From a virus: a stretch of 46,291 nt of DNA. Each line of letters starts with the position of its first letter. Within the stretch, counting starts at the first letter, position 1. Positions 1-46,291 of the stretch are shown piece by piece. Position numbers and translations under genes: made by a program. The notes beneath the pieces are model-generated. The model searched no databases. It saw nothing but the letters and a program-made list of their open reading frames with translations, and had not been told where the DNA came from. The stretch lies in the IMG/VR virus record IMGVR_UViG_3300045972_000110, positions 1 to 46,291 of that record; one strand, 5' to 3'.

Positions 1-1
1 G

Positions 2-493
2 AAGCTGCCTGCTGCCGCCAAGTTCCTCCCCATCATCGAAGGGGCAGCACCGGACTTCGGCCTTACCAACCGCGCACGTGTGGCGGCGTTCCTGGCCCAG
101 GTGGGGCATGAGACAAAGGGATTCCTCTGGCTCAAAGAATTGTGGGGGCCTACCGCAACGCAGTCGCGTTACGAGGGCCGCATCGACTTGGGCAACACCC
201 AGCCCGGTGACGGGTTCCGTTACCGTGGCCGTGGGCTGATCCAAGTAACAGGGCGCAGCAACTACAAGGCAGCGTCCATGGCCTTGGCTACCGACTTCGT
301 GGGTGAGCCTGACCTGTTGGCCGAGCCTGAGTACGCAGTGCGCAGTGCCATGTGGTTCTGGCAGTCCCATGGGCTGAACGAACTGGCCGATAAGGGTGAC
401 TTCGAAAAAATCACCCGCATCATCAATGGTGGCCTCAATGGCTACGATGAGCGCAAGGCCCTGTGGGCTAGCGCAAAGGTAGCACTCGCATGA
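2..493 (+). CDS. GH19 (chitinase-like) endolysin, 5' truncated by window edge
   Basis: The reading frame is open from base 2, so the true start lies before the window. Glycoside hydrolase family 19 lysins cut the peptidoglycan sugar backbone to release progeny. The GHET motif carries the general-acid Glu. A second acidic site lies in SRYEGR, followed by the substrate-groove segment FRYRGRGLIQVTGR, all typical of phage GH19 lysins. No signal peptide can be judged because the N-terminus is missing. The stop overlaps the next start (ATGA), so it is translationally coupled to the holin-like gene. Identification as a lysin is firm; cleavage specificity is not provable here. Confidence 0.93.
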   Translation, partial: KLPAAAKFLPIIEGAAPDFGLTNRARVAAFLAQVGHETKGFLWLKELWGPTATQSRYEGRIDLGNTQPGDGFRYRGRGLIQVTGRSNYKAASMALATDFVGEPDLLAEPEYAVRSAMWFWQSHGLNELADKGDFEKITRIINGGLNGYDERKALWASAKVALA

Positions 494-732
494 GCTGGCT
501 CACACGCGCGTGGGACTGGATAGACCAGCGTGACATCGACAAGCACGCCGTGAGCGTGGTGATCTTGTACGGCACCAAGGTGCTCACCTCTTGGGCCATG
601 ACCTTTGCTGCTGCACATGCAGACAAGCCTGGGTTGGAGATTGCCGCGATCATCGCGGCCGTCACCGCCCCCTACATGGCGCTGCAAGCTGCTGCCATCA
701 AGTTCTACTTTGATTCGAGGACCACGACATGA
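490..732 (+). CDS. holin-like small membrane protein
   Basis: An 80-residue protein with two hydrophobic stretches, roughly residues 20-42 and 49-73, separated by a short polar HADKPG turn. Its size, topology and position between endolysin and spanins fit a class II holin that opens the inner membrane for the lysin. It starts by ATGA overlap with the lysin and ends in a 4-bp overlap with the i-spanin gene. No family-specific motif was recognised, so the function rests on context. Confidence 0.75.
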   Translation: MSWLTRAWDWIDQRDIDKHAVSVVILYGTKVLTSWAMTFAAAHADKPGLEIAAIIAAVTAPYMALQAAAIKFYFDSRTTT

Positions 733-1085
733 TCTTCCCTAACCCCTATCTGATGCTCGGCGTGGTCGTCGTGACCGCAGGCTTGTGCGCTGGCAGCTTC
801 AAGCTGGGCATGGAGCACCAGATGGCTACCGAGATCGACAAGCGTGAGCTGGTGGCCGAAGCGGTGGACGCAGCCGCCAATGCTGCCGCCGCGACCATCG
901 CGAGCCTGGCCCCCAAGTACACGACCATTCAAGGCAAACTGGAGAAGGTAATTGAAACCAACACTGTCTACACTGATTGCCGCCTGTCTCCTGACGGGCT
1001 GCTCCTGGCCAATCAAGCCCTCACCAGCGGAGCCAAGCTCCATGGTGAAGGCAAGCTGCCCGGAGCTAACACCCCTGCAAAATGA
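729..1085 (+). CDS. Rz-like i-spanin
   Basis: A 118-residue protein with one N-terminal membrane segment (about residues 7-25), an Ala-rich helical periplasmic part, and a Cys-containing stretch TVYTDCRLSPDGLLLANQAL found in many Rz-like proteins. Inner-membrane spanins pair with an outer-membrane lipoprotein to fuse the two membranes at the end of lysis. A second gene begins inside it in another frame and encodes the lipoprotein partner, the classic Rz/Rz1 arrangement. Confidence 0.85.
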   Translation: MIFPNPYLMLGVVVVTAGLCAGSFKLGMEHQMATEIDKRELVAEAVDAAANAAAATIASLAPKYTTIQGKLEKVIETNTVYTDCRLSPDGLLLANQALTSGAKLHGEGKLPGANTPAK

Positions 1086-1170
1086 TTCCATGGGTGCCGT
1101 GACCAAGAAGCTGGCCGAGGTAGCAGGGATTTATTACACCTGCCGCGCCGCCGCAGGCGTTAAGGATTAG
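952..1170 (+). CDS. Rz1-like o-spanin lipoprotein, overlapping the i-spanin gene
   Basis: A 72-residue lipoprotein that begins inside the Rz-like gene in the +1 frame and runs past its end. The signal peptide ends in the lipobox LLTGC with the acylated Cys at residue 17. A short Pro-containing segment (PIKPSPAEP) follows, as in other Rz1 proteins. It would sit in the outer membrane and bind the i-spanin. Its stop overlaps the stop of a converging leftward gene. Confidence 0.85.
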   Translation: MKPTLSTLIAACLLTGCSWPIKPSPAEPSSMVKASCPELTPLQNDSMGAVTKKLAEVAGIYYTCRAAAGVKD

Positions 1171-1298
1171 CGGGTCTCAGCCCGCTTGTTACCCACCCAC
1201 TTCACAGCGCCGTGGGTAACGATCATGATGCCCACCAGCGCACGCAGCGCTTTGTAGGCAGCACGGATAGCACGTGCAATTAAGAAAAACAAGCTCAT
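1167..1298 (-). CDS. small hypothetical membrane-associated protein (43 aa)
   Basis: A 43-residue ORF whose ATG overlaps the stop of the upstream gene (ATGA), which supports translation. The sequence is basic and amphipathic, with a hydrophobic ALVGIMIVTHGAV segment that could insert in a membrane. No family recognised. It converges on and overlaps the last bases of the o-spanin gene. Confidence 0.55.
   Translation of the reverse strand: MSLFFLIARAIRAAYKALRALVGIMIVTHGAVKWVGNKRAETR
1170..1185 (+). terminator. short hairpin at end of lysis genes
   Basis: A 5-bp GCGGG/CCCGC stem with a TCTCAG loop, followed by TTGTT, immediately after the o-spanin stop. It could be a weak rho-independent terminator, but the stem is short and the U-tract imperfect. 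It also lies inside the 3' end of the converging 43-residue gene. Confidence 0.35.
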
Positions 1299-1576
1299 TC
1301 ATCAACTCCTTCTAGTTTCACGGTGGTGGTCTGCCAGTCCTCGTCAGTGACGACCAGGATGTGGCCTTTCTTAGGGTCCGTGGGATCGACCATGTACCGC
1401 GAGAGTATCTGGCCGATGCACTTCATCGACATGTTGTTGCTCCGGCGCTCTGCCGGAGTGATGCTCCCGTATTCATTGACCGCGTGTCGCGCAATCAGGT
1501 CAAAGGGAGTTCGCTTGAGACGCATCTGAACGGTCTCAGTAACGACGAGTCTGCCTAGTAGGAAGTTGCTGTGCAT
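1295..1576 (-). CDS. hypothetical protein (93 aa)
   Basis: A soluble-looking 93-residue protein with a basic N-terminal half and an acidic C-terminus. It lies between a three-segment membrane protein and a tiny membrane-associated ORF, three bases downstream of the former and overlapping the latter. No recognised domain. Its location between attP and the lysis genes is a usual site for accessory or lysogenic-conversion genes, but nothing in it shows that role. Confidence 0.6.
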   Translation of the reverse strand: MHSNFLLGRLVVTETVQMRLKRTPFDLIARHAVNEYGSITPAERRSNNMSMKCIGQILSRYMVDPTDPKKGHILVVTDEDWQTTTVKLEGVDE

Positions 1577-1579
1577 AGG

Positions 1580-1819
1580 CTATTTCTTGAACCCCTTGGC
1601 GACCCACCACACGGTGGCTATCACCACGAGGGCAATGGCGACGAGACCAGGCCCGCCGATCATGAAGAGCACCCATGCAACAACGGTGGCTCCCGACCAT
1701 GCCAGGACCACCTTGATGCGACGAGCGCCCTCCGACTTGTTGGCCCTCAGTGCGCTGTAGGCTTGACCAGCCAACCAGACGCAGACTAACAACACAATCC
1801 ACCCTAATGCTCCAGCCAT
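1580..1819 (-). CDS. small membrane protein, three predicted helices
   Basis: Start placed at the ATG at 1819 because AAGGAG lies at ideal spacing before it. An upstream in-frame ATG at 1969 would translate the tRNA-like attP core and is rejected. The 79-residue product has three hydrophobic helices, about residues 3-22, 35-54 and 57-75, with a basic cytoplasmic loop. Function unknown. It lies downstream of attP on the leftward strand and would be expressed next to the host tRNA gene after integration. Confidence 0.7.
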   Translation of the reverse strand: MAGALGWIVLLVCVWLAGQAYSALRANKSEGARRIKVVLAWSGATVVAWVLFMIGGPGLVAIALVVIATVWWVAKGFKK

Positions 1820-1867
1820 AGCTACTCCTTGATTTTTGGACCTCAAATTTACCAGACTGAAATCTAA

Positions 1868-1888
1868 GTCATAATCCTCGGTCATAAC
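1868..1888. repeat. left pair of putative integrase arm-type sites
   Basis: Two direct copies of GTCATAAY start at 1868 and 1881, 13 bp apart. The second is part of a 12-bp CTCGGTCATAAC repeat (1877-1888). The same pair with the same 13-bp phase lies on the other side of the attP core. The arrangement fits arm-type sites bound by the integrase N-terminal domain. Confidence 0.55.
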
Positions 1889-1927
1889 TCTCGCGAAGCC
1901 GCTGCGGCACGCAGCGGGGCCTGATGC

Positions 1928-1981
1928 AGCACCACCTTGACATGGTGGGGGTCGTTGGTTCGAGTCCAATTGCGCCTACCA
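1928..1981 (+). other. attP: attP core: 3' half of tRNA-Val(GAC)
   Basis: These bases follow a bacterial tRNA-Val(GAC) from just before the anticodon stem to the CCA end. The anticodon stem is CCACC/GGTGG with loop TTGACAT (anticodon GAC), then a variable loop, a T-arm with GGTTCGAGTCC, and acceptor strand GCGCCTA plus CCA. No matching 5' half (expected to begin TAGGCGC) lies upstream, so this is not a complete tRNA gene. Integrases commonly use the 3' end of a tRNA gene and restore it on insertion. The integrase gene is about 500 bp away. Confidence 0.8.
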
Positions 1982-1988
1982 GGTTTTG

Positions 1989-2028
1989 TGGCCTGTTCTC
2001 CTCTGGAGGGCAGGCCATTTTCCTTTTT
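1989..2028 (+). terminator. strong rho-independent terminator just after attP core
   Basis: The stem TGGCCTG/CAGGCCA with an inner CTCC/GGAG pairing and TCT loop is followed by TTTTCCTTTTT. It would stop rightward transcription, either from the lysis operon or, after integration, from the host tRNA promoter. It lies 8 bp beyond the tRNA CCA, so it may have been captured from the host tRNA locus. Confidence 0.8.
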
Positions 2029-2046
2029 GGAGATCGAACTTAGAGA
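2029..2046 (-). promoter_or_regulatory. 18-bp dispersed motif, copy 1 (in attP)
   Basis: The leftward strand reads TCTCTAAGTTCGATCTCC, 16 of 18 identical to the copy before the capsid gene. It lies inside attP, between the terminator and the right arm repeats, about 210 bp before the 1819 start. Confidence 0.5.
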
Positions 2047-2087
2047 GGGCTGTTTTCAATCGAACGAAAGCATTTTTGGGCCTCTCG

Positions 2088-2108
2088 GTCATAACACTCG
2101 GTCATAAC
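2088..2108. repeat. right pair of putative integrase arm-type sites
   Basis: Two GTCATAAC copies start at 2088 and 2101, 13 bp apart. Each ends a longer CTCGGTCATAAC repeat (2084-2095 and 2097-2108). They have the same orientation and phase as the pair at 1868-1888. Confidence 0.55.
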
Positions 2109-2119
2109 CTTTTTCGATC

Positions 2120-2485
2120 TCAGCGACCCGCCTTGACCGGAGGGTAGAAAAATTCCTGGATCATCTCGCGCAGCTTTCCCTCACCCTCGGCACGCGTGGG
2201 TGCGTCGTAGGTGGGCGAGGTCATGACGAAGTCAGCAAACCACTGCCCGAACTCTTCAGACACTTCGTAGTCGAACATGCCAGGCGAGTCAGCGCCGTCG
2301 GCGATGTACCCCAGCCGAATCCCTTCAGCCAGCGGGGCGTAGTCGGTCAGCTCCTTGAACAATTCAAAGCAGCCTTTGTTCCACAGTTCCAGCAGGACAT
2401 CCATCTCTCCTCCGTGGGGAAGAGACGCGGCCATGAAGCCAGCAGTGACAGCGATATTTTCGATATGGTCTTTCGGACGTTTCAT
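2120..2485 (-). CDS. hypothetical protein (121 aa) coupled to integrase
   Basis: A 121-residue acidic protein whose ATG overlaps the integrase stop (ATGA), so it is the last gene of the integrase transcript before attP. No transmembrane segment, signal peptide or recognised motif. By position it could be a recombination directionality factor, but it is larger and more acidic than typical excisionases, so that is a guess. Confidence 0.65.
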   Translation of the reverse strand: MKRPKDHIENIAVTAGFMAASLPHGGEMDVLLELWNKGCFELFKELTDYAPLAEGIRLGYIADGADSPGMFDYEVSEEFGQWFADFVMTSPTYDAPTRAEGEGKLREMIQEFFYPPVKAGR

Positions 2486-3471
2486 TTCTTCCTCACGTTG
2501 TTTGCGAAGCCAGCAAGATAGCCAGGCGTGTGCTGTGCGTAATGAAGGACCATCCGCATATCACTCCAGCCGCCCAGGCGCATAAGTACGTCCAGAGGGG
2601 TGCCATTCTGGATGTGCCACGTGGCCCAGGTGTGTCGGAGACCGTGCCAAGTGAACCCCACATAACCGGTCTTGGTAGCTCTACCGACACCGGCCCGAAT
2701 GCAAGCGGCCATGAAGGCGGTCTTGATTTCCTTGAACGGCTTGCCTCGGAACGTAAAGACCCACTCTGAGCCTTTGCCACGGACTCGCAGCAGCGTGAGC
2801 ACTTCAACCGCGTCATCATTGAGCGGGACAGCAAGAGCCTTGCCTGCCTTGGTGTCCTGAGCGTCAACGGTGGCGAGTTTTCGCGCAAGATCGACGCTGT
2901 CCCACCGAAGTCCGAGGACATTAGATTGACGAAGTCCTGTGGAGACAGCAAATTTTGCTGGACCACGTAAGTGGACCGGGAGTTCAACATAGAGCTTGTC
3001 CCATTGCTCGTGAGTAATCCACTCACGAGATTTTGTTTTCTTGTCGGAGCGAGTCGCCAGCTTCGGGATTTCCCTCAGCCAGCCCTCGTCCTTGGCTACG
3101 TTCAAGATCGCTTGGATCATGGTCCGGTAGCGTGTGTAGGTGCCCGCCGTCTTGCAGAAGCTCAGGGCAGCGTGGATGTCCTCCCTCGTCACCGAGGTCA
3201 GCAGCCGATCCGAAAAGCCGCGCCCAAACTTGTCGAGACTCGATAACTCGCTGTCGCTGCGCTGTTCTTTGGCCTTCCACTTTTCCACGGCCAGGCTCCA
3301 GGTTTTGCCTTTGAGCTTCGGGGTCGTCTTCCATAACTCGGCCTTGATCTCGTCTTCCTTGCGACGGGCTTCGGTCTTGTCGAAGGTCCCAGTCGGCCTA
3401 CGCACGCGGTCCCCATCACGCGTGATGCTGACCCACCAGGGGCCTCCGGGATACTGCTGGTAGAGCGACAT
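2482..3471 (-). CDS. int: tyrosine integrase
   Basis: A site-specific recombinase joining phage attP to a host tRNA-Val gene. The start at 3471 has AAGGAG 6 bp upstream, giving 329 residues. An upstream alternative adds 14 residues without such a site. An N-terminal DNA-binding part is followed by a core-binding SAM-like region (about 52-140) and the catalytic domain. Catalytic residues are visible: Arg181 in TGLRQSN, Lys208 in DTKAGK, His276-x-x-Arg279 in HGLRH, Trp302 in LGGW replacing the second His, and nucleophile Tyr311 in LHYAQH. The GRGFSDRL/VTREDI region resembles shufflon-type or P4-like phage integrases. Confidence 0.95.
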   Translation of the reverse strand: MSLYQQYPGGPWWVSITRDGDRVRRPTGTFDKTEARRKEDEIKAELWKTTPKLKGKTWSLAVEKWKAKEQRSDSELSSLDKFGRGFSDRLLTSVTREDIHAALSFCKTAGTYTRYRTMIQAILNVAKDEGWLREIPKLATRSDKKTKSREWITHEQWDKLYVELPVHLRGPAKFAVSTGLRQSNVLGLRWDSVDLARKLATVDAQDTKAGKALAVPLNDDAVEVLTLLRVRGKGSEWVFTFRGKPFKEIKTAFMAACIRAGVGRATKTGYVGFTWHGLRHTWATWHIQNGTPLDVLMRLGGWSDMRMVLHYAQHTPGYLAGFANNVRKK

Positions 3472-3481
3472 GGGAATCTCC

Positions 3482-3784
3482 TTACAGACCGAGCCTCCTA
3501 CGAAGCCGGTCACTCACGCGTTGCGTGTACTTGTCGGCCCACATCACCTGTTGAGCACGACCGCTGTCGCCCCGGCGTGTGATGCCTGGGCGGTAGATGC
3601 GACCCTGCTTCTCCAGGTTGAAGAACCGAGCCGTGATAGATGAGTAGGCGAGCGTGGGGTACGCGCGGCGCAGCTCATCAGCGATGGCACCCCGGTCCTT
3701 GGTGTCGAGAATGGCCTGATAGACCAGCTCTTCCAAGGCCGAGGTGTCCACCGACAGCGCTGCTGCGATGGACGTGGAGGTCAC
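3482..3784 (-). CDS. winged-helix DNA-binding protein
   Basis: A 100-residue protein with a probable winged helix-turn-helix: AIADELRRAYPTLAYSSI is followed by a second helix and the wing LEKQGRIYRPG. Its stop is 10 bp before the integrase start, so the two are co-transcribed. It could regulate the integrase or act as an excision factor; neither role is shown by sequence alone. It overlaps the dUTPase stop by 4 bp. Confidence 0.65.
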   Translation of the reverse strand: MTSTSIAAALSVDTSALEELVYQAILDTKDRGAIADELRRAYPTLAYSSITARFFNLEKQGRIYRPGITRRGDSGRAQQVMWADKYTQRVSDRLRRRLGL

Positions 3785-4443
3785 GCTGCTTCGTCCACCG
3801 GTTCAGTGCGTGCGTACTCGACCGCCAGCAGGCCCAGGAGCTGGTCCGGCGTGTAGTCGGCATGCGTTGCCATCAGGCGCTCCAGCACGACGTTGTCCTC
3901 CTCACCGGCCCACACCTTGCGGTAGGTGCCTTCCTTGTAACCGTTGGCTTGGCGGAACAGGTTGAGCACGTTCTTGGCCACGTAGGTGGTGTAGAGCGTG
4001 TCCCAGGTCAGGCCAAAGCGGTTCATCAGCATGTTGAAGGCGGGACCGTTGAGCTGGCGCTGGTTCGCAGCGGCGGCAACCAGGAGGTCGATCAGCACCG
4101 GTGTGGGCACCGTGTTGATCTCGCCGAAGACGTTGGGGTCAGCGGCCAGCTTGCTGAAGTAGTCAGCGACTTCCAGCGCAGCGGCTTCGTAGTCGCCTTG
4201 GTGGATCGACAGGATGTGGCTCAGGGCGAAGTGCCAGATGTCCACCAGCTCCAGTTGGAGCTGAGGAATGTCGGCCTCGGGACTGGCCTTCCACCACTTC
4301 CAGCCGTAGCCTTCCAGCAGCTCAGCCGCTTCCATGTAGATCGCGCGATACCACGGGTAATCGGCGGTCAGCCAGTCAGGGTTCACCACCTTGTTGAGGC
4401 GGTCCTGCAAGCGGAACATGTCGGACAGGTGCTGGCGCATCAT
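3781..4443 (-). CDS. dimeric dUTP diphosphatase (all-alpha NTPase)
   Basis: Hydrolyses dUTP to dUMP and pyrophosphate, keeping uracil out of phage DNA and feeding dTMP synthesis. It belongs to the all-helical MazG-like dimeric dUTPase family. The metal-binding pattern is E38-x-x-E41 in MEAAELLEG with Lys/Trp-rich GWKWWK after it, then E65-x-x-D68 in LELVDIWHF. The start at 4443 is chosen because it overlaps the upstream stop (ATGATG) with a GGGGGTG ribosome site. Length of about 220 residues is normal for the family. Confidence 0.85.
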   Translation of the reverse strand: MMRQHLSDMFRLQDRLNKVVNPDWLTADYPWYRAIYMEAAELLEGYGWKWWKASPEADIPQLQLELVDIWHFALSHILSIHQGDYEAAALEVADYFSKLAADPNVFGEINTVPTPVLIDLLVAAAANQRQLNGPAFNMLMNRFGLTWDTLYTTYVAKNVLNLFRQANGYKEGTYRKVWAGEEDNVVLERLMATHADYTPDQLLGLLAVEYARTEPVDEAA

Positions 4444-4646
4444 GCTGCACCCCCGTTGTTCAGCCACTCCAGCAGACCGGCCTTGTCGGTGGGTACGTCC
4501 ACTTGGGTCTCGACGACCTCCTTGCGGGCGAAGCCTTCGGCATACAGCTCCTTACGCGTGGCCACGCCTTCAGCGGCGCTGCCGACCCACTTCGTTTTGA
4601 TCAGGACTTCGCCGTTGCCGGACGCTTTGATTTTGTACAGTCTCAT
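4440..4646 (-). CDS. hypothetical protein (68 aa)
   Basis: Small soluble protein with a beta-rich first half (MRLYKIKASGNGEVLIKTKW), coupled by ATGA overlaps to both neighbours in the dUTPase-ligase run. Similar short proteins with an x-Y-K-x-x-A-x-G-x-G start occur in many phages, but I cannot assign a function. Confidence 0.65.
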   Translation of the reverse strand: MRLYKIKASGNGEVLIKTKWVGSAAEGVATRKELYAEGFARKEVVETQVDVPTDKAGLLEWLNNGGAA

Positions 4647-4864
4647 GGTTTCTCCAGGTTAAGTGCCTTGCGGGCGTCACGGACCACACGCAAAATTGTG
4701 TGGTCCTCGTTCTTCGGTGAACTCGACATCGTGAGATGCCGAATGGCAACACCAGGCCGACTGAGCGCCAGCACTGTGTGTTTTCTTTGGCGAATGACCT
4801 CGACACGCACGTCTTCGCCTAAATCTTTGATGGCAGACAGCGCGCGTCGATGAAGGTCTTTCAC
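4643..4864 (-). CDS. hypothetical protein (73 aa)
   Basis: Basic 73-residue protein with a short helical start and a beta segment VRVEVIRQRKHTVLALS. It overlaps both neighbours by 4 bp, which supports translation. No family recognised. Confidence 0.6.
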   Translation of the reverse strand: MKDLHRRALSAIKDLGEDVRVEVIRQRKHTVLALSRPGVAIRHLTMSSSPKNEDHTILRVVRDARKALNLEKP

Positions 4865-5121
4865 GATGCTGCTGCCTTGATGCGCTCACGCGCGCGGCGA
4901 TCCCATTCGCGCTGCACTGCTTCTTCAAGCTGACCAACCTCAGCCACACTCATCTGGGTCATGCGAGCGTGGAGCAGGGAAAGCACCTCGTGTGACTGCA
5001 TGAGAAAGATGAGGTTTCCCCGCAGTTCATGTTCGTCGGTAAAGGTCTTGGTGATATTCGGGGCGCCGTTCTGGCCCGTGTAAATCACCATGACCTTGCC
5101 GTAGGACTCCTGTGTGGTCAC
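4861..5121 (-). CDS. hypothetical protein (86 aa)
   Basis: An N-terminal beta segment (KVMVIYTGQNGAPNITKTF) is followed by a long charged helix ending ERIKAAAS. It overlaps the ligase stop by 4 bp and is translated from the same run. No recognised domain. Confidence 0.6.
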   Translation of the reverse strand: MTTQESYGKVMVIYTGQNGAPNITKTFTDEHELRGNLIFLMQSHEVLSLLHARMTQMSVAEVGQLEEAVQREWDRRARERIKAAAS

Positions 5122-6011
5122 GACATATCGCGCGGGTCACGCGTCCCCAGAAACACCGGGTGACGGGGCTTGTCCTTCACACCGATGGGGAAGGACTTGT
5201 ACTTGATGACGGTGCCATTGGTAGCGATACCTCGCCCCCACCACCAGGCCTTGTCGGCATCGTCGAAGCCGGTGCCAATCTGGAACTCCACCTTGGTGAC
5301 CAGGTCACGCACCAGCAGCGCGCCCATGCGGCCTTTGCCGGTCTTGTTCTCTTGATGGCTGCTGCGCTTGGTGCGGCCCAGCTCGTTGGTCTGGGCCTCA
5401 TTGCCGTTGTGCATCTCTTCGAGCACACCGATGACCTCAGCCTCACCGTCCACGAAGCGCTTCACCTTCAGCAAGAAGCCCTCCTTGGCCGTGGAGCGAC
5501 CGAACTTGTAGGGCGAATCAGGGTGGCGCAGGATCACGCCTTCATGGCCCGCCTCTAACGCCGCAGCTTCGAACTTATTCAGAGCTTCGATGTCGGGGAT
5601 GGAGACTTGCTCCAGGGATTTCACACGGTAGCCCGCGCCGTCCACGACCCGCTGCATGCGCTCGTAGCGGCTCCAGAACGGGCGGTCGGTCTCGACCTTG
5701 TCGAACACGTGGAAATTCCAGTCCGGCACCTTGGCCTCGGCCATGACGCCGGAGACCGTGTCGCGGTAGCAGGTAGGGCTGGTGGTCGGGCCGACGATCA
5801 GCTCCCCATCCAGACCTTCGAGCGAAGCCTTGGCCAACGCGTTATAGATCACCGTGTTCGGGATCAGCTTGAGCGACCGGCTCAGGAGCTGGCCGTTGCG
5901 CACCACGGCACGGATGCCGTCGAGCTTCACCGAGGCGAACATGGGGAAGCGGATGTTGTCCATGTCAGCCGGGGAGGCCAGCATGGGGCGAAATTCAGTA
6001 GGAGAAGGCAT
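5118..6011 (-). CDS. ATP-dependent DNA ligase
   Basis: Seals nicks in phage DNA through a lysyl-AMP intermediate. Motif I is K29-L-D-G-I-R in the adenylation site, motif III is LDGELIVG (Glu70), motif IV EGVILRHPDSPYKFG and motif V FLLKVKRF. A C-terminal OB-fold with GRMGALLVRDLVTKVEFQIG follows. At 297 residues it is close in size and layout to the minimal T7-type ligases. The ATG lies inside the last codons of the upstream homing-endonuclease gene (17-bp overlap), suggesting that gene inserted just upstream. Confidence 0.93.
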   Translation of the reverse strand: MPSPTEFRPMLASPADMDNIRFPMFASVKLDGIRAVVRNGQLLSRSLKLIPNTVIYNALAKASLEGLDGELIVGPTTSPTCYRDTVSGVMAEAKVPDWNFHVFDKVETDRPFWSRYERMQRVVDGAGYRVKSLEQVSIPDIEALNKFEAAALEAGHEGVILRHPDSPYKFGRSTAKEGFLLKVKRFVDGEAEVIGVLEEMHNGNEAQTNELGRTKRSSHQENKTGKGRMGALLVRDLVTKVEFQIGTGFDDADKAWWWGRGIATNGTVIKYKSFPIGVKDKPRHPVFLGTRDPRDMS

Positions 6012-6396
6012 CTTTTACTTTCCAATTCATGATGAACAAACGAGCATAGGTACGCGCGTATTGAAGACCGAACAGCTCGCACCACTCGCTCAGGCAGCGT
6101 CTTTGCCCAAGATATTCAACGACTCGGTTCTGGGAGTTGTTGCGGTTCTGCTCTGTGCGCGTGGCCCACTTGCAGTTATCGGGCGAATAGCCCTCAGAAG
6201 ATTTTTCACGGTCGAGCGAGTGACCCTCGGGTCTTTCACCCATGTCTGCCAGGAAGTTGGCGTACACCATCCACTCTGGACAGATCGTGATGCCGCGCCC
6301 ACCATAGTTCGAGTAGTGCGCGTGCTTCGGGTTCAGGCATCGCTGCTTCATCGCCTGCCAAGACTGATACGTCGGCGTGTAATGCGCCTTGCTCAT
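5995..6396 (-). CDS. HNH/AP2-type phage homing endonuclease-like protein, copy 1
   Basis: A 133-residue protein with the conserved series YQSWQAMKQRCLNP, Y-x-N-YGGRGI, CPEWM, FLADMGERP, LDR and NCKWATRTEQNRN, shared by a large family of free-standing phage endonuclease-like proteins. A C-terminal LSEWCELFGL helix resembles a DNA-binding module. A relative lies at 16328-16954. It starts by ATGA overlap with the upstream gene and ends inside the ligase start. Catalytic activity is inferred from family, not proven. Confidence 0.8.
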   Translation of the reverse strand: MSKAHYTPTYQSWQAMKQRCLNPKHAHYSNYGGRGITICPEWMVYANFLADMGERPEGHSLDREKSSEGYSPDNCKWATRTEQNRNNSQNRVVEYLGQRRCLSEWCELFGLQYARTYARLFIMNWKVKDAFSY

Positions 6397-6668
6397 TTTT
6401 TCTTACCTGAGTTGTAAGCACCCATGACGCGAAGCGCCTTGAGGCTCAGTGAGTCTTTGAATTGGGCCTGCGTCACAACCTTCCTCAGAGCGTTCAACAC
6501 ATGACCCTTGATCTCGACGGGCAGCACGTTCATGCGCCACACTTTCTTGTCGAGGTCGTAGACCTGGTAGAGGCCCCAGCCTTGCGCTGCGGCCTCTGCT
6601 TTTTCGGTCGATGTGAGATCGGTCATAGAGATTAGATTACGAGGCAGCGCCGAAGCGCTTTGTGTCAT
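6393..6668 (-). CDS. hypothetical protein (91 aa)
   Basis: Start at 6668 overlaps the upstream stop (ATGA); a later in-frame ATG at 6626 is an alternative. A middle segment WGLYQVYDLDKKVWRMNVLP suggests a small beta domain, followed by a basic C-terminal helix. The stretch before the alternative start contains AATCTAATCTCT, also found near 11350. Function unknown. Confidence 0.55.
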   Translation of the reverse strand: MTQSASALPRNLISMTDLTSTEKAEAAAQGWGLYQVYDLDKKVWRMNVLPVEIKGHVLNALRKVVTQAQFKDSLSLKALRVMGAYNSGKKK

Positions 6669-7048
6669 GGCTTTGTTTGTCGGATAGTGATCTGGAGGTG
6701 GGGAGTGGAGATGTGGATCGCCAAGCCTTCCTCTGTGATGGTGACTGAGGGGCGGTCCACCAGCAGCCGGGGGGAATACTCCACCCCGACTGCGGGGGCG
6801 CCGCTTGTTGTCTCTTTCCACTGGTAGCTCCAGCGAGCGCGTGACCCGCCTTCAGTCGAAGCAGTGGGGAGTCGTGTCACAAAACCTTTGCGCCACAATC
6901 CCCCGAGATAGTCAGAGACACGATTTGCCGTGGCCGCATATTCGCGGACCTCTGGCATATCAAATAGCTGGTTGCAATCCATGGGCTGGCCCTTGTCTCG
7001 CAGAATTTTCTCCAGGGCGTTGTACAGCCCCTTCTCAGAATGTCTCAT
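6665..7048 (-). CDS. winged-helix-like DNA-binding protein
   Basis: A 127-residue protein with an N-terminal winged-helix pattern: helices in LYNALEKILRDKGQPMD and TANRVSDYLGGLWRKGFV, then a wing. A beta-rich tail follows. GGAGAGAG precedes the ATG, and the 72-bp gap upstream contains a candidate promoter, so it may be transcribed separately. A regulatory role is plausible but unproven. Confidence 0.6.
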   Translation of the reverse strand: MRHSEKGLYNALEKILRDKGQPMDCNQLFDMPEVREYAATANRVSDYLGGLWRKGFVTRLPTASTEGGSRARWSYQWKETTSGAPAVGVEYSPRLLVDRPSVTITEEGLAIHISTPHLQITIRQTKP

Positions 7049-7120
7049 AACTCTCTCCTAGTGCCGGCTGATTTTAATCTACTGTACGAAGTAGATCGAA
7101 CACTGCGTAATGTATCGCAC
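7049..7120 (-). promoter_or_regulatory. candidate leftward promoter region
   Basis: This AT-richer gap precedes the winged-helix gene. The leftward strand holds TTCGATCTACTTCGTACAG and then TAGATTAAAAT, which resembles the GATCTAA...TAGATTAGAAT arrangement before the capsid gene. The TTAAAAT could act as a -10 element. Confidence 0.4.
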
Positions 7121-7276
7121 TCAGTCTCTATACCCATCGAACCTTCGACTGGGGCGGGTGATCTTCTTCCCTTCCTTCGCGCGCTTGGCCATGTAGTAAA
7201 GCAGCACGGTGGTCGAGACGGTTTGGTAAACAGCGCGGAGCACACGCGCTGTGGTAAAGAGGTTGTTGAAGTTCAT
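7121..7276 (-). CDS. small hypothetical protein with one hydrophobic segment (51 aa)
   Basis: A 51-residue ORF starting by ATGA overlap with the VRR-NUC stop. A hydrophobic stretch at about residues 12-30 (RVLRAVYQTVSTTVLLYYMA) could span the membrane and is followed by a strongly basic tail. No family recognised. It is the last gene of the run coming from 8958. Confidence 0.55.
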   Translation of the reverse strand: MNFNNLFTTARVLRAVYQTVSTTVLLYYMAKRAKEGKKITRPSRRFDGYRD

Positions 7277-7668
7277 CGCACAGACCCTTCGATGATGGAC
7301 GCCAGGTCCTTGCGACTCTTACTGAGCCGAAAGAAGTCGAATGCGGTGTATTTCTGACCCCAGTCCATGCCTGGCATCCACACACCGCCATCTTTGTGCC
7401 CGACGATTACAGCCACATTACGCCCTTCAGCATGTCGCTGACTGAGCCACGTCTGCTGTAGCTTACTGAGGTCAATCTTGATGACTGTCTCACCGCGCTT
7501 AGGCATGACGATGAACTTGTACTCAACCCACAAGTCCCCACCGGAGCCGGAGTACCACACATCAGGCACACCACCCACATAGGGGTTGTGGTTCTTCATG
7601 TGGTAGACCGACTCCGGCAGGTGCTTGTTAACACCGCCGAGGAACGTAGTCTCCGGCTTGGCGCTCAT
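7273..7668 (-). CDS. VRR-NUC domain nuclease
   Basis: A 131-residue PD-(D/E)xK nuclease of the VRR-NUC type. The core reads GGVPDVWYSGSGGDLWVEYKF, giving the P-D...E-x-K metal site, followed by a helix with a conserved Gln (LQQTWLSQ) and the strand NVAVIVGH. Stand-alone VRR-NUC proteins in phages act on branched or structured DNA, for example Holliday-junction-like intermediates. It sits in a coupled run with the DEDD exonuclease, consistent with DNA processing during replication or packaging. Confidence 0.88.
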   Translation of the reverse strand: MSAKPETTFLGGVNKHLPESVYHMKNHNPYVGGVPDVWYSGSGGDLWVEYKFIVMPKRGETVIKIDLSKLQQTWLSQRHAEGRNVAVIVGHKDGGVWMPGMDWGQKYTAFDFFRLSKSRKDLASIIEGSVR

Positions 7669-7970
7669 GCACGCTTCTTCAGAGGCACGACCTTCTTCGC
7701 AGCTTCTTCAGCGGCGAGCAGGCGGGCCTCGACCAGGCGCGTGTAGCCAATGATGTCGGTCCACGAGTCGATGTAGTTCGGGTCGCCGTTGAGGATGCGA
7801 CCGACCTTGTGGGCCACCATCTCCAGGGCTTCCTTCTGGTCGAAGGTCAGGTTGGGCCACTGGGGGCTGGTCTGCATGACGCCCTTGATGCCCTGCGTGA
7901 TGTGCGCGTGGCCGGTGAACGCGCCATAGCGCTCACCGCGCTCGGCCAGGGTGGTGTCGATGGTGCTCAC
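7665..7970 (-). CDS. DUF6378-like phage protein
   Basis: A 101-residue helical protein with the series LAERGERYGAFTGHA, QKEALEMVAHKVGRILNGDP and DSWTDIIGYTRLV, matching the phage family I know as DUF6378. The conserved E...H-K...GD...D-W-x-D pattern resembles all-alpha NTP pyrophosphohydrolases, so nucleotide housecleaning is a reasonable but unproven idea. GTG start overlapping the upstream stop by 4 bp. Confidence 0.75.
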   Translation of the reverse strand: MSTIDTTLAERGERYGAFTGHAHITQGIKGVMQTSPQWPNLTFDQKEALEMVAHKVGRILNGDPNYIDSWTDIIGYTRLVEARLLAAEEAAKKVVPLKKRA

Positions 7971-8416
7971 ATCACCTCCACGTGCGTGACGAACTCGAAG
8001 AACTCCTGGAGCGCTTCGGGCGAGTTGAAGCGGATGCCCTGCTCGCCGGAAGTGGTCGCCACGAAGTCCACGCCACGGCCCTTGAGGCTGATCACGGCAG
8101 TGTCGCCTTCTTCTTCGAAGAGAGCGGTGATGTGGTTGCCCTTGGCGTTCAGCACAGTGCTGCCGATCTTCAGATCGGCATCATCGGGCATGGGCACAGC
8201 GGCCTGGTTGATGCCAGCCTTGGCACGGCGTTCCTGGCAACCAATGCAGTTGCACTGCTCGGGTTCGCTCGTGCCGCCGACCGTAGCCGTACCGCTGCGC
8301 TCCTTGTTCGCACGCTCCAGTGCTTCACGGATCACGTCACCGAGGGTCTTGCCTTCGGTAGGGCCAGCCTGTTTGGCGGCGTCCATGCCGGGGAACATTT
8401 TGTCTTTTTCGATCAT
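7967..8416 (-). CDS. hypothetical protein with Cys cluster (149 aa)
   Basis: The N-terminal half is charged and helical. A short CNCIGCQERR cluster follows, then a beta-rich C-terminal half (STVLNAKGNHITALF to FEFVTHVEVM). The three closely spaced Cys could bind zinc. Co-translated between the exonuclease and the DUF6378-like gene. Function unknown. Confidence 0.6.
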   Translation of the reverse strand: MIEKDKMFPGMDAAKQAGPTEGKTLGDVIREALERANKERSGTATVGGTSEPEQCNCIGCQERRAKAGINQAAVPMPDDADLKIGSTVLNAKGNHITALFEEEGDTAVISLKGRGVDFVATTSGEQGIRFNSPEALQEFFEFVTHVEVM

Positions 8417-8958
8417 GTCTTCACCTTCTTGTTGAGGAACAGAGCCTTGTGGATCGCGCTCACGGTTTGCGCCTGCTGATACGCATCAGACAGTGCGTTG
8501 TGCTTCACTCCCAAAGGCGGGACACGGATGTCCTTGGCTCCAGGCAAATTCTTGTAGGTGCGGTAGCAGCGCGAGTTCCAGAACTTCCACGGGATCTCAA
8601 TCTGCTGTTGCGTGTACGCATGGGCCAGCATGGGCAGATCAAAATCCGCGCCGTTGGACCACATCTCGTACTTGTCGTTACCGATCCAGTCGCTGAACTC
8701 TCCGAGCGCAGTGGTCAGCGTTTCCTTGGCTTCCCGGAAAACCTGCTGGGCAGATGCTTCCTGGTTGAACCACCAGATCAAGGTGTCCTCGCTGATGCGC
8801 CGCTTCCAGTCCAGGTTCGATTCAACGGACACCGAACGGTAGAAACCGTCGTTGTCAATCTCTCCGGTGACCAGATCAAATTTCACAGCGCCGATGGACA
8901 GAATGACCGCATCTGCGGTGGTGCCCAACGTCTCCAAGTCAACCATTACGTGCTTCAT
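8413..8958 (-). CDS. DEDDh 3'-5' exonuclease (exonuclease-T/DnaQ-like)
   Basis: Start at 8958 (MKHVMVDLETLG) has GGGAG at proper spacing; an upstream TTG adds only two residues. The exonuclease motifs are all visible: ExoI D7-L-E9, ExoII NGADFDLPML, ExoIII HNALSDAYQQA. The family (PF16473-like) trims 3' ends of DNA or RNA. It is the first gene of a coupled run preceded by an 18-bp motif, so it probably heads an operon. Confidence 0.9.
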   Translation of the reverse strand: MKHVMVDLETLGTTADAVILSIGAVKFDLVTGEIDNDGFYRSVSVESNLDWKRRISEDTLIWWFNQEASAQQVFREAKETLTTALGEFSDWIGNDKYEMWSNGADFDLPMLAHAYTQQQIEIPWKFWNSRCYRTYKNLPGAKDIRVPPLGVKHNALSDAYQQAQTVSAIHKALFLNKKVKT

Positions 8959-8977
8959 GCACAACTCCCGTTTGTTG

Positions 8978-8995
8978 TTCGATCTATGACAGATT
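8978..8995 (-). promoter_or_regulatory. 18-bp dispersed motif, copy 2
   Basis: The leftward strand reads AATCTGTCATAGATCGAA, 19 bp before the exonuclease start. It aligns without gaps to the copy before the primase-helicase. Confidence 0.5.
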
Positions 8996-9038
8996 TAAGA
9001 TCGGGGCGCGAATAGTACCGCAGGAAAAATCCGACTAT

Positions 9039-9098
9039 CTTGACTTGTGTTAATTCAAGACGGTGGATAGTCCGTTCGGACTATCCGCCCCCCCCCCC
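9039..9098 (-). terminator. double hairpin with G11 tract
   Basis: On the leftward strand, the stop of the Lys/Ala-rich gene is followed by eleven G (C11 at 9088-9098). A perfect GGATAGTCC stem with a GAAC loop comes next, extended to 12 bp by one wobble (9062-9089), then a second hairpin TCTTGA/TCAAGA (9039-9060). There is no clear U-tract, so it may be a terminator, an RNA-stability element or a protein site. Confidence 0.45.
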
Positions 9099-9104
9099 AG
9101 TCGT

Positions 9105-9398
9105 TTAGGCGACAGCGGCAGTCGGTTCCAGTGCGGCCAGCTTGGCGTTGATCTTCTCGGCGCCCTTGGCGGCAGCAGCAGCGGCCTTGTCGGCTTTGGC
9201 CTGGGCCAGTGCATGCGCCTTTTGAGCGACAGCCACAGCTTTGTCGGCTTCCTTCTTGGCAGCGGCCAGTGCCTTAGCGGCAGAGGTCACAGCTTCGGTG
9301 TGGGGCTTCAGAGCTTCCTTCTGGGCCTTCAGCAAAGACACGAGGTCCTTCTTGGTGGCTTTGATTTCAGCGGGGGTGAGAGTGGGTTTCTTTGCCAT
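9105..9398 (-). CDS. Lys/Ala-rich coiled-coil protein (97 aa)
   Basis: A low-complexity helical protein dominated by Ala and Lys, for example AAKALAAAKKEADKAVAVAQ. The TPAEIKATKKDLVSLL start is amphipathic. The composition recalls histone-H1-like or structural coiled-coil proteins, so DNA or nucleoid binding is possible but not shown. TAGGAG ribosome site; followed by the G11 tract and hairpins. Confidence 0.65.
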   Translation of the reverse strand: MAKKPTLTPAEIKATKKDLVSLLKAQKEALKPHTEAVTSAAKALAAAKKEADKAVAVAQKAHALAQAKADKAAAAAAKGAEKINAKLAALEPTAAVA

Positions 9399-9443
9399 TT
9401 TGGTTTCTCCTAGTTGGCGATTGCGGGACTTGTTTGCTTTGAG

Positions 9444-9875
9444 CTACCGGATGTATCTCTCAGCTACTTGGTAAATCTCGGCGAGGTCAATCGTCGAGAG
9501 CTTCGATGCTCTTATTTCAGAGACATCACTGTCGGAGAGCTTTGCTGCTGGGGCACGTTCGCCTTTATGGTTTCGGGTCCCAACCTCAAAGTCCATCCTC
9601 AAGTTCTCACTGACAGTTCCGTATCGGAGATTCGATTCACAGTTATCTGCCGGGGTGTGGTTCAAATGCAAGATCACTGCGCCCGTTGGCCTAGGGCCAA
9701 CAAACGCAAGCATCACTAAGCGATGCACGTAGATGGTCTGCCCGTCCAAGCCGACCACCAAGTGGCCGGTAGGGCGCAGACTTGGCTTCAGAAGTTGTTT
9801 GCGCGAGCAGACGTTCCCGAAGTTGCTGACTCGGTAGCCAGCAAACCCAGGTATGTCTTTCCACACTTCAATCAC
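9444..9875 (-). CDS. NUMOD4-HNH homing endonuclease
   Basis: A free-standing homing endonuclease. A NUMOD4 segment EVWKDIPGFAGYRVSNFG is followed by the HNH_3 core YVHRLVMLAFVG...VILHLNHTPADN and NLRYGTVSEN. A C-terminal helix-turn-helix (KLSDSDVSEIRASK) probably contacts target DNA. The GTG start at 9875 is chosen because AAGGAG lies 7 bp upstream and it overlaps the upstream stop. Upstream in-frame ATGs would run far into the preceding gene. Confidence 0.88.
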   Translation of the reverse strand: MIEVWKDIPGFAGYRVSNFGNVCSRKQLLKPSLRPTGHLVVGLDGQTIYVHRLVMLAFVGPRPTGAVILHLNHTPADNCESNLRYGTVSENLRMDFEVGTRNHKGERAPAAKLSDSDVSEIRASKLSTIDLAEIYQVAERYIR

Positions 9876-10083
9876 GAAACTTCTCCTTGAGTTGGCGTGC
9901 ATACGAGATTTCATTGAGCCGGACGGCTCGACCAATGAGTCGGTTAAGGACGGACTCTCTCCTTTGTGAGCCTGCCTCCAGTTGGAGACAGGCCAGCACT
10001 TCTTCCTCGGTCAGCCCGTCCAAGACACGCACCAGCGCGCCATATGAACGAAGCGCCTCGGCGATCTTGTACTTGCTGACCAT
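9868..10083 (-). CDS. hypothetical helical protein (71 aa)
   Basis: An all-helical 71-residue protein with DGLTEEEVLACLQLEAGSQR then SVLNRLIGRAVRLNEISYAR, a pattern of short phage proteins seen next to replication genes. AAGGGG precedes the ATG. The 3' end overlaps the homing endonuclease start by 8 bp. Function unknown. Confidence 0.65.
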   Translation of the reverse strand: MVSKYKIAEALRSYGALVRVLDGLTEEEVLACLQLEAGSQRRESVLNRLIGRAVRLNEISYARQLKEKFRD

Positions 10084-10092
10084 GACGACCCC

Positions 10093-10878
10093 TTAGCGGC
10101 GGGCCGGTGTCGGGCGACCCTTCGCGGCCTTGGGCTTGGGAGCCTCGTAGCCGGAAACGTCGGGTTCTGCGTTGAGCAGCGTGCGTGCTTCTTCCTGGCG
10201 GGCGAAGTGCGCTTCCAAGTCCTCGTTGGGCTTGGCATCGCTGAAGACCAGCTTGGGGTAGTCTTCGTTGTCGTCGAAGGCCACGGTCACGACCACACCC
10301 ACGGGCGGCAGTTGGAACGTGCGGCTGGTGCTTTGCACGAAACCGTCGAAGGACTTCAGGCCGGTGGGCGAGACCTTCAGCAGGTAGATCGGTGCATCGG
10401 CATCCGAACCAGGCTCGACCACAGCCAGCATGCGGGTGTTGCTGCAAGCCTTGCCCTTGCCCTTGGAGCCGAAGGCATTCATGGGGCAGGAGGCGCAGTC
10501 TTCGCACTGCTTCTGCGGGCTGTTGTCGCTGGCAACCAGCTTGGACGGCGCCGTGCCGATGGCGAAGCAGGCGGGCGGCACGATGTTGTCCTTGTCGAAG
10601 TCAGACTCATAGAACTCATTACGAGCTACGAAGTCGATCACGACCATCTCCACCGGGCCGTCGTCTTTACGACCGTCAGGGAAGGCGAACTTCTTGCCAG
10701 CGGTGCGGATGCTGATGCCGGTGGCGGGCGCAGTGCGCTCGTTCATGGCAGCGGCCTGTGCAGCGAGCTGGGCACGGAGATCGACAACGGCGCCGGACTT
10801 TTTCAGTGCGACGACGTTACCGGGCTTGGCCGACTTTGCGGCGGGTGCTGCGGGTGCAGCTTTCTTTGCGGTTGCCAT
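10093..10878 (-). CDS. conserved replication-region protein with Cys cluster, possible ssDNA-binding protein
   Basis: A 261-residue protein. A long Ala/Lys-rich N-terminus and a Pro/Lys tail flank a central domain (about 55-205) with the zinc-like pattern CEDCASCPMNAFGS...KACSNTR, then beta strands (IYLLKVSPTGLKSF, GVVVTVAFDDNEDY). It lies in the run before the polymerase, where many phages carry a single-stranded DNA-binding or recombination protein. The Cys cluster and flexible ends would fit, but I cannot name a family with confidence. Confidence 0.7.
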   Translation of the reverse strand: MATAKKAAPAAPAAKSAKPGNVVALKKSGAVVDLRAQLAAQAAAMNERTAPATGISIRTAGKKFAFPDGRKDDGPVEMVVIDFVARNEFYESDFDKDNIVPPACFAIGTAPSKLVASDNSPQKQCEDCASCPMNAFGSKGKGKACSNTRMLAVVEPGSDADAPIYLLKVSPTGLKSFDGFVQSTSRTFQLPPVGVVVTVAFDDNEDYPKLVFSDAKPNEDLEAHFARQEEARTLLNAEPDVSGYEAPKPKAAKGRPTPARR

Positions 10879-10890
10879 GGGTGGCTCCTT

Positions 10891-11298
10891 TTAGGTGGTG
10901 GAACGCAGGTTGATGCGCTTCTTGGTGAAGGGCACGACGCCCGGTACTTTCTTCCCGTGATCCCACAATTCGCGGACACCAGGATCGGATGCGCGCTTCT
11001 GGACCAAGTGCCAGAACTTGTTCTTCGCGATGTACGGAAAGAACAGGTCCCAGTCCTGGACATCGGCAACGGTGGAGGAGGTGATAGAGACGGTGGCCTT
11101 GGTGCCGGTGGCCTTTTCCAGGCCCTCTGCATCCAGGCGTTCCATGAGACCTTCTTCGATCTCTTTGATACGACCCTCGACCTCCTTGAGAGTCGCTTCC
11201 AGGCCGCGCTTCTCTTCGCGGCAGGCCCAGAGCTGGTCGATGACCGCGCCGACAGAGGCGACGCGACCGGGGGTCTTTGCTTTCGTGGCAGTTGCCAT
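10891..11298 (-). CDS. hypothetical coiled-coil protein (135 aa)
   Basis: Start at 11298 (MATATKAKTPG) is chosen for GGAG 8 bp upstream. A coiled coil at about residues 20-55 (EKRGLEATLKEVEGRIKEIE) is followed by a beta-containing domain with DWDLFFPYIAKNKFWHLVQ. Proteins of this layout lie beside single-stranded-DNA-binding genes in other phages. No function can be assigned. It is probably the first gene of its transcript. Confidence 0.65.
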   Translation of the reverse strand: MATATKAKTPGRVASVGAVIDQLWACREEKRGLEATLKEVEGRIKEIEEGLMERLDAEGLEKATGTKATVSITSSTVADVQDWDLFFPYIAKNKFWHLVQKRASDPGVRELWDHGKKVPGVVPFTKKRINLRSTT

Positions 11299-11334
11299 GT
11301 TTTTCTCCATAAGTGAATCGTAACACAATCTAAG

Positions 11335-11352
11335 ACAGATCGTACATAGAGA
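11335..11352 (-). promoter_or_regulatory. 18-bp dispersed motif, copy 3
   Basis: The leftward strand reads TCTCTATGTACGATCTGT, 36 bp before the 11298 start, and is followed by CTTAGATTGTG. The TACGATCT...TTAGATT arrangement is shared with the site before the capsid gene. Confidence 0.5.
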
Positions 11353-11357
11353 TTAGA

Positions 11358-12116
11358 TCAGAGATAGTGCAAACCGGCACGACCGGCATACACATTCTTC
11401 GGTCGAACCTCGTCGTTGACCTGGACCTTGCTCACCGCGCCGCCAACCAGGTAGGCGTTTCGCAGCACGATGTCGTCGTCGTAGAACTCAGCCATGTCGA
11501 GCAGAATCTTGCGATGCTGCTCAGGCGTGTGAACCCCTTTGAGCATCATGTCCAGCTCACGACAGAGCTGGCCTTCGCTACGGGCCTCAGCACGGTGCTC
11601 GCCACCACGCAGGCGCAGCAGTGCGTCGCGGTGCTCACGCGCCGGGGCCAGGACCTTCCTGATCGCAGCGGCGCGTTTCTTGTCGAGCACGTATTTGGGG
11701 TGGGTGGCGACAGTGGCCTCATCCACGACCGCCTTGCCGCCCACCAGGTTGAACGTGGCAGGGTCCTTACCCGATTGGAAGAACCGGTCGCCCTGGTTGA
11801 TGTACATGCTGCCTTCGCGGTTGCATACACTGATCCCCCAGGGGGTGAAGCATCCAGCGAAGATCACCGAGCTGACCGAGTCCCAGCAGACCACTTGGAC
11901 CTTGTCCGGGAACCAGGTCACCAGATCGGTGTTGTGGAATCGGAACCGAATGCGATCGCCCTCCTTGATCACGAGCTTGGACGTATCACGTGGATTCACG
12001 AGGCCGCGCCAGGCGCCGAAGCGCCCGTGCTGGTACGCCTCGTCCCAGACCTTCACTGCGGCATCGTAGGAATGCGCTTGAGGTATGTTGTGTCCGCTGA
12101 TGGCAAACATCGCCAT
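11358..12116 (-). CDS. hypothetical protein (252 aa)
   Basis: A 252-residue soluble protein. The N-terminal part is beta-rich (LVIKEGDRIRFRFHNTD, KVQVVCWDSVSSVIFAG), and the C-terminal half is helical and charged. An internal DALLRLRGGEH resembles the C-terminal tag of the small proteins described elsewhere, but here it is buried mid-protein, probably by chance. AAGGAG ribosome site. It lies between the polymerase and the Cys-cluster protein, so a replication-accessory role is possible. Confidence 0.7.
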   Translation of the reverse strand: MAMFAISGHNIPQAHSYDAAVKVWDEAYQHGRFGAWRGLVNPRDTSKLVIKEGDRIRFRFHNTDLVTWFPDKVQVVCWDSVSSVIFAGCFTPWGISVCNREGSMYINQGDRFFQSGKDPATFNLVGGKAVVDEATVATHPKYVLDKKRAAAIRKVLAPAREHRDALLRLRGGEHRAEARSEGQLCRELDMMLKGVHTPEQHRKILLDMAEFYDDDIVLRNAYLVGGAVSKVQVNDEVRPKNVYAGRAGLHYL

Positions 12117-12228
12117 AGTTTCATCTCCTTGTGGGTGCCCGCGCTCGCATAAAGCAGCGTTCCCTTTAACGTATCACTCGCTGTTGATAACCGCGCCGGG
12201 GCTAAGCCGACGCACGCGGGCGTAATCG

Positions 12229-14316
12229 TTACTTGCTGTAGTTCGGTGCCCAACCACCCTCGCAGTTCAGCGGGATGTCGGGGCACCAGTCCAGCGGTGT
12301 GCTCATCTCTTTGGTCATGAACGCAAAGCATGACTTGGCCTGAACTGTCTTGGGCAGCGCAACAGCCTCATCGTGCGTGGTCATCACGACGCGGTGCTTC
12401 TTGCGGATGTTGAGCATCTGCTTGCCCACGATGATCCGTGCCAGCGCTTGAACCAGGTTCTCGCACAGCAGGCCACCGTAAATCTTCTTGCGCATGTCGC
12501 CGGACTTGTAGGTCCACTCGTCCCATCCCTTGTCACCTACCTGCTTGCGCAGCTCGGGGTACTTGAGCGACATCCCGTTGGGGAGCCAGATGATCTCCTT
12601 CTCCCAGACGATGGGACCGTGGCGACCTGACCGGCCAGTAGCCATGTCTTCAATGATGCGAGCGCAGATGTCCCAGCCTTGCTTGATCTTGTGGTTCGCG
12701 CGGCGATACGTGTTCACGATCTCCGTGCAGCGATCCAGTTCGAAGAAGATCGGCGGGCCACCGAGCGCGCCTTTGGCCAGCGTCATCTGGAACTTGGCAG
12801 CACCCATCTGGTAGCCCAGGCCCAGAACGCAGACCTTGCCAACGAAGCGTTCGGTCTTGTCCTCCTTGGTGATCGGACGGCCATAAATCAGCGTAGCGAA
12901 GCGGCAGTAGGCGTCGGTGCCCACACCCCCGTCGGCGGCTGCAAAAGCTGCCATGAGATCGTGCTGACCCCACAGCCAGCCATTGACGCGGGCTTCAATC
13001 TGGCCGGAGTCCACCACGCACATCTGGTAGCCCTTGGGGGCCAGGATGGACAGGCGCAGCTCACCACCACGGGTGAGGTTCTGCATGTTCATCTTGTTGT
13101 TGCCGCCCCACCGGCCCGTGTGGGCGCGGTAGTAGGCATAGCCCACCGGCAGGCTCATGCCATTGGCACCAGCCTTCAGGAAGCGTTCTGCGCGCGTGAT
13201 GTTCGTCGTGCTTTTAACAGCCAGGCGAGCTTCCACCAGTGCGCGGATACGATCCTGCTTCGCAGAGATGAGAGGGATGTCTTTCTTCTTGTTCGGGTCA
13301 AGAGCACCGCGCCAGAGGTCAATGTTGTCAGGCAGTGAGGTGAACGCGATGTCGTCCTTGGCAAAGGCGTAGGACCATTTGTCTGTTTCATCTTCGCGCT
13401 CCTCTTTGCTGCGCTTCATCCATGCGGGGCTGATCTTCACTGGAGGCTCAATGCCCTCGGTGCGCAACAGGTCAGCGAACTTCTCGTTCGCGCCCAGGAT
13501 GCGCTTGATGATCAGCATGTCCAGCTCTTCACCGGTCAGCGCACGCTCGGCCTTGGTCTTGAGCACGGTCTTGTCGGCGTAGAACGGCTTGGGGTCGATG
13601 ACCGCGTAGAACTTGGCCTTGCGCTCCAGCAGCTCGCGTTCGTACTCCTTCTCGACGCGCGGGATGTCGACCTTCAGGACCGGGTCGCAGAACATGCGAA
13701 TCGTCATGTCCACCAGGTCCAGTTCGTCGGCGGGGAACTTGGCGTGCATCTCCTTGAAGATGGCATGCGTCAGGTCCACGTCCTGGGCGCAATACTTGGC
13801 CAGCGGGTCGATGATCGACTTGGGCCATTCGAGCACACCCTTGGTGGTCTCCAGCGCGCCTTCGATCTTGCTGCCCTTGCCGTAATACTGGGCCACCTCG
13901 TCCAGGCTGGCGCCGATCTCGTTGCTGTGCAGGCCACGGGCCATGCTCAGCGTGTCGTAATACTGGAACGGAATCACCTTGTACACGTGGCTCAGGATGA
14001 AGCCGTCGAACGCTGTGTTGTGGCACAGCAGCGAGTGGGTGGACCAGTTGATGCTCTGGAGAGCGGCCATGATGCGCAGGCGCCCGGTGTACACCTTGGT
14101 CGGCTTGTTGCCGATCTTGATGCCCACCATCTGCGCCTTGAAGCGCTTGTCTCGCACGTACTCGCTGGTGCTCAGCTTGGACAGCGTGTAGTCGCTATCC
14201 CAATACGTTTCAAAGTCCACCGTGACCAGGCGGTTCCAGTCCACCAGGCCCGGAGTGATCTCAGGCCGGTTGATGATCACCTGGGCCTTCTTGCGCAGCA
14301 TGTCTCCCCAACCCAT
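12229..14316 (-). CDS. family-A DNA polymerase with 3'-5' exonuclease
   Basis: Replicates phage DNA. The 695-residue protein has an N-terminal proofreading domain with D34-F-E36, H99-N-x-x-F-D104 and Y175-x-x-x-D179, then the polymerase palm and fingers. Motif A is VVDSGQIEAR (D436, E441), where the usual D-Y-S reads D-S-G. Motif B is K494...GYQMG and motif C is THDEAV. Its T7-like size without a 5' nuclease domain is usual for podoviruses. It starts on a TAATG overlap with the upstream gene, with AAGGAG at good spacing. The 112 bp after its stop hold no gene. Confidence 0.94.
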   Translation of the reverse strand: MGWGDMLRKKAQVIINRPEITPGLVDWNRLVTVDFETYWDSDYTLSKLSTSEYVRDKRFKAQMVGIKIGNKPTKVYTGRLRIMAALQSINWSTHSLLCHNTAFDGFILSHVYKVIPFQYYDTLSMARGLHSNEIGASLDEVAQYYGKGSKIEGALETTKGVLEWPKSIIDPLAKYCAQDVDLTHAIFKEMHAKFPADELDLVDMTIRMFCDPVLKVDIPRVEKEYERELLERKAKFYAVIDPKPFYADKTVLKTKAERALTGEELDMLIIKRILGANEKFADLLRTEGIEPPVKISPAWMKRSKEEREDETDKWSYAFAKDDIAFTSLPDNIDLWRGALDPNKKKDIPLISAKQDRIRALVEARLAVKSTTNITRAERFLKAGANGMSLPVGYAYYRAHTGRWGGNNKMNMQNLTRGGELRLSILAPKGYQMCVVDSGQIEARVNGWLWGQHDLMAAFAAADGGVGTDAYCRFATLIYGRPITKEDKTERFVGKVCVLGLGYQMGAAKFQMTLAKGALGGPPIFFELDRCTEIVNTYRRANHKIKQGWDICARIIEDMATGRSGRHGPIVWEKEIIWLPNGMSLKYPELRKQVGDKGWDEWTYKSGDMRKKIYGGLLCENLVQALARIIVGKQMLNIRKKHRVVMTTHDEAVALPKTVQAKSCFAFMTKEMSTPLDWCPDIPLNCEGGWAPNYSK

Positions 14317-14525
14317 TACGTGGTCTCCTTGGGCATGTAGGGACAGGGTGCCCAGTGAGTCCAGAAGCGGTTCCTACCGTCCCACGTACCGTAGGCTGCG
14401 ACACCGCCAATGCCCAGCAGTTGGAGCTTCACGCCGGTCGGTGTGTTGGGGCCGATCTTCAGCCAGGGGTAGTCCAGGGCCACGGCCACGGTCTGGTCTT
14501 TATTGAGCTTGAAGTTCTCGGTCAT
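14316..14525 (-). CDS. hypothetical protein (69 aa)
   Basis: A small beta-rich protein (VKLQLLGIGGVAAYGTWDGR) coupled to the polymerase by a TAATG overlap and to the upstream 55-residue gene by ATGA. No family recognised. It may be a polymerase-associated accessory factor by position only. Confidence 0.6.
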   Translation of the reverse strand: MTENFKLNKDQTVAVALDYPWLKIGPNTPTGVKLQLLGIGGVAAYGTWDGRNRFWTHWAPCPYMPKETT

Positions 14526-14689
14526 GCTGCCGCCGTTTCGGGTTCGCCCAGAGCCAGCTTGCCAAGCACTCGGAACTCTTCGACGAAGGGCTTCACGTCG
14601 AAGTCCCAGTTGTGAACCTGGACCACGGTCTCTTGTTTGCGACCGTCGTAGTTCGCCATGTATCCACCTTGGATCAGAACGAGTTTCAT
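14522..14689 (-). CDS. small hypothetical protein (55 aa)
   Basis: A 55-residue protein with a beta start (MKLVLIQGGYMANYDG) and an acidic C-terminal helix. Its ATG follows one base after an 18-bp dispersed motif, and its stop overlaps the next ATG. It has no strong ribosome site other than the AAGAAAGA in the motif itself. Function unknown. Confidence 0.6.
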   Translation of the reverse strand: MKLVLIQGGYMANYDGRKQETVVQVHNWDFDVKPFVEEFRVLGKLALGEPETAAA

Positions 14690-14690
14690 A

Positions 14691-14708
14691 TTCGATCTTT
14701 CTTAGAGA
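14691..14708 (-). promoter_or_regulatory. 18-bp dispersed motif, copy 4
   Basis: The leftward strand reads TCTCTAAGAAAGATCGAA and ends one base before the 14689 ATG. Its TAA is also the helicase stop. It is identical in 17 of 18 bases to the copy at 27224-27241. Confidence 0.55.
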
Positions 14709-16240
14709 GTAGAGAAGAGGTCGAGCAAATTCGACATGCGCTTGTCCTTGCCTTCCAGAATCTCGGCCACCAGTTCTTCGCGCGTGTCCTTTGCCGTGAC
14801 GATGATGTTCTCGGTCTTCTTGGTCTGACCCATGCGGGCCTGACGTTTGGAGCCTTGCTTGAACACCTCCAGGTCGTAGGTCGGGCCAGGCCAGATGGTG
14901 GCCGTGCCCTTGGTCAGCGTGAGGCCATGTGCTGCGCTCTTCGGGTGAGCGAAGATCGTGCAGTAGGCACCGGCCTGGTAGCGCTTCACGATGGCGTCGC
15001 GTTCAGCATCCTTCACGCTGCCATCAATGACAGCGAACGTGATGCCACGGCGCTCGGCCTCGGAGACCAGCAGATCGCGCTGGTGCTTCCAGTAGAAAAA
15101 GCACAGGCTATGCTTGCGCGCTTCGATCAGGTCCAGGATCATGTCGTAGCGATCCGTGTCGATCACGTGGTACTTGTTCTCCGACTCGTACACCGCGCCG
15201 GAGGCAACCTGGAGCAGCTTCTGTGCGAGCACGCCAGCATGCTGGGCAGTGATGCTGGCCTTGGGCACGAGCTTCTGGCCACGCAAGCGGGCCAGGGCGC
15301 GCACCTCGGGCGGGCCGTAGATCGTGAGCATGCAGGTCTCCAGCATCTCGTCGTACGCCTTGCGGTGGCGCGGGTTCAGCTCGAAGGGCACCTGGTACTG
15401 GTGCGTGGGCGGGATGTCCACACAGTCCTCGAAGTTGTGGCGGATCACGATGTCGCTGAGCAGGCCGAACACAGCCTCTTCAGCGCCATCACGGTCGGTC
15501 CACTGGATGGCCTTCTCGTTCTGGCCCACTTGCTTCGGTATGCACACCGTGTTGCGGAACGCATAGAACGAGGGGCCAAGGCGCTTGCCCTGGTCCAGGA
15601 TGTAGACCTGGTGCCACACGTCGGTGATGCCGTTGCTGGTGGGCGTGCCCGTCATGCAGCAGCGGTACTTGAAGTGCTTGGCAATCTTGGCCGCAGCCTT
15701 GGAGCGCTGCGATGAGTGGTGTTTGTAGGCCGTGCTCTCGTCGACCACCAGCTCACTGAAGCGTTCGAAGAACTTGGGCTTCTGCTTGGCCAGCCACTTC
15801 ACCGCGTCGATGTTGGTGACGTAGACATCAGCCTGCTGGGCGAACACCTCTTCGTGTTTGCCTGCTGTGCTTACTGCCACCGTGAGGCTTGGGGCGAACT
15901 TCTTGATGTCGTTCATCCAGACCGAACGCAGTAAAGATTTCGGCGCGAGCACGAGCATAGATCGCCCAGGCGTCGAGGCGGTCGCTGTGACGCGCTTTGA
16001 GCTGCGGCCACTCGTCGATGACGATGCGCCCCGTAGTCGTGCCTCGAAGGCTTTGATCCGTACATACGTCTTCCCCGTACCAGGGTCCGAGCAGTCGAAG
16101 ACTATGTCGGTTTTCTCGTTGTGCTTGAGCGACTTGATCTGATGCGCGAAGGGCTTGATTTCGACGGGACTGGCTTTGGAGAGTTTGTTCTGCTTCGAAG
16201 CGCCGCGCAAGGCTGAGTGCGTCGGGGTAGATGCGGCCAC
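14702..16240 (-). CDS. SNF2/SF2-family DNA helicase
   Basis: A DNA-dependent ATPase/translocase of superfamily 2, frequent in phage replication regions. The Q-motif region IKPFAHQ leads to Walker A DPGTGKT (K57), motif II DEST (167-170, in place of DEAH), motif III MTGTPTSNG, and the C-terminal RecA fold with FFYWKHQRDLL, IDGSVKDAERDAIV and motif VI-like KQGSKRQARMGQ. GTG start with AAAGGA upstream. An internal ALARLRGQKL (315-324) happens to resemble the C-terminal tag of the small proteins. Confidence 0.9.
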   Translation of the reverse strand: MAASTPTHSALRGASKQNKLSKASPVEIKPFAHQIKSLKHNEKTDIVFDCSDPGTGKTYVRIKAFEARLRGASSSTSGRSSKRVTATASTPGRSMLVLAPKSLLRSVWMNDIKKFAPSLTVAVSTAGKHEEVFAQQADVYVTNIDAVKWLAKQKPKFFERFSELVVDESTAYKHHSSQRSKAAAKIAKHFKYRCCMTGTPTSNGITDVWHQVYILDQGKRLGPSFYAFRNTVCIPKQVGQNEKAIQWTDRDGAEEAVFGLLSDIVIRHNFEDCVDIPPTHQYQVPFELNPRHRKAYDEMLETCMLTIYGPPEVRALARLRGQKLVPKASITAQHAGVLAQKLLQVASGAVYESENKYHVIDTDRYDMILDLIEARKHSLCFFYWKHQRDLLVSEAERRGITFAVIDGSVKDAERDAIVKRYQAGAYCTIFAHPKSAAHGLTLTKGTATIWPGPTYDLEVFKQGSKRQARMGQTKKTENIIVTAKDTREELVAEILEGKDKRMSNLLDLFSTL

Positions 16241-16331
16241 GGAGTCGTTCCTTTGCTTGATGTTGGAGAATTCGTTCGTCCCACTTCTTGAGCAGGTAGC
16301 GCTCCTGAGAGCGCCGCTGAGATGCGTTCAT
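15828..16331 (-). CDS. doubtful ORF overlapping the helicase start
   Basis: This ORF begins by ATGA overlap with the homing endonuclease stop. It encodes a protein-like basic start (MNASQRRSQERYLLKKWDER) ending at about residue 32 in KERLRG. It then runs out of frame over the first 400 bp of the helicase gene, where it is probably not meaningful. It may be a short leader gene, or an N-terminal extension of the helicase separated by a frameshift. Low confidence. Confidence 0.25.
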   Translation of the reverse strand: MNASQRRSQERYLLKKWDERILQHQAKERLRGRIYPDALSLARRFEAEQTLQSQSRRNQALRASDQVAQAQRENRHSLRLLGPWYGEDVCTDQSLRGTTTGRIVIDEWPQLKARHSDRLDAWAIYARARAEIFTAFGLDERHQEVRPKPHGGSKHSRQTRRGVRPAG

Positions 16332-16954
16332 CTACGTTTCTTTCGAACGGGGGTTGTGAGAGCACGTTCATCGGACCAGCCTGCGGCTTTGCGCTCGTAC
16401 AGGATGTAGCGAGTGAATCCAAGTTCCTCAGCCCACTGCATTGCGGTCTGTGTCCTTCCCATGAAAGTCATGAGGACGTTCGTACGCTTGTTGTTCGCTT
16501 GCTCTGTGTAAGTGGCCCAGTAGCAATTGCTTTTGCTATACCCGAGTGAGTTGTTTTCACGTTCAAGCGTTAGACGTGGTTCAGGGGCACCCATATCTGT
16601 CAGAAATTTCTCAAACTTCATCCACTCGCCACACACCGTGATGCCACGGGCACCGTAGTGTTTGTAGGCTATGTTTTTCGGGTTGTAACAGCGGTGAAGC
16701 ATCCCGCGCCATATCCTGTAGACGCGGGTGTAGGACATGCCGTGGCTCTTGTTCACTTCCGCCGCCCGCTGTGAGGCCATAGCAGAGTGCAAACATCCAC
16801 AAGACTTAGTCTTCCCACTAATCAGGTGATTGTTCAGAGAGACATGTACGTTTCCGCACTCGCAGAGACATGCCACGTACCCATCCAGCAGCTCAGCTTT
16901 AACAGTGAGCCTGCCGAACACATCGCCGACGAACACAGATTGCGGGCGCGGCAT
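16328..16954 (-). CDS. HNH/AP2-type phage homing endonuclease-like protein, copy 2
   Basis: A 208-residue relative of the 5995-6396 protein, starting on a TAATG overlap. The N-terminal region has a zinc-ribbon pattern CLCECGNVHV...SGKTKSCGCLH. The conserved block follows: IWRGMLHRCYNP, HYGARGITVC, FLTDMGAPEP, LERENNSLGYSKSNCYWATY and TEQANN. The C-terminal QWAEELGFTR helix matches the C-terminal module of copy 1. It lies between the Fe-S nuclease and helicase genes as a free-standing insertion. Confidence 0.82.
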   Translation of the reverse strand: MPRPQSVFVGDVFGRLTVKAELLDGYVACLCECGNVHVSLNNHLISGKTKSCGCLHSAMASQRAAEVNKSHGMSYTRVYRIWRGMLHRCYNPKNIAYKHYGARGITVCGEWMKFEKFLTDMGAPEPRLTLERENNSLGYSKSNCYWATYTEQANNKRTNVLMTFMGRTQTAMQWAEELGFTRYILYERKAAGWSDERALTTPVRKKRR

Positions 16955-17649
16955 TACACGCCCACTGTGCAATGTTCAGTGTTCTTGTAACTGCACCATT
17001 GACAGCTCCAGCGGTTCGGGTTGGGCGGGAACACCTCACACGTGGTGATGGCGACGCCGCGCATGTTGAAGGACTGCTTGAAGCGCAGGCTCTGCGAGCG
17101 GGTGAAGGTCACCGAGGTGACTTCGTTCTGGTCGATGTACCAGGCTTCAGCCGTGATCTTTTCCAGCTTGGGGTAGCGCAGGAATGCGACCAGCGCATAG
17201 AGCTGCAACTGCTCAGCGTGCTTGACCTCGTTGCCGTACTTGCGACCACTCTTGTAGTCGATCACGATGGCATGGGTCGGGTCGATGGTGACCATCACGT
17301 CGAGCTTGAGGCGCAGCCACGCCTTCTTCCACTCGGCGATCTCCCAGTCCTTGTCCATACCCCACTCACCCTCCAGGGACACCATGCCCAAGGAGTAGAA
17401 GTGGCGCAGCATGTCGATGCGAAAGCCGAAGAACTTATCGGCCTCGGGACAGAGCGCGTCGTGGTCGCCACGGACATAGCCCTCGCAGTTGTCGTGAATC
17501 CGCGTGCCGCGATCATTCGCAAACTCGGTCTGACCGGGCTTGAGGACGCGTTCGGGTTCGGGGATTTTCTGGTCATGCTTCAACCAGAACATGTGTTTGC
17601 ACTTTGCGAAGTCGGTGTCCTTCGAATGGCTCCATGAGGTAACGCTCAT
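16954..17649 (-). CDS. RecB/Cas4-like PD-(D/E)xK nuclease with Fe-S cluster motif
   Basis: A 231-residue exonuclease-type protein of the PDDEXK_1 family. Cys17 in FAKCKHMFW and the C-terminal trio Cys216, Cys219 and Cys227 (SCQWCSYKNTEHC) form the four-cysteine set that holds a 4Fe-4S cluster in AddB and Cas4. The catalytic core is His52 in RIHDN, Glu95, Asp117 (LKLDVMV) and D131-Y-K133. The QLQLYA motif follows. It likely resects DNA ends during replication or recombination. No cas genes are nearby. An 18-bp motif lies 7 bp upstream. Confidence 0.9.
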   Translation of the reverse strand: MSVTSWSHSKDTDFAKCKHMFWLKHDQKIPEPERVLKPGQTEFANDRGTRIHDNCEGYVRGDHDALCPEADKFFGFRIDMLRHFYSLGMVSLEGEWGMDKDWEIAEWKKAWLRLKLDVMVTIDPTHAIVIDYKSGRKYGNEVKHAEQLQLYALVAFLRYPKLEKITAEAWYIDQNEVTSVTFTRSQSLRFKQSFNMRGVAITTCEVFPPNPNRWSCQWCSYKNTEHCTVGV

Positions 17650-17656
17650 ATCTTCT

Positions 17657-17674
17657 TTCGATCTAATTTAGAGC
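17657..17674 (-). promoter_or_regulatory. 18-bp dispersed motif, copy 5
   Basis: The leftward strand reads GCTCTAAATTAGATCGAA, 7 bp before the nuclease ATG. Its TAA is the stop of the 17668-18099 gene. The inner TCTAAATTAGA is an almost perfect palindrome. Confidence 0.55.
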
Positions 17675-18099
17675 TTCGATCTTATATCATTCTCAAGATC
17701 GACGGAATAATCCGAGCTGATGGACTGGACTAGGGAGGCGAGTTCCCACGGACTGTCACCGAAAGTTTTCTCTTCGATGTCAGTGTTTTCTTCGCCGATG
17801 CGAATGAAGATGCCTGACGAAGTGGAGGCGGTCTCGTTGCCAGCAAAGTGCTTCCAGAGTTGCATGATCCGGTCCACATCAGGGTAACCGTCGTACCACT
17901 TCCAGTGCGAGGCCACAAAGCAGAGCGTGAGAACATTGCCAGTCTCGTTCTTGGTGATGGACATGTGCTCTACGCACGGGTCCTTGTCGGAAGAGTCGGG
18001 GGCGACCCACGGGTTCTTCAGTCGGAACGCAGCCCAGGTCGTGAGGAGTTCCTCCTCTGGGCCTTGAATGGTCATCTGTACATCGCTGCGGTAGCCCAT
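17668..18099 (-). CDS. conserved phage protein, MGYRSDV family
   Basis: A 143-residue protein beginning MGYRSDVQMTIQG, the hallmark start of a widespread phage family of unknown function. An aromatic FVASHWKWYDGYPDVDRI segment and an acidic C-terminus follow. AAAGGTG ribosome site; three bases downstream of the VWA-metallopeptidase gene. Function unknown. Confidence 0.75.
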   Translation of the reverse strand: MGYRSDVQMTIQGPEEELLTTWAAFRLKNPWVAPDSSDKDPCVEHMSITKNETGNVLTLCFVASHWKWYDGYPDVDRIMQLWKHFAGNETASTSSGIFIRIGEENTDIEEKTFGDSPWELASLVQSISSDYSVDLENDIRSKL

Positions 18100-18102
18100 G
18101 AT

Positions 18103-19212
18103 TTACACCTTTATCCGCACGTGTTCGCCCCAAGGCGGCACCACGTCAGTCGTCATGCACCACAGCACCGGATAGTCGGGCTGCTCCTCTGGGAACGTGC
18201 CGTAGCCGTCGGTCAGATAGATGAACGCGGCGGGCTTGATGTCACGCTTCTCCAGCCAGCGGAAGGGCGGGCGGAAGTCGGTGCCACCGGTCTCAATGGA
18301 CTTGAACGTGGGCGGCTCGCCACCCTGCTCGTACTCGTCCACCTTGGAGATGTGCGAGTGGCAGTAGATGTTGATCAGCTTCTCGGGGTGGGTCGCCTCG
18401 TAAGCGGCCAGCACCTCGCCGCCGAACGCAGCCAGGGTCGGGCCGTCCACAGAACCAGATTCGTCGATGCCGGTGGCCAGGATGCCCATGCTCTCACTGT
18501 GCAGCGAGGGCAGGCAGTAGCCGTAGGGCACGTACTTCTTGTTCAGGCGTGACCAGGAGTAGTCGTTGCGGCTGATCTCGGTGATGAAGCGCTGGAGCAC
18601 CTGTTGCCAGGGCACTTGCGGCTCTTCGATCTCTTCCATGAAGCGTTTCATGCCTGCGGGCATCTTGCCCAGAGCCTTGGCACCGGCCACGGCCTGCTGC
18701 ACGTTGATCTTCCATTCCAGGTCGATCTCGGCAGCTTCACCGGCAGAGTGCGCGCCGTCGAGCACTTCGTCGAAGGAGGGCGGGGGCTGCTTCTTGTTCC
18801 GCTGCTGCTCTTGCATCAGGATGTCGTAGATGTGCTCGGTGGACATGCCCACGAAGCGATCTTCGAAGAGCCAGCCTTCGCCCAGCTTGAAGCCAGCTTC
18901 CCTGATCACAGGGTTGATCATGTAGTCGCCAGCCGCGTTCCAGGTAGCAGGGTCACGGCCACCACGACGGATGAAGTGCTCGGAGACGCAGTGCATGATC
19001 TCGTGGATGAATGCCGACTGCGTAAGCGCGGGCGTGAGCTTCTGGAGTACGAAGTCCGGGTTGTAGAAGATGTGCTTGCCGTCCACAGCCAAGGTGGGGA
19101 TGTCCGTCTTCTCGACCAGCTTCAGGTGCATGGCCAAGCGGCCAAAGAAGTAGTGATCCAGCAGCAGGCCGATGCGAGCTGCGATCAGTTGGTCATGCGC
19201 TTTCTTGTTCAT
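18103..19212 (-). CDS. VWA-like putative metallopeptidase (DUF2201-type)
   Basis: A 369-residue protein combining two parts. The N-terminal half has a zinc-protease site FIHEIMH (H70-E-x-x-H74) and DPATWNAAGDYMIN, typical of the DUF2201_N putative metallopeptidases. The C-terminal half is a von Willebrand factor A-like domain with MIDAS residues D250-E-S-G-S254, T311 in GGTDF and D335 in YLTDG. Such proteins act with MoxR-type AAA+ ATPases, and one is encoded 2.5 kb upstream at 21671-22684. The start overlaps the upstream gene by 20 bp with GGGAG before it. Confidence 0.88.
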   Translation of the reverse strand: MNKKAHDQLIAARIGLLLDHYFFGRLAMHLKLVEKTDIPTLAVDGKHIFYNPDFVLQKLTPALTQSAFIHEIMHCVSEHFIRRGGRDPATWNAAGDYMINPVIREAGFKLGEGWLFEDRFVGMSTEHIYDILMQEQQRNKKQPPPSFDEVLDGAHSAGEAAEIDLEWKINVQQAVAGAKALGKMPAGMKRFMEEIEEPQVPWQQVLQRFITEISRNDYSWSRLNKKYVPYGYCLPSLHSESMGILATGIDESGSVDGPTLAAFGGEVLAAYEATHPEKLINIYCHSHISKVDEYEQGGEPPTFKSIETGGTDFRPPFRWLEKRDIKPAAFIYLTDGYGTFPEEQPDYPVLWCMTTDVVPPWGEHVRIKV

Positions 19213-19807
19213 TCAGTTCTCCCTCAAGTAAATCGTTGGCTATCAAGTTTTCGAGAACGGTCTCGTCGCTGGTGAGGTGGTCGTTCTCCTCCTCCAGCTT
19301 GGTGTACAGGTCGCAGCACAGGTCCTTGACCTTCTTCTCTGTGGCTTCGACGAACTTCACCCATTCGTTCTCGGCATCACGTATCTCGGACTCGCGGGCG
19401 TGCCAGCGCAGTGGTTCGTCTCTGCGGTCGAACTCGTTGCGCACATCGAAGTATTCGCTGAACTCCAGCGTCTCCGCGTGGCAGTAGTTGCCGCGTGAAT
19501 ACCAGCGCAGGGACCGGTCGGTGTACGCAGCCTTGAGCAGCACCGGGAAGTCTTTCGCCGCCCTGGTGAAGTCGGCCACGTACCCTTCGAAGCAGGCACC
19601 ATCTCCTTGGCTGCAAAAGCCGCTGAAGAATATCGACGGGCGACCATGGTTCACGTTGACGCCGTAGCCAGCTTCGATCAGGTCGTATTGGAACTGCTCG
19701 TAGACGTTGTCCCACCAGTGGTCTTCCATTTCAACAGGCCGGTGCTTGTCGAGGATCGCCTGCTGCTCGGTCTTGCTCAGCGCTTCGAAGCGTTCTTTAA
19801 GTTCCAC
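19193..19807 (-). CDS. conserved phage protein with SGF-SQGDGACFEG motif
   Basis: A 204-residue acidic protein. Helix LSKTEQQAILDKHR is followed by HWWDNVYEQF and the signature IFFSGFCSQGDGACFEGYV found in a very common phage family. That family is sometimes annotated as an antitoxin of a stability system, but without good evidence. GTG start at 19807, overlapping the end of the upstream gene, whose RRLRGT codons supply the AGGAGG ribosome site. Confidence 0.75.
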   Translation of the reverse strand: MELKERFEALSKTEQQAILDKHRPVEMEDHWWDNVYEQFQYDLIEAGYGVNVNHGRPSIFFSGFCSQGDGACFEGYVADFTRAAKDFPVLLKAAYTDRSLRWYSRGNYCHAETLEFSEYFDVRNEFDRRDEPLRWHARESEIRDAENEWVKFVEATEKKVKDLCCDLYTKLEEENDHLTSDETVLENLIANDLLEGELNEQESA

Positions 19808-20033
19808 GGAGCCTCCTCAGTGCGATGGGTTCAACCACCCAGTCTTCAGCTTCCTGCGCAGTGAGGAAGAATGCGGTCTGGTCGTACGCGGTGTGCGTTG
19901 TGCCACGGATTGTGCGAACTGCGTCATACCCGTTACGGTTTAACGCCTCCACGTACTGACCACAATGCGTACCTCGGTACTGGAGATACTTGCCTTTGCC
20001 GTCGGCAGAGAAGCTCCAAATCAGGTCGGACAT
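19797..20033 (-). CDS. hypothetical protein with C-terminal LRG tag (78 aa)
   Basis: A 78-residue protein, beta-rich (KYLQYRGTHC, TAYDQTAFFLTAQEAEDW), ending IALRRLRGT. The last codons contain both the AGGAGG site and the GTG start of the next gene. This is the first-cluster member nearest the VWA gene. Function unknown; see the finding on the shared C-terminal tag. Confidence 0.65.
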   Translation of the reverse strand: MSDLIWSFSADGKGKYLQYRGTHCGQYVEALNRNGYDAVRTIRGTTHTAYDQTAFFLTAQEAEDWVVEPIALRRLRGT

Positions 20034-20854
20034 AGCGCCAGGATCGCTTCAGCCTCGGCCACCACGCGGCCCCGCGCCGTCGCAGAGTTGCGCAGGAGCT
20101 GCGGGTTCACGAGGAGGCCGGAGATGATGCGCTCACACACGGTGTGCATGGTGGGGTCGTCACTGACATTGAGGCCCGGCAGAAGTCGGCTGAGGTCGTC
20201 GAGGTTGTCGATGAGGGAGTCATGCACGACTACTTTCTTCGCAGTGAGTCGAGCGCAGACGCGACCCACGGCTTCACGAATTCGTACCCAAGCGTCTTTG
20301 ATGGCGGCGGCTTGCCGCTTAGCCACTCGGTCAGCAATTTCTTGTCGTATGCGCCCGCGCTCGACATCAGATACGTCCACTCGAAAATCGGCCCCGTCAG
20401 GCACGGGCATGATGTCGATCTCCACGTCGAACTTGCCGTACAGTTCAGAGGGGTCGGGATAGTCGTCGGGGTCGTACATCGTGCCCAGGCGCTGACGGGC
20501 CTCCTGGACCAGGCGCGAGCTATAGAGCTGCGCAAACTTGGAGACCATGCTGGCGTACTCCTGCTTCATCTTGCGCATCTCTGCGCTGTACTCAGCGAAG
20601 AGTTTGGAGGGCAGCATGCGCGCGCCGTTGTCCATCCACGGCAAGGTCATCTTGTAGTGGTAGGTGCGAATCTGCCCTGCATAGCTGGTGAGCGGGTCCA
20701 GGTGGACCTTGTCGATCAGCAGCTTGTTGTAACGCCCCGCGTCGCGGGCGTTGTGTTGGGCCTCGACCTCGGCCGAGACCTTCTTGTCTTGTTTGCGTGC
20801 TGTCCAGCAGCTCACGGAGAGCGTGACCAGCATCGCTTTGTCTTGCAGACTCAT
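20021..20854 (-). CDS. DUF3150-like protein of the MoxR/VWA cassette
   Basis: A 277-residue mostly helical protein. Motifs include LVTLSVSCWTARKQDKKVS near the start and PWMDNGARMLP then YSAEMRKMKQEYASMVSKF. These match my memory of DUF3150, a family found next to MoxR-like ATPases and VWA or CobT-like genes in phages and bacteria. It probably works with those two proteins, whose genes flank it here at 18103 and 21671. Molecular activity unknown. The ATG overlaps the upstream stop, and GAGAGGG is its ribosome site. Confidence 0.7.
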   Translation of the reverse strand: MSLQDKAMLVTLSVSCWTARKQDKKVSAEVEAQHNARDAGRYNKLLIDKVHLDPLTSYAGQIRTYHYKMTLPWMDNGARMLPSKLFAEYSAEMRKMKQEYASMVSKFAQLYSSRLVQEARQRLGTMYDPDDYPDPSELYGKFDVEIDIMPVPDGADFRVDVSDVERGRIRQEIADRVAKRQAAAIKDAWVRIREAVGRVCARLTAKKVVVHDSLIDNLDDLSRLLPGLNVSDDPTMHTVCERIISGLLVNPQLLRNSATARGRVVAEAEAILALCPT

Positions 20855-21057
20855 AGCTTCCCTCTCAGTCTTTCGATTGCAAATAATTCGTGGAGGTGAT
20901 CAAGCACCTTGCGAGATGCCAGGTCATCCTTCTTCATGAAGTACCTGTGGTTCAAGTTGTAGAGCTGCAACGCAGTTCCAACGCTCACGTTCCTGGCCTT
21001 GGCGATGATTTCCCAGTGCTTCACACCGAGTTCGTTCGGCTCCAAGAACTCAGCCAT
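20851..21057 (-). CDS. hypothetical helical protein with C-terminal LRG tag (68 aa)
   Basis: A 68-residue protein starting FLEPNELGVKHWEIIAKAR and ending HELFAIERLRGKL. The P-x-x-L start and the tagged end place it with the next three upstream genes as divergent paralogues. Its AGA-GGG codons form the ribosome site for the DUF3150-like gene. Function unknown. Confidence 0.65.
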   Translation of the reverse strand: MAEFLEPNELGVKHWEIIAKARNVSVGTALQLYNLNHRYFMKKDDLASRKVLDHLHELFAIERLRGKL

Positions 21058-21274
21058 GCTGACCTCGCAGTCGGGCCAACATCATTGCTTCGTCGCACTG
21101 CTCCATCCATGTGTTGCCCATCTGGTGCCTGTACCAATACGAATACCAGTCGCGCACTCTCTCAACACCCTTACCGAGGTTCGATCCCATATACAGGATT
21201 TCGAACTTCGTGTTGAGTGCCAACAAGTGCTGCTCAGTCAGCTCACTCGGATGGAGGTACTTTGTTGTGCTCAC
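21050..21274 (-). CDS. hypothetical helical protein with C-terminal LRG tag (74 aa)
   Basis: The GTG start at 21274 is chosen because GCGAGG lies at good spacing and a KYLHPSEL start then matches the neighbouring paralogue's KYLHPNNL. The aromatic segment RDWYSYWYRHQMGNTW is followed by the tag EAMMLARLRGQHG. A much longer upstream extension in the same frame is low-complexity and overlaps two other genes, so it is rejected. Confidence 0.65.
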   Translation of the reverse strand: MSTTKYLHPSELTEQHLLALNTKFEILYMGSNLGKGVERVRDWYSYWYRHQMGNTWMEQCDEAMMLARLRGQHG

Positions 21275-21488
21275 CGCGCAACCTCGCTTTGGAAAATGCA
21301 TCGTTGAACTCGTCGAGCCGCTGCACCACCCGCTTGCGGGCATGCAGTGGGTCGTTGTGCCAGGTCTCGTAGAACCAGCGATACCAGGACGCTGCCTGGT
21401 CTCTCTCCGCGCCGTGGTGTCCGAGGAGATCGGACACGATCTCTTCCTCCCACGGCTGGAGGTTATTTGGGTGTAGGTACTTGTCCAC
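21243..21488 (-). CDS. hypothetical helical protein with C-terminal LRG tag (81 aa)
   Basis: A paralogue of the 21050 gene: KYLHPNNLQPWEEEIV, then SWYRWFYETWHND, then tag NDAFSKARLRGEHN followed by seven further residues. The GTG start at 21488 lies within the CGT-GGA codons of the upstream gene's own tag. Only a weak ribosome site is seen, so it is probably translated by coupling. Confidence 0.6.
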   Translation of the reverse strand: MDKYLHPNNLQPWEEEIVSDLLGHHGAERDQAASWYRWFYETWHNDPLHARKRVVQRLDEFNDAFSKARLRGEHNKVPPSE

Positions 21489-21696
21489 GGATTCTTGCCA
21501 ATGCAAATGCGTTCACGGACCACTCCATGCGAGCGACGCTGATCGTCGAAGGGTTCACGTGGCGCACAGCGGCGCCATAGTGCAGCCGGTAGCTTTCGCT
21601 TCCAGCGTTGTACCTCTTGCGGTAGATCAGCGACTGCCAAGCCTGAAGGTCTTCAGGCTTGACCCACTCATCACACGAGGAGATTTCGGTTCTCAC
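21463..21696 (-). CDS. hypothetical helical protein with C-terminal LRG tag (77 aa)
   Basis: Most upstream of the four helical paralogues: EWVKPEDLQAWQSLI and a variable middle, ending NAFALARIRGQVPTPK. It starts at a GTG 26 bp inside the MoxR gene's 3' end. Leu is replaced by Ile in the tag. Function unknown. Confidence 0.6.
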   Translation of the reverse strand: MRTEISSCDEWVKPEDLQAWQSLIYRKRYNAGSESYRLHYGAAVRHVNPSTISVARMEWSVNAFALARIRGQVPTPK

Positions 21697-22684
21697 GAAT
21701 CCAGCTCGTAAACGCTTTGGTTTCGCTGATGGCCTCGTCGCGGCGATCAGCCTGGGTGACGTACACCACCTCGAAGTCCTTGGACATGCGGCCCACGTAC
21801 TTCAGAAAGGCGGGGAACGTCTCGGGCGTGGTGCGCGCTTCCAGACCGGCCAGCACGGCGTAGCGTGTGGACGGGGAATCGGGCACCATGATGCCTTCGG
21901 GATCGTCGGCGATCTTGTCCAGGTCGGGCATGTTCTTGCGGTCGCGCGCGAAGCCGATCAACTTGGTCGCCACGCCTTCGCCGACGGTGCCCTGGAGGAT
22001 GGGCAGCATCACCTCGGAGCGCAGCTTGCTGTTGATCACCTTATCAGCCACAGCCCAGGTACGGGGCGTATGGAACGCGCGGGCGCCAGCTTCGATCTTT
22101 TCCACAATGAGGTCACCCGGCTGCATGCGGATGTAGCCACGGGTGGTCTCGCTGAGGCCATGGTTGATGGCCCAGTTGTTCCAGTCTTCGTGGTCCACCG
22201 TGAAGTCCAGGTGGATGAAGCGGTTGCACAGGGCGGCAGGCATAGCGTGTACAACGCTGCGGTCAGTGCTGCGGTTGCCAGCAGCCAGAACAGTCCATCC
22301 CGGAGGGAGTTCATAGTCGCCGATCTTGCGGTCCAGGATGAGCTGGTAGGCACCGGCCTGGACCGAGTTAGGCGCGGCGTTGATTTCGTCCAGGAACAGG
22401 ATGCCGTTGCCCTTGGTGGGCAGGCTGGCCATGGGGAAGAAGGCCATGGTCTTGGTCGCGGCGTCGGGCATGGGGAAGCCCTTGAGGTCAGTCGGATCGC
22501 AGTTCGACAGACGGATGTCCACGAACTGAAAGTGATCCTTCTTGGCCTTGATCTTGGAGTTGAGCAGCGCGACGGTTGCGCGCACCACGTCGGATTTGCC
22601 GACGCCGGGAGGACCCCAGATCATGGTCGGCTGCTGGATGCCCACGACGAATTCGAGGGCTTCGATGAGGAGAGAAGGCTTCAT
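21671..22684 (-). CDS. MoxR-like AAA+ ATPase
   Basis: A 337-residue AAA+ ATPase. Walker A is GPPGVGKS (24-31), Walker B GILFLDEINAAP, sensor 1 VLAAGNRSTDRS and the Arg-finger region ALCNRF. An FVDIRLSNCDPTDLKGFP segment is typical of MoxR proteins. MoxR ATPases act as chaperones or activators together with VWA proteins, and the VWA-metallopeptidase and DUF3150-like genes follow on the same strand. Start at 22684 chosen for AGGTGG; a GTG three codons upstream is possible. Confidence 0.9.
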   Translation of the reverse strand: MKPSLLIEALEFVVGIQQPTMIWGPPGVGKSDVVRATVALLNSKIKAKKDHFQFVDIRLSNCDPTDLKGFPMPDAATKTMAFFPMASLPTKGNGILFLDEINAAPNSVQAGAYQLILDRKIGDYELPPGWTVLAAGNRSTDRSVVHAMPAALCNRFIHLDFTVDHEDWNNWAINHGLSETTRGYIRMQPGDLIVEKIEAGARAFHTPRTWAVADKVINSKLRSEVMLPILQGTVGEGVATKLIGFARDRKNMPDLDKIADDPEGIMVPDSPSTRYAVLAGLEARTTPETFPAFLKYVGRMSKDFEVVYVTQADRRDEAISETKAFTSWIRENRNLLV

Positions 22685-22708
22685 GTTGTCCACCTAAGAG
22701 TTGAAGGG

Positions 22709-22927
22709 TTACGGGTACTTGCGCGGCCAGAGCATCAGGTTGACGCGCTCTGCGCCGAAGATCGTGAGATAGGACTCGGGGTACATCACGTTGCCGGGGG
22801 CAACGAACATTCCCTTGACCAGGTAGTGCGGGACATAAGTGATGCCCAGCATCGTGTAGCAGGCGGTCGATTCGACCTCGTGGGGAGTGCTGACGTTAGC
22901 CACGGTAGCTGCGATGGTCAGGTCCAT
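22709..22927 (-). CDS. hypothetical protein (72 aa)
   Basis: A 72-residue soluble protein with central YTMLGITYVPHYLVKGMFV, coupled to the upstream gene by a 32-bp overlap and 24 bp before the MoxR start. Only a weak ribosome site. No family recognised. Confidence 0.55.
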   Translation of the reverse strand: MDLTIAATVANVSTPHEVESTACYTMLGITYVPHYLVKGMFVAPGNVMYPESYLTIFGAERVNLMLWPRKYP

Positions 22928-23057
22928 AGGTCACACAGTGCGTGGTGACTCCAAGCTCATCGCGCTTCGCCTTGGCAGCGGGCTTGGAAGAAAAGAACAG
23001 GTTGGGGATGACTCGACCGGTGGTCAGGTCACGGATGGCGAACAGGCGAAGATTCAT
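22896..23057 (-). CDS. small hypothetical protein (53 aa)
   Basis: A 53-residue basic protein (MNLRLFAIRDLTTGRVIPN, FFSSKPAAKAKRDELG) ending DHRSYRG. The pattern of strand, 'F-S-S-K-x-x-A-K-x-x-R-D' helix and strand is common in short phage proteins that describe a predicted beta-alpha-beta unit. An 18-bp dispersed motif lies 26 bp upstream, so it probably heads the MoxR transcript. Confidence 0.6.
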   Translation of the reverse strand: MNLRLFAIRDLTTGRVIPNLFFSSKPAAKAKRDELGVTTHCVTYGPDHRSYRG

Positions 23058-23083
23058 GGTATCCACTTCTAAGAAGAACGGGG

Positions 23084-23101
23084 TTAGATCGAAAACAGAG
23101 T
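23084..23101 (-). promoter_or_regulatory. 18-bp dispersed motif, copy 6
   Basis: The leftward strand reads ACTCTGTTTTCGATCTAA, 26 bp before the 23057 start. It differs from the primase-helicase copy mainly at the CGATCT/AGATCG positions. Confidence 0.55.
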
Positions 23102-23106
23102 ATAGA

Positions 23107-23268
23107 TTAAGAAATGAAGATGATCTCCTCTTTATTGAACACTTGGTACAGATATCGGTGCTTGTACGGCATGGCAACTTCGACCCGATGGCTGTCGAGC
23201 CACCGCACAATGCGCCCGGATGTCCAGGCTACCGGAACGAGGCGCATTGGCACAAGGACGTTCAGCAC
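23107..23268 (-). CDS. small hypothetical protein (53 aa)
   Basis: A 53-residue protein starting at a GTG that overlaps the upstream stop (GTGCTGA). It is basic and beta-like: VRWLDSHRVEVAMPYKHRYL, ending in an acidic-hydrophobic EEIIFIS. Last gene of the metallophosphoesterase transcript. No family recognised. Confidence 0.5.
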   Translation of the reverse strand: MLNVLVPMRLVPVAWTSGRIVRWLDSHRVEVAMPYKHRYLYQVFNKEEIIFIS

Positions 23269-23405
23269 AGGGTTCCCTTCGATTTGATGTGTTTGTTGCC
23301 GTCATTGCGGAAATACACACGCTCCTGATTCGGCTGGTACTTCGTGTAGCGCCGGGGCACCGTGGGCTGCGGAGGCAGCTTCTTAACTTTTGGTTTGTCG
23401 GTCAC
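23262..23405 (-). CDS. small basic protein (47 aa)
   Basis: A 47-residue Lys/Pro-rich protein (KPKVKKLPPQPTVPRRYTKY) starting by GTGA overlap with the metallophosphoesterase stop. Probably disordered and nucleic-acid-binding by composition. Function unknown. Confidence 0.5.
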   Translation of the reverse strand: MTDKPKVKKLPPQPTVPRRYTKYQPNQERVYFRNDGNKHIKSKGTLC

Positions 23406-23923
23406 TTGTTCATCTCCTGCGCCCGGAGGTTGTTCACCACCATGCGCTGCATCACGTCGTCGATGGACATGGGGGCCATGACCTTCGAGGCATCCACACC
23501 CACATCCAGGCGGTTGTGCTTCACACCGGCTGTGCCGTGTGAGTGGCCGTGCAGGTGGTACTGGTACTCGCGGCGCCACGACTCCAGAGGGTAGTGGCAG
23601 AGCACGAAGCGGCGCGCGGGGTCCACCTTCAGGTACGCCAGCTCGGGCAGCACCTCGTCGAAGAGGTGCATGACCTTCTTGGCGCGCTCCAGGTCGTGGT
23701 TGCCAGGCACCAGCTTGATCTTGCCGTTGAGGCGCGGAATCAGGTGGTAGTCGCCGAAGGCCACGTCGCCGAGGTGGTAGACGGTGTCCTTGGGCTTCAC
23801 GGTCTCGTTCCACATTTGCACCATGCACTCGTTCATCCCCTCCACGGTTTCGAACGGACGCTTGCAGTATTGGATGATGTTGTTGTGCCCGAAGTGTGTG
23901 TCGGATACGAAGAAGATGGTCAT
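23402..23923 (-). CDS. calcineurin-like metallophosphoesterase
   Basis: A 173-residue phosphoesterase. Metal-site motifs: SDTHFGHNN (D-x-H), LGDVAFGD (GD), PGNHDLER (GNHD), CHYPLESW (H) and HGHSHG (GH-x-H). Small phage enzymes of this type hydrolyse phosphodiesters or nucleotides; some counter host signalling nucleotides, but the substrate cannot be read from sequence. Coupled by ATGA to the 42-residue gene upstream. Confidence 0.9.
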   Translation of the reverse strand: MTIFFVSDTHFGHNNIIQYCKRPFETVEGMNECMVQMWNETVKPKDTVYHLGDVAFGDYHLIPRLNGKIKLVPGNHDLERAKKVMHLFDEVLPELAYLKVDPARRFVLCHYPLESWRREYQYHLHGHSHGTAGVKHNRLDVGVDASKVMAPMSIDDVMQRMVVNNLRAQEMNK

Positions 23924-24048
23924 TCTTCAACCTCGAAGTAAATTATTTCTGTCCATTCGGAGCGGGAGTCGTAACGCTCCAACTCCTTCTTGAAATTCCA
24001 TTCATTGAAGGTGTCGTCCCACCGAATGAATCCGCGCTTGGCTTTCAT
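23920..24048 (-). CDS. small hypothetical protein (42 aa)
   Basis: A 42-residue protein (KRGFIRWDDTFNEWNFKKEL) between two 4-bp overlaps. It is acidic at the C-terminus. No family recognised; overlaps on both sides are the support. Confidence 0.5.
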   Translation of the reverse strand: MKAKRGFIRWDDTFNEWNFKKELERYDSRSEWTEIIYFEVEE

Positions 24049-24341
24049 TTGGCGACTCCAATCACGGCCAACGCGATGGCCTTTTGCGGGGTGCATTCAC
24101 TCACGTAGATTCCTTTGTAGCCGGCTTCCCACCCGTAGTCCCAGCGGATGGGGAACGCGTTGTACCGCTCCGCAACCGGTCCAGCGATGGTCCAGTCGCG
24201 GTAGTCGAAGACTTTCCAGTCGTTGTGCCACGTGTAGTCATTGCTGACGTTGACGTAGAAGACGCCACTCTCGACGGCGCATTGACGCTCAGTCCACCCA
24301 ATCGCCAGTGCGAGGGCCTTGGAGATTTCGAGGTCGGTCAC
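24045..24341 (-). CDS. conserved hypothetical phage protein (98 aa)
   Basis: A 98-residue protein: helix ISKALALAIGW, then aromatic-rich WHNDWKVFDYRDW, FPIRWDYGWEAGYKG, and a final helix TPQKAIALAVIGVAK. This resembles a widespread family of about 100-residue phage proteins that start with A-L-A-x-A-I-G-W, function unknown. GTG start overlapping the upstream stop. Confidence 0.65.
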   Translation of the reverse strand: MTDLEISKALALAIGWTERQCAVESGVFYVNVSNDYTWHNDWKVFDYRDWTIAGPVAERYNAFPIRWDYGWEAGYKGIYVSECTPQKAIALAVIGVAK

Positions 24342-24634
24342 GCCACCACCTCATTAGGCACAGCGCTGAGCATGCCCTTCAGCGTGGGGCCAAGCGTGTT
24401 CGCGCCGTAGCCCCCGTGTTTGTAGTAGAGGGTCTTCTTCCCGTTCCACTCGGAATAGACCTGCATCACCACCGTGCCATCAGCATAGGCGTGGCCGGTG
24501 CGACGGGCTTTGTCAGAGAGCACCACGGTGTCGCCACTGAGGTTCAACCACTCGGCTGGACGGTCAGTCGTGATGAACTGCGGCGCGTTGTGCGCTGTCG
24601 GGCGCGGACGGTATTCGATGATGAAGGTTGTCAT
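24338..24634 (-). CDS. hypothetical protein (98 aa)
   Basis: The start at 24634 is preceded by GGGAGG at slightly long spacing. A beta-rich 98-residue protein (TTFIIEYRPRP, GTVVMQVYSEWNGKKTLYY). It shares its first 71 bp with the out-of-frame end of the zinc-finger-like gene upstream. Function unknown. Confidence 0.6.
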   Translation of the reverse strand: MTTFIIEYRPRPTAHNAPQFITTDRPAEWLNLSGDTVVLSDKARRTGHAYADGTVVMQVYSEWNGKKTLYYKHGGYGANTLGPTLKGMLSAVPNEVVA

Positions 24635-24923
24635 GATTCCATGCCTCCCAGAGGGTTCTTGCTGCTTTGCTGGGTTTGGGTTTGTACACACCCTTCTTAG
24701 GGGGTGTGCCACTTGGGTGCGCTTTGCCAAAGACTTGTCGGAAAAGGTACAGCCACACGCCGCACTCTTTGCAGTGCGTGGCGTAGACCTTCTTGCGCGA
24801 GTCCCGCGTGAAGTCGCTGCTCCTCTTCTGTTCGCCACAACACGCACACCCGCGTAACTTGGGTGGGCACCCGACCCGCAGGTTTGTCTGGCGGTTCGGG
24901 TTGAACGGGGGCGGTCCGGCCAT
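24564..24923 (-). CDS. zinc-ribbon-like hypothetical protein (119 aa)
   Basis: The start at 24923 overlaps the upstream stop (TAATG). Residues about 25-57 form a zinc-ribbon pattern, CACC...HCKEC, with SSDFTRDSRKK between, as in many phage zinc-finger proteins. A basic tail follows. The last 24 residues overlap the next gene in another frame, so the true end could be altered by an error; I keep the ORF as read. Confidence 0.6.
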   Translation of the reverse strand: MAGPPPFNPNRQTNLRVGCPPKLRGCACCGEQKRSSDFTRDSRKKVYATHCKECGVWLYLFRQVFGKAHPSGTPPKKGVYKPKPSKAARTLWEAWNHDNLHHRIPSAPDSAQRAAVHHD

Positions 24924-25735
24924 TACTTCACGTTGATGAAGGGCAGGGCACCACCAGCCTGCGTGGTGGGCAGCTTGCCGTCCCACTTGGCGATGGCCTG
25001 GAGCTGCACATATTCAGCGCCGCCCGAGGCTGCAACAGCCGAGGCACGCAGCTTGGTGGCGTCAGCGTCACCGGCAGCTTCGACACGTTTGCGGTCGGCT
25101 TCGAGCTTGGCCAGCTCCAGCTCCTTGGTCTTGGCGTTGATCTGGAACTGGCGTGTAGCCGATTCCTTCACTGCGGCTTCCAGCGTCGGGTCGGTCTGCA
25201 TGTTGCGCACGTTGACGCTGCGCACGAAGAACCAGCCCTTGCCTGCCGAGGCGTCCAGGTCAGCTTGCAGGGTCTTCACCACGCCGTCAGCGATGCTGGC
25301 GCGTTCGGTGTGGACTGTGGAGCTGTTGCGCTTGGCGATGTCGCTGTAGATCGCTTCACGCGCCTGGCGCGTCACGTAGTTGATGCCCACGCGTGCGCCG
25401 TCTTCGTCTTTTTCCTTGGTGAGGTCACCAGGCCAGCGGGTCATGATCTCGGGCGCGTGGGCCGGGTCGATCTGGACGTAAATGTCCACGTCCAGGTCAG
25501 CCAGGTTGATCTTGTCGGCCGTCTGGGGCTTCAGGTCGTCGAGCGACAGGCGCAGTTCCTTGGCGCTGACCTCGGTCACGCGCTTGAATAGGGTGAAGTA
25601 CATGCCAGGGGGCATGGTCTCCTTCTTGACCTGGCCCAGCGTGGACTCGACGCCCACGTTGCCGGTGTCAATCTGGGAGCAGCCGGTCACCAAAGCGGCC
25701 AAGGAGATGAAGGCGACGGAGAAGAGTTTTTTCAT
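24923..25735 (-). CDS. SPFH/prohibitin-like lipoprotein
   Basis: A 270-residue protein with signal peptide MKKLFSVAFISLAALVTGC and lipobox Cys19, so it is predicted to be lipid-anchored outside the cytoplasm. The body is an SPFH/band-7 domain (GNVGVESTLGQVKKETMPPG, DVDIYVQIDP, VTRQAREAI, GWFFVRSVNVRN) followed by the Ala/Glu-rich coiled coil that drives oligomerisation in this family. Phage copies are known, but their job is unclear; membrane protection or superinfection control are options. Confidence 0.85.
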   Translation of the reverse strand: MKKLFSVAFISLAALVTGCSQIDTGNVGVESTLGQVKKETMPPGMYFTLFKRVTEVSAKELRLSLDDLKPQTADKINLADLDVDIYVQIDPAHAPEIMTRWPGDLTKEKDEDGARVGINYVTRQAREAIYSDIAKRNSSTVHTERASIADGVVKTLQADLDASAGKGWFFVRSVNVRNMQTDPTLEAAVKESATRQFQINAKTKELELAKLEADRKRVEAAGDADATKLRASAVAASGGAEYVQLQAIAKWDGKLPTTQAGGALPFINVK

Positions 25736-25923
25736 ACGATGTTGATAGAGCTGAGACGAACGGCGGTGAACAGGGCACCGAAGATTGCAGTGCTGAGGAT
25801 CGTGATCCACGGCAGATGCTTGCGAGCGAGTCGCTTCACCGTGCGCCGGAACAGCGCCGAGGAAGTGACCCACATGAAGTAGGCGAGCAGCCCAAGGACG
25901 AGCAGGAGGAGGGCGTGTTTCAT
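25732..25923 (-). CDS. small membrane protein (63 aa)
   Basis: Two membrane helices, about residues 3-25 and 40-57, joined by a basic loop RRTVKRLARKH. Coupled by ATGA overlap to the SPFH lipoprotein gene, so the two may act together at the envelope. Function unknown. Confidence 0.65.
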   Translation of the reverse strand: MKHALLLLVLGLLAYFMWVTSSALFRRTVKRLARKHLPWITILSTAIFGALFTAVRLSSINIV

Positions 25924-26093
25924 TCGATCACCACCGTTTCAGGGTGTTTGATGAGCTTGGCACGCATTACAGCGGCTTCACGGTTGCTCCAGAAGTCAAC
26001 CTTGACCCAGATAGGTAGCCACCAACGCTTCACATAGATACCGTAAAACTGGTCACCGTAAGCGCTGACGTACGGTTGAACTTTGACTTTCAC
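25920..26093 (-). CDS. small hypothetical protein (57 aa)
   Basis: A 57-residue protein starting at a GTG overlapping the upstream stop. It shows FYGIYVKRWWLPIWVKVDFW, then helix NREAAVMRAKLIKHP. This strand-Trp-helix form is common in tiny phage proteins of unknown role. Confidence 0.55.
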   Translation of the reverse strand: MKVKVQPYVSAYGDQFYGIYVKRWWLPIWVKVDFWSNREAAVMRAKLIKHPETVVIE

Positions 26094-26611
26094 GGGCGGC
26101 TGTCCACGAAGGCCACGAGCTTGTCGATGTCGAGCTGGAGTTCGTGGATCACGTTCTTCAGCTTCTGGGGCTTGGCTACGATCTTATTCAGACCTTCGAT
26201 CTTGCGTTCCAGGTCGGCAATCTTGGTGAAGATTTGCGAATCGCTCATGCTGGCGGCGTCTTCGCCCTGGATGAAGGTCTTGGTTTCGATATTCTTGGTC
26301 ATGGGTTCTTCCTTGCGGAGTTGAGGTTGGGGGGAATTGATGAAGCCTTCTTGCTGCGCCGTTTCAGTGGGCAGCACGATGCGGTAGTAGGTCGTGGTCG
26401 ACGTGTCGAACTCGACCAGGCCGAGCTGGCGCAACTTCACGACCACGCCATCGGAGGGACGTGACAGCGTCTGAGCCATCTGCTTGAGCGTGGCGCCGGC
26501 CATGTAGAGGCTGCGCAGTTGTTCGTACTCGTGGTCAGTCCAGGTCTTGCCGTGGCGTGCGCGGATTTCATAGTCGTTCCGCGCAAAGCCTGTATCAAAC
26601 TTGTGTCTCAT
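26090..26611 (-). CDS. SANT/HTH-like domain plus coiled-coil protein, with internal start
   Basis: A 173-residue protein. Residues about 20-65 form a helix-turn-helix of SANT type (KTWTDHEYEQLRSLYMAG, TLKQMAQTLSRPSDGVVV). Residues 104-173 form a coiled-coil unit (MTKNIETKTFIQGEDAASMS, then SQIFTKIADLERKIEGLNKI). AAGGAAG lies 5 bp before the internal in-frame ATG at residue 104, so the C-terminal part is probably also made alone. Stand-alone relatives of that unit exist in phages. Regulatory role possible. Confidence 0.65.
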   Translation of the reverse strand: MRHKFDTGFARNDYEIRARHGKTWTDHEYEQLRSLYMAGATLKQMAQTLSRPSDGVVVKLRQLGLVEFDTSTTTYYRIVLPTETAQQEGFINSPQPQLRKEEPMTKNIETKTFIQGEDAASMSDSQIFTKIADLERKIEGLNKIVAKPQKLKNVIHELQLDIDKLVAFVDSRP

Positions 26612-27030
26612 GCCAGCTTCTCCAGGTACGCCTTGACCTTCGATTCGTTCTCGTTGCGGTCGTCGTCGTAGCCACCGGTGCTGAAGTAGAACTTGTCGGA
26701 CTTCAGGTATTCGAGCTGGGTTTCTTCGGGGTCAAACTGACCTTCGAAGCCGTAGCAGGAGCAGTGACCGCCGCTGAACTCCCACAGCGTGTTGTCGCTG
26801 TTCTTGCGCATAAGGAACCAGGAGGATGAGTCGCACCCCCAGTTACCCACGGACTCATAGGCGATCAAGATGGTGAAGTCGTCCAGCTTCTTAGCCAACG
26901 TGGCCACGTCGTCGCTCGGACGACCGTAGTCGAAACCAGACTTGTCACCGGCGTATTCGCCAGCGATGTGTTTTTTGACTTCGTAGGGCGTCATGCCTTT
27001 GAGGTCAGCGAGGAATAGAGGGTTGTTCAT
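26608..27030 (-). CDS. conserved hypothetical phage protein (140 aa)
   Basis: Start at 27030 by ATGA overlap. Contains FTILIAYESVGNWGCDSSSW and the motif GGHCSCYGFEGQFDPEET, which recurs in a phage family of unknown function. Acidic C-terminus ending in a short helix. It may bind a metal through the His/Cys cluster. Confidence 0.7.
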   Translation of the reverse strand: MNNPLFLADLKGMTPYEVKKHIAGEYAGDKSGFDYGRPSDDVATLAKKLDDFTILIAYESVGNWGCDSSSWFLMRKNSDNTLWEFSGGHCSCYGFEGQFDPEETQLEYLKSDKFYFSTGGYDDDRNENESKVKAYLEKLA

Positions 27031-27221
27031 TTGCTTTCTTCTTTCGCAACGTGAGCCACCGGCATGTACAGCACGGTGAGATTGGTGACGGCCCATTCGA
27101 GGGCCTGGATTTCAGACTTGTCCCACGTGTTCACAAAGTCTGGGTTAGCTGCGCGCTTGCGCAAGAAATCAATGCGTCGCTTGAGCATGCGCAAATGCTT
27201 CGCTGGTCCTGATCCACTCAT
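27027..27221 (-). CDS. hypothetical helical protein (64 aa)
   Basis: A basic 64-residue helical protein (AKHLRMLKRRIDFLRKRAAN, EIQALEWAVTNL). An 18-bp dispersed motif ends 2 bp before its ATG and contains the only purine-rich stretch there. First gene after the tag cluster. Function unknown. Confidence 0.6.
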   Translation of the reverse strand: MSGSGPAKHLRMLKRRIDFLRKRAANPDFVNTWDKSEIQALEWAVTNLTVLYMPVAHVAKEESK

Positions 27222-27223
27222 CT

Positions 27224-27241
27224 TTCGATCTTTCTTAGAGG
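27224..27241 (-). promoter_or_regulatory. 18-bp dispersed motif, copy 7
   Basis: The leftward strand reads CCTCTAAGAAAGATCGAA, ending 2 bp before the 27221 ATG. Unlike copies 4 and 5, its TAA is not a stop codon of the preceding gene, so the conservation is not due to coding. Confidence 0.55.
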
Positions 27242-27248
27242 TTAGATT

Positions 27249-27473
27249 CTAGCTGTAGGTTCCACGCAATCGGGCGAGTGCGGCGTTGTCCTCGGTTAAA
27301 TAAATTCCTTCGCGTCCTCCGTTGCCCTCGTGCCACCGAGAGCACTTCGGTTCGTGGTTAGGAAATTTGCACGACACTTGCTCCCCGGTAGTAGTGTTGC
27401 GGAGGTCGTAGTAGCACGGCTTGCAGCCGGTGCCATACTGTACGTGGATCATCACAATCTTCTCTTCAGCCAT
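27249..27473 (-). CDS. Cys4 small protein with C-terminal ALARLRG tag, paralogue 1
   Basis: A 74-residue protein: MAEEKIVMIHV strand, CKPC, two further Cys (VSCKF and PKCSR), then IYLTEDNAALARLRGTYS. The four Cys suggest a zinc site. It is the last gene of the cluster: nothing starts inside or right after its tag, and LRG is written TTG-CGT-GGA with no ribosome site. The tag is therefore kept at protein level. Confidence 0.75.
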   Translation of the reverse strand: MAEEKIVMIHVQYGTGCKPCYYDLRNTTTGEQVSCKFPNHEPKCSRWHEGNGGREGIYLTEDNAALARLRGTYS

Positions 27474-27669
27474 ACGTGCCCCTCAGTCTTGCGAGTGCGG
27501 CCTTGTCCTCGGTGAGGTAGATGTATTCCTTCGCGCCGAAGTGATCACGTTTGGAGCACTTGCGGTTCGGCACATCGGGGTGGCTGCACAGTGCTGCGCA
27601 TGCGTAGTGACAGTTCTCACATCCGTGGTCAATAGGCACCCTAATCTTGACGATCTTCTCTTCGCTCAC
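27466..27669 (-). CDS. Cys4 small protein with C-terminal ALARLRG tag, paralogue 2
   Basis: A 67-residue close paralogue of the next gene: MSEEKIVKIRV, GCENC, C at ALCSH and RKCSK (with one extra Cys), YIYLTEDKAALARLRGTYG. GTG start; AGAGGAGG in the upstream gene's tag codons is its ribosome site. Function unknown. Confidence 0.75.
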   Translation of the reverse strand: MSEEKIVKIRVPIDHGCENCHYACAALCSHPDVPNRKCSKRDHFGAKEYIYLTEDKAALARLRGTYG

Positions 27670-27902
27670 AGCTTGCCTCCTCTCAGTCGCGCCAGGGCCA
27701 GGCGGTCGGCGCTGATGAACACGACCTCGGTGCGGTCGGGGCGCTCTTCCTCCCCGCAGTTCAGAACGTCACACAGGCCCATGCGGGTCCTGTGTCCTTC
27801 ACAGACCCCGCAGCCCTTGTCTTGTGTACCTGGCGGTATGTCGAAGACAGACACAGCGCACATCTCCACACCGAGGTGGGTGATGGTCTCAAGTGGGGTC
27901 AT
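27666..27902 (-). CDS. Cys4 small protein with C-terminal ALARLRG tag, paralogue 3
   Basis: A 78-residue protein with GCGVC, then MGLCDVLNC, and VVFISADRLALARLRGGKL at the end. It starts inside the YYDPT tail codons of the upstream paralogue. Its own CTG-AGA-GGA tag codons serve as ribosome site for paralogue 2. Confidence 0.75.
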   Translation of the reverse strand: MTPLETITHLGVEMCAVSVFDIPPGTQDKGCGVCEGHRTRMGLCDVLNCGEEERPDRTEVVFISADRLALARLRGGKL

Positions 27903-28128
27903 AGTAGCCTCGCAGCCTGGCCAAGAGGGCCTTGTCAGGGGGGACGAAGATTACGCCCTCGGGGCCTGTCTTGCGTCCGCTCTCGCTGCGTGCAGTGGAG
28001 GTGCAGTACGCAAGGCCTCTGCAAGATATTTTCCAGAACACACACGGCTCACAGCCCTGCTGTATGGTGTCCGTGATCGCAGTGGCGGTTATGTCGTCGA
28101 TGGTCACGGTCTCGTAGATGCGTATCAC
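27889..28128 (-). CDS. Cys4 small protein with C-terminal ALARLRG tag, paralogue 4
   Basis: A 79-residue protein: MIRIYETVTIDDITATAI, GCEPC, SCRGLAYC, VIFVPPDKALLARLRGYYDPT. GTG start overlapping the upstream stop. Function unknown. Confidence 0.75.
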   Translation of the reverse strand: MIRIYETVTIDDITATAITDTIQQGCEPCVFWKISCRGLAYCTSTARSESGRKTGPEGVIFVPPDKALLARLRGYYDPT

Positions 28129-28337
28129 AGCTCACCTCGCAGTCGCGCTTTGAGCGCATCGTCGGGCAGCATGAAGAACACGGTGGTCTCGTCGCGGCGT
28201 TCAGATGAAAGGCACGGGAGAGCGCCGCAGTCGTGCAGTTCCCTGAACACGCAATGCGTGCAGCGACCTCCGTTCACATGCACCACAGGCGTCAGCTCCT
28301 GGTCGCGATGCGTCTCGTCGGGCAGCAGCTTACTCAC
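28125..28337 (-). CDS. Cys4 small protein with C-terminal ALARLRG tag, paralogue 5
   Basis: A 70-residue protein: RCTHC, HDCGALPC, TVFFMLPDDALKARLRGEL. The LPDD-AL-x-ARLRG end is the closest match to the scaffold protein's C-terminus (LPDDVLARMRGDEFV). GTG start within the upstream gene's last codons. Confidence 0.75.
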   Translation of the reverse strand: MSKLLPDETHRDQELTPVVHVNGGRCTHCVFRELHDCGALPCLSSERRDETTVFFMLPDDALKARLRGEL

Positions 28338-28560
28338 GCCACTCTCCGCGCAGCCTCACCAGTGCGGCCTGCTCACTCGTGAGGAAGATCACGTCCTGGC
28401 TGTCTTTGCGTTCGGATTTCATGCAAGGGACTTCCAGGCAGTCATGGTCTTTGTGCAGCGCGCAGTGAGCGCACCAATCTTCTACGTCGGCATGTCTGAT
28501 GCCGTTCATGGGGTGGAGCACCAAACCTTCATGGGTCTCAGGTTTCAGAACTTGGTTCAT
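28330..28560 (-). CDS. Cys4 small protein with C-terminal ALARLRG tag, paralogue 6
   Basis: A 76-residue protein: WCAHC, HDCLEVPC, VIFLTSEQAALVRLRGEWRE. It resembles paralogue 5 across its length. Its start overlaps the end of the frameshifted paralogue 7. Function unknown. Confidence 0.75.
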   Translation of the reverse strand: MNQVLKPETHEGLVLHPMNGIRHADVEDWCAHCALHKDHDCLEVPCMKSERKDSQDVIFLTSEQAALVRLRGEWRE

Positions 28561-28781
28561 TTATTCTTCCTCTCAATCTTGCTTTGAGTGCGTCATCTGT
28601 GTACATCCAGATGATGGTTTTCCCGTCGGGAGGTGTATCGTTGCAACGGCCTATCACGGTGGTGCATTTGCTCACGTCATACCCAATGCACGCGTGGCAG
28701 GGTAGGGCTGGGTCCCCCTACGTTATGCACCGCCACGATCTCCTTGCCTTCATAGACCTTGGTCTCCAGCAGTTGGATCAT
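28538..28781 (-). pseudogene. frameshifted Cys4/ALARLRG paralogue 7
   Basis: The ATG at 28781 overlaps the upstream stop and encodes MIQLLETKVYEGKEIVAVHN, nearly identical to paralogue 8. The frame then runs into an early stop. Skipping one base in the G5 run (C5 at 28714-28718) restores a full family protein: PCHACIGYDV, SKC, GRC, IIWMYTDDALKARLRG and a short tail ending at 28538. This is either a real one-base insertion, a homopolymer sequencing error, or, less likely, a programmed shift. Confidence 0.7.
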
Positions 28782-28990
28782 CGGATTTCTCCTCTAAGCC
28801 GTGCCTTAAGGGCGTCCTCGGTGTACATCCAGATGACGGCACTGCTACCACCACGTGCGGGAGGACTGCATGGGGGCAGGTCGCCGCATTCGATGCTGAA
28901 CCCTATGCACCCCTTGCAACTGCCGAAGGTGTGTACCGCCACGATCTCCTTGCCTTCATAGACCTGGGTCTCCAGCAAGGTGATGGTCAT
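28778..28990 (-). CDS. Cys4 small protein with C-terminal ALARLRG tag, paralogue 8
   Basis: A 70-residue protein: MTITLLETQVYEGKEIVAVH, SCKGC, IECGDLPPC, VIWMYTEDALKARLRGEIR. It overlaps the primase-helicase stop by 4 bp, so the whole cluster is translated from the primase-helicase transcript and is probably made early. Confidence 0.75.
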   Translation of the reverse strand: MTITLLETQVYEGKEIVAVHTFGSCKGCIGFSIECGDLPPCSPPARGGSSAVIWMYTEDALKARLRGEIR

Positions 28991-31365
28991 TTCGTCTTCG
29001 CCTTACCCTTCGGTGCGAAGTGGTCGTCGATGTACTTCTTGAAGTTCATCGTGTCCTTCCACTGCACGCTCAGGCCGTTGACCGACTTGTTGTTCACCCA
29101 CACCACCTTGGTGTGCACGCGGTGGTGTTTGAGCAGCGAGGTGAACTTGTTGGGTGACACCGGGATGTTGCCCACCACGTACTCGAAGATCGTGCGCAGC
29201 TCATCGCGTGCGATGTTGCATGCGCCTGTGCTGGCTGTGCGCCCGAGCAGCGCGGCCAGAGCTTCACGGTAGTCTTCCACCTTGTTGCTCTGCACCGCGT
29301 TGCGGGTGTAGGACTGGTCGGTGGGCAACTGGTCGATGAAGAAGCCGAAGTTGCCTTCGAGCAGAGCGCTAGCTACCGTGTCGATGGAGGACTCGGAGAT
29401 GGAGATCATGGTGTCGCGGTCCGTGGTGTGGATCACTTCACCGGCCTTCTGCTCATCCAGGGGGTAGGACAGCAGGAAGTCGTGGAACGATTGCAGCTCC
29501 TTGTTGATCGTGTCGAGTTCCTTGTCAGTCAGCGCGATCTTGCCTGGCTGGTAGGCACCGACGTTGAAGCGGCGGTCGTTCTTGTCGATCAGCACCGGGT
29601 CCGTCATGTTGGACATGAGAATCCAGTTGGTGTAGTTGCGCGCCTCCTGGGCGTTGCTGTACATGGCACGCATGGGCACGTTCTCTTCAGTGATGAAGTT
29701 CTTGAGCTTGGCCATGACGCCAGTGGCACTTTGCAAAGCCTTGATCTGCACCTCGTCCACCAGCACCAGGAGCGAGTTCTCCATGAACTGGTTGTACTTG
29801 TCGCCCAGTTCCTCCATGCGGCGGCTAGCTACGTGAGCGGCGCCGAAGATGGGGCGCAGGATGTTGTTGGTGAGAATCCCCTTGCCTGTGCCCTGCGTGC
29901 CATGCAGCACCCAGGCTGTCTTGGTGCGATCACGCTTTTGCAGGATGAAGGCACACCAGTTCAGGAAGTGCTCGGTGATGTCCACATCCAGGCCCAGTGC
30001 GTGGTGCAGGACCTTGAAGATGGTGGGCGGGCACTTGGTCACCTTCTTGGCCGTGGCCTTCATGTAGGGGCTGGGCACGAACTTGTTGATGGTCTTGTTG
30101 GCTACGTCAACACGCACGTTGTCCATGGGGTCGAAGACAAGGTCCCATTCAGGGATGTAGTCGCCGAGAGGGACACCGTATTGCAGGGCGAAGTGACGGA
30201 GCTGGGTTTCGTTCTTGGCAGCGGTGATGTCGAGAAGGTCAGCAGCGTTGTCATAAGTGCCCCGGTAATACACACCAGACTTGCGGTCACAGAAAGCCAG
30301 GTAAGTAATGCCCGACGATGACGTGCGCAGATTTCCGCTCGATGTGATCTGGAGCCAGTATTCAGGCAAGAGTTCTTTGGTGAGATAGCTCGGCTCTCCT
30401 TTGAAATTGTGGATGTAGTCCGGCTTGTCCTCGGGGTGGTAGTAGGCCCAGGAGTCGCCACCGTTCAGGTTGAAGTACACGAAGCCACGCTCGGTCTTCA
30501 TCTCGGTGATGGATGCCTCATCCGGCTTGAGCATCACCTCAGCGCTGCCCACGATCTTGTAGGTGAACTTGCGCTTGGGCAGGAAGGCTAGCTCACGCAG
30601 TTCAGCAATGCGGTCGTGGGTGAGCTTCTTGTTCTTCTCGGTCGTGTTGATGGTGCTGGTCAGCGCCAGGACATCGAACTTGCGCTTCATGAGCGCAATG
30701 CGTGGCGACTTGCCCATCGGGTCCTTGATGCCTTTGAGCACAGGACTCGCGATGTAGATCAGCTTGTCGTTTTGGCAGGCACTGATGTCCAAGGGCCAGG
30801 AGAGGGAGTTGCCAGTCTTGGTCAGGCCCATGGCTTCACGCAACAGGGGGATCTCATGGTTCTTCTGGATCAGCCACTGCTTGATCAGCGGTGCTGCATA
30901 TGCCTTGTCCAGCATCATGAACACATGGGCACGAATCTTCTTGTCTGTGACACCGTATGACGCAGACCACTGCACGATGTAGGAGATGTCTTCGAGACCG
31001 AGTTCCTTCAGGAACAGGTCAATGGTGAGCGGTGTGCTCAGGGTCTGTCCACCAGGTGTGGTGACAGAGATGTGCTCGGGCAACCCATCGAGGTCCAACA
31101 CAAGCCACTCGGTGGTGTCGTTGGTGTTGGTACTGCCTGCACGGGATTCTTTCACCAGGTCACGTCCGATCAGACCCTTGAGCACACAGTGACCACGGGC
31201 AGCGTGTTTGTTCAACAGGGATTCGAACTGGGGGAGGTTGTTGACCACTTCTTTGTGGGAGGTGAACTCCCACGTCATGGGGTAGGGAGTCTTGGTTAGC
31301 TCACCGTTGACCTTGGAGTATTGCTTGGTCAACGGCTCAGGAGCTTGCAGGAAAACGACTTGCAT
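28987..31365 (-). CDS. primase-helicase (D5-like, SF3/AAA+)
   Basis: A 792-residue replication protein. The N-terminal half holds an archaeo-eukaryotic-primase-like region with a D-x-D motif (LVLDLDGL) and QWSASYGV. The C-terminal half is a D5/DUF5906-type helicase: Walker A HGTQGTGKG, Walker B LLVLVDEVQ and sensor NWILMSN, followed by FITEEN and DRRFNVG. It would unwind the fork and prime synthesis for the family-A polymerase. GAAAGGA ribosome site, with an 18-bp motif 27 bp upstream. The AT-rich candidate origin lies directly before it. Confidence 0.9.
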   Translation of the reverse strand: MQVVFLQAPEPLTKQYSKVNGELTKTPYPMTWEFTSHKEVVNNLPQFESLLNKHAARGHCVLKGLIGRDLVKESRAGSTNTNDTTEWLVLDLDGLPEHISVTTPGGQTLSTPLTIDLFLKELGLEDISYIVQWSASYGVTDKKIRAHVFMMLDKAYAAPLIKQWLIQKNHEIPLLREAMGLTKTGNSLSWPLDISACQNDKLIYIASPVLKGIKDPMGKSPRIALMKRKFDVLALTSTINTTEKNKKLTHDRIAELRELAFLPKRKFTYKIVGSAEVMLKPDEASITEMKTERGFVYFNLNGGDSWAYYHPEDKPDYIHNFKGEPSYLTKELLPEYWLQITSSGNLRTSSSGITYLAFCDRKSGVYYRGTYDNAADLLDITAAKNETQLRHFALQYGVPLGDYIPEWDLVFDPMDNVRVDVANKTINKFVPSPYMKATAKKVTKCPPTIFKVLHHALGLDVDITEHFLNWCAFILQKRDRTKTAWVLHGTQGTGKGILTNNILRPIFGAAHVASRRMEELGDKYNQFMENSLLVLVDEVQIKALQSATGVMAKLKNFITEENVPMRAMYSNAQEARNYTNWILMSNMTDPVLIDKNDRRFNVGAYQPGKIALTDKELDTINKELQSFHDFLLSYPLDEQKAGEVIHTTDRDTMISISESSIDTVASALLEGNFGFFIDQLPTDQSYTRNAVQSNKVEDYREALAALLGRTASTGACNIARDELRTIFEYVVGNIPVSPNKFTSLLKHHRVHTKVVWVNNKSVNGLSVQWKDTMNFKKYIDDHFAPKGKAKTK

Positions 31366-31392
31366 GATGTCCTTTCAGAAAGAGGGAGTGTA

Positions 31393-31410
31393 TTCGATCT
31401 AAAACAGAGC
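31393..31410 (-). promoter_or_regulatory. 18-bp dispersed motif, copy 8
   Basis: The leftward strand reads GCTCTGTTTTAGATCGAA, 27 bp before the primase-helicase ATG, at the edge of the AT-rich region. Confidence 0.55.
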
Positions 31411-31630
31411 TTCGAACCAAAAGGCATAAGACCTGTTCATAAGCCCTGTTTCCCTCTATACCTCTATATACCTTATACTCTTATACTTATAATCTTATCT
31501 TATCAATTAGAGAATATTATTTTAAGTAAGTAGATTAGTAATTGTCTATATAGAGATAGGGACGGCCAAAAGCCTAAGACCCCAGCCTCTACTCAGGTAT
31601 TACCCATCGACCCAGGCCAGGGAAATAGGC
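31411..31630. other. AT-rich non-coding region, candidate replication origin
   Basis: No gene is seen between the primase-helicase and the 31664 gene. About 31445-31560 is strikingly AT-rich in a GC-rich genome. Its first 60 bases on the + strand contain no G and include repeated CTTATACT/TTATA units. CCTCTATATA near the start and TATATAGAGATAGGG near 31546-31560 form an imperfect inverted repeat. Next to the primase-helicase this fits an origin or a strong promoter region. Confidence 0.45.
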
Positions 31631-31652
31631 GGGTAGAGCCGAAGCCCTACCC
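31631..31652 (-). terminator. TTCG-loop terminator after the 31664 gene
   Basis: The leftward strand GGGTAGGGC-TTCG-GCTCTACCC forms a 9-bp stem (one G-T) with a stable tetraloop, 11 bp after the stop. The following CCTATTTCC is a weak U-tract. Confidence 0.6.
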
Positions 31653-31663
31653 AACCATTTCAC

Positions 31664-32563
31664 TTAGCCGACGTTTGCTTCCGACGCTTCAGCAACACGC
31701 TGAGCAGTACGGAACTTCGGAGATGCGAACACACGCTTGATGTCACGCTCAACATTGAACGCACCATCGTCGATGTCATCGCACTCACGATCAGACAGCG
31801 AGCGGTCATCTTCAGCCCACTCAGCCACGTTGGCAGCAGCACGCTGAGCGTTATCCATCAGCACGCGTTGCAGCTCGATGGGCAGCGCAGAGAACTCTTT
31901 GCTGCGTTCCGCTGCGCTGCTCTCGTCAGAGGTCAGTGCGAAGTGCATCATCAGCACAGCAGCACCGGTCATCGCGTCCACGTTCTCTTTCACTTGCACC
32001 AGCTTGTCTTCCTTCTTGGCCAGCTTGGCTTCGAAGCGACGCGTTGTGGTCTCAGCATCCCAGTCGTAGGCCTTGGCACGACGTTGCAGGTTGACCTTCA
32101 TGCGACGCTGTGTGTCTTGGCCCACGCGGTAGGGCTTGTCGCTGTTGAACGCAGCTTCAATGTCGGGAATCTCGTATGACCGAGCGTTACCTTGCCAGTC
32201 CCAAGTCTGGGAGACCAGTTCCTTGGCCAGCTCATGCCACTGGTCACGCTGCGAGTTGAGTGCACGGATGTTCTCGCATGCAGTCTCGTTCGTGGAGCCT
32301 TGCTCGTGGAAGGACGACTCTGCGAAGTCCTTCTCGTGCAGCGCAGCAGTCAGCTCAGCCATGGAGTCCACGCCGCCATTGGCTTGGAACAACTCCTGAC
32401 GGATGTTCTTGAAGATGCCACGTGCGTTGGTGACGATGAGCTGGTCGATCTTCCACGCAGTGGACGCAGCCATCTGGGCAGCGATGCGAACTTCAGGCAC
32501 CTTGCTGACGTAGTCGAAGAGGTTGAAGTATTGGTGGGTGTTGGTGGTGTTAGCAGCAGACAT
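31664..32563 (-). CDS. hypothetical protein (299 aa)
   Basis: A 299-residue acidic, mostly helical protein. An N-terminal NTHQYFNLFDYVSKVPEVRI start is followed by coiled-coil-like central helices (RRFEAKLAKKEDKLVQVKEN) and a charged C-terminus. No family recognised. It has its own terminator downstream and a 308-bp leader upstream, so it is probably a separate, well-expressed unit. AGGAG ribosome site 6 bp before the ATG. Confidence 0.75.
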   Translation of the reverse strand: MSAANTTNTHQYFNLFDYVSKVPEVRIAAQMAASTAWKIDQLIVTNARGIFKNIRQELFQANGGVDSMAELTAALHEKDFAESSFHEQGSTNETACENIRALNSQRDQWHELAKELVSQTWDWQGNARSYEIPDIEAAFNSDKPYRVGQDTQRRMKVNLQRRAKAYDWDAETTTRRFEAKLAKKEDKLVQVKENVDAMTGAAVLMMHFALTSDESSAAERSKEFSALPIELQRVLMDNAQRAAANVAEWAEDDRSLSDRECDDIDDGAFNVERDIKRVFASPKFRTAQRVAEASEANVG

Positions 32564-32871
32564 GGATTTCTCCTAAAAGTTTCGGTTGAGGTGGGTGCTA
32601 CTGTTCACGCACAGTAGCCAAGCGGCCATAACTGAATTCCTTGTCTCTCACATGCGAGTTCGCTTTGATCCATCACACGTCCTACCGTGTCGTCACGTTG
32701 GTGCTCTGTCGGGAGAGTTGGATTTGTGGCTGCGCAGTTGGCAAGCGCTGCATCTCGGAGATGTCGTCGATGCGTTAGGTACAGGGCAACCGGTGCTTAC
32801 AACCGGTGCGCGATCTCTTTCAGCGCAGGATCAGCGCAGTATTCGTCGAAGGTGTTGGATGTCAGCTCCTT
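32564..32871. other. non-coding leader region with hairpin
   Basis: No convincing gene. It holds a perfect hairpin GCTACTGT-TCACGC-ACAGTAGC (32597-32618) about 35 bp before the 32563 start, and a tandem CACCGGTTG repeat on the leftward strand near 32787-32810. It also holds a possible 18-codon leader ORF whose TAG overlaps the AGGAG of the next gene. An untranslated leader or RNA-processing site is likely. Confidence 0.4.
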
Positions 32872-33066
32872 TCAGCGGCCAGGTGTTGCGCAGATGCGGC
32901 CCAGCACGATCTGCTGAGCTTCACGTTCAGTGACGTGCAGGACTTCAGCGACTTGCTGAATCTTTGCCCACATCACTGCGTAGGGGTCGGACTCGTCAAC
33001 CGCACGATCCTCCACGTCGTCGAGAGACACGAACAGGTACGTGGGTTGTTTCTTGATTGCGGACAT
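32872..33066 (-). CDS. hypothetical protein (64 aa)
   Basis: Start at 33066 (MSAIKKQPTYLF) with AAAGGA upstream. Acidic middle (DDVEDRAVDESDPYAV) and a helical LHVTEREAQQIVLGR that could be a helix-turn-helix. It is preceded by a hairpin-plus-leader repeat. Function unknown. Confidence 0.6.
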   Translation of the reverse strand: MSAIKKQPTYLFVSLDDVEDRAVDESDPYAVMWAKIQQVAEVLHVTEREAQQIVLGRICATPGR

Positions 33067-33086
33067 GTGTGATCCTTTCGTTGGTT

Positions 33087-33129
33087 GTTGATACACATGA
33101 CGAAAAGGCCCAGCACCTTGCGGTGCTGG
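33087..33129 (-). terminator. terminator-leader repeat A
   Basis: The leftward strand has stem CCAGCACC-GCAA-GGTGCTGG, then GCCTTTTCG, then TGTGTATCAAC, ending 20 bp before the 33066 start. First of five such units between here and 34.7 kb. Confidence 0.7.
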
Positions 33130-33137
33130 TCTTTGGG

Positions 33138-33416
33138 TCAGCCGTAAACCACGTCACCCTTGCTGGTGCGGATGACACCGCTGAGCCAGCCGAAGCTGTC
33201 GCGTTCACCACACCGAACAGGGAAGCCGTGTTGTGCAAGCACGCGATGGTTTACATAGTTGCAACCACCACGGCTGTCGATTAGGTCACCGTCTGCTTCA
33301 TTCACTGCTTGTTGCAGCAGTGGATGAAGTTCATCGTGGTAACCATTGGTGAGGCACGTGGCGGGTTTGATGTCGTCACATGCTTCGATTGCTTTGAGAA
33401 CTTCGATGAGTTTCAT
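33138..33416 (-). CDS. hypothetical protein (92 aa)
   Basis: Start at 33416 (MKLIEVLKAIEACDDIKP) with GAAAGAAAG upstream. Contains GFPVRCGERDSFGWLSGVI and ends near repeat A. No family recognised. Bounded on both sides by terminator-leader repeats, so it is a one-gene unit. Confidence 0.6.
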   Translation of the reverse strand: MKLIEVLKAIEACDDIKPATCLTNGYHDELHPLLQQAVNEADGDLIDSRGGCNYVNHRVLAQHGFPVRCGERDSFGWLSGVIRTSKGDVVYG

Positions 33417-33431
33417 ACTTTCTTTCTGGGG

Positions 33432-33474
33432 GTTGATACACACCCCAAAAAGACCCGACGCCTTCAGGCGTCGG
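33432..33474 (-). terminator. terminator-leader repeat B
   Basis: Stem CCGACGCC-TGAA-GGCGTCGG, then GTCTTTTTGGGG, then TGTGTATCAACC, 15 bp before the 33416 start (leftward strand). Confidence 0.7.
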
Positions 33475-33483
33475 AATCTCTCG

Positions 33484-33747
33484 TTAGTCCAAGCCGTGCT
33501 TGGTCAGAAGCTCTTCGTACTTCGCTTCAAGCACATCGTCGTACTCATGCGAGTTAGGCCCAACGAGTTCAGCAGCAGCGATCTGTGCTTCGTCGTACAG
33601 CCGGTCACGCAGCGTGGCACGTTGTGTTTCAGGCGTGCTGAGACTCTTGAGTGGTGGACGGACGTAGCCATCCAACACATTGGTGAGCACAGGCTGCTTC
33701 ATGCACAGTGCGATGTATTTGGCCTCGTCGATTTTGGTGCGGATCAT
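33484..33747 (-). CDS. hypothetical protein (87 aa)
   Basis: Start at 33747 by ATGA overlap with the upstream gene. An acidic helical 87-residue protein (IDEAKYIALCMKQPVLTN, EYDDVLEAKYEELLTKHG). Ends 10 bp before hairpin B. Function unknown. Confidence 0.6.
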   Translation of the reverse strand: MIRTKIDEAKYIALCMKQPVLTNVLDGYVRPPLKSLSTPETQRATLRDRLYDEAQIAAAELVGPNSHEYDDVLEAKYEELLTKHGLD

Positions 33748-33953
33748 GATGCACACAGAGCACGTTTGACACGAGCTTCATAGTTGGGCGGCATGAATTG
33801 CACGACGGACTCGGTGACGATGTGCGACTTGTCATGACCTTTGCTACGCAACCAGTTACGCCACTCAGTGGCGATGGTGATGTCGTCGAAGATCATGGTC
33901 TGCGATACAGGCTTATCGCCTTTGCAGATGTTCAGCTTGTAGACGGCTGGCAT
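33744..33953 (-). CDS. hypothetical protein (69 aa)
   Basis: Start at 33953 (MPAVYKLNICKG) with AAGGAG upstream. Contains MIFDDITIATEWRNWLRSKG and a C-terminal VVQFMPPNYEARVKR. It is preceded by repeat C and coupled to the next gene. Function unknown. Confidence 0.6.
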   Translation of the reverse strand: MPAVYKLNICKGDKPVSQTMIFDDITIATEWRNWLRSKGHDKSHIVTESVVQFMPPNYEARVKRALCAS

Positions 33954-33968
33954 GTGTTTACTCCTTGG

Positions 33969-34011
33969 GTTGATACACATGACGAAAAGGCCCGAGTGCC
34001 TGAGCACCCGG
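33969..34011 (-). terminator. terminator-leader repeat C
   Basis: Stem CCGGGTGC-TCAG-GCACTCGG (one G-T), then GCCTTTTCG, then TGTGTATCAACC and AAGGAG before the 33953 start (leftward strand). Confidence 0.7.
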
Positions 34012-34020
34012 TCTTGTCGT

Positions 34021-34329
34021 TCACTTCAACTCCTCGGCTCCATACTTGATGAGACCGACGTGGTAGTAGCGGCCACTCTCGATGTAGCCGTAGATCATCC
34101 GAGCACCTTGCACGGTAATCATCGAGCAGATGAACGAGGCGATGCCGGACATCGTTCCAATCAGTGTGCCCCAGTGAATTGCTAAGTTCAGAGCCAAAAC
34201 TAATACGTGCACCGCATTGCGTTTCTCACTGCCGAGCAGCCTGAGCCGAGCACGTGGAGACAGCATGCTCAGCAGCACGAACTCGAACAGCACATTGAGT
34301 GCACCGAACACAAACACAGCTTCAATCAT
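34021..34329 (-). CDS. hypothetical membrane protein (102 aa)
   Basis: Hydrophobic segments at about residues 4-24, 41-53 and 56-74 (GTMSGIASFICSMITV) suggest two or three membrane helices, with a basic loop PRARLRLLGSEKRN between. AGGAG lies a little far (10 bp) before the ATG. Function unknown. Confidence 0.65.
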   Translation of the reverse strand: MIEAVFVFGALNVLFEFVLLSMLSPRARLRLLGSEKRNAVHVLVLALNLAIHWGTLIGTMSGIASFICSMITVQGARMIYGYIESGRYYHVGLIKYGAEELK

Positions 34330-34368
34330 TTTCCCATACTCCTAATTTGATAGCACGGGAACAGCTCC

Positions 34369-34408
34369 CATACACACGCCGAAAAGGCCCGAGCGCCTGG
34401 GCGCTCGG
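34369..34408 (-). terminator. terminator-leader repeat D
   Basis: Stem CCGAGCGCC/GGCGCTCGG with a two-base spacer, then GCCTTTTCGGCG, then TGTGTATGGGAG: the only copy in which TATCAACC is changed. 39 bp before the 34329 start. Confidence 0.65.
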
Positions 34409-34415
34409 TCTCTGC

Positions 34416-34658
34416 TCATGCGAGCACTCGGGTCACAGTGCGCGAGCCTGTGCGTGTGGACTCGCAGGTATGGCCATCGCGGTTCTCCCAGCGCCATGTC
34501 TTGGAGACAGGTGCCTTGGGCGCAGCCGGTGTGGCGATGCAGCCGCGCGTTGCGAGCAACGCTTCGAGTTCTGCGATGCGTGCTTTCTGTGCGCGGTACA
34601 CATCAGCAGCGATGACGAGACGGGCCTCTGCGGCAATGAGGGCTTTGGACTTGGCCAT
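34416..34658 (-). CDS. hypothetical coiled-coil protein (80 aa)
   Basis: Start at 34658 (MAKSKALIAAEARLVIAADV) with AAAGGAG upstream. The N-terminal helix is a likely coiled coil (KARIAELEALLATRG), then an Ala/Pro linker and a basic WRWENRDGHTCESTR tail. Function unknown. Confidence 0.6.
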   Translation of the reverse strand: MAKSKALIAAEARLVIAADVYRAQKARIAELEALLATRGCIATPAAPKAPVSKTWRWENRDGHTCESTRTGSRTVTRVLA

Positions 34659-34679
34659 GGAGTACTCCTTTGTTGGCGG

Positions 34680-34722
34680 GTTGATACACACGCCGAAAAG
34701 GCCCGAGCGCCTTGGCGCTCGG
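34680..34722 (-). terminator. terminator-leader repeat E
   Basis: Stem CCGAGCGCC-AA-GGCGCTCGG, then GCCTTTTCGGCG, then TGTGTATCAACC, 21 bp before the 34658 start. Nearly identical to repeat D in the hairpin. Confidence 0.7.
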
Positions 34723-34760
34723 TCTCTCGTTTCCCACTTCCCCATTTGCTCCAGCCAAGG

Positions 34761-34796
34761 AAGTTGGGGCTAGGCCGCAAGGCCTAGCACCAACTT
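34761..34796 (-). terminator. long hairpin after the 35019 gene
   Basis: A perfect GCTAGGCC-TTGC-GGCCTAGC inner stem is extended by AAGTTGG/CCAACTT, beginning at the stop codon of the 34795 gene. It is followed by a short TTCCTT. Confidence 0.6.
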
Positions 34797-35019
34797 ACGC
34801 TGTAGCCGGAGTCTTCATCTTGCGCTGGGGAGGCAGCGCCTTGACAGCGGCGTCACGCCGAGCTGCCAGCTCAGCAGACTTGACGGTGTACTGAGCACCA
34901 GTGCTCGACACAACGTCGCTACCGAACTTGCCAGTAGCGTTGACGGCGACAGCAGCACCATGCACTGCGTATGCAGCGGTGTTGCCAATGAACTTACCAA
35001 CGGTGGAACCTGCGGACAT
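34795..35019 (-). CDS. hypothetical Ala/Gly-rich protein (74 aa)
   Basis: First leftward gene from the divergent region. A 74-residue protein with Gly/Ala-rich GKFIGNTAAYAVHGAAVAVN and a basic helical end (ELAARRDAAVKALPPQRK). AGGAG ribosome site. By position it is probably among the first genes expressed. Function unknown. Confidence 0.6.
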   Translation of the reverse strand: MSAGSTVGKFIGNTAAYAVHGAAVAVNATGKFGSDVVSSTGAQYTVKSAELAARRDAAVKALPPQRKMKTPATA

Positions 35020-35273
35020 AACAATCTCCTAGTTAAGAGCGAACATGCTCAAACACCTACACAGACCCGATCAGCTTGCTGATCGGAACCAAGCGCCAGA
35101 CACACGGCCCGGCGCGAAGAGACTCCTTTACCTCGAACGCGAATCCGAATCCGAAGTGGGGTCGTCTTTCGCGCGAGGTAGAGGAGAGACTCACGAGACC
35201 GTAAGAATCCAAAATTTTTATAAAATTTTTTCTGCTCTAATCTCTTACTTCGATTTAACTTAGAATCCCGCAC
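35020..35273. promoter_or_regulatory. divergent control region between early and late arms
   Basis: No gene in 254 bp. It holds a perfect hairpin CCGATCAG-CTTG-CTGATCGG (35067-35086) and a gapped inverted repeat TACCTCG...CGAGGTA (about 35131-35183). It also holds the CGAATCCGAATCCGAA tandem, an AAAATTTTTATAAAATTTTTT stretch near 35211-35231, and an 18-bp motif copy next to the terminase gene. Leftward and rightward transcripts both start from here. Confidence 0.65.
35241..35258 (+). promoter_or_regulatory. 18-bp dispersed motif, copy 9
   Basis: Reads TCTCTTACTTCGATTTAA in the rightward direction, 15 bp before the small terminase ATG, followed by TAGAAT (35261-35266). Confidence 0.5.
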
Positions 35274-35876
35274 ATGGCACGAGCAATGACACCCGGTGAA
35301 GCAAAGCGCAAAGTTCGTCTCAAGGACGTGAACATCGCCAAGGTGCGCGGCAAAGAAACCACGACCATGGCACGCGCCGCCGCAGTCTCCGTGGACAAGC
35401 CACTGACCGAGCAGCAGACCCTGTTCGTCCAATACTGGGCCGAGGGCGACTCCCTGCCCAACGCATACCAGCGTGCCGGGTACTCCATCAACGACATCTC
35501 GTATGCCTACCGCATGCAGAAGATGCCCAACATCCTGAAGCAGTACAACCTGGTGAAAGCCCAGTGGCAGGAGGCCGCGCAGCTCCGTCGTGAGGACGTG
35601 ATCCACGGCCTGAAGGAGTCCATCGAGATGGCCAAGCTCATGAGCGAACCCGCCACCATGATTGCGGGCTGGCGTGAGATCGGCAAGCTGTGCGGCTACT
35701 ACGAGCCGAAGAAGGTGGACGTGAACGTGAATGTGAACGGCTCCATCGTCCTGGAAAACATGAACAAGATGTCGGACGCCGACCTCCTCAAAATCATCAA
35801 TGAAGCGGCCGCTGCGGGCGTGGAACAAGCATCACTGCTGGACCACGACGATGGCGACGAAGACACCCCCGAATAA
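35274..35876 (+). CDS. terminase small subunit
   Basis: A 200-residue DNA-recognition subunit of the packaging motor. The central part fits the Terminase_2 family: LTEQQTLFVQYWAEGDSLPN, AYQRAGYS as helix-turn-helix, and LKQYNLVKAQWQEAAQLRRE, then a conserved EIGKLCGYYEPKKV segment. No ribosome site precedes the ATG, and TAGAAT ends 7 bp before it, so the message may be leaderless. A later ATG at 35367 is an alternative but also lacks one. It overlaps the large subunit by 26 bp. Confidence 0.85.
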   Translation: MARAMTPGEAKRKVRLKDVNIAKVRGKETTTMARAAAVSVDKPLTEQQTLFVQYWAEGDSLPNAYQRAGYSINDISYAYRMQKMPNILKQYNLVKAQWQEAAQLRREDVIHGLKESIEMAKLMSEPATMIAGWREIGKLCGYYEPKKVDVNVNVNGSIVLENMNKMSDADLLKIINEAAAAGVEQASLLDHDDGDEDTPE

Positions 35877-37539
35877 ACCATCCCTCGCGGTCCTAAAGGC
35901 CCAGGCCGAGCTGGCCGAGCGCTTGCTCTCCAAGCGCCAGCTCATGCCGTTCGTGAAACGGTTCAACCCCAAGTACAAGGACGGCTGGGTCCACCGTGAC
36001 ATCTGCCGCCGCCTGGAGCGCTTCTCCCGCGATGTGGCCGAAGGTAAATCTCCTCGTCTCATGCTGCTCATGCCGCCCCGGCACGGCAAGTCCGAGCTGG
36101 TCTCCCGTAACTTTCCCGCCTGGCACCTGGGCCAGCACCCGGATCACGAGTTCATCGCCTGCTCGTACAACCTGTCGCTGGCCATGGACTTCAGCCGCAA
36201 GGTCAAGCAGATCATCGGGGACCCCCTGTACAGCCCTGTGTTCGACACCGCCCTGGACCCGAACAACCAGTCCACCGAGTCGTGGGGTGTGGCCGGTCAG
36301 CGCGGGGGCTATGTGGCCGCAGGTATTGGCGGGCCTATCACCGGTAAAGGCGCCCACTGTCTGGTCATTGACGATCCGATCAAGAATGCAGAAGAGGCCG
36401 ATTCAGCCGACACTCGCGAAAAGATTTGGGAGTGGTATCTCTCCACCGCGTATTCCCGTCTAGCGCCTGGCGGCGGCGTGCTGATCATCCAGACCTGGTG
36501 GCACGACGACGATCTCTCTGGTCGCCTCCAGACCATGATGAAGAACGGCCACGACGACCAGTATGTGGACCAGTTCGAGGTGATCAAGTACCCAGCCATC
36601 GCCGAGGCGGATGAGTGGCTGAACCAGACCACCGACCTGATTGAGTACGTCCACCATGACCAGGACCTGTCCCTGTCCTACAACGAGAAGGGCGAGGCCA
36701 CTGCGGTCAGTGAGAGCCGCCTGAAGGCCCATGTGCGGGCCTTGGACCAGGAGGTGGACACCACCAGCATGACCCTGCTGCGGGTGAAGGGCGAGGCCCT
36801 GCACACGGAGCGCTATGACCTGGACAAGCTGCTGCGGATCAAGGCCCAGAACGGCGGCGGGCGCTGGTGGTCAGCCTTATATCAACAAAACCCCGTCCCC
36901 GCCGACGGCGCGTACTTCCTCAAGAGCCAGTTCCAGCGCTCGCAGCCGCCCAGCCTCCAGAAATCCTATGTCTACATGGCCTGGGACTTCGCCATCAGCG
37001 AGAAAAAGCAGAGCGACTACACCGTGGGCACCGTGGGCCTCCAGGACGAGAACGACGTGCTCCACGTGGTGGACCAGGTGCGCTTCAAGAGCGGCAACGC
37101 GTTCTTTATCGTTGAATCTATTCTGAATCTTGCGATGAAATGGCATAATGCCACCCTGATGCTGGGCTTTGAGGACGGTCAGATTTGGCGCGCAATCGAA
37201 GCTCTACTTAAGAAACGCATGAGAGAGCGGAAGTTTTACCCCGCAATCGTCGTGCTGAAGCCCATCACCGACAAGATGGCCCGCGCCAGGCCCCTCCAGG
37301 GCCGGATGCAGCAGGGGATGGTGAGTTTCAATACGAACGCCGAGTGGTTTGACCCTCTCCGTGCAGAAATGTTGCGTTTCCCCGCTGGGGCGCATGACGA
37401 CCAGGTGGACTCGCTGGCCTGGATGGCGCAAATGGTGATCGGGCGCGAGGCGCCCCGCAAAACAGAGGTGAAGCCCATGAAATCCTGGAAAGACAAGCTC
37501 CGCGTCTCCAACAACCGTGGCTCGGCCATGACCGCCTAA
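35851..37539 (+). CDS. terL: terminase large subunit
   Basis: A 562-residue packaging ATPase and nuclease. Start at 35851 overlaps the small subunit gene. Walker A is MPPRHGKS (74-81), Walker B HCLVIDDPIKN, and coupling motif QTWWHDDDLSGR. The C-terminal RNase H-like nuclease shows AWDFAISEKKQSDYT, FEDGQIWRAI and the acidic AHDDQVDSLAW. The motor drives DNA through the portal and cuts the concatemer. Motif order and length match headful-type terminases, though packaging mode cannot be proven here. Confidence 0.94.
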   Translation: MATKTPPNKPSLAVLKAQAELAERLLSKRQLMPFVKRFNPKYKDGWVHRDICRRLERFSRDVAEGKSPRLMLLMPPRHGKSELVSRNFPAWHLGQHPDHEFIACSYNLSLAMDFSRKVKQIIGDPLYSPVFDTALDPNNQSTESWGVAGQRGGYVAAGIGGPITGKGAHCLVIDDPIKNAEEADSADTREKIWEWYLSTAYSRLAPGGGVLIIQTWWHDDDLSGRLQTMMKNGHDDQYVDQFEVIKYPAIAEADEWLNQTTDLIEYVHHDQDLSLSYNEKGEATAVSESRLKAHVRALDQEVDTTSMTLLRVKGEALHTERYDLDKLLRIKAQNGGGRWWSALYQQNPVPADGAYFLKSQFQRSQPPSLQKSYVYMAWDFAISEKKQSDYTVGTVGLQDENDVLHVVDQVRFKSGNAFFIVESILNLAMKWHNATLMLGFEDGQIWRAIEALLKKRMRERKFYPAIVVLKPITDKMARARPLQGRMQQGMVSFNTNAEWFDPLRAEMLRFPAGAHDDQVDSLAWMAQMVIGREAPRKTEVKPMKSWKDKLRVSNNRGSAMTA

Positions 37540-37545
37540 CCCGCC

Positions 37546-37911
37546 ATGACCGACTCCTGCCCCAAATTCATCGCCGAGTGCTTCGCACTGCGCACCGCGA
37601 TCCACTTCGCCCACCTCTCCTCCAAATCCTACGCCCAGCACGTCGCCCTCGGCGACTTCTACGACACCCTGCTCACCCTCACTGACAAGTACGCCGAGGT
37701 GTTCATGGGCCTGGAGGGTCAGGTGCCCGCCAGCAAGTGGCCCAGCGTCGAGCTGCCCAGCGGTGAGCCGATCTCCATGCTGGAGGACTTCCTCGCCGCC
37801 ATTGAGGACGAGGAGGCCGAGGACGAGGACAGCCAGGCGCTGCTGAACATCCTGGCTGAGATGGAGGAGCTGACCGCCCAGACCCTCTACAAGCTGCGGA
37901 ACCTGAAGTGA
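37546..37911 (+). CDS. DUF5856-like small helical protein
   Basis: A 121-residue all-helical protein: FIAECFALRTAIHFAHLSSK, YAQHVALGDFYDTLLTLTDK, and an acidic EDEEAEDEDSQALLNIL. The A-H-x-x-x-x-S-Y-A-x-H pattern and four-helix layout resemble Dps/ferritin-like phage proteins grouped as DUF5856. It lies between terminase and portal, so a packaging or head role is likely. Function unknown. Confidence 0.7.
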   Translation: MTDSCPKFIAECFALRTAIHFAHLSSKSYAQHVALGDFYDTLLTLTDKYAEVFMGLEGQVPASKWPSVELPSGEPISMLEDFLAAIEDEEAEDEDSQALLNILAEMEELTAQTLYKLRNLK

Positions 37912-37977
37912 TCCACAACCCCCAAGGAATGATGGGCCTCGTGCCCGGACTTTGTACCAACAAAGCCCGAGCACACC

Positions 37978-40137
37978 ATGCCAATCAATACCGACCTCGC
38001 TAAGAAAATCTGGACCCGGTACGCTTGGGCGCGCGACAACGGGCACTCCAAATACGTCGAGAAGGCCGAGAAGTGCGACCGCTTCTTCATGGGCGACCAG
38101 TGGGACCCCACTGACAAGGCCCGCCTGGAGCTGGTGCGTCGTCCGGCGCTGACGATCAACAAAATCCTGCCCACGGTGTCCAACATCATGGGCGAGCAGA
38201 TCAACGCCCGCGCCGAGACGAGCTTTCGCCCGCGCGCCGGAGCCTCCAGCGACACCGCTGACGTGCTCAACAAGGTCTACAAGCAGATCATGGACAACAA
38301 CGGCATGGCGTTCAAGCGCTCTGACGTGTTCGCCGACGGGATCATCGGTTCGCGCGGCTTCTACGACGTGCGGATGGGCTACAGCGACAACATGCAGGGC
38401 GAGGTCCAGATCGACCAGCTCAACCCGAAGAACGTGATCATCGACCCGGACGGCGAAGAGTACGACCCTGACACATGGGGCGAGGTTTTCACCACGAAAT
38501 GGGTCACGGCCGACGACATCGCGGTCCTGTTCAACCCCCAGGACGCTGAGCTGCTGCGCAACCGCGACCAGAGCTACTTCCCGTACGGCTACGACTCCAT
38601 CCAGGCGTTCCGCGACCGCTTCGGTGACCGCTTCAACCCGATGTACACGGGCGACTACGACAACTCCAACGTGATGCGCAACATCCGCATCATCGACCGC
38701 CAGTACCGCGTGCTGGACAAGCAGAAACACTTCCTGGCACCCCAGACCGGCGACACGCGCCCGATCCCCGACGAGTTTGACCGCAACAAGATCGCCATGT
38801 TCGTCGACAAGTTCGGCTTCCAGGTCATCAGCAAGCTCGTGCGCCGCATCCGCTGGACCGTGATCGCCGACTCGGTCGTGCTGCACGACGACTTCAGCCC
38901 CTACAAGCACTTCACGGTGGTGCCGTACTTCCCCCACTTCCGCCGTGGCAACACCATCGGCCTGGTGGAGAACCTCCTGGGCAGTCAGGAGCTGCTGAAC
39001 AAGGTCACCAGCCAGGAGCTGCACGTGGTGAACACCACGGCCAACTCGGGCTACAAGGTGAAGGCCGGTGCGCTGTCCAACATGACCGTGGAGGAGCTGG
39101 AAGAGAAGGGCGCCCAGACCGGCCTGGTGATTGAGGTCAACGGAGACCCCGACAAAGATGTCCAGAAGATTGCACCTAATCAAGTACCCCAAGGACTGGA
39201 TCGCATCAGCTACAAGGCCGAAGAGCACGTCAAGACCATCAGCGGCGTCTCCGACTCCATGCAGGGCATGGACCGAGCCGACGTTGCCGCTAAAGCCATC
39301 CAACAGAAGCGCCAGGCAGGTTCTACGAATCTGGTCAAGCCGCTGGACAACCTGACCCGCACCGACAGCATCCTGGCGCGCAACGTGCTGGACCTGATCC
39401 AGGAGTTCTACACCGAAGAGCGCGTGATGACCATCACGCACGACCAGGCCACCGGTGAGACCGAGGACTTCACGATCAACCAGATGACTCCCACGGGCGA
39501 GCTGCTGAACGACCTGACGCTGGGCGAGTACGACGTGGTGATCACCAGCATCCCGGCCAAGGAGTCCATGGAGGACAGCCAGTTCGAGCAGGCCATGGCT
39601 ATGCGCGAGTCCGGTATCCAGATCCCCGACTCCGTGCTGATCGACAGCAGCCGCCTGGTGAACAAGAAGGAAATCATCAAGCAGATGCAGGGCGACCAGA
39701 CCAGCCCCGAGGCACAAGCCGCCAAGGCGCTCCAGCAGCGCGGCCAGGAGGCCGAGGTGTCCAAGGCCGAGGGCGAAGCTGCCCAGAAGCATGCCGACGC
39801 TGGCCTCAAGCAAGCCAAGACGCAGCAGACCACGGTGGAGACCCAGATCGCTGCCAACGGCGAGCCGGACGATGGCTCCGGCCAGGCCAAGATGGCCGAA
39901 GTCGAGGCAAAGAACGCCGCCGTCGAGCACAAGATGGCTATCGACGAGCGGAAGTTCGAGCACGAGAAGCAGATGGACTACGCAGACATGGGGCTGCGCC
40001 GTGAGGAGTCCCAGAACAAGATTGCCCTGCACCAGCAGGACATGGCAGAGAAGCGCGAGATGCAACGCGTGGAGCAAGCACGCATGGCTGCGGCAGCAGT
40101 CGAGAGACCTACAGCATCCCAAGGAGCACCTAAATGA
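37978..40137 (+). CDS. portal protein (P22 type)
   Basis: A 719-residue portal forming the twelve-fold DNA channel at one capsid vertex. It shows the P22-portal layout: N-terminal RPALTINKILPTVSNIMGEQ, QIDQLNPKNVIIDPDGEEYD, and the stem/crown region NTIGLVENLLGSQELLNKVT. The last 180 residues are a long Gln/Glu/Lys/Ala helix like the P22 barrel. No clear ribosome site; a hairpin CTTTGT-ACCA-ACAAAG lies 15 bp upstream. The stop overlaps the scaffold start. Confidence 0.92.
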   Translation: MPINTDLAKKIWTRYAWARDNGHSKYVEKAEKCDRFFMGDQWDPTDKARLELVRRPALTINKILPTVSNIMGEQINARAETSFRPRAGASSDTADVLNKVYKQIMDNNGMAFKRSDVFADGIIGSRGFYDVRMGYSDNMQGEVQIDQLNPKNVIIDPDGEEYDPDTWGEVFTTKWVTADDIAVLFNPQDAELLRNRDQSYFPYGYDSIQAFRDRFGDRFNPMYTGDYDNSNVMRNIRIIDRQYRVLDKQKHFLAPQTGDTRPIPDEFDRNKIAMFVDKFGFQVISKLVRRIRWTVIADSVVLHDDFSPYKHFTVVPYFPHFRRGNTIGLVENLLGSQELLNKVTSQELHVVNTTANSGYKVKAGALSNMTVEELEEKGAQTGLVIEVNGDPDKDVQKIAPNQVPQGLDRISYKAEEHVKTISGVSDSMQGMDRADVAAKAIQQKRQAGSTNLVKPLDNLTRTDSILARNVLDLIQEFYTEERVMTITHDQATGETEDFTINQMTPTGELLNDLTLGEYDVVITSIPAKESMEDSQFEQAMAMRESGIQIPDSVLIDSSRLVNKKEIIKQMQGDQTSPEAQAAKALQQRGQEAEVSKAEGEAAQKHADAGLKQAKTQQTTVETQIAANGEPDDGSGQAKMAEVEAKNAAVEHKMAIDERKFEHEKQMDYADMGLRREESQNKIALHQQDMAEKREMQRVEQARMAAAAVERPTASQGAPK

Positions 40138-41174
40138 AAATCCGCAATTTCCTGCACAAGTACCTGAAGCCCGCTGGCGAAGCCGACGGCGGCGGGGGCG
40201 CCACTGACCGTGGTGATGACTTCCAGCCCACGGGCGAGGACGCTGGCGGCGCGCAGGACGCGCTGTCCAAGGCTGAGCGCGACGCCGAGGCCCGCGCTGC
40301 TGCCGCCGAGAAGGAGAAGGCCGCTGCGGGCGACGACTCCGACGACCTGGACCCCGAGGACCCCGACGCGGACCCCGCAGCGGACGACAAGGCCAAGCCC
40401 AAGGGCAAGGACTCGCGCATCCCGCTGAGCCGCCACAAGGACATCCTGGCCCGCGAGCGCGCCCAGCGCGAAGCCGCCGAGGAGCGCCTGGCCCAGTACG
40501 AGAAGGGTCAGCAGGTCGCCAACATCAACGAGGACCTGACGGCCCTGGAGACCTCCGTGCTGACCATGGAGGCCGAGTACAACAAGCTGCTGGCCGACGG
40601 CGAGATCGAAAAAGCCACGGCCAAGATGACCCAGATTCGCCGCACCGAGCGCCAGATCACCGAGACCCAGGCCGCGTACCGCAGCCAGCTCGCCATCGCC
40701 CAGGCCACCGAGCAGAACCGCTACGAGACGGCCCTGGAGCGCATTGAGGCCGCGTTCCCGGCGCTGAACCCGGACGACGATGCCTTCGACAAGGCCACCC
40801 TCGGTGAGGTGGTCGAGTGGAAGATTTTCTACGAGCGCCAGCGCAACATGACGCCGACCAAGGCCCTCCAGGCTGCGGTGAAGAAGGTCGTGGGCGTCGA
40901 GGACAAGGCCCAGGAAAAGGCCACCACCGTGGCGCCCAAGGTGGACGCCGCTGCGGTCGAGAAGGATGTCGCCAAGGAGCGCCGCGCCGCTGCTGCGGGC
41001 AAGACCGCCGCTGCCGTGGGCAAGACCCCGGCCAGCACCACCAAGGTCGGCATCGACAGCGACAAGGCTGGTGGCGCGCTGAACGCCAAGGACATCATGA
41101 AGATGAGCCAGGACGACTTCAAGAACCTGCCCGACGACGTGCTGGCACGCATGCGCGGCGACGAGTTCGTCTAA
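40134..41174 (+). CDS. capsid scaffolding protein
   Basis: A 346-residue highly charged, helical protein with acidic low-complexity stretches (DDLDPEDPDADPAADD) and coiled coils, in the usual scaffold position between portal and coat. Scaffolds guide coat assembly and leave before DNA fills the head; in P22-like systems the C-terminal helices bind coat protein. Here the C-terminus is QDDFKNLPDDVLARMRGDEF plus a final Val, close to the tag on the small early proteins. Confidence 0.82.
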   Translation: MKIRNFLHKYLKPAGEADGGGGATDRGDDFQPTGEDAGGAQDALSKAERDAEARAAAAEKEKAAAGDDSDDLDPEDPDADPAADDKAKPKGKDSRIPLSRHKDILARERAQREAAEERLAQYEKGQQVANINEDLTALETSVLTMEAEYNKLLADGEIEKATAKMTQIRRTERQITETQAAYRSQLAIAQATEQNRYETALERIEAAFPALNPDDDAFDKATLGEVVEWKIFYERQRNMTPTKALQAAVKKVVGVEDKAQEKATTVAPKVDAAAVEKDVAKERRAAAAGKTAAAVGKTPASTTKVGIDSDKAGGALNAKDIMKMSQDDFKNLPDDVLARMRGDEFV

Positions 41175-41195
41175 CAAACCCAAGGAGAACCACAA

Positions 41196-41555
41196 ATGAT
41201 CAAGCCAACCGTAGGCCGCAAGGTCTGGTATCGCCACGACAAATCACCCACATCGCTCGGGAACAACAACTACCTGTACCCTGCGCAAATTTCTGGACAG
41301 CCGATGGACGCAACTATCGTGTACGTCTGGGACGACCGCATGGTCAACCTCCACGTCATGGACCACTATGGCAACAGCTTCAACCGCACCAGCGTGAAGC
41401 TGTTGCAAGACGGCGATGTCTCTCCCGAGGGCGGCGCCTACGCCGAGTGGATGCCCTACCAGGCGGGCCAGGCCGCACGAGAGCGCCGCGTTGATACCGC
41501 CATCGCGCGCACCATGACCTTTGGTGCTGCCGACGGTCGTGCGGAGGGCCAGTAA
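41196..41555 (+). CDS. conserved hypothetical phage protein (119 aa)
   Basis: A 119-residue protein: KPTVGRKVWYR, YPAQISGQPMDATIVYVWDD, RMVNLHVMDHYGN. This matches a conserved phage family often found near gp49-like genes. AAGGAG ribosome site. It may be virion-associated by context; function unknown. Confidence 0.75.
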   Translation: MIKPTVGRKVWYRHDKSPTSLGNNNYLYPAQISGQPMDATIVYVWDDRMVNLHVMDHYGNSFNRTSVKLLQDGDVSPEGGAYAEWMPYQAGQAARERRVDTAIARTMTFGAADGRAEGQ

Positions 41556-41556
41556 C

Positions 41557-41964
41557 ATGCACAACATCACCTCACCCCGCACCGACGACAGCGCCATCGA
41601 ACAGGAGATCAAGGCCAAGGGCCTGACTGCTCCGCGCGTCACGCCCGCCGACCTGGAAGCGAACATCGCTTACCGCCACTTCTTCACCGCCGAGCAGGCG
41701 GTGTTCGGCAAAGCCGCCTGGGCCGCCTGGGCCGCAGACGCCGACCTGCCTGTCGGCAGAGTGGTCTGGGGGGGCAGCACCGGTCTGAACCTGCTGACCT
41801 TCTGCGTCCTGGTGCTGAAGAACGGCTTCACCGTCACCGGTGAGAGCGCCTGCGCCTCTCCCGAGAACTTCGACGCCGAGATCGGCAAGAAGATCGCCCT
41901 GGAGAATGCCAAGCAGAAAATCTGGCCCCTCATGGGCTACGCGCTGAAGGAGAGCCTGGCATGA
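41557..41964 (+). CDS. N4 gp49 / Sf6 gp66-like protein
   Basis: A 135-residue member of the Phage_gp49_66 family: ITSPR, RVTPADLEANIAYRHFFTAE, then the signature LLTFCVLVLKNGFTVTGESA and ASPENFDAEIGKKIALENAK, KIWPLMGYAL. Its role is unknown despite wide occurrence. Start at 41557, directly after the upstream stop; an earlier in-frame start overlaps that gene. Confidence 0.9.
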   Translation: MHNITSPRTDDSAIEQEIKAKGLTAPRVTPADLEANIAYRHFFTAEQAVFGKAAWAAWAADADLPVGRVVWGGSTGLNLLTFCVLVLKNGFTVTGESACASPENFDAEIGKKIALENAKQKIWPLMGYALKESLA

Positions 41965-42320
41965 AATCCGCCGTCCACTCCATCGCCCGCGTCTGCCACG
42001 AAGTGAACGCGGCCTACTGCGCTGCCCTCGGCGACAAGTCCCAACCCGAATGGGACGACGCGCCCCAGTGGCAGAAGGACTCGGCCATTGCCGGTGTTGA
42101 GCTGCACCTTGCCAACCCCGACCTCGGCGTCGATGCTTCCCACCAGGCGTGGATGGAGCAGAAGCGCGCCGACGGCTGGACCTACGGCCCGCTGAAGGAC
42201 CCGGTCAAGAAGGAGCATCCCTGCTATGTCCCGTACGCTGATCTGCCGCCCGAGCAGAAAGCCAAAGACTTTATTTTTCGCGGTGTCGTACACGCCATCG
42301 CGCGCGAAATGGCACGCTGA
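41961..42320 (+). CDS. RyR-domain protein
   Basis: A 119-residue protein built on one RyR domain: CHEVNAAYCAALGD, PEWDDAPQWQKDSAIAGVEL, ASHQAWMEQKRADGWTYGPL, KDPVKKEHPCYVPYADLPPE, QKAKDFIFRGVVHAI. Such domains occur in phages and bacteria and may bind nucleotides or adenine-like ligands. Starts by ATGA overlap with the gp49-like gene, a common pairing. A terminator follows. Confidence 0.9.
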   Translation: MKSAVHSIARVCHEVNAAYCAALGDKSQPEWDDAPQWQKDSAIAGVELHLANPDLGVDASHQAWMEQKRADGWTYGPLKDPVKKEHPCYVPYADLPPEQKAKDFIFRGVVHAIAREMAR

Positions 42321-42365
42321 CCAACCCGTGTAGTTGTCTCCCTGCATGGGGTGCCATGCTTGAAG

Positions 42366-42397
42366 CCCGGTCGCTCACAAGGTGACCGGGTCTTTTT
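42366..42397 (+). terminator. rho-independent terminator before the capsid unit
   Basis: Stem CCCGGTC/GACCGGG with an inner TCAC/GTGA, followed by TCTTTTTATT. It ends the terminase-portal transcript and is followed at once by the capsid promoter region. Confidence 0.85.
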
Positions 42398-42414
42398 ATT
42401 TGCGTACGATCTAA
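42397..42414 (+). promoter_or_regulatory. 18-bp motif variant (copy 10) within candidate capsid promoter
   Basis: TATTTGCGTACGATCTAA is a weaker match. TTGCGT (42400-42405), a 16-bp spacer and TAGAAT (42422-42427) form a plausible sigma-70 promoter. The element contains the palindrome TCTAATTTAGA. Confidence 0.5.
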
Positions 42415-42508
42415 TTTAGATTAGAATGCGGCCATCGGTTAAGGCAAGGTCACGACAGCACCTTCCACACTCGCTTGTCGGGGCGATATTCGACGTTGGG
42501 TTATCTAT

Positions 42509-42526
42509 TCTCTAACTTCGATCTAA
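42509..42526 (+). promoter_or_regulatory. 18-bp dispersed motif, copy 11
   Basis: TCTCTAACTTCGATCTAA merges into AAAGGAGG, the capsid gene's ribosome site, 12 bp before its ATG. The gap 42428-42508 shows nothing else. Confidence 0.55.
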
Positions 42527-42538
42527 AGGAGGTGCCAC

Positions 42539-43657
42539 ATGGCACTAACCAACTTCGGCCTGCTCACGAGCGAGCAAAAGACCATCTGGTCTATGGACCT
42601 GTGGAAGCAGGCCCGCAACATGTCCTTCGTCAACAAGTTCCTGGGCAAAGGCCCGAACTCCATGGTTCAGCACATCACTGAACTGAAGAAGACCGAAAAG
42701 GGCGCCCGCGCCGTGATCACGCTGCTGGCCGACCTGGTCGGTGACGGTGTCGCTGGTGACCGCACCCTGGAAGGCAACGAAGAAGGCATGCAAACCTTCG
42801 ACCAGGTGATCCGCATCGACCAACTGCGTCATGCCAATCGCCACGAAGGCCGCATGGCTGACCAGAAGTCTGTGGTGGAATTCCGTGGCAACAGCCGCGA
42901 CGTGCTGGCCTACTGGCTCGCCGACCGTATCGACCAGATGGCGTTCCTGACGCTGGCCGGTCGCAGCTACGCCTACAAGAACAACGGCGCCACCCGCGTC
43001 GGTTCTGACCTCCAGTTCCTGGAATTCGCTGCTGACGTGTCCGCGCCGTCCAACGGTCGCCGCCTGCGTTGGGATGGCACTTCCGCCGCCAAGACCCTGG
43101 TCTCCAACGCTGCCAGCTCCGGCGTGCAAGCCACCGACACCCCGTCGTGGAACATGTTTGTGCAACTCAAGGCTTACGCCAAGGACCGTTACATCCGTGG
43201 CGTGACCGGCGAAGGCGGCGAGGAAACCTACCACGCGTTCCTGACTCCGCAGGCCATGGCCAAGCTGAAGATGGACCCCGACTACATGGCCAACTTGCGC
43301 TACTCGCAGAACTCTGCGGTTAACGACAAGCTGTTCAGCGGCAGCTCGGTGAAGATCGACGGCATCTACCTGCACGAGTTCCGCCACGTGCCCAACACCT
43401 TCGGTGCAGCTTCTGGTTCCAAGTATGGCGGCTCCGGCACCATCGACGGCGCCCAGATTCTGTTCTGCGGTGCACAAGCTCTGGGCATGGCCGACATCGG
43501 CGCACCCGAGTGGAACGAAAAGGGCTTCGACTACGACAACCAACAGGGCATCTCTGTTGGAAAGATCGCAGGCTTCCTGAAGCCCAAGTTCGCCAGCATC
43601 TACGAGAACGGCTCCACCGAGGACTTCGGCGTGCTGTCTTGCTACGTCGCTACCTAA
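42539..43657 (+). CDS. major capsid protein (N4-gp56 family)
   Basis: A 372-residue coat protein of the N4-gp56/Phage_capsid_3 family: WSMDLWKQARNMSFVNKFLG, VITLLADLVGDGVAGDRTLE, FRGNSRDVLAYWLADRIDQM, and the C-terminal YLHEFRHVPNTFG and DYDNQQGISVGKIAGFLKPK. It has its own terminator-isolated promoter region and the best ribosome site in the window (AAAGGAGG), consistent with very high expression. Confidence 0.92.
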   Translation: MALTNFGLLTSEQKTIWSMDLWKQARNMSFVNKFLGKGPNSMVQHITELKKTEKGARAVITLLADLVGDGVAGDRTLEGNEEGMQTFDQVIRIDQLRHANRHEGRMADQKSVVEFRGNSRDVLAYWLADRIDQMAFLTLAGRSYAYKNNGATRVGSDLQFLEFAADVSAPSNGRRLRWDGTSAAKTLVSNAASSGVQATDTPSWNMFVQLKAYAKDRYIRGVTGEGGEETYHAFLTPQAMAKLKMDPDYMANLRYSQNSAVNDKLFSGSSVKIDGIYLHEFRHVPNTFGAASGSKYGGSGTIDGAQILFCGAQALGMADIGAPEWNEKGFDYDNQQGISVGKIAGFLKPKFASIYENGSTEDFGVLSCYVAT

Positions 43658-43678
43658 ACCTTGAAGGAGTAAACCACC

Positions 43679-44185
43679 ATGAGCAAACTACTCGCAACCC
43701 GTGGCGCCCAGCGCGTCATGTTGTCCGAGTTCGTCTTCAACTACAACGACTGGGCCATTGACTCGGTCTCGCAAGTGAAGACGACCTTCGGTTCCACAGC
43801 CATCGTGGCTGACCCCTCGTCTGCTGTTGCTGGCCTGACCGCTGGCACCGGCATCGTCTTCGATGCGATCCCCATGCCCTTGGGCGCGACCATCGTCGGC
43901 GGCGAGGTGATCGTCGAGACCGCGTTCGTCGGCATCGGCGCATCCGCTGTGCTGAATCTGGGTATCGCTGGCAACACCAGCGCCCTGGTCTCCGCACTGG
44001 ACTTGGACGCTGCCACCGCTGGCTCGCGTACCGCCCTGTTGCTGACCACACCGCTGCTCTGCAACGGCGGTCAGAACATCCGTCTGACCACCTCCGGTCT
44101 GACTGCCACTGCGACTGCGGGCAAGGTCCGCATCCGCGTGCAGTTCGTGATCGACGGAAAGATGGACGACGTAACCGCCGTCTAA
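43679..44185 (+). CDS. virion protein next to capsid, possible head decoration protein
   Basis: A 168-residue beta-rich, Ala/Gly/Thr-rich protein (AGLTAGTGIVFDAIPMPLGA, GGEVIVETAFVGIGASAVLN, VRIRVQFVIDG). AAGGAG ribosome site 10 bp upstream. Co-transcribed with the coat gene and followed by a strong terminator, so it is likely made in similar amounts. A decoration or head-fibre role is inferred from position. Confidence 0.7.
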   Translation: MSKLLATRGAQRVMLSEFVFNYNDWAIDSVSQVKTTFGSTAIVADPSSAVAGLTAGTGIVFDAIPMPLGATIVGGEVIVETAFVGIGASAVLNLGIAGNTSALVSALDLDAATAGSRTALLLTTPLLCNGGQNIRLTTSGLTATATAGKVRIRVQFVIDGKMDDVTAV

Positions 44186-44197
44186 GCGGCCTGAGTG

Positions 44198-44223
44198 AAC
44201 GGGGCTTCGGCCCCGTTCCTTTA
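44198..44223 (+). terminator. strong TTCG-loop terminator
   Basis: Stem AACGGGGC-TTCG-GCCCCGTT followed by CCTTTAT. The next bases TATCAACCCCACGGAG repeat the TATCAACC-ribosome-site leader seen on the other strand at 33-35 kb. Confidence 0.88.
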
Positions 44224-44246
44224 TCAACCCCACGGAGAGACCAAAA

Positions 44247-44621
44247 ATGAAATTTGTGATGCACCGCAATCGCACCATCGTGAGCCTGAGCGGCCACGCC
44301 ATTGAATTTGTGAAGGGTGAGCTGACCCACGTGCCTCCTGCCATGTACGAGCAGGTTATGGCCGCTGGCGGCGTCCCTGAGACCGAGCTGGACCTGGACC
44401 CGCCTGCCGAAGGCCAGGTCGAGGAACCCACTGACCCCACCACGCGCCAGCGCGCTCTGTTCAAGGCCATGGAGAAGGTCACTCTGCGCGGCAAGCGCGA
44501 AGAGTTCACCGCCTCCGGTGCCCCACACGCCAAGGTGCTCTCCAACGAGCTGGGCTGGATCGTGGGCAACAAGGAACGCGACGCCGTGTGGACCGCCTTC
44601 CAAACCCGCGAAAACGAGTAA
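44247..44621 (+). CDS. conserved hypothetical structural-region protein (124 aa)
   Basis: A beta-strand N-terminus (MKFVMHRNRTIVSLSGHAIE) followed by VPPAMYEQVMAAGGVPE, and a helical C-terminal half (LFKAMEKVTLRGKREEFTAS, LGWIVGNKERDAVW). Similar genes lie between coat and adaptor genes in related phages. Probably virion-associated or an assembly factor. Confidence 0.7.
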   Translation: MKFVMHRNRTIVSLSGHAIEFVKGELTHVPPAMYEQVMAAGGVPETELDLDPPAEGQVEEPTDPTTRQRALFKAMEKVTLRGKREEFTASGAPHAKVLSNELGWIVGNKERDAVWTAFQTRENE

Positions 44622-44624
44622 CCC

Positions 44625-45266
44625 ATGAACACGACAGAACTGCTGGCCGTCGCGCGTGAAGAGCTGTACGACCTGGAGGAACCCCACCTCTGGTCTGACG
44701 CGCTGCTCTACACCTACATCGACGATGCCCAGAAGCAGTTCTGTCGCCTCACCTACGGTATCGAAGATGCCCGCAGCTTCAAGATCGTCATCAAGGCTGA
44801 CGGCACCGAGTGGTACTCCATCGATCCGGCGATCCTCAAGATTCGTGACGCCAACGTCGCCTCTACGGGCGACGACATGCCGCTGGTCGCCTTCGAGAAG
44901 ATGCGCGAGAAGGGCATGAAGTTTGACGGCAAGGTCGGCCCGACCCGAGCACTGATCACCGGCCTGGAGAAGAACTATGTCCGCGCACATCCCAAACCTA
45001 ATGTGGCATCTGTGGTTGAACTGCGTGTGTTCCGTCTGCCCCTGGACGTGGCCGCTGGCGACGACTTCGAAATCGACCCCCAGCACCACCTCCCGCTCCT
45101 GATGTGGGTGAAGCGCCGCGCGTACGGCGTGCAGGACGCTGACGCGTCTGACCCGCGCAAGGCTGCCGAGAACGAACAGGCGTTCACCGCCTACTGCGCC
45201 TCCGCCAAGGTCGAGCAAAGCCGCCTGCGCCGCCCTGTCTCCACTGTTTCGTACGGAGGTCTGTGA
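44625..45266 (+). CDS. head-tail connector/adaptor-like protein (DUF6682 type)
   Basis: A 213-residue protein: helix LLAVAREELYDLEEPHLWSD, ALLYTYIDDAQKQFCRLTYG, then beta strands with VVELRVFRLPLDV and a C-terminal helix LLMWVKRRAYGVQD...NEQAFTAYCASAKVEQS. This helical-plus-strand form matches phage adaptor proteins that bind below the portal. TGATG overlap with the next gene. Confidence 0.8.
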   Translation: MNTTELLAVAREELYDLEEPHLWSDALLYTYIDDAQKQFCRLTYGIEDARSFKIVIKADGTEWYSIDPAILKIRDANVASTGDDMPLVAFEKMREKGMKFDGKVGPTRALITGLEKNYVRAHPKPNVASVVELRVFRLPLDVAAGDDFEIDPQHHLPLLMWVKRRAYGVQDADASDPRKAAENEQAFTAYCASAKVEQSRLRRPVSTVSYGGL

Positions 45267-45538
45267 TGGCCGTCTACAAGAAAGACCCCGACGCGGTCCT
45301 CGACTACACAGCCGACTGGGGTCCGTACCTCACGCCTTTGGGCGACACCATTATTTCCGCGACCTGGGTGCTCTCCTCCGGCCTCACCAAGGTCTCGCAA
45401 TCAGCCACCGCGACGAAGGCCACCGCCTTCGTGTCCGGTGGGGTCCTGGGTGAAACCGAGACCCTTACATGCCGAATCGTGACTGCCGGTGGGCGCACTG
45501 ATGACCGCACCTTCCTCATCAAGATCGTTTCCCGCTAA
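45266..45538 (+). CDS. fibre-tail adaptor-like protein (90 aa)
   Basis: A 90-residue single Ig-like beta domain: DYTADWGPYLTPLGDTIISA, TWVLSSGLT, ATAFVSGGVLGETETLTCRI, TDDRTFLIKI. This is the typical phage fibre-tail adaptor pattern (D-Y-x-x-D-W...L-G-x-D-T-I). Start at 45266 chosen for GGAGG 6 bp upstream. Confidence 0.82.
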   Translation: MAVYKKDPDAVLDYTADWGPYLTPLGDTIISATWVLSSGLTKVSQSATATKATAFVSGGVLGETETLTCRIVTAGGRTDDRTFLIKIVSR

Positions 45539-45547
45539 GGAGCTACC

Positions 45548-46003
45548 ATGGCAACCACCGCAATCTGCAACTCGTACAAACAGGAAATCCTGCAAGGTGT
45601 CCACCTCGCGGCTGACACCTACAAGATCGCCCTGATCAAGGTGGCCCCGTCCACCACGTTCGGCGCGTCCACCACCAACGCTGGCACCCCCGGCACCAGC
45701 GCTTCGTCCCAGGCCAACATCGGCACCGACGAAGCCTCGGGCACAGGCTACACCTCGGGCGGCGCAACGCTGGCTGGCTTCTCCGCCACGCTGCAAGGCT
45801 CCACCGGTTGCCTGGACTTCACCACGCCGACCTGGGCCACGTCCTCCATCAGCGCCACCGCTGGCGTGATCTACAACAGCACCCGTTCCAACAAGGCCGT
45901 GGCTGTGTTCGACTTTGGCGGCACGATCACCTCGACCGCTGGCACGTTCACCGCGACCATGCCCACCGTCGGCTCCGGCACCTCGCTGATCCGCGTCGCC
46001 TAA
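45548..46003 (+). CDS. conserved structural protein (151 aa)
   Basis: A Thr/Ser/Gly-rich beta protein beginning TTAICNSYKQEILQGVHLAA and YKIALIKVAP, with GTGYTSGGATLAGFSATLQG and a final strand GSGTSLIRVA. This start is widespread in phage structural regions. Probably a virion component near the neck or tail. AAGGAG ribosome site; the stop overlaps the next ATG (TAATG). Confidence 0.75.
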   Translation: MATTAICNSYKQEILQGVHLAADTYKIALIKVAPSTTFGASTTNAGTPGTSASSQANIGTDEASGTGYTSGGATLAGFSATLQGSTGCLDFTTPTWATSSISATAGVIYNSTRSNKAVAVFDFGGTITSTAGTFTATMPTVGSGTSLIRVA

Positions 46004-46287
46004 TGAACGCAAATCTTAGCTCTGTAGTAGATCGCATGCTGTCGCGAGACAGCACGCGCGATCTGGCCGCACGCGCTATTGACCAGCTCATCACGGTGAG
46101 CGGCACGGCTGCTCCTGACGTGCGCGATCAGATCATTGATCTGCGCACTCAGGCCGCTGACATTGTCAAGCAGTACCTCGACCATGTCGTGACCGCTGAG
46201 CGGGTCCAAATCTCCAAGGCCCTGCGTGACCTCGGTCATGCGGACCTCATCCCTCAAGTCGCCAAGCGGCTGCGTCAACAGGAATAG
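46003..46287 (+). CDS. hypothetical helical protein (94 aa)
   Basis: A 94-residue all-helical protein (VVDRMLSRDSTRDLAARAID, DLRTQAADIVKQYLDHVV, ALRDLGHADLIPQVAKRLRQ) starting on a TAATG overlap. Its position suggests a structural-region or assembly role. The window ends four bases after its stop. Confidence 0.7.
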   Translation: MNANLSSVVDRMLSRDSTRDLAARAIDQLITVSGTAAPDVRDQIIDLRTQAADIVKQYLDHVVTAERVQISKALRDLGHADLIPQVAKRLRQQE

Positions 46288-46291
46288 CCAT

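Follow-up and report, generated by a model that had tools for sequence, protein, structure and literature searches.

A dispersed 23-bp element at phage gene starts and a predicted winged-helix protein as its candidate repressor

Introduction

In phage P1, a temperate phage of Proteobacteria, the dispersed asymmetric operators of one repressor, C1, have a site of ~17 bp. Cluster A mycobacteriophages, including L5 and TipsytheTRex, carry more than 20 asymmetric sites dispersed over promoters and short intergenic stretches, which are oriented with transcription and bound by the phage immunity repressor; the site is 13 bp long, and the repressor, a monomeric protein of 183 residues, has an HTH as well as a second domain that binds DNA, the "Stoperator" domain (PMC9283540). 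In cluster K mycobacteriophages, SAS and ESAS repeats lie in one orientation a few bases from start codons, and some include the stop codon of the upstream gene. SAS is 13 bp long (GGGATAGGAGCCC), has a Shine-Dalgarno core and occurs only in the non-structural half of the genome; no protein binding it was known in that study (PMC3203893). Phage T1 and Citrobacter phage Stevie, which have Gram-negative hosts, carry asymmetric, mainly intergenic repeats in one orientation; these phages are described as lytic and the role of the repeats as unknown (PMC4319613). In the literature cited here, the stoperator systems whose repressor is known come from mycobacteriophages.

Here, we analyze a 46,291-nt stretch of viral DNA (the window, i.e., the whole stretch) and related genomes, and we propose, with a probability of roughly 0.6, that a dispersed 23-bp element represents the operators of the phage's own repressor, referred to as REG, in a lineage of temperate Burkholderiales phages. 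Neither the element nor REG appears in the titles and abstract openings of the literature listed for stoperators (also in connection with Burkholderia, Variovorax and proteobacteria), start-associated sequences, KPP25/Kochitakasuvirus and P1 C1 operators.

Results

The original prediction described a dispersed 18-bp motif with nine main sites and two good or partial ones. All eleven sites were found. Seven of the main sites match the consensus exactly while those at 8978 and 35241 have one mismatch each; the site at 11335 has two mismatches, and that at 42397 is a partial, near-palindromic copy. The motif is real: a scan gave 7 exact matches to the IUPAC consensus versus 0 in 60 order-2 Markov shuffles, and 12 matches at ≤1 mismatch versus a mean of 0.15 per shuffle. 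Its unit, however, is longer than predicted, with conservation extending upstream of the 18-mer, which lies within a 23-bp element built of four pentamers, TCKAA-NN-TCKAA-N-TTMGA-TCKAA. The two predicted sub-types, CGATCTAA and AGATCGAA, also exist; they correspond to TTCGA-TCTAA and TTAGA-TCGAA and are reverse complements of one another. The half-sites TCKAA/TTMGA are inverted in a dyad, and the sub-types covary as reverse complements.

The window contains 13 matches at ≥16 of the 20 fixed positions, the majority of which are sense-oriented and at gene starts. Three, at 5568, 26177 and 33384, fall within called genes and may be chance matches. The others are listed here together with two partial copies:

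2029..2046, minus strand: partial copy without the first pentamer, between the end of the integrase operon and a tRNA-Val-like sequence
6614..6636, minus strand: element, 16/20, enclosing the start codon of gene 6393-6626
8978..9000, minus strand: element, 16/20, 19 bp upstream of the called start of gene 8413-8958 (exoribonuclease-like)
11335..11357, minus strand: element, 16/20, 36 bp upstream of gene 10891-11298; in 7/11 motif-rich genomes
14691..14713, minus strand: element, 17/20, with an in-frame ATG one base 3'
17657..17679, minus strand: element, 20/20, 7 bp upstream of exonuclease-like gene 16954-17649; in 8/11 motif-rich genomes
23084..23106, minus strand: element, 17/20, intergenic, preceding a short leftward ORF uncalled by the gene caller
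27224..27246, minus strand: element, 18/20, 2 bp upstream of ORF 27027-27221
31393..31415, minus strand: element, 18/20, 27 bp upstream of primase-like gene 28987-31365; in 5/11 motif-rich genomes
35236..35258, plus strand: element, 18/20, 15 bp upstream of small terminase gene 35274-35876
42390..42420, no strand assigned: partial near-palindromic copy just 3' of a terminator-like hairpin, upstream of the capsid gene
42504..42526, plus strand: element, 19/20, 12 bp upstream of capsid gene 42539-43657; in 5/11 motif-rich genomes

The copy at 6614-6636 had been overlooked in the original prediction. Its second pentamer extends into the start codon (ATG) of gene 6393-6626, and this gene has a copy at its start in 9 of the 10 motif-rich genomes that possess it. 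While most sites precede starts, as predicted, the 2029 site does not; it lies past the last gene of a leftward operon and adjoins the tRNA-Val-like (attP-like) sequence. At the 14691 site, the gene caller chose a later start, 14659, and genome G003 shows the same placement; G003 also has, at 31960, a site and ORF comparable to those at 23084. The genes preceded by the element include those for capsid and terminase.

A sense copy is present at 70/963 gene starts in 11 motif-rich genomes versus 0/480 in six motif-poor relatives. The 116 sites in the 11 genomes are mostly intergenic in 78 cases; 79 are in sense orientation, 10 are opposite and 27 have no start nearby. The element is thus dispersed, in one orientation relative to transcription and in short intergenic spaces, as are L5-type stoperators. 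Blind intergenic motif discovery in 17 genomes (G005, G020, G021, G022 and G024 being outside this set) retrieved the element in 10 and gave other motifs in the REG-containing genomes G009, G016, G017 and G018; when upstream regions were searched with coding sequence included, the motifs obtained for the window, G004, G006, G009, G012 and KPP25 were codon-like. A variant half-site, TCTAT/ATAGA, has 0-2 copies each in the weak-clade genomes G016, G017, G018 and G022, and also three copies in G011 and one in some others. AT-rich words and GATC are common, and the three window matches within coding sequence could be taken to suggest that the element arises by chance, results from codon bias or is a site of a host regulon. 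We consider this extremely improbable: shuffles and the reversed consensus yield almost no matches, all 11 matches in the 6.4-Mb genome with the G027 prophage lie inside that prophage, and all 8 matches in a Variovorax genome sit on the contig with REG.

The single orientation and the positions at gene starts in both arms would also suit a promoter specific to the phage, whether recognized by a phage polymerase, by a phage sigma factor, or by host polymerase redirected by REG. Sigma-70-like pairs (score ≥9) are in mild excess, near 23% of 90 sites versus 13% of 450 random intergenic stretches, and G012, G004 and G007 encode sigma-like domains. These domains, however, occur in just 3/11 motif-rich genomes and do not all belong to a single family, and the proteins at 41196-42320, tested as sigma relatives, were not supported as such. 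Moreover, no single-subunit RNA polymerase was detected: PF00940 was found in 0/11 motif-rich genomes and in none of 10 others searched, the window being a fragment, and in 0/12 relatives searched alongside a T7 control, which was positive. The distance from site to start varies from -13 to 59 bp, the sites of the motif-rich genomes have no -10 or -35 box at a fixed place outside the element, and in several genomes the 6614-type site encloses the ATG of its gene. Promoter function is therefore unlikely.

Nearness to start codons and the sense orientation would also be expected if a protein bound the transcribed element to block translation. Shine-Dalgarno-like words precede a smaller share of the genes with the motif (45% of 51) than of the remaining genes (61% of 926), and one seemingly lies inside some copies, e.g., G002 55366; the Shine-Dalgarno core AGGAG is absent from the element. 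Inverted half-sites and reverse-complement sub-types, by contrast, fit DNA, as does the predicted winged helix of the protein tracking the element, and among 136 sites, 7 intergenic copies are opposite-oriented and 23 lack a nearby start. Such an RNA-level operator is accordingly a decidedly weak candidate.

The protein that tracks the element is:

6665..7048, minus strand: REG, candidate repressor, 127 aa, predicted winged helix (from co-occurrence, alignment, model and winged-helix matches)

REG is present in 16/16 genomes with the element and in 0/6 without it, the latter set being only six genomes, of which G005 and G006 are near-identical. Two REG-less lineages are nested inside the REG-containing tree, so joint loss of the gene and the sites seems to have occurred on more than one occasion. 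Among 45 further REG loci, 37 have sites (79 sites versus 1 for the reversed consensus) and 8 have none. Most genomes have no element directly upstream of REG, and some have half-site-like words there. The original prediction had named two candidate winged-helix proteins, and only this one fits; for the other, at 3482-3784, tblastn gave matches in the window and G002 only. A 97-aa protein at 9105-9398 was likewise rejected as a candidate: it groups with 11/11 motif-rich genomes and also with one REG-less and 1/5 weak genomes, is of low complexity, and was confirmed by tblastn in 7 genomes.

The predicted REG model (H5-19, H25-29, H41-53, E57-61, E73-77) has a helical core with an HTH followed by a two-stranded wing, as expected for a winged helix. 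It aligns with Zalpha, PerR, Zur and MarR winged helices at Z 8.6-10.4 over 57-71 residues, a comparison that scarcely covers the C-terminal part. Foldseek gave nothing at E < 0.001, and the fold search placed no repressor family clearly above other winged helices. The REG sequence matched nothing in Pfam up to E = 1, in the PDB, or among records of phages and plasmids. Winged-helix folds are widespread and by themselves indicate no function. None of the 11 motif-rich genomes has a CI-type HTH_3 domain above the cut-off.

Two further features relate to lysogeny:

2482..3513, minus strand: tyrosine integrase (PF00589, 3.6e-27)
1905..1981, plus strand: tRNA-Val(GAC)-like sequence, probable attP (by likeness to the tRNA-Val at the G027 prophage end)

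A tyrosine integrase is encoded in 13/16 REG-containing versus 0/5 REG-less records. The G027 prophage spans 70 kb, is integrated in a bacterial contig and has a 48-bp repeat of tRNA-Val sequence on its flanks. Compared with the tRNA-Val at the end of this prophage, the sequence at 1905-1981 has 61/77 identical bases, and the 3' part is most alike. G001 lacks the integrase and has a REG gene with a changed invariant residue and an in-frame stop, which could be a sequence error, while its sites are retained. G017 and G018 have REG, few sites and HTH_3 over the cut-off, and lack a PF00589 integrase. These two genomes, and the location of REG among replication-arm genes, would be consistent with REG acting on the same sites as a lytic-cycle regulator, either an activator or an early-gene shut-off, instead of a lysogeny repressor. 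We find this improbable, as the same genomes have lost both REG and the integrase, and sites that abut or overlap starts leave little room for activating the downstream start.

Discussion

The original prediction left a choice between operators of a repressor (stoperator-like), phage-specific promoters and RNA-level translation operators. Our analysis favors the first because the presence of the element follows that of a gene with a predicted winged-helix product and that of an integrase, and because the sites consist of dyad half-sites. Support for REG as the repressor comes from its co-occurrence with the element, the nested REG-less lineages, the integrase pattern and the integrated relative; from the further REG loci and the excess of sense sites at gene starts; and from the inverted half-sites, the predicted fold, the lack of HTH_3 in motif-rich genomes and the state of G001. 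G017 and G018, a REG-less set of six genomes, the siteless loci, the genomes missed in motif discovery, a fold too common to indicate function, the possible sequence error in G001 and the lack of an element directly upstream of REG in most genomes count against it.

We suggest that the winged helix of REG would contact the TCKAA/TTMGA half-sites as double-stranded DNA. In a lysogen, REG would then prevent transcription from being initiated at, or from continuing past, many of the gene starts of both arms, and this block would resemble L5-type stoperator action. That REG binds the element is likely, and that it represses for lysogeny is more likely than not; that bound sites stop elongation, beyond initiation alone, is a more tentative suggestion. 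REG, a small DNA-binding protein whose presence tracks the element, probably uses these signals to keep the dormant phage silent. More speculatively, and we consider this doubtful, REG could be the founder of a new family of repressors, one that keeps a prophage silent at gene starts, with operators over promoters, ribosome-binding sites and start codons, one bound site blocking both transcription through a gene boundary and translation start, and an origin independent of mycobacteriophage stoperators.

If our proposal is correct, a distinct protein and distinct sites do the job of stoperators in Burkholderiales phages, which would point to more than one origin of genome-wide silencing at gene boundaries. 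With a small protein, a 23-bp site, natural lysogens such as Variovorax sp. J22R133 and relatives that have lost both, the pair is testable.

Among known systems, cluster A stoperators resemble the element in being dispersed, asymmetric, oriented with transcription and in short intergenic spaces. However, their site is 13 bp instead of 23 bp in four pentamers, their repressor has 183 residues and two domains whereas REG is a predicted winged helix of 127 aa, and repression has been shown for cluster A while for REG we infer it. SAS shares the single orientation close to start codons but places a Shine-Dalgarno core 3-7 bp ahead of starts and is restricted to the non-structural half, whereas the element has no such core and occurs in both arms. 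The T1 and Stevie repeats are similar in their described layout and in having Gram-negative hosts. The P1 operators are alike in dispersal and asymmetry, and C1 is a larger protein.

Results

All sites of the original prediction, which had described an 18-bp motif, are present in the window; seven of them fit its consensus without mismatch, and 60 Markov shuffles contained no such match. The unit is, however, longer than proposed. Aligning the flanks and scanning ten relatives and KPP25 gave TCKAA-NN-TCKAA-N-TTMGA-TCKAA as the best form of a 23-bp element with 20 fixed positions. The first two pentamers repeat directly at a distance of 7 bp, the second and third form an inverted pair about one base, and pentamers 3 and 4 together read TTMGATCKAA. 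The TC or GA steps in pentamers 1-3 are 96-99% invariant among 78 aligned sense sites. The two sub-types of the element are reverse complements that covary: from 136 sites examined, with two prophages included and sites near record ends dropped, 61 qualified, of which 44 have the two expected combinations, 10 the other two and 7 others; because the sites are related by descent, these cannot be counted as independent events.

The element is a family trait. Counting matches at ≥16/20 positions in 22 genomes, we grouped these as rich (11 genomes, 7-15 sites), weak (5 genomes, 2-5 sites) or poor (6 genomes, 0-1 sites); shuffled means were 0-1.2. Blind intergenic motif discovery on both strands ranked the element first in 10 of 17 genomes, the window among them, and did not do so in G006, G019 and KPP25, three genomes that lack REG, a 127-residue predicted winged-helix protein encoded at 6665-7048 (minus strand) of the window. 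The 11 rich genomes have 116 listed sites, under a merging rule slightly wider than that behind the 22-genome counts. Seventy-eight of these are mostly intergenic, compared to an intergenic share of DNA of 8.6%, and relative to the nearest start 79 are in sense orientation, 10 are opposite and 27 have no start near. Rich genomes have a sense site at 70 of 963 gene starts and poor genomes at 0 of 480. The distance from the end of a sense site to the start codon ranges from -13 to 59 bp, and one conserved site contains the ATG of its gene. Placement, too, is conserved across genomes.

Genes preceded by the element (≥15/20 positions; window coordinates where given)
6393-6626, 77-aa gene: 9/10 genomes
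16954-17649, exonuclease-like gene: 8/11 genomes, and one of five REG-less genomes
10891-11298, gene: 7/11 genomes
Primase-like gene: 5/11 genomes
Capsid gene: 5/11 genomes

The DNA ligase gene has an internal match (17/20; window 5568-5590), also found in the relatives G001 and G002 (17-18) and G003 (16), which may be a genuine internal site or the result of constraint on the protein. KPP25 (L126/L127), which is without the element, has its own intergenic repeat, AATTTCGTAACA, at about 26.4-26.8 and 58.2 kb.

In a gene-presence comparison with a tblastn check, REG was found in 16/16 rich and weak genomes vs 0/6 poor ones, the latter being six genomes only, two of them near-identical. The nearest other presence patterns are those of the integrase and a 97-aa low-complexity protein. 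In a four-gene tree, REG-less G005/G006 lie beside REG-positive G004, and REG-less G019 beside REG-positive G016 and its kin; therefore, a single deep split does not account for the pattern. REG loci were found in viral contigs (51) and bacterial genomes (7). Outside the 22-genome set, 37 of 45 loci have a site, with 79 sites in total vs 1 for the reversed consensus. In a partial check, 4 of 35 terminase-bearing records, most of them fragments, have REG. The predicted structure comprises a winged helix and a small additional beta region (mean pLDDT 83.7); in fold comparison, which barely covered the C-terminal part, the former resembles Zalpha, PerR, Zur and MarR domains. As modeled, this is a common fold and no proof of function. 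Altogether, REG is a strong candidate regulator for the element.

A tyrosine integrase domain is present in 13/16 REG-positive vs 0/5 REG-less records; KPP25, the sixth REG-less genome, was checked by tblastn only. G017 and G018 have REG without this domain, which calls for a different explanation or an integrase of another type. The bacterial contig G027:C17 has phage-like genes over 31-100 kb. It also has a direct repeat of 48 bp (30146-30193 and 100425-100472), within which lies the 3' portion of a tRNA-Val(GAC) gene. Next to its integrase, the window has a tRNA-Val(GAC)-like sequence that shares 61 of 77 bases with the G027 tRNA-Val and is closest to it in the 3' part. This tRNA-Val-like, probable attP sequence has CTCGGTCATAAC-type repeats on either side (window 1870-2110; near 1878 and about 2077-2108), which resemble integrase arm sites. 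The 6.4-Mb G027 genome has 11 element matches, every one inside the prophage. The 8 matches in Variovorax sp. J22R133 are confined to contig C10, which carries REG among other phage-like genes. In each of five further host genomes there are 1-4 matches, some of which fall on other contigs. Where the host of a REG locus is named, it belongs to Variovorax, Polaromonas, Rhodoferax, Herminiimonas or Janthinobacterium, genera of the Burkholderiales. G001 lacks the integrase and keeps 13 element sites, while its REG frame is interrupted by a stop at residue 76 and shows Ala in place of the invariant Gly55; if these are not sequence errors, G001 would look like a recent virulent derivative.

The window, a linear 46.3-kb IMG/VR record, is apparently a fragment because the long records of many relatives reach about 60-72 kb. 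Pseudomonas phages KPP25 and phiR18 are among its closest cultured relatives (terminase and primase, about 41-42% identity). Leftward genes, with integrase, ligase, polymerase, helicase and primase, make up the left arm, and rightward genes, with terminase, portal and capsid, the right arm. Genes were called with a simple in-house caller, which missed some short genes and placed 35049-35828 on the wrong strand in place of the small terminase gene. Ahead of that gene, a noncoding block at about 35105-35205 (…GAGACTCCTT…GAATCCGAAGTGGGG…GAGACTCAC…), seen by eye in most relatives and followed by an AT-rich AAAATTTT block, may be a packaging site or a structured RNA. A leader-and-hairpin repeat (ATACACA…AAAAGGCCC…; family D1) has five copies between small leftward genes at 33091-34727 and a sixth, weaker match at 28272. 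At 27249-28990, stretches of 44-55 nt repeated over adjacent small ORFs (families D2, D4, D11 and D14) look like those of tandem gene duplicates.

Discussion

The element is a real, conserved, operator-like feature of gene starts in Burkholderiales phages of a temperate lineage. Of the functions originally offered, a stoperator-like repressor operator is favored over a promoter or an RNA operator. Recognition as DNA rather than RNA is favored because the half-sites are inverted, the covarying sub-types are reverse complements and the protein that tracks the element is a predicted winged helix. We suggest that the sites would serve repression rather than activation or promoter function. In favor of this reading are the position of the sense sites, whose ends are -13 to 59 bp from starts, the conserved site that holds the ATG, and the negative result of a search for a single-subunit phage polymerase in the 11 motif-rich genomes and further relatives. 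Sigma-factor-like proteins occur in three of the 11 motif-rich genomes (G012 3736-4590, G004 52051-52584 and G007 55181-55639; joined records). In the last and least certain step, repression would occur by the sites blocking transcription elongation.

The orientation bias of the element resembles that of L5 stoperators, for which repression is reported to be lost when the site is reversed (PMC9283540). By analogy, the element system would work like stoperators, yet it should be kept apart from the L5 system.

Follow-up and report, generated by a model that had tools for sequence, protein, structure and literature searches.

A C-terminal tag on small phage proteins of unrelated families, constrained at the protein level and associated with a phage MoxR-DUF3150-VWA operon

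Results

The tagged genes and their neighbours

Here we report that 13 minus-strand ORFs in a stretch of viral DNA (IMG/VR virus record IMGVR_UViG_3300045972_000110, whose 46,291 bases are together called the window) have the C-terminal motif A-[LF]-x-x-R-[LI]-R-G or a variant close to it. Five of these lie in cluster 1 (19797-21696) and eight in cluster 2 (27249-28990), and 1-9 residues stand between the conserved tag glycine and the stop. An initial annotation, made from the letters of the sequence, had described 13 small proteins with a common C-terminal tag, and all were located on the minus strand where it had placed them. Absent from that annotation was the association of cluster 1 with a larger operon: its genes are interleaved with those for a MoxR AAA+ ATPase, a DUF3150-like protein and a metallopeptidase-VWA protein. 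The features of the locus are as follows.

18103..19212, minus strand: putative metallopeptidase (HEIMH) fused to a VWA-like domain (Pfam DUF2201_N and DUF2201)
19193..19807, minus strand: untagged 204-aa ORF between a tagged gene and the VWA gene (PHROG 5162)
19797..20033, minus strand: tagged ORF, family F4, end ...EDWVVEPIALRRLRGT (ORF listing; G001 homologue)
20021..20854, minus strand: DUF3150-like protein, untagged (weak Pfam DUF3150 match, E=0.017)
20851..21057, minus strand: tagged ORF, family F1 ([YFW]-x-x-P-x-x-L start), end ...LFAIERLRGKL
21050..21274, minus strand: tagged ORF, family F1, end ...AMMLARLRGQHG
21243..21485, minus strand: tagged ORF, family F1, end ...AFSKARLRGEHNKVPPSE
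21463..21696, minus strand: tagged ORF, family F1, end ...NAFALARIRGQVPTPK (AlphaFold2 pLDDT 89)
21671..22693, minus strand: MoxR-type AAA+ ATPase (Pfam AAA families; PHROG 1297 ATPase; N4 gp24-like matches)
27249..27473, minus strand: tagged ORF, CxxC family, end ...NAALARLRGTYS, without an overlapping downstream start
27466..27669, minus strand: tagged ORF, CxxC family, end ...KAALARLRGTYG
27666..27902, minus strand: tagged ORF, CxxC family, end ...RLALARLRGGKL
27889..28128, minus strand: tagged ORF, CxxC family, end ...KALLARLRGYYDPT
28125..28337, minus strand: tagged ORF, CxxC family, end ...DDALKARLRGEL
28330..28560, minus strand: tagged ORF, CxxC family, end ...EQAALVRLRGEWRE
28538..28675, minus strand: tagged 3' part of a CxxC-family copy, end ...DDALKARLRGRINEPSSET
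about 28676..28780, minus strand: 5' part of the CxxC-family copy whose 3' part is 28538-28675
28778..28990, minus strand: tagged ORF, CxxC family, end ...EDALKARLRGEIR

The two parts at 28538-28675 and about 28676-28780 are one CxxC copy split by a one-base frameshift (a mutation or a sequencing error), and profile searches match it in two pieces, at 28713-28781 and 28562-28699. In cluster 1, 21050-21274 starts inside the tag codons of the gene before it, and the homologue of 19797-20033 in the relative G001 (IMG/VR 3300037010_000292) has the identical ending IALRRLRGT.

The DUF3150-like gene is untagged, as had been noted initially. Its match to Pfam PF11348 falls below the cut-off, which the homologue in locus L042 passes; AlphaFold2 models the protein at pLDDT 93, no fold match to it was found in the PDB, and a PDB sequence search for DUF3150 likewise gave no match. 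The HExxH motif of the metallopeptidase-VWA protein is kept in 73/80 homologues. A DUF3150-based search gathered 80 viral loci and 14 genome loci, most of them with all three genes.

Body families and a structure model

The proteins that bear the tag had been said to have different bodies. They do fall into at least three unrelated families, but all eight cluster 2 proteins belong to a single CxxC-bearing family of tandem copies, whose best-kept part is the last residues. Four cluster 1 proteins, which have the [YFW]-x-x-P-x-x-L start in common and whose last helix closes with the tag, look like one helical family (F1) whose pairwise similarity is weak once the tag is stripped; 19797-20033 forms a third family, apart from both. 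With the tag removed, phmmer and profile comparison found no link among the three body families. Searches of Pfam, PHROGs and PADLOC gave no convincing match to the tagged proteins, Rfam and megablast against a phage collection gave no match, and a profile search of viral contigs with a CxxC subfamily (the broader CxxC alignment being too variable for this purpose) recovered no genomes beyond those already in the set.

In the AlphaFold2 model of the F1 protein 21463-21696, a helical domain (pLDDT 89), the final helix spans residues 51-69 and the tag makes up its end; a fold search with this protein against viral structures and the PDB gave no significant match. Since the well-ordered helix of the model includes the tag, part of the tag's conservation may be structural, which is a point against the docking function discussed below. 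A ubiquitin-like end (R-L-R-G-G) was considered and rejected: the F1 model is helical and not a beta-grasp, the CxxC bodies have no Pfam match, and among the 13 tagged ORFs a second glycine follows the tag only in 27666-27902.

Taken further, the fact that the last F1 helix is well ordered up to its end, where the tag lies, could mean that the tag simply closes the fold of proteins descended from a single ancestor of all carriers, with no separate partner, and the tandem duplication evident in cluster 2 would suit such a history. We regard this as unlikely, though deserving of serious weight: no similarity was detected between the families outside the tag, the CxxC proteins reach it from a different context, its most conserved residues are the polar R and G, and protein heads are far less alike than tails.

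Selection on the protein and the effect of gene overlap

The tag is a genuine motif at the level of the protein, carried by small proteins of unrelated families. Using homologues from G001, G004, G005 and L004, we obtained pN/pS values of 0.27 for the tag core, 0.10 for R-G and 0.61 for the bodies, which are rough numbers with paralogues and near-saturated synonymous sites included. The underlying pS is the same throughout (0.72, 0.68 and 0.69, in that order), and pN is 0.19, 0.07 and 0.42. Synonymous change is equally free in tag and body and non-synonymous change is 2- to 6-fold lower in the tag, which supports the initial proposal that selection acts on the protein and not on ribosome sites. 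The same annotation had suggested this very comparison and had named a lack of amino-acid constraint as contrary evidence; the tag amino acids are constrained. All six codons are used for the first tag arginine, and five for the second.

In most tagged genes the end overlaps the start of the following gene, whose ribosome site or start codon might be what keeps the tag codons as they are. Overlapping ORFs do show a mild excess of R-G (122/1206 vs 96/1631), and overlap may account in part for its fixation. Overlap nevertheless fails to explain the tag: synonymous change is unrestricted in it, its codons vary freely, and a survey of 1206 overlapping ORF pairs (window and all loci) found R-[LIM]-R-G near the end in the tagged genes and in just one further ORF. 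The gene at 27249-27473, with the next ORF starting at 27221, has no overlapping start and spells its end TTG-CGT-GGA, exactly as first described. A nucleotide artefact is thus largely refuted, and we consider it very improbable.

Loss of the tag in homologues without a downstream overlap had also been proposed as contrary evidence; few cases in the clade bear on this, and 27249-27473 keeps its tag. In other lineages, analogous tails are present both with and without overlap. The short overlaps at nearly every tagged gene in the clade could also point to a nascent-chain signal, in which R-L-R-G would pause the ribosome near the stop and aid restart on the overlapping next gene. This is extremely improbable in our judgement, given the tag on the non-overlapping 27249-27473, the intergenic gaps that accompany analogous tails in other phages, and the other coupled genes of the same operon, which are untagged.

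R-[LIM]-R-G is found in about 6/2808 other ORF tails of related loci. The 13 tags per ~60 genes far exceed chance, with a binomial probability of about 1e-22, a figure for which the gene number is assumed and in which tandem copies are not independent; the claim of a tag does not depend on it, because at least three unrelated body families bear the motif.

Tails in related and distant loci

In the relatives G001, G004 and G005 the tag is kept on small ORFs of differing number and kind, with one further tagged ORF in G004 (11714-11950) outside both clusters. In phages further removed from the window, small ORFs lying between MoxR, DUF3150 and VWA genes have C-terminal helices in common, with lineage-specific spelling such as VIAERMK, LSPEDIAxxxALSL and LTREDMARAASARM. 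The last of these comes from L049; other tails are LSPEDIAICAQASL in L067, AIILRMRRS and CIVARLKGEHL in L020, endings like NAVIAERMK on five ORFs in L012, YMLKRMQG, LIFERMQG and AAVIAVRMGA in L095 (a Janthinobacterium MAG), and LSPEDIAICAQASLRR, LKPEHLAQITYARMLN and LTREDMARAASARMTG in alphaproteobacterial elements. Planktothrix phage Pra-JY27 has a different tail, common to three small ORFs between DUF3150 and VWA.

We compared tails in the 66 loci with all three genes, taking the small ORFs between the genes as gap ORFs; ORF calling was crude, so that spurious ORFs stand in both gap and control sets. Among gap-ORF tail pairs, 7.3% of 341 exceeded z>5, against 1.8% for heads and 0.2% for tails of other ORFs in the same loci. 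In held-out loci, [RK]-[LIM] lies within ten residues of the stop in 50/132 gap ORFs vs 177/962 others. Held-out gap tails also outscore controls against the tag profile of the window clade (p=1.4e-4). With distant loci only the value is p=0.006; the window tag resembles the alphaproteobacterial tails modestly, a further point against docking. As the loci are mutually related, both p-values serve as guides. Within alphaproteobacterial tails a pattern L[ST]PEx[IL]A had been noticed before it was counted (15/132 gap ORFs vs 4/962 others), so that this is not an independent test.

Discussion

Based on these observations, we suggest that the tag may be a C-terminal docking helix of small early phage proteins with different bodies, and that it would attach them to a single partner encoded by the phage, for which the AAA+ complex of MoxR ATPase, DUF3150-like protein and metallopeptidase-VWA protein is the likeliest candidate. 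The carriers would then be either clients, to be remodelled or cut by the complex, or interchangeable adaptors, with bodies that recruit other proteins of host or phage to the complex. We hold this reading tentatively, at a little short of an even chance, because the tag is conserved at the protein level, the bodies are unrelated, the genes are associated and the tails recur in distant operons. From this genomic evidence we infer early expression, physical binding to the complex, which protein binds, and the client or adaptor role. The initial annotation had left the choice among sorting, docking and degradation; the genomic association would favour docking on, or processing by, a MoxR-VWA machine.

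Two aspects of gene distribution sit less easily with docking. One is that cluster 2 is next to the primase, about 4.5 kb away from the three genes. The other is that small-ORF arrays are missing from many MoxR-DUF3150-VWA loci, Burkholderiales plasmids among them, so the complex does not depend on the small ORFs.

Degradation, in the form of early proteins made short-lived by a tag that a host AAA+ protease (Lon or ClpXP) reads, was also among the initial proposals, and is consistent with the C-terminal position, the small early-type proteins and the combination of hydrophobic and basic residues. It is quite unlikely in view of the 1-9 variable residues after the motif, ssrA-type signals needing a free C-terminus, and of tails that vary by phage lineage along with the phage's own three-gene operon and mark only a subset of small ORFs. 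An ssrA-type degron as such (a hydrophobic, LAA-like free C-terminus) was rejected on account of the variable residues that follow R-L-R-G.

Protein-level conservation demands some function, and this could be docking to a different partner, for example host RNA polymerase, the membrane or another phage early protein. However, it is specifically in ORFs lying between MoxR, DUF3150 and VWA genes that shared tails turn up again in distant phages, and we consider such a partner distinctly unlikely. Returning to docking on the phage complex, a bolder and rather unlikely version would be that the phage has its own AAA+ unfoldase-peptidase (MoxR, DUF3150 and metallopeptidase-VWA) served by interchangeable small adaptors with a constant docking tail and many target-binding bodies. 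Gain and loss of adaptor genes would re-aim such a machine at different host proteins, in the way that F-box proteins redirect a ubiquitin ligase.

We found no description of the tag in the open-access literature, where searches on DUF3150 and on shared tails of small phage proteins gave no relevant result. The association of the tag with a phage AAA+ machine is new, and docking is the function we propose for it. Many phages and bacteria possess MoxR-VWA machines, whose choice of target is understood in few cases; a tail common to many unrelated proteins of the same operon would offer one peptide for binding tests and a list of candidate clients or adaptors. If true, the proposal would give a function to some of the many small uncharacterised early genes of phages.

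Short C-terminal peptides bring proteins to AAA+ rings in other systems, as with the SspB tail on ClpX and the ssrA tag; the phage tag differs from these in sequence and stops short of the C-terminus. Jumbo phages encode a MoxR with a metallopeptidase-vWA partner, for which a role in virion assembly with proteolysis has been proposed (PMC7824862). The MoxR ATPase and metallopeptidase-VWA architecture is the same as in the window, and the portion of PMC7824862 considered here differs in naming no tagged small proteins. N4-like phages give strong MoxR matches to the window ATPase, and in their S6 and LUZ7 loci we saw neither shared tails nor a gene annotated as DUF3150 next to MoxR.

The closest documented parallel is the MoxR-VWA pair CbbQ/CbbO, for which a C-terminal HK/R motif of the target, rubisco, is essential, and an 11-residue rubisco C-terminal peptide stimulates the ATPase (PMC4660213). 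There, one target carries two residues at the exact terminus, whereas in the phage 13 small proteins carry an eight-residue helix end with putative binding, alongside an additional DUF3150-like protein and a metallopeptidase-type VWA protein. The 1-9 residues after the phage glycine, unlike the terminal CbbQO motif, count against docking by this analogy. The two systems are nevertheless alike in having MoxR AAA+ and VWA genes in one operon, as in the window, and a C-terminal motif that is common to system-associated proteins and rare in others, as judged for the phages from gap-ORF tails against controls. They are alike, too, in pairing a MoxR-VWA machine with a motif that contains basic residues and, for the CbbQ/CbbO target, is found only where the pair is present (PMC4660213).

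Tag-like and shared C-terminal ends

The window encodes a probable scaffold protein, so assigned because its ORF sits between the portal and major head protein genes:

40134-41174, plus strand, probable scaffold ORF, with the genes for the portal (phrog_156) and the major head protein (phrog_334) on either side

Its product ends in FKNLPDDVLARMRGDEFV, similar to the tag LPDDALKARLRGEL, and this tag-like ending is conserved in the close relatives G001 and G004, in G007 (LMAKLRGD) and in the Janthinobacterium genome G011 (EEDLARMRGDVL). The resemblance may be coincidental, or the protein may be an additional client of the MoxR-DUF3150-VWA machine. A further tagged ORF in G004 is distant from either cluster of tagged small ORFs:

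L113 11714-11950, minus strand, extra tagged ORF ending in QDYLAVRRLRGEV, record G004 (IMG/VR 3300022743_000004)

At locus L059 (11424-12378), three successive ORFs end in IVDRIRARGKA, IATAIRARGTK and SSAAIRTRGKS, perhaps another common tail outside the three-gene operon.

The MoxR-DUF3150-VWA operon and a further domain protein of the window

Window 18103-19212, minus strand, VWA protein with an intact HEIMH metallopeptidase motif
Window 24923-25873, minus strand, SPFH/Band 7 domain protein in a phage genome (Pfam E=3e-13)

Since the VWA protein has kept its metallopeptidase motif intact, as 73 of 80 homologues also have, an unfoldase-peptidase may be the product of this operon. On the Janthinobacterium contig L095, GNGYGNGSG repeats make up two ORFs adjoining the operon (7625-7843 and 12218-12502).

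The gene tables of two conjugative plasmids, L127 (Burkholderia) and L128 (Simplicispira), held no recognised array of tagged small ORFs; the MoxR, DUF3150 and VWA genes are grouped there, with a possible MoxR gene 3.6 kb upstream in L128.

Follow-up and report, generated by a model that had tools for sequence, protein, structure and literature searches.

What is the function of a row of eight small cysteine-rich genes directly behind a phage primase-helicase, and why do their products all end in the same short motif? The question was addressed using the window, which is the whole of IMG/VR virus record G000 (46,291 bases), from a phage of an environmental sample.

Organisation of the Cys4 array

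The array consists of eight consecutive overlapping genes on the minus strand (positions 28990–27249), directly after a gene on the same strand (28987–31365) that encodes a DUF5906 primase-helicase (PF19263, E 3.3e-19). This primase-helicase is 42 % identical over its full length (792 aa) to that of Pseudomonas phage KPP25 (Kochitakasuvirus), and the window is closer to uncultured relatives of 60–68 kb than to KPP25. Seven of the eight Cys4 genes are intact. The first after the primase-helicase, gene 1, is an open reading frame for 70 aa (28778–28990) and is followed by gene 2 (28538–28781), gene 3 (76 aa, 28330–28560), gene 4 (70 aa, 28125–28337), gene 5 (79 aa, 27889–28128), gene 6 (78 aa, 27666–27902), gene 7 (67 aa, 27466–27669) and gene 8 (74 aa, 27249–27473), the last of the array. 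Gene 6 has a likely counterpart in a relative, G418, within 38482–38865, and gene 7 has a counterpart in L007/L039. Gene 2 is frame-shifted at a run of five G residues (28714–28718) and gave two profile matches in different frames, with the tag intact in the second; likely counterparts in G002 and G418 are intact. The run may be an assembly error, real decay or a phase-variable run.

Each intact member was searched for with a profile built without that member. All seven were found, with E values of 1.4e-13, 1.7e-16, 2.8e-11, 2.6e-10, 4.9e-16 and 5.5e-11 for genes 1, 4, 5, 6, 7 and 8, respectively, and 2.6e-10 or better throughout. When the tag was removed, every intact member was still found at E 6.5e-5 or better, which shows that the Cys4 family is real independently of the tag. 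A degenerate DNA pattern for the tag occurred seven times against 0.95 expected.

The proteins share the layout C-x2-C, a spacer of 6–14 residues, C-x4-12-C, a strand such as [VI]-[FYW]-[LMV] and a tag ending in RLRG. An earlier note, made from the sequence, had described eight consecutive genes after the primase-helicase, with which the open reading frames and leave-one-out profiles agree, and a coupled transcript of diversified tandem paralogues, which is borne out by the gene overlaps and by the presence of the next gene's ribosome-binding site in the tag codons. Its size range of 67–79 residues holds for the seven intact copies, and gene 2 is two frames rather than one open reading frame. 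The Cys pattern was recovered as described (C-x2-C, spacer, strand and tag), except that the second pair measures C-x4-12-C and not C-x4-10-C. The strong difference between N-termini that it reported holds in part: the first six genes share a hairpin pattern around L-x-E-T and then a strand, the last two, 7 and 8, have a shorter N-terminal arm, and the divergence lies mainly in the Cys core.

Two further features of the window were recorded. A tRNA-Val (GAC) gene (1905–1981) lies beside a phage-type integrase gene (2482–3513), which shares 56 % identity with an integrase gene of a Rhodoferax MAG (L042); this is a possible attachment site, though the nearest named relatives (the KPP25 group) are described as lytic. 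The proteins encoded at 5995–6396 and 16328–16972 contain similar segments (GARGITVCGEWM and GGRGITICPEWM), and these may be related mobile endonuclease-type genes.

Relationship to other phage proteins

Judged by profile similarity, the core of these proteins is not a new family but falls into a scattered group of phage Cys4 proteins that occur as single copies, among them PHROG_33085, a family with no assigned function. PHROG_33085 covers the Edwardsiella phages Edno5, GF-2 and PEi21, and likely members of the group were also found in Vibrio, Bacteroides and crAss-like phages, as weak tblastn matches that were accepted on the Cys pattern and alignment. A profile of the array (A2) matches Edno5 at E 5e-8, and an outgroup profile (A6) made up of the Edwardsiella, Vibrio, Bacteroides and crAss-like proteins matches window genes 3 and 4 at 6.3e-10 and 2.1e-7, gene 3 being the closest to the outgroup family. 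Alignment of the array and outgroup profiles with hhalign (prob 95, E 1.9e-8) spanned the hairpin, the four Cys and the strand. The PHROG_33085 model itself reached only E 0.02 (gene 3) or 0.0013 per genome, with control genomes giving matches at E up to 1.

The window proteins have both the Cys4 pattern (C-x2-C, C-x(n)-C, then an aromatic/aliphatic strand) and significant profile similarity to the group in both directions, but they do not end at the strand. As they add a C-terminal helix, the tag, they were filed as a variant branch and not as plain members of the PHROG_33085 group. With PHROG_33085 they share the C-x2-C ... C-x(n)-C core, the N-terminal hairpin, the final VIFV strand, constant ends around a variable core, and their place as small genes in an overlapping operon. 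PHROG_33085 differs in having one copy per phage and no C-terminal RLRG tag, and in Edno5 and GF-2 the gene is in the recombination/integrase region and not after a primase-helicase. The proteins of the crAss-like phage 'Rudgehvirus jaberico' (WEU69883), Vibrio phage VP506 and Bacteroides phage C3_41T2LP have the same core (e.g. CRKCALYTHTTCYDVKCLSNERKDNNNIIYV compared with CAHCALHKDHDCLEVPCMKSERKDSQDVIFL in window gene 3) but no tag, and no tandem array was seen in the flanks read. More generally, every outgroup Cys4 protein ends with the strand, and no second copy was seen in the flanks read.

The earlier note knew of no described family with this layout, which no longer stands for the core, a known phage family that is functionally uncharacterised; the profile search that it proposed turned up no well-characterised family of known function. 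There was no functional match for the Cys4 proteins in Pfam, PHROGs, NCBIfam, PADLOC or PDB, the last searched both by fold and by sequence. Megablast of window positions 20000–32000 against known phages, a primase scan of bacterial genomes and a search of plasmids found nothing, and back-translation scans of IMG/VR with single members or A5 found nothing beyond the L007 copy. Two matches (E 0.001–0.002) in 399 genomes of the family to which the Rhodoferax MAG hit belongs lie inside long frames and were taken as chance. What looks new, as far as sequence comparison can tell, is the tandem expansion together with the C-terminal helix ending in R[LIM]RG, which is absent from the outgroup members. 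Neither the tagged expansion nor the sharing of the tag across families was found described in the libraries or open-licence papers searched, and none of those papers described a tandem Cys-rich phage family.

Copy number and divergence

A small Cys4 protein that is widespread among phages has been expanded in this lineage. In addition to the eight copies in the window, there are five in G418 (38058–39160, where they too follow the primase-helicase directly), two in G002, one or more in G003 (at a contig end), one in G004 and a degenerate one in L011. Copies are absent from G001, KPP25 and nearly all of about 40 further related records, many of which are fragments. Relatives with arrays are few (G000, G418 and G002).

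Twenty homologous pairs were compared in three segments. Mean identity was 0.52 in the N-terminal arm, 0.31 in the Cys core (cysteines included) and 0.71 in the strand and tag. A similar distribution was found in the Cys4 gene of three Edwardsiella phages (L026, L040 and L041), where the 5' and 3' ends are near-identical and the middle differs almost completely among the three: the first 60 nt are 83–92 % identical and the middle 46–50 %, which is about the level of unrelated sequence after gapped alignment. Constant ends around a fast-changing core are the pattern expected of a displayed variable surface that binds targets. Relaxed constraint could also account for the rapid change of the Cys core, and gene 2 does not form an intact frame.

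The explanation that we consider best, to which we give not quite an even chance, is that these are expanded Cys4 proteins whose variable zinc loops bind changing host or defence targets while a constant tag docks them to one partner. Each protein would be built from an N-terminal arm that changes little, a Cys4 loop region that diverges fast, and a strand with a constant helix ending in RLRG. The Cys pattern suggests that each probably holds one zinc. The variable zinc loops would be the surface that contacts the target and would have diversified, through duplication followed by divergence, as host or defence targets changed, presumably in counter-defence, and the helix tag, found also on at least three unrelated small-protein families, would attach all these families to the same partner. 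The anti-defence role proposed in the earlier note is a reasonable inference for the array. No described defence or anti-defence model was matched in PADLOC, Pfam or NCBIfam, though PADLOC covers defence and holds few counter-defence models.

Alternatively, the proteins could be small zinc-ribbon-like regulators that act on nucleic acid or RNA polymerase and serve replication or transcription of the phage rather than counter-defence. The position of the array right after the primase-helicase would fit such a role, as would a faint likeness in profile searches to nucleic-acid binders rich in Cys (ribosomal protein L36A and Ppr1, E 0.1–0.2), but these matches fall short of significance and there was no hit in the search by fold. 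Copy number ranges from 0 to 8 among phages with primase-helicases that are 86–89 % identical, which argues against a core replication role, and the Cys core is the least conserved part. We regard this possibility as improbable.

The tag is shared by unrelated families

The tag can be written [DE]-x-[AFI]-[AL]-[LK]-x-R-[LIM]-R-G, after which comes a short free end. The earlier note had placed it on the Cys4 genes, where it was confirmed, but it is present on five other genes of the window as well. In its entry on the array, the note mentioned neither this sharing by unrelated families nor the likeness to the end of the putative scaffold protein. In total, it was found on four unrelated families: Cys4, YLxP, 'SADG' and a fourth type (LDEVI). 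RxRG is kept in 31 of 31 collected tags, an invariance that is partly by construction because most tags were found through RxRG; the [DE], A and L upstream of it played no part in how the tags were collected. The tags of the different families match each other at prob 74–96. Matches to ARLRG inside a helicase-like frame at 15278 and 16029 are internal and were taken as chance.

The YLxP genes form a second tandem array on the minus strand (20851–21696), right after a gene for a MoxR-like AAA ATPase (21671–22693), and encode four helical paralogues. The first (21463–21696) belongs, by the AF2 model of the family, to an all-alpha type unrelated to Cys4; the second (21243–21506) is the protein that was modelled, and it is followed by the third (21050–21274, with an inferred GTG start) and the fourth (20851–21057). 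The single 'SADG' gene of the window (19797–20033, minus strand) encodes a protein ending in ALRRLRGT, with homologues at L052:10630–10869 and L043:609–851, and this third type of small protein, ending in ALRRLRG, is also found in G418 at 29281–29526 and 29043–29297. The fourth type was seen in G418 (11714–11950) and G001, with a further example at L043:15817–16029.

The AF2 model of a Cys4 protein is a beta hairpin with a C-terminal helix, in which the tag helix (residues 58–66) lies behind the last strand with a pLDDT of 79–85; the Cys core is of low confidence (pLDDT about 55). The YLxP protein is predicted to be helical (pLDDT 81), with the tag ending the last long helix. In these models the tag is one short module, carried by at least four unrelated proteins with two clearly different predicted folds.

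The MoxR-like ATPase gene and a gene for a DUF2201 metallopeptidase-VWA protein (18103–19212) flank the second array of tagged genes. The two products were considered as candidate recognisers of the tag. Such a MoxR-type ATPase is also found in phages without tag proteins, and its presence or absence therefore cannot decide on tag recognition.

The end of ubiquitin is LRLRGG, and the tag, with R-L-R-G and a variable, removable-looking extension, could in principle be a ubiquitin-like tail for conjugation or processing. However, the tag has a single G as a rule, and neither an E1-like ThiF domain nor a prokaryotic JAB protease was found in G000, G001, G006 or G418, though host enzymes could act instead. 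With these partners absent from the four genomes the idea was rejected, and we consider it scarcely credible.

Overlap of the tag with ribosome-binding sites

At all seven internal junctions of the Cys4 array, the ribosome-binding site of the next gene falls inside or adjoins the RG codons in the preceding gene's tag. Because these codons also form the next gene's ribosome-binding site, the unit of duplication is a gene together with that site. This overlap of the tag and the start signal in the DNA helps to explain the clean duplication of units, but not the tag itself.

It might be argued that RLRG has no protein function and is kept mainly as the Shine–Dalgarno sequence of the next overlapping gene, given that each of the seven junctions has, inside the RG codons or immediately after them, a purine-rich stretch that pairs with the 16S tail. 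However, ALARLRG (with CGT-GGA codons) is retained in the last gene of the array, although this gene's neighbour starts 27 nt further on. The amino acids of the tag stay constant where its codons vary, conservation ([DE], A and L) extends 6–9 positions upstream of the G, and the other families keep the tag. As terminal copies retain the tag without needing it, a ribosome-binding site is not its sole cause; an artefact of this kind alone is largely ruled out, and we rate this account as very improbable.

A putative scaffold protein with a tag-like end

A gene on the plus strand (40134–41174), between the portal (phrog_156) and capsid (phrog_334) genes, encodes a putative scaffold protein with a tag-like C-terminus (LPDDVLARMRGDEFV). 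The protein is matched by no PHROG or Pfam model, and the label was assigned from position and composition. When 87 conserved C-terminal profiles of the window were compared with the tag profile, only the putative scaffold matched (prob 83.7, P 8e-6; next best prob 1.3), and when its last 18 columns were shuffled, the score was reached in none of 600 trials and in one of 1000. A plain residue pattern gives softer evidence: of some 980 genes, two or three unrelated ones have it close to the C-terminus as well. The scaffold-like end is kept in homologues, recognisable down to KPP25, and a related end is found beside the coat gene in Roseobacter phage CRP-9. In relatives the end LPDDVLARMRGD is likewise C-terminal, for example KARLRGDEL in G014 compared with KARLRGEL in window gene 4.

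This resemblance suggests that the tag may bind the coat protein and package the tagged proteins for ejection, like the internal proteins of T4. More precisely, the tag would imitate the coat-binding C-terminus of the scaffold, and the tagged proteins would enter the procapsid via the coat and either be ejected with the DNA as ready-made effectors, as in T4, or tune capsid assembly, as CpmB of SaPI1 does. This is a specific form of the explanation favoured above, with the coat protein as the common partner. There are precedents for both parts. The scaffold of 80alpha and CpmB of SaPI1 share a C-terminal helix and RIIK hook that bind the coat (PMC5644958), and T4 packages small proteins by way of capsid targeting sequences; one of these proteins, IPI, is an inhibitor of a type IV restriction enzyme (PMC9026906).

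The likeness to either system is hypothetical. The T4 internal proteins IPI, IPII and IPIII are small proteins that diverge except for a short terminal signal which they have in common, and IPI is an anti-restriction protein. The T4 signal is N-terminal and cleaved, and there is no sequence relation. In the window and its relatives four families share a terminal tag, but it is C-terminal and would be no more than a candidate targeting signal. CpmB is a small protein sharing a C-terminal helix and a basic-hydrophobic hook with a scaffold, but it is not homologous to the window proteins and redirects capsid size for a satellite, whereas the window proteins are the phage's own and are many.

Several observations weigh against delivery in the capsid. 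The role of the scaffold rests on position and composition, and the resemblance spans about 11 residues. The aligned scaffold homologues have a D after RG, which no tag does, and the first R, invariant in the tags, is variable in the scaffolds. The full-profile comparisons A1–A3 and A4–A3 were weak (prob 12 and 2). Many phages have the scaffold end without tag proteins, and the array lies in the replication region and not among the late genes. We therefore hold this form of the explanation to be possible but doubtful.

Implications

Small Cys4 proteins are scattered among phages, and a lineage in which they have multiplied with their ends kept and their core varied offers a handle for comparing cores and targets. 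The shared tag is a second, independent handle, in this case on its partner. At its most general, and this is rather doubtful, the scaffold-like C-terminal tag may be a capsid-delivery signal for at least four unrelated small-protein families, including an expanded and rapidly evolving set of Cys4 effectors ejected with the genome to block host defences, and so the C-terminal counterpart of the capsid targeting sequence of T4. If the partner were the coat protein, any protein carrying the tag could be predicted to be a passenger of the virion, and a whole set of uncharacterised phage proteins would become recognisable by their last twelve residues.
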